A stretch of 31,840 nucleotides of DNA from positions 1-31,840 of the IMG/VR virus record IMGVR_UViG_3300042339_001575, one strand, 5' to 3'. This DNA is from a virus. Position numbers and translations under genes: made by a program. How positions within the stretch are numbered: the stretch's first letter is position 1; each line of letters starts with the position of its first letter. Below the pieces are notes generated by a model. That model ran no database searches and was not told where the DNA came from. It was given only the letters and a program-made list of their open reading frames with translations. This document shows, piece after piece, positions 1-31,840 of this stretch.

Positions 1-1
1 T

Positions 2-2638
2 AGTGTATTCTATTATGAAGCTAAAGATAATGCACAATCAGGTAATCCTGGAGATGGTCATATTCTTTGGAATAATGCAACACAAATTAGTGCAACCCAA
101 ATAAACATAAATCATTTAACGGATGCTCCAATAACTGATATTGATATATTTTTAGCTCTATTACAAGTAGGTCAACAATTAACAATTCAAGATCGAAACA
201 ATAGTGCAAATTATCAAGTATGGGTTATTAATGGAGCAACTACCTTAATTACTGGAGCCTCCAATTACTGGACTGTTCCAGTTGCACTAGTTAGTTCTGG
301 TGGTACTCCACAGTTTGCAAATAATCATGAAATTTTCTTAGCCATAATTGCTGCAACTGGTTCTAGTGGCACAAGCGGTACTTCAGGCTCAACTGGTACT
401 TCAGGAACTTCAGGTTCAACTGGTACTTCCGGTACTTCAGGCTCAACTGGGTCAAATGGAACTAGCGGAACATCAGGTACTTCAGGCTCAGACGGAACAA
501 GCGGTACTTCAGGTACTTCCGGTATTGATGGAGTCTCAGGAACAGATGGTTCTTCAGGTACAAGCGGAACAACTGGTACTTCCGGTACTTCAGGTTCAGA
601 CGGAACCTCTGGTACTTCAGGTTCAAATGGTTCAGTTGGAACTTCCGGTACAAGCGGAACAACTGGTACTTCCGGTACTTCAGGTTCAGACGGAACAAGC
701 GGTACTTCTGGTTCAACCGGCACAAGCGGAACCTCTGGTACTTCTGGAACAAGCGGAACTTCTGGTTCAACTGGGTCAGATGGAACATCAGGCACAAGCG
801 GAACTTCTGGAATAGACGGCGTCTCTGGAACAGACGGTAGCTCTGGTACATCAGGCGAATCTGGCTCAAATGGAACTTCTGGAACAAGCGGTACTTCAGG
901 TTCAACTGGAACAAGCGGAACTTCTGGTACTTCTGGTACATCCGGTTCAACTGGTACTTCGGGTACAAGCGGAACTTCCGGTTCAACTGGTACTTCGGGT
1001 ACAAGCGGAACTTCCGGTTCAACTGGAACTTCAGGCACAAGCGGAACAAGTGGAACTTCAGGCACAAGCGGTACTTCAGGTTCTGATGGTACATCAGGAA
1101 CAAGCGGAACTTCTGGTATTGATGGAGTCTCTGGAACAAACGGTAGCTCAGGAACTTCGGGAGAATCAGGCTCAAACGGTACTTCTGGAACATCCGGTTC
1201 AACTGGAACTTCGGGAACTTCTGGTTCAACTGGAAGTTCAGGAACATCAGGCTCAACTGGTACATCTGGTACTTCCGGTTCAACTGGTACATCTGGAACT
1301 TCTGGCTCAACTGGTACATCTGGAACTTCTGGCTCAACTGGTACATCTGGTACTAGCGGTACTTCCGGTTCAAGCGGTACTTCTGGAACTTCAGGTTCAA
1401 CTGGAACTTCGGGAACATCAGGTTCAACTGGAACAAGCGGAACTTCTGGTAGTTCTGGTACATCGGGTTCAACTGGTACTTCAGGTTCAACTGGAACATC
1501 AGGAACTTCTGGTTCAAGTGGATCAGACGGTACTTCTGGTACTAGCGGTACGTCCGGTATTGATGGAGTCTCAGGAACAAATGGTAGCTCAGGTACATCA
1601 GGTTCAGCTGGAACAAGCGGAACATCTGGTACTTCTGGTACCTCTGGTTCTTCAGGAACTTCTGGTTCAAACGGCTCAAGCGGAACTTCTGGTTCAAATG
1701 GCTCAAACGGTTCTTCAGGAACTTCAGGTTCTAATGGATCAAGCGGAACTTCAGGTTCTAATGGATCAAGCGGAACTTCAGGCTCAAATGGTTCTTCTGG
1801 AACTTCAGGTTCTAATGGATCAAGCGGAACTTCTGGTACTTCAGGTTCAACTGGAACAAGCGGAACTTCTGGTTCAGATGGTTCATCTGGAACATCAGGT
1901 ATTGATGGAGTCTCTGGAACAAACGGCTCAAGCGGAACGTCGGGTTTAACTGGTACTTCGGGCTCAGACGGTTCAAGCGGTACTTCTGGTGGAACTGGTA
2001 CTTCAGGCTCAAACGGTTCAAGTGGTACTTCCGGTACATCTGGTTCAAGCGGAACTTCGGTTTCAGTATCCGGTACTCAATCTCAATATACGGTATTTGG
2101 TGCAGGTGGAACCACTGTAGTTGATTCAACCTTTGGTATATTTGAAGATACTACACTAGATGCCCTATTAATTGGAACCCAGGCTGTTGCTGAAATGCCA
2201 AATGAAGTAGTATACAGCCGCCATCAAAATATAACGACTGGAGTAAAACAGGCTCATTCAAATATTTTATACTCTGATCCAATTTCAGCCTTTGGCTCTG
2301 CTGGCTTAAAAATTGATATTGTAAATAATAAATCATTTGAGTTTAATACAGTGGATAGAATATATGGTATTCAAATTTATATGATAGGTAGTGCGGGAGG
2401 CTCTAATGAGGTTGATTATCGAATGTATAGCGGAGCTGTTAAAAATATTGCTGGAACTGTTTCAATTGTTGGAAATGGATTTACTGAAATTACGCTTGCT
2501 CAAGATTCAGTACTTTGGGTATCTATCCCAACTTTTACAATAAGTGGAGCAATTTTACTTATTAATATTGCAAATAATACATCTGACCAAATCGCAATTG
2601 CTGCACGAGTTGAAATAATTAGTGATGGATTGATATAA
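2..2638 (+). CDS. Collagen-like tail fibre protein (5' end outside window)
   Basis: The frame is open from base 2 to the TAA at 2636-2638 (878 codons visible), so the start lies upstream of the window. Visible residues 1-119 form a globular domain with no repeats. Residues about 120-686 are Gly-X-Y triplets, mostly GTS, GST, GSN and GSS. These are punctuated five times by a GID-GVS-GT block, at about 520, 808, 1117, 1557 and 1899. The last ~190 residues (about 2060-2638) are a beta-rich, non-repetitive globular tip. There is no proline in the triplet tract, unlike animal collagen. The architecture of globular domain, Gly-X-Y shaft and globular tip is typical of phage fibres and other trimeric bacterial or phage collagen-like proteins. 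It precedes the giant fibre gene by 81 bases and shares a 95-bp identical block with it. The fibre role is inferred from architecture and context; the receptor is unknown. Confidence 0.8.
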   Translation, partial: SVFYYEAKDNAQSGNPGDGHILWNNATQISATQININHLTDAPITDIDIFLALLQVGQQLTIQDRNNSANYQVWVINGATTLITGASNYWTVPVALVSSGGTPQFANNHEIFLAIIAATGSSGTSGTSGSTGTSGTSGSTGTSGTSGSTGSNGTSGTSGTSGSDGTSGTSGTSGIDGVSGTDGSSGTSGTTGTSGTSGSDGTSGTSGSNGSVGTSGTSGTTGTSGTSGSDGTSGTSGSTGTSGTSGTSGTSGTSGSTGSDGTSGTSGTSGIDGVSGTDGSSGTSGESGSNGTSGTSGTSGSTGTSGTSGTSGTSGSTGTSGTSGTSGSTGTSGTSGTSGSTGTSGTSGTSGTSGTSGTSGSDGTSGTSGTSGIDGVSGTNGSSGTSGESGSNGTSGTSGSTGTSGTSGSTGSSGTSGSTGTSGTSGSTGTSGTSGSTGTSGTSGSTGTSGTSGTSGSSGTSGTSGSTGTSGTSGSTGTSGTSGSSGTSGSTGTSGSTGTSGTSGSSGSDGTSGTSGTSGIDGVSGTNGSSGTSGSAGTSGTSGTSGTSGSSGTSGSNGSSGTSGSNGSNGSSGTSGSNGSSGTSGSNGSSGTSGSNGSSGTSGSNGSSGTSGTSGSTGTSGTSGSDGSSGTSGIDGVSGTNGSSGTSGLTGTSGSDGSSGTSGGTGTSGSNGSSGTSGTSGSSGTSVSVSGTQSQYTVFGAGGTTVVDSTFGIFEDTTLDALLIGTQAVAEMPNEVVYSRHQNITTGVKQAHSNILYSDPISAFGSAGLKIDIVNNKSFEFNTVDRIYGIQIYMIGSAGGSNEVDYRMYSGAVKNIAGTVSIVGNGFTEITLAQDSVLWVSIPTFTISGAILLINIANNTSDQIAIAARVEIISDGLI
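359..2060 (+). repeat. Gly-X-Y coding repeat of first fibre
   Basis: About 189 consecutive nine-base units each begin with a glycine codon. The protein-level repeat is strict, while the synonymous codons (TCA, TCT, TCC, AGC and AGT for Ser; ACT, ACA, ACC and ACG for Thr) vary from unit to unit. It is richer in GTS/GST and in Asp than the tract of the second fibre, which is dominated by GSN-GSS-GTS. Confidence 0.9.
839..933 (+). repeat. 95-bp block shared with the giant fibre gene
   Basis: Bases 839-933 are identical to 5396-5490 in the neighbouring fibre gene, including the rare GESG triplet and every synonymous choice. The match ends in ordinary diverged repeat on both sides. It marks recombination or gene conversion between the two fibre genes. 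Confidence 0.9.
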
Positions 2639-2643
2639 TACTG

Positions 2644-2697
2644 GCCTATCTTAAATAAATAATATTGATCAGTAAATAGGCTAAGATTCAGTCTATT
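2644..2697 (+). other. Two mutually exclusive hairpins between the fibre genes
   Basis: GCCTAT at 2644-2649 can pair with ATAGGC at 2676-2681. Alternatively, AATAGGCT at 2675-2682 can pair with AGTCTATT at 2690-2697 (8 bp, one G-U, 7-nt loop). The ATAGGC arm is shared, so only one stem can form at a time. No U-tract follows on the plus strand (it continues with A's), so this is not a standard terminator. It could be an attenuator, a processing site or chance in AT-rich DNA. Confidence 0.25.
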
Positions 2698-2719
2698 CAA
2701 AAAAAAGAAATTAAGCTAG

Positions 2720-5700
2720 ATGTCATATAAAATAACTTCGCCAGGTGGTGTTGAACTTAACGATAGTAGTGCAAATCCAAAGCTAGGATTACTAATTCCA
2801 ACCATTGACGATATTACCAATGCAAGTGGATCAGCTAAAGAAGGTTCTGTAATCTATAATAAATTAGATAATAATATTTATAGGTTTACTGGTGCAGCCT
2901 GGGAGTCAGCTGCTGGTAGTTCAGGCACAAGCGGTACATCTGGTTCAAGCGGAACTGCTGGTACTTCAGGTTCTAGTGCAATTGATGGTATTTCAAATGA
3001 GTCGTTTAATTCTTCATTAGTTACTGCATTTACTAATACCACTAATGATAGCGAAGTTATTACAATTGTAAATCAATTAAGTACTAAAATTGTTATTGGT
3101 GGATATTTTACAACTTTTAAAGGTGCTACCCGAAAGAGTTTAGTTAGATTAAATATTGACGGTTCTGAAGATATTGGATTTTATTCAAATTTAGGTACAG
3201 GTTTTAGTGCTGGAACTTATGTTGAAACAGTTAGTGTTCAAGCGGATGAAAAACTTATAATAGGTGGAGACTTTACCACATTTAATACTAATACCCGAAA
3301 CCGCTTAATCCGATTAAATTCAAATGGTACAGAAGATACTGCATTCTATACAAACTTAGGTTTGGGATTTAATGGAACAGTTATTCAATCCGCTGTTCAA
3401 GCCGATGGAAAGATTTTAGTAGGTGGAGTATTTACCACATTTGATGGAAATACCCGAAACCGCTTAATCCGATTAAATTCAGATGGTACAGAAGATACTG
3501 CATTCTATACAAACTTAGGCTCAGGTATTACTTCTCAAGTTAATGCAATTACAATTCAATCTGATAATTCTATATTAATCGGTACAGCAGCTGGCCTAAT
3601 TAAATTAAACGCAAATGGAACATTAGACTCAGCATTTAATTCAAACTTAGGTTCAAATGCAGTTGATATACTTGCAATTGCGTGTCAAGCCGACGGATTA
3701 ATATTAGTCGGCGGCGGATTTACTACATTTAATGGAACTACTAAAAATGGTCTAATCCGATTAAATTCAAATGGTACGGAAGATACTGCTTTTTATACTA
3801 AAATAGGAACAGGTTTTACTGGAGCATTTACCCCACTTGGATTCACAATAAATGTTCAATCAGACGGTCGTATACTTGTAGGTGGAGGTTTTGATTCATT
3901 TAATGGAGGTACTCGTCATAAGTTAGTTAGATTATTTGCAGATGGTACAGAAGATATTAGATTCTATGCCGCATTAGGAAGCGCCGTAGGCCCAGGTTCT
4001 CCAAGTGGATCTCAAATTAATACAATTTTACTTAAGAATAATTTAATATTGGTAGGCGGAGCTTTTACTACATTAAACGGAGTTACTCTAAACAATTTAT
4101 TTTCTTTATATAATAATTCAAACTTATCATCAGGGACAGTTGGTTCAAGCGGATCTAATGGAACTAACGGTTCTTCAGGATCAAGCGGAACCTCTGGAAC
4201 TTCTGGTGAATCTGGTTCTAATGGAAGCTCTGGAACTTCAGGTTCCAACGGCTCAAATGGTTCTTCGGGTACTTCAGGTTCCAACGGATCACATGGTAGC
4301 TCAGGTACTTCCGGTACTTCCGGATCAAATGGTAGCTCAGGTACTTCAGGTTCTAACGGATCTAATGGTTCAAGCGGAACTTCAGGTTCTAATGGTTCTT
4401 CAGGAACAAGTGGAACTTCAGGTTCTAACGGATCTAATGGATCAAGCGGAACTTCAGGTTCAAGTGGTTCTAATGGTAGCTCAGGAACATCAGGTTCAAG
4501 TGGTTCTAATGGATCAAGTGGAACTTCCGGCTCAAATGGATCAAGTGGAACTTCAGGTTCTAATGGATCAAATGGAAGCTCAGGAACTTCTGGTTCTAAC
4601 GGTTCTTCTGGTACGTCAGGTACATCAGGTTCTAATGGATCTTCTGGAACTTCAGGTTCTAATGGATCAAATGGAAGCTCTGGAACTTCTGGTTCTAATG
4701 GTTCAAGTGGAAGCTCTGGAACTTCTGGTTCTAATGGTTCAAGTGGAACTTCTGGTAGTTCTGGTTCAACTGGAACAAGCGGAACATCAGGTTCAAACGG
4801 TTCTTCAGGTACATCAGGTTCTAACGGTAGCTCAGGAACTTCTGGTTCTAATGGATCTAACGGTTCTTCTGGAACATCAGGTACTTCAGGTTCTAATGGC
4901 TCTTCTGGTACTTCAGGTACTTCTGGTTCAACCGGCTCAAACGGTAGCTCAGGAACTTCAGGTTCAAATGGTTCTAATGGAAGCTCAGGAACTTCTGGAA
5001 CTTCCGGCTCAAATGGTTCAAGCGGTACATCTGGTTCTAATGGAAGCTCTGGAACATCAGGTTCTAATGGCTCAAACGGTAGCTCAGGAACATCAGGTTC
5101 TAATGGCTCAAACGGTAGCTCAGGAACAAGCGGTACATCTGGTTCAAACGGTTTAAATGGAAGCTCAGGTACATCCGGATCAAATGGTTCTTCAGGAACT
5201 TCAGGTTCAAACGGTAGCTCAGGTACTTCAGGTACATCAGGTTCAAATGGTTCAAGCGGAACAAGCGGTTCAAATGGTAGCTCAGGAACATCTGGGACTA
5301 GTGGTTCTAATGGATCTTCTGGAACATCTGGTTCAAACGGTTCTTCCGGAACTTCAGGTTCTTCTGGAACATCTGGTTCTAATGGATCAAATGGAAGCTC
5401 TGGTACATCAGGCGAATCTGGCTCAAATGGAACTTCTGGAACAAGCGGTACTTCAGGTTCAACTGGAACAAGCGGAACTTCTGGTACTTCAGGAACTTCA
5501 GGTACAAGCGGTTCAAATGGTTCTTCCGGAACTTCCGGTTCTAATGGAAGCTCTGGTACATCTGGTTCTAATGGCTCAAATGGAAGCTCTGGTACTTCAG
5601 GTTCTAATGGATCTTCTGGTACTTCAGGTTCTAATGGATCAAATGGAAGCTCTGGAACTTCAGGTTCAAATGGTTCTTCAGGAACTAGTGGTACTTCAGG

Positions 5701-8700
5701 TTCGAATGGCTCAAATGGTAGCTCAGGAACTTCTGGTTCTAATGGGTCTTCTGGTACAAGTGGTACTTCTGGAACTTCTGGTTCAAATGGTTCTTCAGGA
5801 ACTTCAGGTTCTAATGGCAGTTCAGGTACTTCAGGTTCAAACGGTTCTTCCGGTACTAGCGGTACTTCTGGTTCAAATGGTTCTTCTGGAACAAGCGGTT
5901 CAAATGGTTCAAACGGATCATCCGGTACTTCAGGAACTTCAGGTTCAAACGGATCAAATGGTAGCTCAGGTACTTCAGGTTCAAACGGTTCTAGTGGAAC
6001 ATCTGGTACTTCTGGGTCAGATGGAACTTCTGGAACTAGTGGTACTTCAGGTTCAAACGGCTCAAATGGTAGCTCTGGAACAAGCGGAACTTCTGGTACA
6101 TCAGGTTCAAATGGTAGCTCTGGAACGAGTGGTTCAAATGGATCAAACGGTAGCTCAGGTACATCAGGTTCAAATGGTAGCTCTGGAACTTCAGGTTCTA
6201 ACGGGTCAAATGGATCATCTGGAACATCTGGTTCTAATGGATCAAATGGAAGCTCTGGTACTTCAGGAACAAGCGGTTCAAATGGATCATCTGGTACTTC
6301 AGGAACTTCAGGTTCAAATGGAAGCTCTGGAACATCTGGTTCTAATGGTAGTTCAGGAACATCAGGTACATCAGGTACGTCTGGAACATCAGGTTCAAAT
6401 GGCTCTTCTGGAACTTCCGGTTCTAATGGCTCAAATGGTTCTTCTGGAACTTCCGGCACAAGCGGATCAACCGGTTCTTCAGGAACAAGTGGAACATCAG
6501 GATCAAATGGATCAAGCGGTACTGCTGGTTCTTCTGGAACAAGCGGATCAAACGGTTCTTCCGGTACTTCAGGTTCAAATGGTTCAAGTGGAACTTCCGG
6601 TACTTCAGGTTCAAACGGATCACATGGTTCTTCTGGAACTTCAGGTTCAACTGGTTCTTCTGGAACAAGTGGAACCTCTGGAACTTCAGGTTCAACTGGT
6701 TCTTCTGGAACAAGTGGAACCTCTGGTACTTCTGGTTCAACTGGAACTTCAGGAACATCAGGTTCAAACGGCAGCTCAGGAACTTCTGGAACATCAGGTT
6801 CAAACGGCAGCTCAGGAACAAGCGGTTCTTCAGGAACTTCGGGTACTTCAGGTTCTAATGGTTCTTCTGGAACATCCGGTACTTCCGGTACATCTGGTTC
6901 AAACGGATCAAGTGGTACTTCTGGTTCTAATGGATCAAATGGAAGCTCAGGAACTAGTGGCACATCCGGTTCAAATGGCTCTAATGGAAGCTCTGGTACT
7001 TCAGGTTCTAATGGATCAAATGGTAGCTCTGGTACATCAGGTACTTCTGGAACATCCGGCTCAAATGGTTCTAACGGAAGCTCAGGAACTTCTGGTTCAA
7101 GTGGTACCTCAGGTACTTCCGGTTCTAACGGCTCTTCTGGTACTTCAGGCTCAAACGGTTCTTCTGGAACTTCAGGGTCAAATGGATCAAACGGTTCTTC
7201 TGGTACAAGTGGAACTTCAGGTTCAAATGGAACAAGCGGAACTAGCGGTTCTAATGGTTCAAGCGGAACTTCAGGTTCTAATGGATCAAGCGGAACCTCA
7301 GGTACTTCAGGAACATCCGGTTCGAATGGTTCAAATGGATCAAGCGGTACTTCAGGTTCTAATGGATCAAATGGAAGCTCGGGAACTTCTGGTTCTAATG
7401 GAAGCTCAGGTACGTCAGGTTCTAATGGTTCAAGTGGAACATCTGGTACTTCAGGTTCAAACGGCTCAAACGGTAGCTCAGGAACTTCAGGTTCTAATGG
7501 TTCAAGTGGAACCTCAGGTACTTCAGGTTCTAACGGAACCTCAGGAACATCAGGCTCAAATGGATCTAATGGTAGTTCAGGTACATCAGGTTCAAATGGA
7601 TCTAATGGAAGCTCGGGAACAAGTGGTACATCAGGAACATCCGGTACTTCAGGTTCTTCTGGAACATCAGGCACTTCCGGTTCAAACGGTTCTTCTGGAA
7701 CTTCTGGTTCTAATGGATCAAACGGTAGCTCAGGTACTTCAGGTTCTAATGGCTCTTCTGGTACTTCTGGAACATCAGGTTCAACTGGTACATCAGGAAC
7801 ATCAGGTTCAAGTGGAACTTCTGGAACTCGTGGTACATCAGGTACGTCAGGGACAGCCGGTTCTTCTGGAACTTCTGGCACAAGCGGATCTACTGGAACC
7901 TCAGGAACAAGTGGAATAAGCGGAGTAGATGGATCTAATGGTACATCAGGAACCTCCGGCACCTCAGGTTCGAATGGATCTTCTGGAACAAGCGGAACAT
8001 CTGGCTCTAATGGTTCTTCAGGATCAAGTGGAACCTCAGGAACATCTGGTTCAACTGGTACTTCTGGAACAAGCGGCTCAACTGGAACTTCTGGAACGTC
8101 AGGTTCTTCTGGAACGTCAGGTTCTTCTGGAACTTCTGGAACAAGTGGTACATCAGGTTCAAACGGTTCAAGTGGAACTTCAGGTTCTAACGGCTCAAAC
8201 GGTAGCTCAGGAACTTCTGGAACAAGAGGTACGTCTGGAACAAGCGGTTCTAATGGCTCAAGCGGTACTTCTGGAACTTCAGGCTCAACTGGTACTAGTG
8301 GTACTTCAGGTTCAAATGGTTCTTCCGGTTCAAGCGGTACCTCAGGTACTTCCGGTTCTAATGGCTCTTCTGGTACTTCAGGTTCAAACGGATCAAATGG
8401 TTCTTCTGGAACTTCAGGTTCAAATGGATCAAATGGTAGTTCCGGTACATCTGGTACTTCTGGTTCTAACGGATCAAATGGTACTTCAGGCTCAAATGGT
8501 TCAAACGGTTCAAGTGGAACTTCAGGTTCTAATGGATCTTCTGGAACATCTGGTACCTCTGGTTCTAATGGTTCTTCAGGAACCTCAGGTTCAACTGGCT
8601 CAAATGGTTCAAGTGGAACATCAGGTTCAAACGGTAGCTCAGGAACTTCAGGTTCTAATGGATCAAATGGTTCAAGCGGAACTTCAGGTTCAAATGGTTC

Positions 8701-11700
8701 TTCTGGAACTTCAGGCTCAAATGGTTCTTCTGGAACTTCAGGTTCTAATGGATCAAACGGTTCATCTGGAACTTCAGGTTCTAATGGATCAAGTGGTACA
8801 TCTGGTTCAAACGGTTCTTCTGGAACTTCAGGTTCTAATGGTTCTTCTGGAACAAGCGGAACCTCCGGTTCTAATGGTTCTTCTGGAACAAGCGGAACCT
8901 CCGGTTCTAATGGTAGTTCAGGTACTTCAGGTTCTAATGGATCTAATGGTTCTTCTGGTACTTCAGGTTCTAATGGATCAAACGGTTCATCTGGAACTTC
9001 TGGTTCTAATGGCTCAAGTGGTACATCTGGTTCAAACGGTTCTTCTGGAACTTCAGGTTCTAATGGATCAAATGGAAGCTCTGGTACTTCAGGTTCTAAT
9101 GGATCAAACGGTTCATCTGGAACTTCTGGTTCTAATGGCTCAAGTGGTACATCTGGTTCAAACGGTTCTTCTGGAACTTCAGGTTCTAATGGATCAAATG
9201 GAAGCTCTGGTACTTCAGGTTCTAATGGATCAAATGGAAGCTCTGGAACTTCAGGTTCTAATGGATCAAATGGAAGCTCTGGAACTAGTGGAACCTCAGG
9301 GTCTAATGGTTCAAATGGAAGCTCTGGAACTTCAGGCTCAACTGGTACTTCAGGTACATCAGGTTCTAACGGTACTTCAGGAACTTCAGGTTCAAATGGT
9401 TCAAGCGGTACATCAGGTTTAAATGGCTCAAATGGTTCAAGTGGAACATCAGGCTCAAATGGTTCTTCTGGAACTTCAGGTTCTAATGGATCTTCTGGAA
9501 CATCTGGTACCTCTGGTTCTAATGGTTCTTCTGGAACAAGCGGAACCTCCGGCTCAAATGGATCAAATGGTTCTTCTGGTACTTCTGGAACCTCAGGAAC
9601 AAGCGGAACAACTGGTTCAACTGGAACAAGCGGAACTTCAGGTTCAAGTGGATCAATTGGAACAAGTGGAACTAGTGGAACTTCAGGTACATCCGGTTCA
9701 AACGGTTCTTCTGGAACTTCAGGTTCTAATGGATCAAATGGAAGCTCAGGAACTTCGGGTTCTAATGGAAGCTCAGGTACTTCAGGTTCAAATGGATCAA
9801 ACGGTTCTTCAGGAACTTCAGGTTCAAACGGCTCTAATGGTAGCTCAGGTACGTCAGGCTCAAATGGATCTAATGGTAGCTCGGGAACTTCAGGTTCTTC
9901 TGGAACAAGAGGTACTTCAGGTACTTCCGGTACTAGTGGAACCTCAGGTTCTAATGGTAGCTCAGGAACTAGTGGAACCTCAGGTTCAAGCGGCTCAAAT
10001 GGTTCTTCTGGAACTTCTGGAACATCTGGTTCTAATGGTAGTTCAGGTACTTCTGGTACATCTGGCTCTAATGGATCAAATGGTTCTTCTGGTACTTCAG
10101 GTTCTAATGGATCAAACGGAAGCTCAGGTACATCAGGTTCTAATGGTTCTTCTGGAACAAGCGGTAGCTTAGGAACTTCTGGAACATCAGGTTCAAGCGG
10201 CTCAAATGGTTCTTCTGGAACTTCTGGAACATCTGGTTCTAATGGTTCTTCTGGTACTTCTGGTTCAAATGGATCAAACGGAAGCTCAGGAACATCAGGT
10301 TCTAATGGATCGAGTGGAAGCTCAGGAACGTCAGGTTCTAATGGTTCTTCTGGAACAAGCGGTAGCTTAGGAACTTCTGGAACATCAGGTTCAAACGGCT
10401 CAAATGGTTCTTCTGGTACTTCTGGTTCAAATGGATCAAATGGTTCTTCTGGTACTTCTGGTTCAAATGGATCAAACGGAAGCTCAGGAACATCAGGTTC
10501 TAATGGATCGAGTGGAAGCTCAGGAACGTCAGGTTCTAATGGATCAAGTGGAACTTCCGGTTCAAGTGGAACTTCTGGTTCTAATGGATCAAACGGAAGC
10601 TCAGGAACTTCAGGTTCAAATGGTTCTTCAGGAACTTCAGGTTCAAATGGCTCAAATGGTTCAAGTGGAACTTCAGGTACTTCAGGTTCAAATGGATCAA
10701 ACGGTTCAAGCGGAACATCAGGTTCAAATGGATCTAATGGATCAAGCGGAACATCCGGTACATCTGGTTCAAACGGATCAAATGGAAGCTCAGGAACTTC
10801 AGGTTCAAACGGCAGCTCTGGTACGTCAGGTACATCTGGTTCAAACGGATCAAATGGTTCTTCAGGTACTTCAGGCTCTAATGGATCTTCTGGAACTTCT
10901 GGTTCTAATGGCTCAAGCGGTACATCCGGCTCTAATGGTTCAAATGGTAGTTCAGGAACTTCAGGTTCTTCTGGAACAAGAGGTACTTCTGGTACTTCTG
11001 GTACTAGTGGAACTTCAGGAACATCAGGCTCAAACGGATCAAATGGTTCTTCTGGAACATCTGGAACTTCAGGTTCAAACGGCTCAAATGGAAGCTCTGG
11101 AACTAGTGGAACCTCAGGGTCTAATGGTTCATCTGGAACTTCTGGTTCTAATGGTTCAAGCGGTTCATCTGGTACTTCTGGAACAAGAGGTACTTCTGGA
11201 ACTTCTGGTACTTCAGGTACTTCCGGTTCTAATGGTTCTTCTGGAACTTCTGGTACTTCCGGTTCTAATGGTTCTTCTGGAACAAGTGGTACGTCTGGTT
11301 CAAATGGATCAAATGGAAGCTCTGGTACCTCTGGTTCTAATGGATCAAACGGAAGCTCAGGAACTTCAGGTTCTAATGGCTCAAGTGGAACATCTGGTTC
11401 AAACGGATCAAATGGAAGCTCTGGAACTTCTGGTACATCTGGTTCAAATGGCTCAAGCGGAAGCTCAGGAACTTCAGGCTCTAATGGAAGCTCAGGAACG
11501 TCGGGTTCAAACGGATCAAACGGTTCTTCAGGAACTTCTGGTTCAAGCGGTACATCCGGTTCTTCTGGCACAAGAGGTACTTCAGGTACTAGTGGTACCT
11601 CAGGTACATCAGGTTCAACTGGTACTTCTGGAACAAGCGGTACTTCTGGTTCTAATGGATCAAATGGAAGCTCAGGAACTTCAGGTTCAAACGGTTCAAA

Positions 11701-14700
11701 CGGGTCAAGCGGAACTTCAGGTTCTTCCGGCTTAACTGGTAGCTCAGGAACTAGTGGAACTTCCGGTTCTAATGGTTCTAGTGGTACATCAGGTTCAAAC
11801 GGTTCTAATGGTTCTTCAGGAACGTCAGGGTCAAACGGTTCTAACGGTTCTTCAGGAACGTCAGGGTCAAACGGATCTAATGGTTCTTCTGGAACTTCAG
11901 GTTCTAACGGTAGCTCAGGAACATCTGGTTCAAATGGATCAAACGGTAGCTCAGGAACATCTGGTTCAAATGGCTCTAATGGTAGCTCAGGAACTTCAGG
12001 ATCTTCAGGAACAAGAGGTACTTCAGGTACTTCTGGTACTAGTGGAACTTCAGGTTCAAACGGTTCATCTGGAACTTCAGGAACAAGCGGTTCAAACGGT
12101 TCAAGTGGAACTTCAGGTTCTAATGGATCAAATGGAAGCTCAGGAACTTCAGGTTCAAACGGTTCTTCTGGCACATCAGGTTCTAATGGTTCTTCTGGAA
12201 CTTCAGGAACCAGAGGTACTTCTGGTACATCTGGAACAAGCGGAACTTCCGGTTCAAACGGATCAAACGGAAGTTCTGGTACATCAGGTTCTAATGGCTC
12301 AAATGGATCAAGCGGTACTTCTGGTTCTAATGGCTCAAATGGTAGTTCAGGAACTTCAGGTTCTAATGGATCAAATGGAAGCTCTGGTACCTCAGGGTCT
12401 AATGGTTCTAATGGTTCTTCTGGAACTAGTGGAACTTCAGGTTCTAATGGATCTTCTGGAACATCTGGTACTTCAGGTTCTAATGGCTCAAACGGTAGCT
12501 CTGGTACTTCCGGCTCAAATGGTTCTTCAGGAACATCTGGTTCAAATGGATCAAACGGTTCAAGTGGAACGTCAGGTTCTAATGGTTCTTCTGGAACTTC
12601 AGGAACAAGAGGTTCTTCTGGAACTTCGGGAACAAGCGGAACATCAGGTTCAAATGGTTCTAACGGCTCAAGTGGTACCTCAGGTTCTAATGGATCAAAT
12701 GGTTCTTCTGGAACTTCTGGTTCTAATGGATCAAATGGTTCTTCTGGAACTTCAGGTTCTAACGGTAGCTCAGGTACTTCCGGTTCTAACGGCTCAAGCG
12801 GAACCTCAGGTTCAAACGGCTCAAATGGTTCAAGTGGAACTTCAGGTTCAAACGGCTCAAATGGTAGCTCAGGAACATCTGGTTCAAACGGAAGCTCAGG
12901 AACTTCAGGTACTTCAGGTTCAAATGGTTCTAATGGCTCAAGTGGAACATCAGGTTCAAATGGTTCTTCAGGAACATCAGGTTCAAATGGATCAAACGGT
13001 TCAAGCGGTACTTCTGGTTCAAATGGTTCAAACGGTTCTAGTGGAACTTCAGGTACCTCAGGCTCTAACGGCTCAAATGGTAGCTCAGGAACATCCGGCT
13101 CAAATGGTTCTTCAGGAACTTCTGGAACAAGAGGTACTTCAGGTACTTCTGGTTCAAACGGTAGCTCAGGAACATCCGGCTCAAATGGTTCAAACGGTTC
13201 AAGCGGTACGTCTGGCTCAAACGGTTCTTCGGGAACTTCTGGTTCAAATGGTAGCTCAGGAACCTCTGGTTCAAACGGTTCAAGCGGTAGCTCAGGAACA
13301 TCCGGCTCAAATGGTTCAAACGGTTCAAGCGGTACTTCTGGCTCAAATGGAAGCTCAGGTACTTCAGGTTCTAATGGTTCTAACGGAAGTTCTGGTACAT
13401 CAGGTTCAAATGGCTCAAATGGATCTTCAGGTACATCAGGTTCAAATGGTTCTAACGGAAGTTCTGGTACATCAGGTTCAAATGGCTCTAACGGAAGTTC
13501 TGGTACATCAGGTTCTAATGGTTCTTCAGGAACTTCCGGCTCAAACGGCTCAAACGGCTCTAGTGGAACTTCTGGTTCAAATGGCAGTTCCGGTACTTCA
13601 GGAACACGTGGTACTTCTGGTACATCCGGTTCTAATGGAAGCTCAGGAACGTCCGGCACATCAGGCTCAACTGGAGCAAGTGGAGCAGCAATTAGTGACG
13701 GTTGGGATTGGGGTACTCCATTAGCCAGTACTAAAATTTATAGTAATAATGGTAATTTAGATGCTGCAACTTCTCTATTAAACATAGCGGAAGTTTCATT
13801 AACTTCAACCAATTATAGTGGAGTGTATCCATCAATTGGTACTGGCACACTAATTAAGACAAATGGTGGAATTGGTGGTCAAATTGTATATTATAGAACA
13901 ACTGGTGTAGGTTTTGATACTGGAATATATTGGGAATTTCCAGTAACTTATGTTTCAGGTACACCTTGGACGCCATCTGCTGGCACTGATATTATTGTTG
14001 ACATATCTGCTGCAGGTGTATCAGGCTCGTCTGGTACTTCAGGAACACGTGGTACTTCAGGTACTTCAGGCTCAAATGGTTCTTCTGGAACCTCAGGTTC
14101 TAATGGATCAAATGGAAGCTCGGGTACATCAGGTTCTAATGGTTCTTCTGGAACTTCAGGTTCTAACGGATCAAACGGTAGCTCTGGTTCTTCTGGAACA
14201 CGAGGTACGTCAGGAACCTCTGGTACATCTGGTTCAAACGGTTCTTCTGGAACATCAGGTACTTCAGGTTCTAATGGCAGCTCAGGTACATCAGGAACTT
14301 CAGGATCAGCTGGTACTAGTGGTACAAGTTTTATATGGAAAGGTATTTGGGTTGGTGGTACTCTTTATGCGATTAATGATGTAATTTCATTTAACGGAAG
14401 TTCTTATATTTCTATAGTATCAAGTAATATAGGAAATAACCCGTCTACTAGTCCAGCGCAATGGACGCTAATGGCATCTGCTGGGTCAAACGGCTCATCA
14501 GGTACAAGTGGTACATCAGGCTCAAATGGTAGCTCTGGAACTTCTGGTTCAAATGGCTCAAATGGAAGTTCTGGAACTTCAGGAACAAGAGGTACTTCTG
14601 GAACTTCTGGTTCAAATGGATCATCTGGTACTTCTGGTACATCCGGTTCAAACGGTTCTTCTGGAACTTCTGGTTCTAATGGATCAAATGGCTCATCAGG

Positions 14701-15508
14701 TACAAGCGGTACATCCGGCTCAAATGGTAGCTCTGGAACATCAGGTTCTAATGGTTCAAACGGAAGTTCTGGAACTTCTGGAACAAGAGGTACCTCAGGT
14801 ACGTCTGGTTCTAATGGGTCTTCTGGAACATCAGGTTCTAATGGCTCAAGTGGAACTTCTGGAACAAGCGGCGCTACTGGTGGAACTGGTTCTTCTGGAA
14901 CTAGTGGAACAAGCGGAGTTTCTGGTGCATCAGGTACGGCTGGAACATCCGGAACAAGCGGTGGAACTGGTGGAACTGGTTCAAGCGGAACATCCGGAAC
15001 TACTGGTTCTTCTGGAACTTCAGGCGGTACTACTGGAACTATTACATCAAGTACAGTTGACCGAATAGCCTACTTCTCTGCAGCAACTACCATAGCTGCA
15101 ACAAATATGCACTACGATGTTACAAACGGCAGACTATCTATTGCTAATGGAACCGGTCCAACTTATCGATTAGAAGTAGGCGGCGATATTTATGCAACTG
15201 CTAATATTATAGCATACTCAGATAGATCAGTTAAAGATAATGTGAAGACCATCACTGATGCTCTAGCTAAGGTAACATCAATGAGAGGAGTTACCTTCAC
15301 CAGAAATGATCAAGAGGATAAGACTCGAGTTCATGCGGGTGTTATTGCACAGGAAATGGAAACAGTATTTCCGGAAGTTGTATTTGAAAATGAGAATGGC
15401 ACCAAGGCAGTTGCCTATCCAGCACTTGTATCAGTCCTAATTGAGGCAATCAAGCAGCAACAGCACCAAATTGATGACTTACGGGATCAAATTGAAAAAT
15501 TATTATAA
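2720..15508 (+). CDS. Giant collagen-like tail fibre with propeller, CBM-like module and S74 chaperone
   Basis: This 4262-aa protein starts at the ATG at 2720, after an A-rich leader. Residues 1-75 are a fibre-type adaptor with a 'GSVIYNKLDNNIYRFTG' segment. Residues ~107-470 hold seven delta-60/DUF5122-like repeats (GG-FTTF-G and RLN-DGTED-AFY motifs), a predicted propeller. Residues ~473-3653 are uninterrupted Gly-X-Y triplets, mainly GSN, GSS and GTS. Residues ~3655-3768 are a globular insert. After more triplets, residues ~3869-3920 form a W-G-W/Y-rich module of the CBM5/12-like type common in fibres. The C-terminus is a Peptidase_S74 intramolecular chaperone: motif SDRSVKDN, with the expected self-cleavage Ser at 4167, ending in a short coiled coil. 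S74 domains trimerise fibres and are then cut off. Autocleavage is inferred from homology. The frame is intact throughout. Confidence 0.88.
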   Translation: MSYKITSPGGVELNDSSANPKLGLLIPTIDDITNASGSAKEGSVIYNKLDNNIYRFTGAAWESAAGSSGTSGTSGSSGTAGTSGSSAIDGISNESFNSSLVTAFTNTTNDSEVITIVNQLSTKIVIGGYFTTFKGATRKSLVRLNIDGSEDIGFYSNLGTGFSAGTYVETVSVQADEKLIIGGDFTTFNTNTRNRLIRLNSNGTEDTAFYTNLGLGFNGTVIQSAVQADGKILVGGVFTTFDGNTRNRLIRLNSDGTEDTAFYTNLGSGITSQVNAITIQSDNSILIGTAAGLIKLNANGTLDSAFNSNLGSNAVDILAIACQADGLILVGGGFTTFNGTTKNGLIRLNSNGTEDTAFYTKIGTGFTGAFTPLGFTINVQSDGRILVGGGFDSFNGGTRHKLVRLFADGTEDIRFYAALGSAVGPGSPSGSQINTILLKNNLILVGGAFTTLNGVTLNNLFSLYNNSNLSSGTVGSSGSNGTNGSSGSSGTSGTSGESGSNGSSGTSGSNGSNGSSGTSGSNGSHGSSGTSGTSGSNGSSGTSGSNGSNGSSGTSGSNGSSGTSGTSGSNGSNGSSGTSGSSGSNGSSGTSGSSGSNGSSGTSGSNGSSGTSGSNGSNGSSGTSGSNGSSGTSGTSGSNGSSGTSGSNGSNGSSGTSGSNGSSGSSGTSGSNGSSGTSGSSGSTGTSGTSGSNGSSGTSGSNGSSGTSGSNGSNGSSGTSGTSGSNGSSGTSGTSGSTGSNGSSGTSGSNGSNGSSGTSGTSGSNGSSGTSGSNGSSGTSGSNGSNGSSGTSGSNGSNGSSGTSGTSGSNGLNGSSGTSGSNGSSGTSGSNGSSGTSGTSGSNGSSGTSGSNGSSGTSGTSGSNGSSGTSGSNGSSGTSGSSGTSGSNGSNGSSGTSGESGSNGTSGTSGTSGSTGTSGTSGTSGTSGTSGSNGSSGTSGSNGSSGTSGSNGSNGSSGTSGSNGSSGTSGSNGSNGSSGTSGSNGSSGTSGTSGSNGSNGSSGTSGSNGSSGTSGTSGTSGSNGSSGTSGSNGSSGTSGSNGSSGTSGTSGSNGSSGTSGSNGSNGSSGTSGTSGSNGSNGSSGTSGSNGSSGTSGTSGSDGTSGTSGTSGSNGSNGSSGTSGTSGTSGSNGSSGTSGSNGSNGSSGTSGSNGSSGTSGSNGSNGSSGTSGSNGSNGSSGTSGTSGSNGSSGTSGTSGSNGSSGTSGSNGSSGTSGTSGTSGTSGSNGSSGTSGSNGSNGSSGTSGTSGSTGSSGTSGTSGSNGSSGTAGSSGTSGSNGSSGTSGSNGSSGTSGTSGSNGSHGSSGTSGSTGSSGTSGTSGTSGSTGSSGTSGTSGTSGSTGTSGTSGSNGSSGTSGTSGSNGSSGTSGSSGTSGTSGSNGSSGTSGTSGTSGSNGSSGTSGSNGSNGSSGTSGTSGSNGSNGSSGTSGSNGSNGSSGTSGTSGTSGSNGSNGSSGTSGSSGTSGTSGSNGSSGTSGSNGSSGTSGSNGSNGSSGTSGTSGSNGTSGTSGSNGSSGTSGSNGSSGTSGTSGTSGSNGSNGSSGTSGSNGSNGSSGTSGSNGSSGTSGSNGSSGTSGTSGSNGSNGSSGTSGSNGSSGTSGTSGSNGTSGTSGSNGSNGSSGTSGSNGSNGSSGTSGTSGTSGTSGSSGTSGTSGSNGSSGTSGSNGSNGSSGTSGSNGSSGTSGTSGSTGTSGTSGSSGTSGTRGTSGTSGTAGSSGTSGTSGSTGTSGTSGISGVDGSNGTSGTSGTSGSNGSSGTSGTSGSNGSSGSSGTSGTSGSTGTSGTSGSTGTSGTSGSSGTSGSSGTSGTSGTSGSNGSSGTSGSNGSNGSSGTSGTRGTSGTSGSNGSSGTSGTSGSTGTSGTSGSNGSSGSSGTSGTSGSNGSSGTSGSNGSNGSSGTSGSNGSNGSSGTSGTSGSNGSNGTSGSNGSNGSSGTSGSNGSSGTSGTSGSNGSSGTSGSTGSNGSSGTSGSNGSSGTSGSNGSNGSSGTSGSNGSSGTSGSNGSSGTSGSNGSNGSSGTSGSNGSSGTSGSNGSSGTSGSNGSSGTSGTSGSNGSSGTSGTSGSNGSSGTSGSNGSNGSSGTSGSNGSNGSSGTSGSNGSSGTSGSNGSSGTSGSNGSNGSSGTSGSNGSNGSSGTSGSNGSSGTSGSNGSSGTSGSNGSNGSSGTSGSNGSNGSSGTSGSNGSNGSSGTSGTSGSNGSNGSSGTSGSTGTSGTSGSNGTSGTSGSNGSSGTSGLNGSNGSSGTSGSNGSSGTSGSNGSSGTSGTSGSNGSSGTSGTSGSNGSNGSSGTSGTSGTSGTTGSTGTSGTSGSSGSIGTSGTSGTSGTSGSNGSSGTSGSNGSNGSSGTSGSNGSSGTSGSNGSNGSSGTSGSNGSNGSSGTSGSNGSNGSSGTSGSSGTRGTSGTSGTSGTSGSNGSSGTSGTSGSSGSNGSSGTSGTSGSNGSSGTSGTSGSNGSNGSSGTSGSNGSNGSSGTSGSNGSSGTSGSLGTSGTSGSSGSNGSSGTSGTSGSNGSSGTSGSNGSNGSSGTSGSNGSSGSSGTSGSNGSSGTSGSLGTSGTSGSNGSNGSSGTSGSNGSNGSSGTSGSNGSNGSSGTSGSNGSSGSSGTSGSNGSSGTSGSSGTSGSNGSNGSSGTSGSNGSSGTSGSNGSNGSSGTSGTSGSNGSNGSSGTSGSNGSNGSSGTSGTSGSNGSNGSSGTSGSNGSSGTSGTSGSNGSNGSSGTSGSNGSSGTSGSNGSSGTSGSNGSNGSSGTSGSSGTRGTSGTSGTSGTSGTSGSNGSNGSSGTSGTSGSNGSNGSSGTSGTSGSNGSSGTSGSNGSSGSSGTSGTRGTSGTSGTSGTSGSNGSSGTSGTSGSNGSSGTSGTSGSNGSNGSSGTSGSNGSNGSSGTSGSNGSSGTSGSNGSNGSSGTSGTSGSNGSSGSSGTSGSNGSSGTSGSNGSNGSSGTSGSSGTSGSSGTRGTSGTSGTSGTSGSTGTSGTSGTSGSNGSNGSSGTSGSNGSNGSSGTSGSSGLTGSSGTSGTSGSNGSSGTSGSNGSNGSSGTSGSNGSNGSSGTSGSNGSNGSSGTSGSNGSSGTSGSNGSNGSSGTSGSNGSNGSSGTSGSSGTRGTSGTSGTSGTSGSNGSSGTSGTSGSNGSSGTSGSNGSNGSSGTSGSNGSSGTSGSNGSSGTSGTRGTSGTSGTSGTSGSNGSNGSSGTSGSNGSNGSSGTSGSNGSNGSSGTSGSNGSNGSSGTSGSNGSNGSSGTSGTSGSNGSSGTSGTSGSNGSNGSSGTSGSNGSSGTSGSNGSNGSSGTSGSNGSSGTSGTRGSSGTSGTSGTSGSNGSNGSSGTSGSNGSNGSSGTSGSNGSNGSSGTSGSNGSSGTSGSNGSSGTSGSNGSNGSSGTSGSNGSNGSSGTSGSNGSSGTSGTSGSNGSNGSSGTSGSNGSSGTSGSNGSNGSSGTSGSNGSNGSSGTSGTSGSNGSNGSSGTSGSNGSSGTSGTRGTSGTSGSNGSSGTSGSNGSNGSSGTSGSNGSSGTSGSNGSSGTSGSNGSSGSSGTSGSNGSNGSSGTSGSNGSSGTSGSNGSNGSSGTSGSNGSNGSSGTSGSNGSNGSSGTSGSNGSNGSSGTSGSNGSSGTSGSNGSNGSSGTSGSNGSSGTSGTRGTSGTSGSNGSSGTSGTSGSTGASGAAISDGWDWGTPLASTKIYSNNGNLDAATSLLNIAEVSLTSTNYSGVYPSIGTGTLIKTNGGIGGQIVYYRTTGVGFDTGIYWEFPVTYVSGTPWTPSAGTDIIVDISAAGVSGSSGTSGTRGTSGTSGSNGSSGTSGSNGSNGSSGTSGSNGSSGTSGSNGSNGSSGSSGTRGTSGTSGTSGSNGSSGTSGTSGSNGSSGTSGTSGSAGTSGTSFIWKGIWVGGTLYAINDVISFNGSSYISIVSSNIGNNPSTSPAQWTLMASAGSNGSSGTSGTSGSNGSSGTSGSNGSNGSSGTSGTRGTSGTSGSNGSSGTSGTSGSNGSSGTSGSNGSNGSSGTSGTSGSNGSSGTSGSNGSNGSSGTSGTRGTSGTSGSNGSSGTSGSNGSSGTSGTSGATGGTGSSGTSGTSGVSGASGTAGTSGTSGGTGGTGSSGTSGTTGSSGTSGGTTGTITSSTVDRIAYFSAATTIAATNMHYDVTNGRLSIANGTGPTYRLEVGGDIYATANIIAYSDRSVKDNVKTITDALAKVTSMRGVTFTRNDQEDKTRVHAGVIAQEMETVFPEVVFENENGTKAVAYPALVSVLIEAIKQQQHQIDDLRDQIEKLL
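3040..4130 (+). repeat. Delta-60-type propeller repeats in giant fibre
   Basis: Seven diverged repeats of about 50-60 codons share GG-FTTF-G-TR followed by L-RLN-DGTED-AFY-NLG; the seventh is degenerate. Blades two and three are nearly identical at DNA level around 3290-3360 and 3450-3520, with a period of 159 bases (53 codons), which suggests a recent internal duplication. Seven such units match a seven-bladed propeller. Delta-60 (DUF5122) repeats are more usual in large bacterial surface proteins. Confidence 0.75.
5396..5490 (+). repeat. 95-bp block shared with the upstream fibre gene
   Basis: This is the second copy of the block at 839-933, in the same reading frame. Around it the triplet composition switches briefly from GSN-rich to the GTS/GST-rich style of the upstream gene, as expected for an imported patch. 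Confidence 0.9.
8954..9205 (+). repeat. Exact 126-bp tandem duplication
   Basis: 8954-9079 and 9080-9205 are identical base for base, and the identity runs on for about 27 bases into a third partial unit after 9205. The unit is 42 codons (14 triplets), so reading frame and Gly-X-Y register are preserved. Exact identity amid otherwise codon-shuffled repeats points to recent slippage or unequal recombination. Confidence 0.9.
10121..10540 (+). repeat. Near-identical 198-bp tandem duplication
   Basis: 10121-10318 is repeated with a few substitutions at 10319-10516, and similarity continues to about 10540. Diagnostic rare features recur 198 bases apart: GGTAGCTTAGG (Gly-Ser-Leu-Gly) at 10163 and 10361, and the unusual Ser codon in GGATCGAGTGG at about 10308 and 10506. 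The 66-codon unit keeps the triplet register. Confidence 0.85.
14024..14325 (+). repeat. Second Gly-X-Y tract of giant fibre
   Basis: About 34 triplets link the globular insert (about 13684-14020) to the CBM-like module (about 14326-14480). Two GTRG triplets are present (near 14046 and 14200). Composition is the same as the main tract. Confidence 0.88.
14482..15045 (+). repeat. Third Gly-X-Y tract, leading to the chaperone domain
   Basis: About 62 triplets lie between the CBM-like module and the C-terminal head. Towards the end the pattern changes to GATGGTG, GVSGASGTAG and GGTG-type triplets, more Gly- and Ala-rich than the rest, before the non-repetitive segment that precedes the S74 domain. 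Confidence 0.85.
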
Positions 15509-15511
15509 GTA

Positions 15512-16204
15512 ATGCCGATAGACGGAACACCAACTGGAGTAATGGCGGTCGTTTGGGCGCCAGACGACAAATCTTCGATTGCTGCACTATTAACTCAACA
15601 GTCTGGGGCTTCTGCCAGTGTCGGGAATCAGATTTACCCAGATAAGACGGGCGCTCCTGAGTTTAGATGGAAAATACTCAGTGGTACATATGCTGGTACT
15701 TATGACATCAACCGAAATGACCCACAAGGATTAAGCTATTGGGCTGCAGCCAACGCAGTTGCAGGTGCAATTGGATTTGACCAGTTTTATAATTATCGAC
15801 ACTGGACTGATGAGCACACATATGACGGCGAAGTTATGAATAATTCTTCGTTTGACATAATGGTTGAATTAGTGATAAACGATGGAACCAGTGGTCCTTA
15901 TACCTATTTTACTAATACCCCATTTAGTACTGGCCTCACGAGTATAAACGGTGGACCAGTTACATATTACTATCAGCACTTCATGCCAAATGCAGACTTT
16001 GAGCATACCATTAATTTAGACAATAGTGCACCATTCCCAGTAAACTTAGTGCAGCTTCGGCTAACTGACATTGATACTGGCTTTAATATTGCCGACTTTG
16101 TTGGTGGACCTCCAATATCGATACCTCCAGGCCCGATCTCGTTTTTCACCCCTGGATTACCATTTTTTAGAAGATATTCTATTACAATTGAAATTGCTCC
16201 ATAA
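15512..16204 (+). CDS. Hypothetical virion-associated protein, 230 aa
   Basis: I do not recognise a family. The 230-residue product starts at an ATG three bases after the fibre stop (TAA GTA ATG) and lies in the same frame, so stop readthrough would fuse it to the giant fibre; nothing else suggests that this happens. The N-terminal part has 'WAPDDKSSIAALLTQQSG' and 'RWKILSGTYAGTYDINRND'. The rest is rich in aromatic and beta-forming residues, with a Pro/Gly-rich turn segment near the C-terminus ('GGPPISIPPGP'). There is no signal peptide or membrane segment. Its position between the fibre and the glycan cassette suggests a structural protein or fibre accessory; that is inference only. Confidence 0.75.
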   Translation: MPIDGTPTGVMAVVWAPDDKSSIAALLTQQSGASASVGNQIYPDKTGAPEFRWKILSGTYAGTYDINRNDPQGLSYWAAANAVAGAIGFDQFYNYRHWTDEHTYDGEVMNNSSFDIMVELVINDGTSGPYTYFTNTPFSTGLTSINGGPVTYYYQHFMPNADFEHTINLDNSAPFPVNLVQLRLTDIDTGFNIADFVGGPPISIPPGPISFFTPGLPFFRRYSITIEIAP

Positions 16205-16232
16205 TTAGTTAAAAACAAAAATAAATAAAATC

Positions 16233-16472
16233 ATGACTACTAATATTCAAAACTATTCAATACTCGGCAAAACTGCAACCAGTATTAAATTTATACCCAT
16301 GACCTATGAATTAGGCGCAACCTCAGTTTCTGTGATTTATCAATTAATGGATAGCGGCAATGCAATTATCTGTAGTGGTGCAGTTCGGTTAACTGATATA
16401 TCTGATTGGGGTACAAATGATAGTGTTATTGTTACCAAAGTCTTAACTGCCCTAGGCTTAACTGCTGCATAA
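16233..16472 (+). CDS. Hypothetical small protein, 79 aa
   Basis: I recognise no family. The start ATG at 16233 follows an AT-rich leader containing ATAAATAAAA and no Shine-Dalgarno. The protein looks like a single small beta-rich domain, with alternating hydrophobic strands around 'TSVSVIYQLMDSGNAIICSG' and a final 'VLTALGLTAA'. There is no membrane segment. Similar short beta proteins often sit beside fibre genes in large myophages, so a virion role is plausible but unproven. It is separated from the glycosyltransferase gene by 65 bases that contain a strong hairpin. Confidence 0.65.
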   Translation: MTTNIQNYSILGKTATSIKFIPMTYELGATSVSVIYQLMDSGNAIICSGAVRLTDISDWGTNDSVIVTKVLTALGLTAA

Positions 16473-16498
16473 TTTTTTTAAGATTACATAACCTTATT

Positions 16499-16530
16499 GC
16501 TAAACTTTAGTATAAAATAAAAAGTTTAGC
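16499..16530 (+). promoter_or_regulatory. Perfect 10-bp hairpin just upstream of the glycosyltransferase start
   Basis: GCTAAACTTT (16499-16508) is the exact reverse complement of AAAGTTTAGC (16521-16530). The 12-base AT-only-but-one loop contains TATAAAATA. The stem ends seven bases before the ATG at 16538, next to a weak AAAAGG. No U-tract follows on the plus strand, so a terminator is unlikely in that direction. It may modulate ribosome access to the glycosylation cassette, stabilise the mRNA end, or present a promoter-like TATA sequence. Confidence 0.5.
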
Positions 16531-16537
16531 AAAAGGC

Positions 16538-19348
16538 ATGTCGATTAAAATTAAAGCGCACACCTCAATTATTGGGGAAACTGGATACAATTGTCATTCT
16601 AGAAATTTCTTTAAAGCCCTAAATTCTCTAGAAGATTTAAGAGTTGATGTCAGAAATTGGACAGTAGGTTCAACCTGGACGGGTTATAATAATGATGAAC
16701 CTCATAATGATGAGTATTATATTGATACTGAGTTAAAAACAATCCTAACTCAACAAACTTTACAGACCCCAAACCTTTCACAAGAGTTTCCACTATATCA
16801 AAACTATCCAAATCCTGGAAAACCTGATGTTCACATTGTCTTAAATGATGTTAATCATAAATATTTTGGTGATAAGTATGATGGCCCAAAAATTGCCTAT
16901 AATGTTTGGGAAACTACTAAATATCCAGAAGATTTTTTTAAACACTTACAAACCTTTGACCAAGTTTGGGTTCCAAGCAGCTGGCAAAAAGAGTGCACAA
17001 TTGTCCAAGGAATTCGAGCCGATAAAGTAAAGGTTGTACCTGAGGGAGTTGATACCCAAATGTTTAAACCCATTTCTCGAGAGACCTCATTTCCAGAAGG
17101 TCGCCCATTTAGATTTGTTGTAGTTGGCCGCTGGGAATATCGCAAATCTACTAAAGAAATTATAAAAGCATTCATTGATACCTTTTCAGAAGATGAAAAT
17201 GTTGAACTTATCCTAAATGTTGAAAATCCATTTGCAAATGACGACTGTTCAAATACTCAAGAACGTCTTGCCAAATTTGGCTTAACTCATAAAGGCATTA
17301 AAATACTTACTCATTTAAGCAAAGCTGACTATGTCAACTTATTACAAACGGCTGATGTATTTGTTTCTTGTGCTCGTAGTGAAGGTTGGAATCTTCCACT
17401 AATTGAGGCAATGGCCTGCGGTACCCCATCAATCTATTCTGATTGGGGAGCTCAATTAGAATTTGCTGCAGGTAAAGGTTTACCAGTAGCAACCCATGGA
17501 GAAGTTCCAGCTGGTGTTGCAAATGACGAATCTTGGAATCCAAATGCTCCAGGTAATTTCGTTGAGCCAAACTTTGAAGATCTTAAGCTTAGACTTAGAG
17601 AAGTTTATGATAATTATGAAATTTATAAAAAATCCGCGCTAATGGAATCAAAACAAATCCGAACCCAATTCACTTGGGAAAATGCAGCAAAAATCGCACA
17701 AGATCACATCCAGGACCTCATTCAACCTGAGGTAAATGAATACTCAACTGACTTTGCATGGGTGACCTGCGGTAACCTGGCCTATATGCCGATCATTCAG
17801 AAATTAGCTGAATCGCTATTGGAATTCTCAAACCGTAAACTTATTGTTTATGGAATTGACTGTGATGTTCCGTTTGACTATTTGCCAAATGTAATTGCCC
17901 GAAAATTAACAATTCCCTACTATTCAAACTATGATAAATGGTATTGGAAGCAATATGCCTGTCTTGCAGCCTTTGAAGAAAGTTTTGAAAATTTTGTTTG
18001 GTTGGATGGTGATATTATTGCAAACCATACAATCGATAAATTATCAGAGCATTTTGCAAATATCGAAAACTATCCATTAGCTGATATTCATGTACAGGAA
18101 GATTTTATTGGATATTATACAAAACCTGACGGTTCAAGAGGTCAGCAATTATTTAATGAAAATTTATGCAAAGCCAAAGGAGTTAAGCGTCTTGCTACCA
18201 AAGCCCATATTTGCATGTACGTATACAATCGAAATTGCGAATGGTGGTTTAATGAAATCTTAACAGTATATAAAGAAACTGATCTTGCGGACTATCCAAG
18301 TTTATTACAATGGAATGATGAAGGTATTGATAATTACCTAAGATGCAAATATGGTTATAATAGGTTTTTACCAATTTCAAATTTTGATGTTTCTGAATGG
18401 GACGGCGATTTACTTGGAACAACTGGCAAAGCAATGGAACACTTTATTTCTTTTTGGAGAGATCAAGGCCCTAAGAATTTTGGAAAAGTATACGGCTGGC
18501 AATTTATCCCAAAGAATAAAGACCAAATTCTATACTTTCATGGAAATAAAAATCTAGGCTTTGCTCAAATCATGATTGACCATATTAAAGCTCAAAGAGA
18601 CCAAAATTTCCATGATACTGAATATTTCTTTGTTGCTAAGGACGAAATTAAAAATTTAGGTTCAATTAAACAAGTACAAGGTGGTACAATGGATATTGCC
18701 TATAAATACGGATGGGATTATGCAATTTATCATGAAATTTATAACTTAACTGATTATGAACATCCACACCGCTCAGAAAATCCAGTTGTTAAAATCCAAC
18801 CAGGAGATGTAGTGGTTGATCTTGGTGGAAATATTGGAATCTTTACTCGGTATGCATATCATATGGGAGCAAGTAAAATTGTAACCTTTGAACCTGATCG
18901 TAGGTATTTTGAGATCCTAAAACAAAATGCGCCAGCAAATGCCGTCCTATTTAATGCAGCAATTGGAGATCAATTAGGAACCTTAACCTTAACTGAAAGT
19001 TCTCACTTAGGTGGCTCTAACTTATGGCATCAAAAAGATCCAACTGTTACTCAATACGACGTTAATCTATATACCCTAGACTATATTTTAGACAATGGTT
19101 TAATTGACCGAATTGACTTCTTAAAGGTAGATATTGAAGGTTCTGAAATTATTGCACTAAAAGGCATTAGTGATGCTAACTTAGCTAAGATTCGAAATGT
19201 TGCAGTTGAATATCATCATGAACACCTTAATTTTAATGAAGAATTACGTGATGAATTTATTGTCAGATTTAACAGATTAGGTTTTAATTCATACTTACTA
19301 TTTTGCGGCCCTAATAATGCACTACAATTAATTTATTTTTGGAAATAA
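16538..19348 (+). CDS. Three-domain GT4 glycosyltransferase / GT-A glycosyltransferase / FkbM methyltransferase
   Basis: The 936-aa product has three apparent enzyme domains. Residues ~1-400 resemble a GT-B retaining glycosyltransferase of family GT4, with the nucleotide-sugar E-x7-E motif at E282-E290 ('EGWNLPLIE') and 'VPEGVDTQMFKP'. Residues ~405-690 look like a GT-A fold enzyme, with a DGD metal-binding motif at 490-492 ('FVWLDGDIIAN'). Residues ~740-936 match FkbM-type methyltransferases, with SAM-binding 'VVDLGGNIGIFT', 'FEPD' and 'KVDIEGSE'. FkbM enzymes O-methylate sugars or related hydroxyls. No membrane segment is seen, so it should act in the cytosol. It is the first gene of a three-gene cassette, with one base before the next gene. 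It probably builds and caps a short glycan; sugar identity and acceptor are unknown. Confidence 0.85.
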   Translation: MSIKIKAHTSIIGETGYNCHSRNFFKALNSLEDLRVDVRNWTVGSTWTGYNNDEPHNDEYYIDTELKTILTQQTLQTPNLSQEFPLYQNYPNPGKPDVHIVLNDVNHKYFGDKYDGPKIAYNVWETTKYPEDFFKHLQTFDQVWVPSSWQKECTIVQGIRADKVKVVPEGVDTQMFKPISRETSFPEGRPFRFVVVGRWEYRKSTKEIIKAFIDTFSEDENVELILNVENPFANDDCSNTQERLAKFGLTHKGIKILTHLSKADYVNLLQTADVFVSCARSEGWNLPLIEAMACGTPSIYSDWGAQLEFAAGKGLPVATHGEVPAGVANDESWNPNAPGNFVEPNFEDLKLRLREVYDNYEIYKKSALMESKQIRTQFTWENAAKIAQDHIQDLIQPEVNEYSTDFAWVTCGNLAYMPIIQKLAESLLEFSNRKLIVYGIDCDVPFDYLPNVIARKLTIPYYSNYDKWYWKQYACLAAFEESFENFVWLDGDIIANHTIDKLSEHFANIENYPLADIHVQEDFIGYYTKPDGSRGQQLFNENLCKAKGVKRLATKAHICMYVYNRNCEWWFNEILTVYKETDLADYPSLLQWNDEGIDNYLRCKYGYNRFLPISNFDVSEWDGDLLGTTGKAMEHFISFWRDQGPKNFGKVYGWQFIPKNKDQILYFHGNKNLGFAQIMIDHIKAQRDQNFHDTEYFFVAKDEIKNLGSIKQVQGGTMDIAYKYGWDYAIYHEIYNLTDYEHPHRSENPVVKIQPGDVVVDLGGNIGIFTRYAYHMGASKIVTFEPDRRYFEILKQNAPANAVLFNAAIGDQLGTLTLTESSHLGGSNLWHQKDPTVTQYDVNLYTLDYILDNGLIDRIDFLKVDIEGSEIIALKGISDANLAKIRNVAVEYHHEHLNFNEELRDEFIVRFNRLGFNSYLLFCGPNNALQLIYFWK

Positions 19349-19349
19349 T

Positions 19350-20015
19350 ATGAGATCACTAAATACAATTGCCCTTTCTAAAGGCACTGACAAATCTTCT
19401 GAAATTCACAACTATTGTGTAAAATACGAGAAGTGGTTACCATTTAACCAATTAGAGCCTTTAAAAATTCTTGAAATTGGGGTATTGCATGGAGAGTCTC
19501 TTTCTACTTGGAGAGAATACTATCCAAATGCAACAATTATTGGCATTGATATTGAACCTTCATGCAAACAATACGAAAATCCAGATAAAAAGGTTTTTGT
19601 AGAAATTGGGTCTCAAGATGATGCTAATTTTTTAAAATGGGTTGCCCAAAAATGGGGACCATTTGATATGGTACTTGATGATGGGTCTCACATTAACCGT
19701 CATGTAATTACCTCATTTAATCATTTAATTGACCACGTAAAACCGGAAGGAGTATATGTAATTGAAGATACTTGCACGTCGTATTGGGAAGATTACGAAG
19801 GCGGTTTTAAACACCCAGGTTCCTCTATTGAATTTACAAAAAATCTAGTAGATGATATTAATTTTAATGGGCAAATGCAAGAAGAATTTTGGAACGTGCA
19901 TGCTAGAAGAGAAGACTTCTTAACTAAACAGACAAAAGAAAAAGGTTTAACAATTCGCACTGATATTGAATCAGTAAATTTCCTAAATGGAATAACAATA
20001 ATAACAAAAAGATAA
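19350..20015 (+). CDS. Class I SAM sugar O-methyltransferase, MycE-like
   Basis: The 221-aa product has the pattern of the metal-dependent sugar O-methyltransferases related to MycE: an N-terminal 'GTDKSSEIHNY', SAM motif 'ILEIGVLHGESL', acidic loop 'GIDIEP', and the metal/catalytic signature 'VLDDGSH' followed by 'YVIEDTCTSYW'. MycE-type enzymes methylate a sugar hydroxyl using SAM and a divalent metal, with Asp and His of DDGSH as key residues. The visible protein corresponds to the catalytic domain alone. It starts one base after the preceding glycosyltransferase stop and ends six bases before the next gene, so the three genes are surely co-transcribed. Likely role: methylating a sugar laid down by the flanking transferases. 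The family call is good; the substrate is inference. Confidence 0.78.
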   Translation: MRSLNTIALSKGTDKSSEIHNYCVKYEKWLPFNQLEPLKILEIGVLHGESLSTWREYYPNATIIGIDIEPSCKQYENPDKKVFVEIGSQDDANFLKWVAQKWGPFDMVLDDGSHINRHVITSFNHLIDHVKPEGVYVIEDTCTSYWEDYEGGFKHPGSSIEFTKNLVDDINFNGQMQEEFWNVHARREDFLTKQTKEKGLTIRTDIESVNFLNGITIITKR

Positions 20016-20021
20016 GTAAAA

Positions 20022-22754
20022 ATGGCACATCCTCAACAGCAAGAATTTTGTAAAAAAATGAGTGGTATTTTCCCAAAATATTTCACTGGCAAAAAAGTTT
20101 TAGATATTGGATCATTGGACATAAATGGCAATAACCGATTTATGCTAACCAACTGTAATTATATTGGATTAGACGTGGGAGAAGGCCAAAATGTTGATGT
20201 TATCCAAGTTGCTCATTTATATGATGCACCAGACGAGCAGTTTGACTTGATAATTTCAACTGAAGTATTTGAACATGATATGTTCTATGAAATGTCATTA
20301 CAAAACATTATTCGAATGCTAAAACCTGGTGGAGCATTTATATTTACATGTGCTTCAATTGGAAGACCTGAACATGGAACCAGAAAGTCAGATGGAAGTT
20401 GGGCAGCTCCATTGCTTGCAAATATTTCAGAAGAATGGTCTGATTATTATAAGAACTTAACCGAAGAAGATATTCATAAAGTAAAAGGTTTTGACGAAGC
20501 TTTTCCAGATGGAGTTTTTGAATATAATTCAAACCCAGGCGATCTATATTTCTTTGGAGTTAAAGGTGGAATTGCAAATGACATAAAATACTCAGTAGAT
20601 AATAGACCTTCAATAATTAGGCCGAATGAATATCCTGATGATATTTTTGTTGTTGATACTTGGCCAAATACTCCAGAAAAAGAATCTGACCTAATTGAGT
20701 GTATTAAAAAACTTAGAGAATTTTCAGGAATTCCAATCTTATTGGTTTCGCATTATGCAATTAAACCGGAAATTCAAAAATTAGTTGACTATTATTTGTA
20801 TGATAAAGAAAATCCACTGCTATTAAATTCTGAATTTGAAGAATATAAAGTAGGCAGCGGTAGATGGTGTACATTTGGAAAAACTAGAGTTGATACAGAA
20901 ATGGAATATCACCATGACTATGCAATTTGGAGATCAATGACACATGCTTTTAATTTCTGTAAATATCTAGGAAAGAAGATGATTCACTTTATGGAATATG
21001 ATAATCTACTTGATACCTTTCAATATCGCCAAGCCTTTTTAGAAAGAGCTCATCAGCATGATGCCGTAATTTATGAATATCATGAAGGCTCGGTAACTGA
21101 TACTCACCTAGCTAAATTTATGGCAACCTTTATTTTCTCAATTAAAACTGAGGTTGCCCTAAATATTATAAATGAAGTAAAAACAAAAAAGGATTACTTT
21201 ATGGATCGCCCAAATGGTTGGCAATTAGAAAGAGTATTTTTACACTATTTAGAAAAACACGCTAAGGATATTTGGGTAACTAATTATATTGCAAATTCAA
21301 ATGAATTAAATACACAAGCTGTTTGGAATAGAGATGGTATCCTAAGAGACGATGCTAAATTTCAAATTTATACAGCAGCTGACGATTTTAATAATTTATA
21401 TTTACATCTAGTTTCAGGATTTCACGATGAACCTGCAACCAAAGATTACCTACTTGAAATTAAGTATAATGGAACAGTGCAGTTTACTACTCTTAAAAAG
21501 GGAGACTTTCTACTTATTAAATTAGGCGAATATCGTAAAGGTTATACAGTAACTGTTAATTATTTAGGTAAATGCGCATTCACTCAATTTTTAAATGATG
21601 ACTTCCAAAATTTTGCAAAAATGAATCATGTAACAATTGATGGAGTTCAGGCACTACCTACCGTAAATCATAATTTAGTAGATGGACCGTTTGTTGAATT
21701 AAAAACTACAAGTCCAATGAAATATCAAGTAGACTTTATTGATAATGAAACTGACAAATTAGTTTATTCAACAAAATTAAGCGGCGGAGCGTGGGCAAAA
21801 AGTTCAATCAAATATTTTAAAGATTGGAAAATTAAAGTTACGGACCAGAACGGAAATCCAGTAATAATATTTAATACTGACCTAAAAGGCAAGCGTGTCT
21901 ATATTCCACTAGAGTCAAAAGCACTAGGCGATACTTTAGCATGGTTTCCGTATGTTGAAGAATTTAGAAAGAAGCACGATTGTATTATAATCTGTTCAAC
22001 TTTTTGGAATCAACTATTTAAAGATACTTATCCAAATATTGAATTAATTGAACCTGGCCAAATGGTAACTAATTTACATGCAATGTACAGAATTGGATGG
22101 TTCCATAATGGAGATAATATTGATCGTGAAAAAAATCCTAGAGATTTTAAATTAGGTCCATTACAAAGAACTGCAACCGATATTTTAGGTTTGGAATATA
22201 AAGAGGTTAAACCAATTATTAATTATCCAACTGGTCCAATAGTTAAGAAAAAAGTAGGCCTTGGAATTCATAGTACTGCTCAAGCAAAATATTGGAATAA
22301 TCCAACCGGCTGGCAAGAAGTTACAGATTGGTTAATTGCAAATGGTTATGAACCTGTAATATTATCTAGAGAAGAAGACGGTTATATGGGAAACCGCAAT
22401 CCGGTTGGAGCTGCTAAACTTGAAGCTGGTACAATTGACCGAGTAATTACTGAATTAACTGAATGCGCAGCATTTATTGGAATAAGTAGTGGATTAACTT
22501 GGCTAGCTTGGGTAACAAATACTCCAAGTATTCAAATCTCCGGTTTTACTGAACCTTATAATGAACCAGATGGCGATATTATTAAATTAGCTGCACCAAC
22601 TGGAGCTTGTTCAGGTTGCGCAAACCGATTAAGGCTTAATGCTGGTGATTGGAATTGGTGCCCAGATCAAAAAGGTACACCTCGTCAATTCGAATGTTCA
22701 AAATTAATCACTGCTGATCAGGTAATTGAAAAGTTAAAGACAATTCTAATATAG
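20022..22754 (+). CDS. Methyltransferase / GT-A-like / TibC-Aah-family O-heptosyltransferase fusion
   Basis: The 910-aa product appears to be a fusion. Residues ~15-185 are a class I methyltransferase ('KVLDIGSLDINGNNRF', 'STEVFEHD', 'MLKPGGAFIFTCAS'). Residues ~200-430 look like a nucleotide-sugar-transferase-type domain with 'HFMEYDNLL' as a possible metal site. Residues ~445-610 are beta-rich. Residues ~620-910 match the bacterial autotransporter heptosyltransferase (TibC/Aah) family, a GT9-like fold: 'VYIPLESKALGDTLAWFPYVEEF' (first 20 residues characteristic), 'GLGIHSTAQAKYWNNP' and 'GISSGLTWLAW'. A four-Cys finger lies at C863, C866, C880 and C892 (C-x2-C-x13-C-x11-C). TibC binds iron through such a finger and adds heptose to serines of adhesins in the cytosol. 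Here the nearest Ser-rich target is the fibre encoded upstream. Confidence 0.85.
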   Translation: MAHPQQQEFCKKMSGIFPKYFTGKKVLDIGSLDINGNNRFMLTNCNYIGLDVGEGQNVDVIQVAHLYDAPDEQFDLIISTEVFEHDMFYEMSLQNIIRMLKPGGAFIFTCASIGRPEHGTRKSDGSWAAPLLANISEEWSDYYKNLTEEDIHKVKGFDEAFPDGVFEYNSNPGDLYFFGVKGGIANDIKYSVDNRPSIIRPNEYPDDIFVVDTWPNTPEKESDLIECIKKLREFSGIPILLVSHYAIKPEIQKLVDYYLYDKENPLLLNSEFEEYKVGSGRWCTFGKTRVDTEMEYHHDYAIWRSMTHAFNFCKYLGKKMIHFMEYDNLLDTFQYRQAFLERAHQHDAVIYEYHEGSVTDTHLAKFMATFIFSIKTEVALNIINEVKTKKDYFMDRPNGWQLERVFLHYLEKHAKDIWVTNYIANSNELNTQAVWNRDGILRDDAKFQIYTAADDFNNLYLHLVSGFHDEPATKDYLLEIKYNGTVQFTTLKKGDFLLIKLGEYRKGYTVTVNYLGKCAFTQFLNDDFQNFAKMNHVTIDGVQALPTVNHNLVDGPFVELKTTSPMKYQVDFIDNETDKLVYSTKLSGGAWAKSSIKYFKDWKIKVTDQNGNPVIIFNTDLKGKRVYIPLESKALGDTLAWFPYVEEFRKKHDCIIICSTFWNQLFKDTYPNIELIEPGQMVTNLHAMYRIGWFHNGDNIDREKNPRDFKLGPLQRTATDILGLEYKEVKPIINYPTGPIVKKKVGLGIHSTAQAKYWNNPTGWQEVTDWLIANGYEPVILSREEDGYMGNRNPVGAAKLEAGTIDRVITELTECAAFIGISSGLTWLAWVTNTPSIQISGFTEPYNEPDGDIIKLAAPTGACSGCANRLRLNAGDWNWCPDQKGTPRQFECSKLITADQVIEKLKTILI

Positions 22755-22764
22755 ATAATTCTAT

Positions 22765-23382
22765 ATGCTATTAAACGCCAGACAAAACAGTTTTCTCATA
22801 AACTTACCAATGGACTTCTTTAATGATGTAGTACAGCAAAAGTACAACAAATATTATAGAAGTCTGCTATTGCCATATAAGTCATTATCTGATTTTATGG
22901 CATCAACTATACAAACTGTGAATTTTCCAGGATTTTCTTCAACTTTACCAACTCAAATCCGAACACTTGGCAAGATTCAAGAATTACAGAGTGCAAAACC
23001 AATAGCTGATCAATTTACTAGAGAGCTTAAATTAACTTTTAAGTTAACTGATGCATACCTAAACTATTTTATATTTTTAGATAATGCGCTAAATTATTTA
23101 GAACCAGCAAATGTTAATCCAGAGAATCTTGGCAATAATTCATTAGGCCAAGCGTTAACGGTAAATCCAATCTCAAATGTAAATCATCCATTCTTTCATC
23201 CAATCCGATTAACTCTCTTAAATAATGAAGGTTATGCAGTTTCGTCTATTATTTTTAATAGACCAATGCTAAAGTCATTAAGTGAAATGAATCTATCATA
23301 TTCATCAATAACTCCGCAGTTTACAACTTTCACTGCAACTTTCCAATATTATAATTTTGATCTGGAATTAGATTTTGACTAA
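22765..23382 (+). CDS. Probable tail tube protein (gp19-like fold)
   Basis: The 205-aa product is not a close relative of any protein I can name, but the order of its elements parallels T4 gp19: an early 'VNFPGFS' loop, then 'QFTRELKLTFKLTD', 'YFIFLDNAL', an insertion, 'HPIRLTLLNNEGYAVSSIIF', and a final 'PQFTTFTATFQYYNFDLELDF', which resembles the last strand 'IQTFEVTLALDYW' of gp19. Such proteins polymerise to form the inner tube of a contractile tail. A gp54- or gp48-type tube-initiator protein is the main alternative. It starts 11 bases after the heptosyltransferase stop. Its TAA abuts the stop codon of the convergent minus-strand gene with no bases between. Confidence 0.55.
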   Translation: MLLNARQNSFLINLPMDFFNDVVQQKYNKYYRSLLLPYKSLSDFMASTIQTVNFPGFSSTLPTQIRTLGKIQELQSAKPIADQFTRELKLTFKLTDAYLNYFIFLDNALNYLEPANVNPENLGNNSLGQALTVNPISNVNHPFFHPIRLTLLNNEGYAVSSIIFNRPMLKSLSEMNLSYSSITPQFTTFTATFQYYNFDLELDFD

Positions 23383-24243
23383 TTATGCATTTTGATCAAC
23401 AAATCCAAAGCAAACTGTACAATAGTATTCCGACACGGTGTAATTAAAACTTACCATACTTACGGTACCGTCTATTCGAATAATATTATATCCTTCTTGT
23501 CCAGTAAACTGAGTGTATTGAGTTCCATTAACTGCATTTTGATAAGTGGTAGCAGTTTCCCAAATTGGAGTAAATGGCGCAGATACTTGAACTGGCACCT
23601 GTAATCCAGGATTACCTACGCTGGCAAATGCAACCAATGGATCTGTAACAGGTTGGCTAAATATTGCTGTAAATATTCCAGCTGATTGATTTAAAATTTG
23701 AATACCATCAAACGGTACTCCATATTCTTCTGGGAATGTATTTGCCGCATACATACCAGTATGCTGTTCCATACCTCCAGCGCTTTGACTAATTGTAATT
23801 CCAATTGAGTTTTGACCTACTCCTGATGCTGAACTTCCGGTAACTGAACTAATTGTCATCCATTGAAATCCTGAACTTCCAAAACTTGACCAATTATTCC
23901 AATATCCGTTATCAGTTAACCAGGTACTTGCAGCATTGCCGCTTATAAAAACTTGGCCGCTTACGCTATTTGCAACGTTAATGAAAGCTGCTTCGGTCAA
24001 TGAGGTTGCTCTATTAAATCCAACTGATGCAGTTGTACCGAATATTGGAGTTGGGTGTAGTCCATCAGGCTGCGAATACGCAATAACATATCCCAAATCT
24101 TCATCAGGACCTTGCCACCATTGAACTCCACCAGGTGAAGTTGTGTAATCTTGGGCGTCTACGCTAATTGCTAGATCTCCAACTTGGTCAGTTCCAGCAA
24201 TTGGAGAACCTGTATTGTATGCAAATGATTTTGAAGTTGACAT
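23383..24243 (-). CDS. Putative virion adhesin/structural protein, 286 aa
   Basis: The 286-aa product begins with 'SFAYNTGSPIAGTDQVGDLA', then 'GGVQWWQGPDEDLGYVIAY'. This is followed by a segment with 'FNRATSLTEAAFINVAN' and 'WLTDNGYWNNW', which resembles small modules recurring in surface proteins of large tailed phages. The rest is Ser/Gly/Gln-rich beta structure, ending with 'YYCTVCFGFVDQNA'. There is no signal peptide or membrane helix. It is encoded on the opposite strand to the fibre cassette, 17 bases after the gp15-like gene, so the two are probably co-transcribed. A capsid- or tail-decorating role is plausible; function unknown. Confidence 0.65.
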   Translation of the reverse strand: MSTSKSFAYNTGSPIAGTDQVGDLAISVDAQDYTTSPGGVQWWQGPDEDLGYVIAYSQPDGLHPTPIFGTTASVGFNRATSLTEAAFINVANSVSGQVFISGNAASTWLTDNGYWNNWSSFGSSGFQWMTISSVTGSSASGVGQNSIGITISQSAGGMEQHTGMYAANTFPEEYGVPFDGIQILNQSAGIFTAIFSQPVTDPLVAFASVGNPGLQVPVQVSAPFTPIWETATTYQNAVNGTQYTQFTGQEGYNIIRIDGTVSMVSFNYTVSEYYCTVCFGFVDQNA

Positions 24244-24260
24244 TTGTTTATTTTATTATT

Positions 24261-25016
24261 TTAAGTATTTGGACTGTTTTGATCAACCCATTCAGTTTTA
24301 GTTAATTTATCACCACCTGGGCCTTTACGATTAACTTCAAATCTTTCAATAACATTTGAACTTTTACGTTTAGAAGTATGTTCAAAACTAGGTAAATATG
24401 TCTCAACGTCAACTGATAAAATAACGTTTAGTTTATTATTTTCAAGCATTGTAAACTTATAAGTCTTATCAACTGTTTCATTTGCCGGAAATTGAAATTG
24501 AGCAGGAATTCTTACTCCGTGATATTGAAAATACATTACCCGGTTTGAATAAAAAATATGTAACATATTTTCAGCAATCTTAAATGCTTTATTTAAGTTA
24601 TCACAAATAATTTTAATATCGAATTTAATTGACATTGGAAAAGAAAATAGCTGAGCTGAATAGCCAGTTAGGATATTTTCATCATTTTCTCCTCTTTCAG
24701 GTTCAGTAAAACTACCCCTAACAAACTTATTTGTAATATCAGAAGGTTTAACTTGGAAGCTTGACAAAGTTACAATTCCTCTAGGAATAATATCATAGGT
24801 GCCTTCTGCTGCTGGAATGCGACAGTTATCTGGCAGGCCAATATAAAAATCCTTTAAGAAGCCTTCATCTGTTCCATAATTATAAAGAAATGGAACTTTA
24901 AAAGTTTCATTATGATCATTCCTTGCAATAATAATCTCCATTTCTCCGTTTAACAAATCAAGCAAGGCAATTGTTAAATTTCTTAGAAAAATATCGTCTG
25001 TGTTTAATGTTTTCAT
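24261..25016 (-). CDS. gp15: gp15-like tail sheath stabiliser / tail completion protein
   Basis: The 251-aa product is close in length to T4 gp15 (about 270 aa) and parallels it element by element. It has 'FLRNLTIALLDLLNG' then 'FKVPFLYNYGT' at the N-terminus, and 'IIPRGIVTLSSFQVKPSD' (T4 LPRINLHLVDFSY). These are followed by 'MSIKFDIKIICDNLNKAFKI' with 'ENMLHIFYS' (T4 YELSIFTRYEDDMFQIVEQILPYF), then a late 'NVILSVDVETYLPSF'. gp15 forms the hexameric terminator at the head-proximal end of the contractile tail and binds sheath and neck. The start ATG follows a TAAATAAATAAACCAG leader. The C-terminus is charged and probably flexible. The assignment rests on pattern likeness, not alignment scores. 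Confidence 0.7.
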   Translation of the reverse strand: MKTLNTDDIFLRNLTIALLDLLNGEMEIIIARNDHNETFKVPFLYNYGTDEGFLKDFYIGLPDNCRIPAAEGTYDIIPRGIVTLSSFQVKPSDITNKFVRGSFTEPERGENDENILTGYSAQLFSFPMSIKFDIKIICDNLNKAFKIAENMLHIFYSNRVMYFQYHGVRIPAQFQFPANETVDKTYKFTMLENNKLNVILSVDVETYLPSFEHTSKRKSSNVIERFEVNRKGPGGDKLTKTEWVDQNSPNT

Positions 25017-25058
25017 CTGGTTTATTTATTTATGTCCAGACTCAACTCTTAGAAAATA

Positions 25059-25088
25059 AAAAAGGTACCCAATGCTGGATACCTTTTT
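25059..25088 (-). terminator. Rho-independent terminator of the tmRNA gene
   Basis: Read on the minus strand, AAAAAGGTATCC (25088-25077) pairs with GGGTACCTTTTT (25070-25059), with one mismatch and a six-base loop. The stem runs directly into a T-rich run (TTTTTTTATTTTC). It begins just after the CCA end of the tmRNA and ends before the gp15 leader, so it should separate the two transcripts. Confidence 0.8.
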
Positions 25089-25089
25089 G

Positions 25090-25456
25090 TGGTGGAGATA
25101 GGCGGAATCGAACCGCCGTCCAAAAAACCTCTAATTAAACTTTCATTTACACGCTTAGTCCATTTTTCTAATTGGACGAAATATCTTATTCTTTAACGAC
25201 TTAAAGTTAAAGTCGGTAACGGTTCGACTTGGCCGCTACGCCATGCTGGTTTTGCAACTTTGGTTAGTCAAGCAGTTGCCGCTTGGTTACTTATGCAGCT
25301 AAAAGCTCTTCAGTAACAGGAGTGTTAACGCCTTGGTTAACTAGGCTCCAGAAAGTAGTGTTGCCACTTATTGTTTGTAATACATTTTAACGAGTCTTAG
25401 CATCATCCTCGGCGTGCAAGCGTAACCGATAATTTCTGTCAAAACCGGTTATCCCC
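25090..25456 (-). ncRNA. ssrA: Phage-encoded tmRNA (one-piece)
   Basis: Read on the minus strand, the RNA starts GGGGATA and ends TATCTCCACCA, giving a 7-bp acceptor stem with one G-U and an encoded CCA. The 5' side continues with GGTTTTGACAG (the usual GGUUUYGACAG). The 3' side has a perfect T arm, GGCGG-TTCGATT-CCGCC. Total length is 367 nt, normal for tmRNA. An in-frame tag ORF ends at TAA (25293-25291). Taking the resume codon after TAGTT, by analogy with TAGTC in E. coli, the tag is NQGVNTPVTEELLAA (15 aa, codons 25338-25294), ending in the LAA degradation signal. The exact resume codon is uncertain. tmRNA with SmpB rescues stalled ribosomes and tags the products; SmpB is not in this window. 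It is flanked by tail genes, so it belongs to the phage genome and not to a host segment. Confidence 0.92.
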
Positions 25457-25467
25457 ATATAATAACT

Positions 25468-25487
25468 ATTATACCTAATTATTTATA
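25468..25487 (-). promoter_or_regulatory. Candidate promoter of the tmRNA gene
   Basis: On the minus strand a perfect T4-late-type box, TATAAATA (25487-25480), lies 24 bases before the mature tmRNA 5' end. A host-type -10 box, TATAAT (25473-25468), lies 11 bases before it. No good -35 is visible. The late-type box would give a start about 18 bases before the mature end, which RNase P would then trim. The host-type box would start very near it. Confidence 0.4.
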
Positions 25488-25521
25488 CAGGTGGTCTCTT
25501 TCATAAACGTTTTACTCTGCT

Positions 25522-25529
25522 GATAAATA
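25522..25529 (+). promoter_or_regulatory. Late-promoter-like box before the baseplate gene
   Basis: GATAAATA differs by one base from the T4 late promoter TATAAATA. It lies 23 bases before the ATG at 25553, in the 96-base divergent gap between the tmRNA and the baseplate gene. It is the only candidate I see to drive the packed plus-strand cluster that follows. Confidence 0.3.
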
Positions 25530-25552
25530 ACCTAAAAGAAGCTACTCCTTAA

Positions 25553-27247
25553 ATGGCAAACCTTACTAAACAAAATACCAGTCTAAGGCTCTTTACTAGT
25601 TTAAATATACGAGTTAGAGATATTCTTAGCGAAACTATACAGTTCTTACAAACAAAGTTTAAACAGAGTCGTTCTGTATTTACTGCAGCTTCTCCATTTG
25701 GGCAGCTATTAATTGTTGTAGAAAACTTAAGTCAACTTATTTTTTATTATATTGAAGACTCAATTACTGAACTAAATATAAATGAAGCAAGTCGAGTTTC
25801 ATCAATCTATTCATTAGCCACTTTGGCTGGCCATAACCCAAGTAGAGCAATTGGTGCAACTGGTCAAATCCGACTTGTTAGAAAACCCAATATTACAGCG
25901 CCGGCCACTAAAGTTGTGCTTAATAACCTATTTAGAGTTCGTTGTGAAAATAATGGACTTACCTATGCAATTGAACTTACTCAAGAAGAAGTTAGACTTG
26001 CACTAAGTGGTGCAGAAACTACTGCAATTTTTAGTATTCGTCAAGGCCAAATTGAATCCCAAACATTTACAGCAAAAGGTATTGCATTTGAAAGCTATCA
26101 AATGGGAGCACCAAACAATTTTTATATTGATAATTTTATCGTTAATGTATACGTTAATGGAGAGAAATGGACCAAATACGAGTCCTTATTAGATATTCCA
26201 AGAGGAGCAAAAGGTTTTCTTGCAAAAACCGGTATAACAAATGGATTAGACATCTATTTTGGTAATGGATCATTTGGTAAAATTCCAAATACCGGGTCAA
26301 CCATTGTGGTTGAATACTTAAATACTGACGGTTCTTCTGGCAATGTTAAAGTTGATAATAATGCACAAGTAGTATTTTCTTTTGTTGATACTGGATTTTC
26401 TCCAATTGGGGAAGAAATTATAATGAGTGACTATTTTACAATTGTAACAATAAGTGCTCCAAATTTTGGAGTAGACCCAGAGGATCCTACCTTAACCCGA
26501 TTAATTGCACCGCGAGCATCAAAAAGTTTTGCACTAGTTAATCTAGATAATTATGAAGTTCTATTGCAAAAAATGCAAATGTTTTCAACAATTAAAGTAT
26601 TTCTAGATCAAGATTCAACTGGCAATATCCTAGATTCTAGAATGATTAATTTATTCTTAGTACCAGATGTTACCCAAATGTTTAAAAATGGAACTGATTA
26701 TTTTAATTTACCAATCAGCAATTTTAAGTTAACAAATTTTCAAAAGAACGAGTTAATGAAATATGTTGAAAAATCTGGAACAAAAATGATTTCAACTGAC
26801 TTAAAAATAGTTGATCCAAAAATTACCAGATACATTATTAATCTAAGTATTATTGCGTTTGATGATGTTTCTCAAGATATTGTTAAGTCTGATATTGCTG
26901 ATGCTCTAGGTAAATATTTCATTAAATTAAAACGCCAAGATCGTGTTCCAAAAAGTGATTTAATTACAGTAGTTGAAGCAATTAATGGAGTTGATTCAGT
27001 TAGTATTAATATGCTAAGCGAGCTTAATGAACTTTATAGAACTGCAAATCCAGCAAGTGAAACTCTAGTAGGGCTTGATGATTTTAACGATATTATTATT
27101 GGGTTAGACGAATTTCCAGTAGTACGTGGAGGTTGGACTGATTCTCAAGGTAATAAGTATGCCGAAGGTTTATCCGACTCGGCACTAGGCGCACTAAATA
27201 TTTCAATTAAAGCACAAGTTGCTCGTAAAAATACTGGAATTATATGA
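25553..27247 (+). CDS. gp6: Baseplate wedge protein, gp6-like (baseplate J family)
   Basis: The 564-aa product is somewhat shorter than T4 gp6 (660 aa) but has the gp6/baseplate-J pattern. The N-terminus has 'FGQLLIVVENLSQLIFYYIE', then 'EASRVSSIYSLATLAGHNPS' and a strand 'ATGQIRLVR'. Next comes 'YIDNFIVNVYVNGEKWTKY', followed by the hallmark 'NGLDIYFGNGSFGKIPNTGS' and 'TDGSSGNVKV'. The C-terminal half has 'FALVNLDNYEVLLQKMQMFS' and repeated alpha-beta elements. gp6 dimers form the inner ring of the contractile-tail baseplate and control sheath contraction. The start is supported by the divergent intergenic gap. The stop overlaps the next start (ATGA, 4 bases), the first of a chain of overlapping genes. 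Confidence 0.8.
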   Translation: MANLTKQNTSLRLFTSLNIRVRDILSETIQFLQTKFKQSRSVFTAASPFGQLLIVVENLSQLIFYYIEDSITELNINEASRVSSIYSLATLAGHNPSRAIGATGQIRLVRKPNITAPATKVVLNNLFRVRCENNGLTYAIELTQEEVRLALSGAETTAIFSIRQGQIESQTFTAKGIAFESYQMGAPNNFYIDNFIVNVYVNGEKWTKYESLLDIPRGAKGFLAKTGITNGLDIYFGNGSFGKIPNTGSTIVVEYLNTDGSSGNVKVDNNAQVVFSFVDTGFSPIGEEIIMSDYFTIVTISAPNFGVDPEDPTLTRLIAPRASKSFALVNLDNYEVLLQKMQMFSTIKVFLDQDSTGNILDSRMINLFLVPDVTQMFKNGTDYFNLPISNFKLTNFQKNELMKYVEKSGTKMISTDLKIVDPKITRYIINLSIIAFDDVSQDIVKSDIADALGKYFIKLKRQDRVPKSDLITVVEAINGVDSVSINMLSELNELYRTANPASETLVGLDDFNDIIIGLDEFPVVRGGWTDSQGNKYAEGLSDSALGALNISIKAQVARKNTGII

Positions 27248-27489
27248 TAAGAAACTCTCTATACCAAAAGGTGTATAATAGAAAAGACAAACGTCTTCAT
27301 TTAGGTTATATGTATAAAGATAACTTAATGAAGCGAGTCCTTTCAAATCAAATGTTTGGAGCAAACCCAATACTAGATTCGTTTATTGCATATATTGAAG
27401 CTTACATATACGAGCATATTGAGGCAGTTAAACAAATTAAAATATTTGCAAATCCAGCGCTAGATAAGAATGAAAATCGACTAAACTAA
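27244..27489 (+). CDS. Hypothetical small protein, 81 aa
   Basis: I recognise no family. The ATG overlaps the baseplate gene's TGA (ATGA), which implies translational coupling. The protein is short, basic at the N-terminus ('YQKVYNRKDKRLHLGYMYKD') and mostly helical further on ('FIAYIEAYIYEHIEAVKQIK'). No membrane segment is clear. It ends three bases before the small terminase gene. Its place between baseplate and packaging genes suggests a small virion or assembly factor. Confidence 0.65.
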   Translation: MIRNSLYQKVYNRKDKRLHLGYMYKDNLMKRVLSNQMFGANPILDSFIAYIEAYIYEHIEAVKQIKIFANPALDKNENRLN

Positions 27490-27492
27490 TGT

Positions 27493-28239
27493 ATGGCTGG
27501 ACCAGTATTCTCAAAGGAAAAAAAGGCTCAAATTAAGGGCGAACTTGAATCACTATTGAGTAGCTACTCAGGTGGACCTAATCAGGAAGACGATAATATT
27601 GATGAGCAACTTGCTGAAATTGCAGCAGCACCTCCATTGGATTTTATTGAAATGAATGCAGGTTTTGAAAAGCAGGCTAAAAATATTACCGACTCTCTTC
27701 TTTCGTTTTATGTTGATCTTGGCGTACTAGACAAGCATGAATATATTAAACAGAAACAGGTTCTTGATAATTCAAGTATTCAAAATATTTTTTTTCAATT
27801 AAAAACCATTCGAATGGCAATTGAAAAAATTGCTGAAGAAATTAATCAAGGAAATACTCATCCTAGACTATTTGAAGTATTTGGACAACTACAAGATAAA
27901 TTAACAGCTGTTGTAAAAACTCAAGCAAATTATATGTTATTTCTAGAAGATACCTATAAAAAGGTAAATCAAGATATATCACAAAAAGAATTAGGTGGAA
28001 CCGGCCCACAAGCAAGAGCAATACCGCAAAGTTCAAGCGATTACTACATCACAGCCGGTACAAAAAATTTAATAAAAGAAATTGACGCTCTTGAAATAGA
28101 AGAAGATACTTCTGATTCAAGACACTTAACTCACCCAGGTAGAAAAGCTGAAGTTATGATAGAAAGAGGCGTATCCAATGTTATTATTACAGAAGATAGC
28201 GATATTGATTATATGGATGACGTCAATTCATTAATATGA
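27493..28239 (+). CDS. terS: Small terminase subunit, gp16-like
   Basis: The 248-aa product lies immediately upstream of the large terminase and overlaps it by four bases (ATGA). The central region is predicted coiled coil/helical. It contains 'THPRLFEVFGQLQDKL' followed by 'MLFLEDTYKKV', which parallels the 'SPRHMEVFATLMGQM' and 'LKLHKDMKDI' segment of T4 gp16. After this, both have a Gly-rich linker and an acidic C-terminus; here there are several Asp/Glu-rich stretches. gp16 forms rings that regulate the packaging ATPase and help choose DNA ends. The protein is longer than T4 gp16 (164 aa), mainly through extra N- and C-terminal residues. The call rests on position plus this motif. Confidence 0.78.
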   Translation: MAGPVFSKEKKAQIKGELESLLSSYSGGPNQEDDNIDEQLAEIAAAPPLDFIEMNAGFEKQAKNITDSLLSFYVDLGVLDKHEYIKQKQVLDNSSIQNIFFQLKTIRMAIEKIAEEINQGNTHPRLFEVFGQLQDKLTAVVKTQANYMLFLEDTYKKVNQDISQKELGGTGPQARAIPQSSSDYYITAGTKNLIKEIDALEIEEDTSDSRHLTHPGRKAEVMIERGVSNVIITEDSDIDYMDDVNSLI

Positions 28240-30206
28240 AAGATTTTATAGCAAATAGTGGAAGTCGAACTCAGATGAAGCTTTCTGACCTTGACCAAGA
28301 GAATAGTGCGATTTGGACAACAGTTAAGGTGCAACAATTACTTGATGATTTTGAAAATGGGGCAATTGATATTAAAACAATCAAAAATTCTCCATTTAAA
28401 GACAATGATCCAGTTTGGAAGAAGGCAAATATTGTATTTGAATATACGCCAGAAGAACTTGAAGAAATCCGAAAATGTAAAGCTGACCCAGTTTATTTTG
28501 CTGGTAAATATGCTCAAGTAATGCAGGAGCAAGGTATTGAGCAAATTATCTTGCGTGACTATCAAGAAGAAATTATCAGGTCATTTAAGAATAATCGATT
28601 TAATTGCCTGATGGCAAGTCGCCAAATTGGAAAGACTGTAATGTCCGGTGTATTTATTGCATGGTACCTAATCTTCCATACTGATAAAAATGTTCTGGCT
28701 GTAGCGAATATTGCATCAACTACTAAAGAGGTTTTGGATAAGATTAAATCAGTACTTGAAAATTTACCATTCTTCTTAAAACCTGGCTGTATTTCAAATA
28801 ACGTAATGTCAATGAAATTTGACAATGGCTGTCGATTAATTGGACGTACTACCACTAAAAATACAGGTATTGGTTTTACAATTCATGTATTATATATTGA
28901 TGAGTTTGCACATATTAATCCATCGTATCTTGACTTCTTTTATCGAGCAATTTATCCTACAATTTCAGCCTCATCCAATTCAAAGATTATAATAACGTCC
29001 ACGCCAAATGGTATGAACCGCTTTTACGATATTTACATGGATGCAATGAACGGTGCAAATACGTATGTTCCATTAAGAGTAGATTGGTGGCAAGTTCCAG
29101 GTCGTGATGATGCATGGAAGCAATCAACAATTGCAAACTTAGGATCAGAAGAAGACTTTAACCAAGAATATGGGCTACAATTCTTTTCATCAGATAAGTT
29201 ACTGCTACCGTCTAAAGATCTTAAGAAAATATTTAACTTACGCACATCATACGTCATCCCAGAGTGGGCTCAAAGCCCAGATCACTTAGCAATATTAGAT
29301 GGCTTTACTGTTCATCCAAACCTTGCCAAATTAACACCAGATGATATTAAAAACGATGGTAATAATTATATTTTTGCAATTGATACAGCTGATGGATTAG
29401 GTAGAGATTATTCAGTAATTAATATTTTTAAGTTAGCAGCACTTCCATTAAAAATGCTAGATCAAGTAAAAGACTTTATTAAAAATGAAGGCGATATTTT
29501 TACACTAGTACAAGTTGCAACGTTTAGATCAAACAAAAAAGATATTAACGAATATTGTAACACTTTAGAACATTTGTTGTATAATATCTTTAATCCTGAA
29601 AAAGTTAAACTTTTAATTGAGCTTAACCATAAAGGAGAATGGGTAATGGATAAACTAACACAAAACGAGGATTTTTGGCCAGGTCAAGTAATTCATTCAA
29701 AGCACACAACCACTTCTATAAATTGGAAACCTGGATTAAAGATGACAGAGACAAATAAGACTAAATATTGCGAACGTTTTAAATATTTAGCTGCTGTAAA
29801 TAAAATTTTACCAAATGAACATAAAACAGTTCATGAGCTTGGTGCATTTGGCCGATCAAGTAATGGTAATTACCGAAGTCAAAGCGGAAATGACGATTTA
29901 GCAATCACATGTGTTGAAACCGCCGCATTCTTTGAATCACCAAATTTTTGGGAATTAGTAAATGAAGAACTTGACAGATTACCTAAAGAGTATTTGTCAA
30001 AAGTATATTCATTATATTTAGGAGAAGCTTATCTTGGAAATTCGTCAGGATACGATCACTCTGCCTTACGAGAATTAAATACAACAGCTGAGGTTAAAAA
30101 ACCTGGTAAACTAATTAATGTATTTGATGAAATGACAATAAATCAAATAAAAAGAACCCGTGACACCTTTTACGGAAATAATTCAAAGTCAGGCTATGAA
30201 ACATGA
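28236..30206 (+). CDS. terL: Large terminase subunit (packaging ATPase/nuclease), gp17-like
   Basis: The 656-aa product is close to T4 gp17 (610 aa). The ATPase domain has an adenine-binding 'ILRDYQEEII' (106-114), Walker A 'SRQIGKT' (128-134, Lys133), Walker B 'LYIDEFAHI' (Asp222, Glu223) and the coupling motif 'TSTPNG' (254-259). The RNase H-like nuclease domain has 'FAIDTADGLGRDYSVI' (Asp383), 'LIELNHKGEWV' and 'GNDDLAITC', which correspond to the three acidic positions of gp17. It packages DNA into proheads and cuts concatemers. All key residues are present, so it should be active. The C-terminal ~90 residues after the nuclease core are specific to this lineage. It overlaps the genes on both sides (4 and 11 bases). 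Confidence 0.96.
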   Translation: MKDFIANSGSRTQMKLSDLDQENSAIWTTVKVQQLLDDFENGAIDIKTIKNSPFKDNDPVWKKANIVFEYTPEELEEIRKCKADPVYFAGKYAQVMQEQGIEQIILRDYQEEIIRSFKNNRFNCLMASRQIGKTVMSGVFIAWYLIFHTDKNVLAVANIASTTKEVLDKIKSVLENLPFFLKPGCISNNVMSMKFDNGCRLIGRTTTKNTGIGFTIHVLYIDEFAHINPSYLDFFYRAIYPTISASSNSKIIITSTPNGMNRFYDIYMDAMNGANTYVPLRVDWWQVPGRDDAWKQSTIANLGSEEDFNQEYGLQFFSSDKLLLPSKDLKKIFNLRTSYVIPEWAQSPDHLAILDGFTVHPNLAKLTPDDIKNDGNNYIFAIDTADGLGRDYSVINIFKLAALPLKMLDQVKDFIKNEGDIFTLVQVATFRSNKKDINEYCNTLEHLLYNIFNPEKVKLLIELNHKGEWVMDKLTQNEDFWPGQVIHSKHTTTSINWKPGLKMTETNKTKYCERFKYLAAVNKILPNEHKTVHELGAFGRSSNGNYRSQSGNDDLAITCVETAAFFESPNFWELVNEELDRLPKEYLSKVYSLYLGEAYLGNSSGYDHSALRELNTTAEVKKPGKLINVFDEMTINQIKRTRDTFYGNNSKSGYET

Positions 30207-30507
30207 TGATTTTTTAAAATTCGACTATGGCACTAACAAAAAGCAAATTTTTGATATAGTAGTTGCCCAAATAGATGTAGCCCTTTCAGAAAAAAGGCCT
30301 CACATCTATATTAAAAAACTAAAAATCGTTGATGAAGAATTAGACGTTATTGCAGAAAGTAAAGATTGGCCAAATTGCTTAACAAAAGCGCTTGCCTTTT
30401 ACAAGCAAATTGAAGATTATGAATCTTGTTCAAAATGCCAAAAATTATTGGATAAGATCAATACTAAACCTAAACCAAAAAAAAGAATCACTAAATCTAA
30501 TGGCTGA
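30196..30507 (+). CDS. Hypothetical small protein, 103 aa
   Basis: I recognise no family. I chose the ATG at 30196, which overlaps the terminase end by 11 bases; an earlier in-frame ATG at 30160 would bury the gene 47 bases into terL. The product (MKHDDFLKFDYG...) is helical and charged, with 'ESCSKCQKLLDKI' carrying a C-x2-C pair near the end, then a very basic tail 'KPKPKKRITKS'. The single Cys pair could bind a metal only as a dimer. The gene overlaps phoH by eight bases, so its translation is probably coupled to both neighbours. Confidence 0.65.
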   Translation: MKHDDFLKFDYGTNKKQIFDIVVAQIDVALSEKRPHIYIKKLKIVDEELDVIAESKDWPNCLTKALAFYKQIEDYESCSKCQKLLDKINTKPKPKKRITKSNG

Positions 30508-31222
30508 AAGACCGCAATCAAAGAGAAAAACTCAATCTTTTAAACCTGAATTAACGGAAAAGGAGTTAAGGCAAATTAGCTTAAAACCTTCACAGGCTGA
30601 TTATTTACAAAAGATTATGTCTAGTGACATAACTTTGTGTTATGGACCTGCTGGGACAAGTAAAACGTTTACTGCATGTCTAGCTGCACTAAAACTTTAC
30701 TTAGGTGGAAAAATTAAAAAAATTATCTTATCTAAACCTATCCAAGAGTCTGGAGAGAAGCTTGGTTTTTTACCTGGAGAAATAAAAGATAAAATTGATC
30801 CATTTATGGAAAGTTATCGATCAAATTTGGTAAAATTATTAAATGATCCCAATAATGTTGGTTGGTTAGAAACTGCTGGAGTTATTGAATTTAGGCCTCT
30901 TGCATATATGAGAGGTGCAACATTTGATAATTGCTTAATGATTTTAGATGAAGCTCAAAATGCTGATTTTAAACAGTTAATGCTATTCATTACTAGGATG
31001 GGTAAAGATTCTAAGGTATTAATATGCGGAGATGTAAGCCAATATGATATCGCAAAGAGTAAAGTAGCTTTACCTGATTTTATTGAATTGCTCAGTGGAA
31101 TTAATGGATTAAGTGTGCATACATTTAAAGATGAAGATATTGTGAGAAATAAAATACTAATCCAGATAACCGAAAGATATGATAAATGGAAATCCGCTAA
31201 CCCAAATAAATACACCAACTAA
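30500..31222 (+). CDS. phoH: PhoH-like ATPase
   Basis: I take the ATG at 30500 as start (240 aa, MAERPQSKRK...). A longer in-frame opening from 30392 would overlap the previous gene by 116 bases and gives a sequence unlike PhoH. Motifs: 'KPSQADYLQKI' before Walker A 'CYGPAGTSKTF', then 'SKPIQ' and 'LGFLPG', Walker B 'LMILDEAQNAD', and 'RMGKDSKVLICGD' as sensor region, ending with 'ERYDKWK'. PhoH is a superfamily-1-helicase-like ATPase of unclear function, often linked to RNA metabolism or phosphate stress. It is very common in T4-like phages and lies here directly after the packaging genes. The family call is secure; the role in infection is not known. Confidence 0.93.
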   Translation: MAERPQSKRKTQSFKPELTEKELRQISLKPSQADYLQKIMSSDITLCYGPAGTSKTFTACLAALKLYLGGKIKKIILSKPIQESGEKLGFLPGEIKDKIDPFMESYRSNLVKLLNDPNNVGWLETAGVIEFRPLAYMRGATFDNCLMILDEAQNADFKQLMLFITRMGKDSKVLICGDVSQYDIAKSKVALPDFIELLSGINGLSVHTFKDEDIVRNKILIQITERYDKWKSANPNKYTN

Positions 31223-31231
31223 CCCAACTAC

Positions 31232-31840
31232 ATGAGCGCATACGATCTACTGAATAAGCAATTAAATGACGAAATGCAAAGCCTTGCTGAACTTATTAAG
31301 TCAGGCAAATATACAGAAAAGGATCGAAACCGCTTAGCCTCAATCATGTATCCAAAATTAAAATATTTTATTTGGAAATTTTTTAATGATTCGGATGAAA
31401 CTGACGAGGTATTGCATAATACCCTGTTTAAAATATTTAAAGGAATTGCATCATATAGTGATAATTATCGGTTTACTACTTGGATTTATACAATTGCAAA
31501 GAATGAGGCACTACTTCATCAACATAAATTAAAGCAGCAATATGCAACAAGTTTAGATAATTTAACCAAACCATTAAATATACCAGATGACTCGGCTTAT
31601 ACTTTTGAAAAGGAAGTATATTTTGATGATTTATATAATATGACCAGGTTTGAAATTAATGCGCTGCCTGAATGTATTGAAAAATCGATATTAATTGATA
31701 AAGAATTACATCATATGCGAGGTAATGAGATTGCTGAGAAATATGAAATGAATTTGAATACGGTTAAAACCAAAATCAGAAAAGCTCGTAAAATGTTAAA
31801 AGAGGCCGTGTTGACTAAAAATCCTCACATGGTTGATAAA
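31232..31840 (+). CDS. Sigma-70 family RNA polymerase sigma factor (3' end outside window)
   Basis: The frame is open for 203 codons from the ATG at 31232 to the last base of the window, without a stop. Residues ~36-105 look like sigma region 2 ('YPKLKYFIWKFF', 'DETDEVLHNTLFKIFKGIAS', 'FTTWIYTIAKNEA', the ECF-type core-binding and -10-recognition pattern). Residues ~145-195 look like region 4 with its helix-turn-helix ('LPECIEKSILIDKELHHMRG', 'EIAEKYEMNLNTVKTKIRKA'). There is no region 1 or 3, so it is ECF-like in layout. It begins nine bases after phoH. By analogy with T4 gp55 it could direct late transcription, for example at TATAAATA-like boxes. An alternative is a middle-gene or host-takeover factor. 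The likely stop lies just beyond the window. Confidence 0.88.
   Translation, partial: MSAYDLLNKQLNDEMQSLAELIKSGKYTEKDRNRLASIMYPKLKYFIWKFFNDSDETDEVLHNTLFKIFKGIASYSDNYRFTTWIYTIAKNEALLHQHKLKQQYATSLDNLTKPLNIPDDSAYTFEKEVYFDDLYNMTRFEINALPECIEKSILIDKELHHMRGNEIAEKYEMNLNTVKTKIRKARKMLKEAVLTKNPHMVDK

What the first reader, a model, noticed from the sequence alone, without database searches (positions are those of the whole stretch)
2720..22754. Possible phage-encoded fibre glycosylation system: Ser/Thr-rich giant fibre next to a TibC-family protein O-glycosyltransferase cassette
The sequence shows a 4262-aa fibre made mostly of Gly, Ser, Thr and Asn, followed within about 1 kb by three tightly packed genes with GT4, GT-A, TibC/Aah-type heptosyltransferase, MycE-like, FkbM and class I methyltransferase domains. 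TibC and Aah are known to O-glycosylate serines of Ser-rich, repetitive bacterial adhesins in the cytosol. The phage has no obvious other reason to carry a protein O-glycosyltransferase among tail genes. Inference: the phage glycosylates its own fibre, then extends and methylates the glycan. This might solubilise or rigidify a proline-free Gly-X-Y shaft, shield it from proteases or antibodies, or tune binding.
Basis: partly seen in the sequence, partly recalled or inferred. Interest (0 to 1): 0.92.

Follow-up and report, generated by a model that had tools for sequence, protein, structure and literature searches.

The report
Phage that likely sugar-coats its fibre
A large uncultured phage carries, next to genes for giant serine-rich collagen-like fibres, an enzyme cassette of a family known to attach sugars to serines, and a survey of phages and bacteria shows that this enzyme family and this kind of serine repeat travel together, so the phage most likely glycosylates its own fibre.

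Summary
The 4262-aa fibre (2720-15508) has 1062 uninterrupted proline-free Gly-X-Y triplets and is 35% Ser. About 1 kb downstream lie three packed genes: GT4+FkbM, a methyltransferase, and a fusion ending in a full TibC/Aah-family domain (TIGR04414, 267 bits, cut-off 200) with catalytic base, donor-site Thr, Lys and Trp and all four iron-finger cysteines kept.

The interpretation survives tests built to break it. Viral contigs drawn only by a Gly-[Ser/Thr]-[Ser/Thr] DNA tract carry TibC in 20 of 50 cases; contigs drawn by proline-type collagen tracts 0 of 50; random contigs 0 of 45. Of phage multidomain TibC lineages with full flanks, 22 of 25 have a Gly-X-Y protein within 7.5 kb. A syntenic sister clade lacking TibC keeps giant chaperone-tipped fibres without any Gly-X-Y shaft. 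Many phage TibC genes are followed by HldE-like ADP-heptose-synthesis genes, in three lineages beside the fibre. In bacterial chromosomes TibC homologues sit beside small GTSG/GSSG-repeat proteins.

Phage-encoded O-glycosylation, probably heptosylation, of fibre serines is best supported; sugar and purpose are inferred. Virion glycosylation and TibC are known; their link to collagen-like phage fibres I did not find described.

The parts
2..2638 (+). second Gly-X-Y fibre protein, 3' part (878 aa in window; 2448 aa in sister contig G183)
   Evidence: 188 Gly-X-Y triplets, mostly GTS/GSS/GST; cut by the window start
2720..15508 (+). 4262-aa fibre: likely acceptor. Short N-terminal Gly-X-Y run, DUF5122 propeller, 1062-triplet Gly-X-Y shaft (residues 472-3657), CBM5/12-like insert, C-terminal Peptidase_S74 chaperone
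15512..16204 (+). 230-aa protein of unknown function directly after the fibre (45-48% identical in lineage B; not among the genes of lineages C-F)
   Evidence: no Pfam or PHROG match
16538..19348 (+). 936-aa glycosyltransferase/methyltransferase: GT4 domain (about 1-400), middle domain with WLDGD motif (about 404-680, GT-A suspected), FkbM methyltransferase (about 739-916)
19350..20015 (+). 221-aa class I methyltransferase (Methyltransf_24; phrog_21658)
   Evidence: absent from lineage E (L024, L025)
20022..22754 (+). 910-aa fusion: N-terminal SAM methyltransferase (1-181, phrog_32762), middle domain (about 205-530), C-terminal TibC/Aah-family O-glycosyltransferase (548-908)
22765..23382 (+). 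tail-tube-like protein immediately downstream (context: late structural region)
   Evidence: phrog_45 7e-7
24261..25016 (-). T4 gp15-like tail sheath stabiliser (context)
   Evidence: PF16724 4.7e-8

Best explanation
The three genes 16538-22754 are a phage-encoded protein O-glycosylation cassette whose acceptor is the Ser-rich Gly-X-Y shaft of the adjacent giant fibre, and probably also of its two sister fibres. In the cytosol before assembly, the TibC-type domain puts one sugar, most likely heptose from host ADP-heptose, on many shaft serines. The GT4 (and suspected GT-A) domains probably extend it, and the FkbM and class I methyltransferases cap it. Shown here: family membership, conserved active-site and iron-binding residues, and a specific, repeated genomic coupling of TibC with Ser-type Gly-X-Y proteins in phages and bacteria. 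Inferred: that the fibre is the acceptor, that the sugar is heptose, the extension and methylation order, and the purpose (stiffening or stabilising a proline-free shaft of up to about 0.9 um, or shielding it).
For: TIGR04414 1.8e-79, over cut-off. phmmer to TibC 4RAP 2e-50. Foldseek best PDB hits are all TibC chains, TM about 0.78 by target. D110, T226, K230, W305 and the four iron-finger Cys equivalents are invariant in all 66 viral TibC clusters (residues from PMC4358343). Ser-type tract contigs with TibC 20/50, Pro-type 0/50 (Fisher 1.8e-7), random 0/45. Multidomain phage TibC with Gly-X-Y within 7.5 kb: 22/25. Gene order differs between lineages yet adjacency holds (fibre downstream in L027). 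Syntenic sister clade without TibC has giant S74-tipped fibres with no Gly-X-Y shaft, 0 tracts in 677 kb. HldE2- and HldE1-like genes directly after TibC in many phages; in L069 and L071 HldE2-HldE1, and in L072 HldE1, lie between TibC and the Ser-type fibre. A gmhA in a 636-kb TibC phage. In 8 bacterial genomes nearly all G[ST][ST]x5 tracts lie in the ORF beside TibC. Shaft composition: 97.5% of triplets keep a Ser; Y position 751 Ser against 21 Thr although Ser uses both TCN and AGY codons.
Against: No chemistry was observed. TibC's adenine-contacting Arg286 is Val here, so the donor could differ; but HldE-linked phage TibCs mostly carry Val there too. The window lineage's near relatives (270-271 kb contigs) lack recognisable gmhA, gmhB and HldE2, so the donor would have to come from the host. 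13 of 15 standalone phage TibC clusters have no Gly-X-Y within 7.5 kb. 30 of 50 Ser-type tract contigs show no TibC, though many are fragments. TibC's known acceptors are beta-helical autotransporter passengers, not Gly-X-Y shafts.
Confidence: 0.8

Rival explanations
1. The cassette modifies the host's surface glycans (LPS, O-antigen, capsule), for example to exclude superinfecting phages, or modifies the phage DNA, and its position beside the fibre is incidental.
For: Phage glycosyltransferases commonly do this; GT4 and FkbM domains also occur in surface polysaccharide pathways; PMC12619734 offers DNA or serotype modification for aquatic jumbo-phage glycosyltransferases.
Against: TibC/Aah enzymes modify protein serines in the cytosol (PMC4358343). 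Coupling is to Ser-type and not Pro-type Gly-X-Y proteins, recurs in bacterial chromosomes, and survives changed gene order. TibC is the cassette's most widely recurring part.
Confidence: 0.1
2. The enzyme O-glycosylates serines of the fibre but with a sugar other than heptose; the TibC domain has changed donor (a variant of the best explanation).
For: Arg286, the adenine contact in TibC, is replaced in the window and most viral members; near relatives lack gmhA, gmhB and HldE2.
Against: Phage TibC genes with the same replacement are followed by HldE2/HldE1-like genes; Thr226, Lys230, Trp305 equivalents are kept.
Confidence: 0.25
3. TibC and Ser-type Gly-X-Y fibres co-occur because both are common in one group of large aquatic phages (shared ancestry or habitat), without functional link.
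For: Contigs come mostly from metagenomes and related contigs are not corrected for; large contigs carry more genes of every kind.
Against: Contigs of at most 80 kb still give 9/35 against 0/85 in controls (p 7e-6). The sister clade with the same synteny lacks both. Adjacency, not mere co-presence, recurs in phages and in bacterial chromosomes whose GTSG/GSSG partners are unrelated lipoproteins or secreted proteins.
Confidence: 0.07
4. The acceptor is another phage or host protein (tail tube, the 230-aa protein 15512-16204, a host adhesin), not the Gly-X-Y shaft.
For: The tail-tube-like gene directly follows the TibC gene; mycobacteriophage tail tubes are reported to carry glycans (cited in PMC12619734).
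Against: The sister clade keeps the tail-tube gene without TibC. The 230-aa gene is not among the genes of TibC+ lineages C-F. No other feature seen tracks TibC as Ser-type Gly-X-Y does.
Confidence: 0.08

Closest known systems
TibC/Aah bacterial autotransporter heptosyltransferases (BAHT; TIGR04414; PDB 4RAP, 4RB4)
   Same: Catalytic domain, catalytic Asp, donor-site Thr/Lys/Trp, four-Cys iron finger, Ser-rich repetitive acceptor gene next door
   Different: Phage-encoded; fused to methyltransferase and a further domain, or to GT4 in relatives; acceptor is a Gly-X-Y fibre instead of a beta-helical autotransporter; Arg286 not kept
Mimivirus L230 collagen lysyl hydroxylase/glucosyltransferase (reviewed in PMC9614988)
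   Same: A virus-encoded glycosyltransferase acting on the virus's own proline-poor collagen-like proteins
   Different: Unrelated enzyme; hydroxylysine-linked glucose; virus of amoebae
Bacillus anthracis BclA exosporium collagen-like glycoprotein (abstract of PMC6222408; reference in PMC9614988)
   Same: Bacterial collagen-like surface filament carrying an oligosaccharide with an O-methylated terminal sugar
   Different: Rhamnose-based glycan, spore coat, not a TibC pairing as far as I know
Glycosylated mycobacteriophage capsid and tail-tube proteins (Freeman et al. 2023, cited in PMC12619734)
   Same: Phage-encoded glycosylation of virion proteins
   Different: Other phages and virion proteins; said to modify C-termini of capsid and tail tube, not a repetitive fibre shaft
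Microcystis phage Mel-JY01 (PP395634.1)
   Same: Isolated phage with GT4-TibC fusion (1227 aa) and a GTSG/GSSG-repeat fibre upstream
   Different: Cyanophage; single fused enzyme; fibre about 1771 aa, cut by the record ends

Membership tests
TibC/Aah O-heptosyltransferases (TIGR04414) | Sequence score over the curated cut-off along the full domain | tested here: met
   267 bits against 200, positions 12-374 of 374
TibC/Aah O-heptosyltransferases (TIGR04414) | Catalytic base Asp110 and donor residues Thr226, Lys230, Trp305 | tested here: met
   Invariant in 66 of 66 viral clusters; roles from PMC4358343
TibC/Aah O-heptosyltransferases (TIGR04414) | Arg286 contacting the adenine of ADP-heptose | tested here: not met
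   Val in the window; R in only 2 of 66 viral clusters; V in 14 of 17 HldE-linked ones. A residue-level departure inside a family whose curated score is met
TibC/Aah O-heptosyltransferases (TIGR04414) | Iron finger: Cys339, 342, 358, 370 | tested here: met
   All four present in 66 of 66 viral clusters
TibC/Aah O-heptosyltransferases (TIGR04414) | GT-B fold with N-terminal beta-barrel | tested here: met
   AF2 model (mean pLDDT 68) best matches 4RAP/4RB4, TM by target 0.76-0.80
TibC/Aah O-heptosyltransferases (TIGR04414) | Ring-shaped dodecamer | not testable with these tools
   needs purified protein
TibC/Aah O-heptosyltransferases (TIGR04414) | ADP-heptose donor | tested here: inconclusive
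   HldE-like genes beside TibC in related phages (scores below equivalog cut-offs); not found in the window's near relatives
Autotransporter glycosylation system (AIDA-I/Aah, TibA/TibC) | Adjacent AIDA-type autotransporter acceptor | tested here: not met
   Neighbours are phage tail genes and a Gly-X-Y fibre
Collagen-like proteins | Long perfect Gly-X-Y repeat | tested here: met
   1161 triplets in runs of 5 or more; longest run 1062
Collagen-like proteins | Proline (or hydroxyproline) in the repeat | tested here: not met
   0 Pro in the tracts
Collagen-like proteins | Triple helix | not testable with these tools
   needs CD, EM or diffraction
Phage fibres with intramolecular chaperone | C-terminal Peptidase_S74 domain | tested here: met
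   PF13884 1.6e-16

The most novel reading that the evidence does not exclude
A general donor-enzyme-acceptor module exists in which a TibC-clade enzyme heptosylates serines of Gly-X-Ser repeats. Phages use it to make proline-free collagen-like shafts up to about 0.9 um long, with the sugar on Ser taking over the stabilising role of hydroxyproline; bacteria use the same pairing on small surface lipoproteins and secreted proteins.
Probability: 0.35. Interest if true: 0.9.

Novelty: new variant of a known kind. Interest (0 to 1): 0.78.

Why it matters
It would give a widespread, genetically defined protein-glycosylation system in phages, with the likely sugar donor written in the genomes of some of them, and a new acceptor class (Gly-X-Ser repeats) for an enzyme family known from adhesin glycosylation in bacteria. 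It would explain how phages keep extremely long, proline-free Gly-X-Y fibres soluble or stiff, bears on receptor binding and fibre shielding, and offers a compact enzyme/acceptor pair for glyco-engineering of collagen-like polymers. It is directly testable in an isolated phage (Mel-JY01) and in methanotrophs or by simple co-expression.

Tried and rejected
Tried: (1) Looking for a complete phage-encoded ADP-heptose pathway in the window lineage: gmhA, gmhB and HldE2 models gave nothing in the 270-271 kb relatives, so host supply is assumed. (2) AF2 of the GT4/FkbM protein: only 7 sequences, pLDDT 56, middle domain unusable; Foldseek supports only the GT-B part. (3) AF2 of the TibC fusion: the middle domain 205-530 stays unassigned; weak matches to collagen glycosyltransferase LH3 have TM about 0.2 and are not used as evidence. 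(5) A GP-x control was chosen because it tests collagen-likeness as such; L208 falls in both sets, has TibC, and was left out of the Pro-type set (counting it gives 1/51). (6) Claiming that every triplet needs a Ser as a universal rule: the anti-correlation holds in the window fibre (2.5% Ser-less, 14.9% expected) but not in most other lineages, so it is reported only for the window. (7) Standalone phage TibC clade: usually no Gly-X-Y neighbour; large fibres lie nearby and may be the acceptor, not resolved. (8) Paraburkholderia/Caballeronia TibC loci (L150-L154): no autotransporter or Gly-X-Y protein recognised beside them. (9) Literature: no paper in the held library found linking TibC or ADP-heptose with phage fibres; the library lacks many journals, and Freeman 2023 could not be read.

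Full report
OBSERVATION. The window is a 31.8-kb IMG/VR virus fragment from the late region of a large tailed phage: tail tube, gp15-like sheath stabiliser, gp6-like baseplate wedge, terminase subunits and PhoH lie downstream. Relatives with the cassette sit on contigs of 270-271 kb. The 4262-aa fibre has an N-terminal DUF5122 propeller, a 1062-triplet Gly-X-Y run without proline, and a C-terminal S74 chaperone. In one sister contig three Ser-type Gly-X-Y proteins (644, 2448 and about 4244 aa) stand in a row before the cassette. The last differs from the window copy by 54 bases, six triplets (computed from coordinates), as expected of a repeat whose length drifts in frame, or of assembly differences.

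THE ENZYME. The C-terminal 360 residues of 20022-22754 score 267 bits against TIGR04414 (cut-off 200) and match E. coli TibC at 2e-50. The AF2 model's best PDB hits are all TibC. Taking TibC's functional residues from Yao et al. 2014 (PMC4358343), the catalytic base, Thr226, Lys230, Trp305 and the four iron-finger cysteines are invariant in all 66 viral TibC clusters; Arg286, which contacts adenine, is not (Val in the window). Position 300, the stereoselectivity residue, is Ser as in Aah. TibC was shown to modify Ser and not Thr.

COUPLING TEST 1, NEIGHBOURHOODS. A scan with the window protein gave 37 viral loci in several lineages from 100% down to about 32% identity. In lineages A-G every locus with enough flank has a Ser-type Gly-X-Y ORF close by; in the most distant one (L036, L037) the nearest is a 203-aa ORF about 6.6 kb away. 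Gene order varies: in L027 and L032 the fibre (2585 aa) is downstream rather than upstream. A profile scan with the TibC domain alone found at least 592 viral stretches (80 kept) and 32 bacterial or archaeal contigs. Among phage clusters with at least 6 kb on both sides, 22 of 25 multidomain TibC genes and 2 of 15 standalone ones have a Gly-X-Y ORF within 7.5 kb (Fisher 4e-6). The same coupling is present in the isolated cyanophage Mel-JY01, whose fibre gene is split by the record ends but stays in frame across them.

COUPLING TEST 2, SAMPLING BY ACCEPTOR. To avoid choosing contigs by TibC, viral contigs were drawn by DNA pattern. Seven G-[Ser/Thr]-[Ser/Thr]-type triplets: 20 of 50 contigs carry TIGR04414, 19 over cut-off. 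Five Gly-Pro-X triplets: 0 of 50, with 48 verified as real Gly-X-Y tracts. An unrelated 14-mer: 0 of 45. Ser-type against Pro-type p=1.8e-7; restricted to contigs of at most 80 kb, 9/35 against 0/85, p=7e-6. So the link is to the serine repeat, not to collagen-likeness as such.

COUPLING TEST 3, NATURAL LOSS. Tail-tube relatives at 54-56% identity keep the order tube, gp15, gp6, TerS, TerL, PhoH, sigma but have neither TibC nor any Gly-[Ser/Thr] tract in 677 kb of contig. Their giant fibres (1584-2240 aa in the stretches read) still end in the S74 chaperone but have no Gly-X-Y shaft. A TibC-less 635-kb phage also has no tract. Among TibC-positive records 12 of 17 have the tract; one of the five exceptions (G017) ends about 2 kb beyond TibC, and another (G024) has a GISGTSG-type tract that the pattern does not cover.

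COUPLING TEST 4, DONOR GENES. Directly after TibC, often overlapping it, many phages carry two genes whose best NCBIfam matches are the HldE heptose-1-phosphate adenylyltransferase (6e-29) and heptose-7-phosphate kinase (1e-33) domains, both below the equivalog cut-offs. In L069 and L071 the order is TibC, HldE2, HldE1, Ser-type fibre; in L072 the kinase-like gene and the fibre follow TibC. One 636-kb TibC phage has a gmhA over cut-off. These tie phage TibC domains to ADP-heptose. The window's near relatives lack gmhA, gmhB and HldE2 by these models, so they would use host donor; this step is inferred. The Arg286 replacement is shared by most HldE-linked members, so it is weak evidence against heptose.

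COUPLING TEST 5, BACTERIA. TibC homologues in Methylococcaceae and other gammaproteobacterial and related genomes lie beside small lipoproteins or secreted proteins with GTSG or GSSG repeats. Over ten whole genomes of 3.6-6.1 Mb, G[ST][ST]x5 tracts were found in nine; in eight of these all, or all but one, fall at the TibC locus (positions compared ranges). The phage pairing is thus one case of a wider one.

MECHANISM. Most likely the TibC domain O-glycosylates shaft serines before fibre assembly; the GT4 domain and the methyltransferases extend and methylate the glycan. In the window fibre 97.5% of triplets hold at least one Ser (85% expected from column frequencies), and Y is Ser 751 times against Thr 21 times even though both Ser codon families are used and single steps between them pass through Thr or Cys. 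That suggests selection for Ser, but repeat copying is an alternative source of such bias. If the shaft forms a collagen triple helix at 0.286 nm per residue (textbook value), the main run is about 0.9 um long with up to about 4,270 serines per trimer over all tracts. How a proline-free helix of this kind is stable is an open question that glycosylation could answer; this is inference.

NOVELTY. Phage virion glycosylation is known (mycobacteriophages, cited in PMC12619734), viral collagen glycosylation is known (mimivirus L230, PMC9614988), and TibC is known. I found no description of TibC-family enzymes in phages or of their pairing with Gly-X-Ser proteins in the held literature. A 2025 paper on large aquatic Bacteroidota phages notes four core glycosyltransferases without naming TibC or collagen-like fibres (PMC12619734); whether these are the same lineage was not tested. 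Verdict: new variant of a known kind, well supported, biochemically unproven.

Noticed in passing
25090-25456 (-): Phage-borne tmRNA gene between the sheath stabiliser and baseplate genes (Rfam RF00023, 118.7 bits) with a long tag GNTTFWSLVNQGVNTPVTEELLAA.
   Followed up: no
31232-31840 (+, runs off the window): Sigma-factor-like protein next to PhoH, conserved in the sister clade.
   Followed up: no
23383-24243 (-): 286-aa protein replaced by 477-480-aa or unrelated proteins at the same site in relatives; candidate variable decoration or adhesin.
   Followed up: no
L127, L128, L133, L137, L139, L141-L144: Bacterial TibC homologues beside small lipoproteins or secreted proteins with GTSG/GSSG repeats, often with acidic C-termini.
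   Followed up: partly
L088, L089, L112, L079 and others, directly after TibC: Phage-encoded HldE2/HldE1-like pair, a partial ADP-heptose pathway in phages.
   Followed up: partly
L041 (LR756504.1, 636 kb phage) and W03:430182-430640: gmhA (251 bits, over cut-off) in a phage with a standalone TibC about 27 kb away and no Gly-X-Y tract.
   Followed up: no
L039 (PP395634.1, Microcystis phage Mel-JY01), record ends: The fibre gene is split by the linearisation of the record, and hypothetical genes are annotated on the opposite strand over its 3' part.
   Followed up: partly
L110:18226-21084 (-): Ser/Gly-rich repeat protein (STIGGG.NTISG units, open at the contig side) near a standalone phage TibC; possible alternative acceptor.
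   Followed up: no
4012-13659 (-): 3215-aa antisense open frame across the fibre repeat, probably a by-product of the repeat's codon use, not a gene.
   Followed up: no
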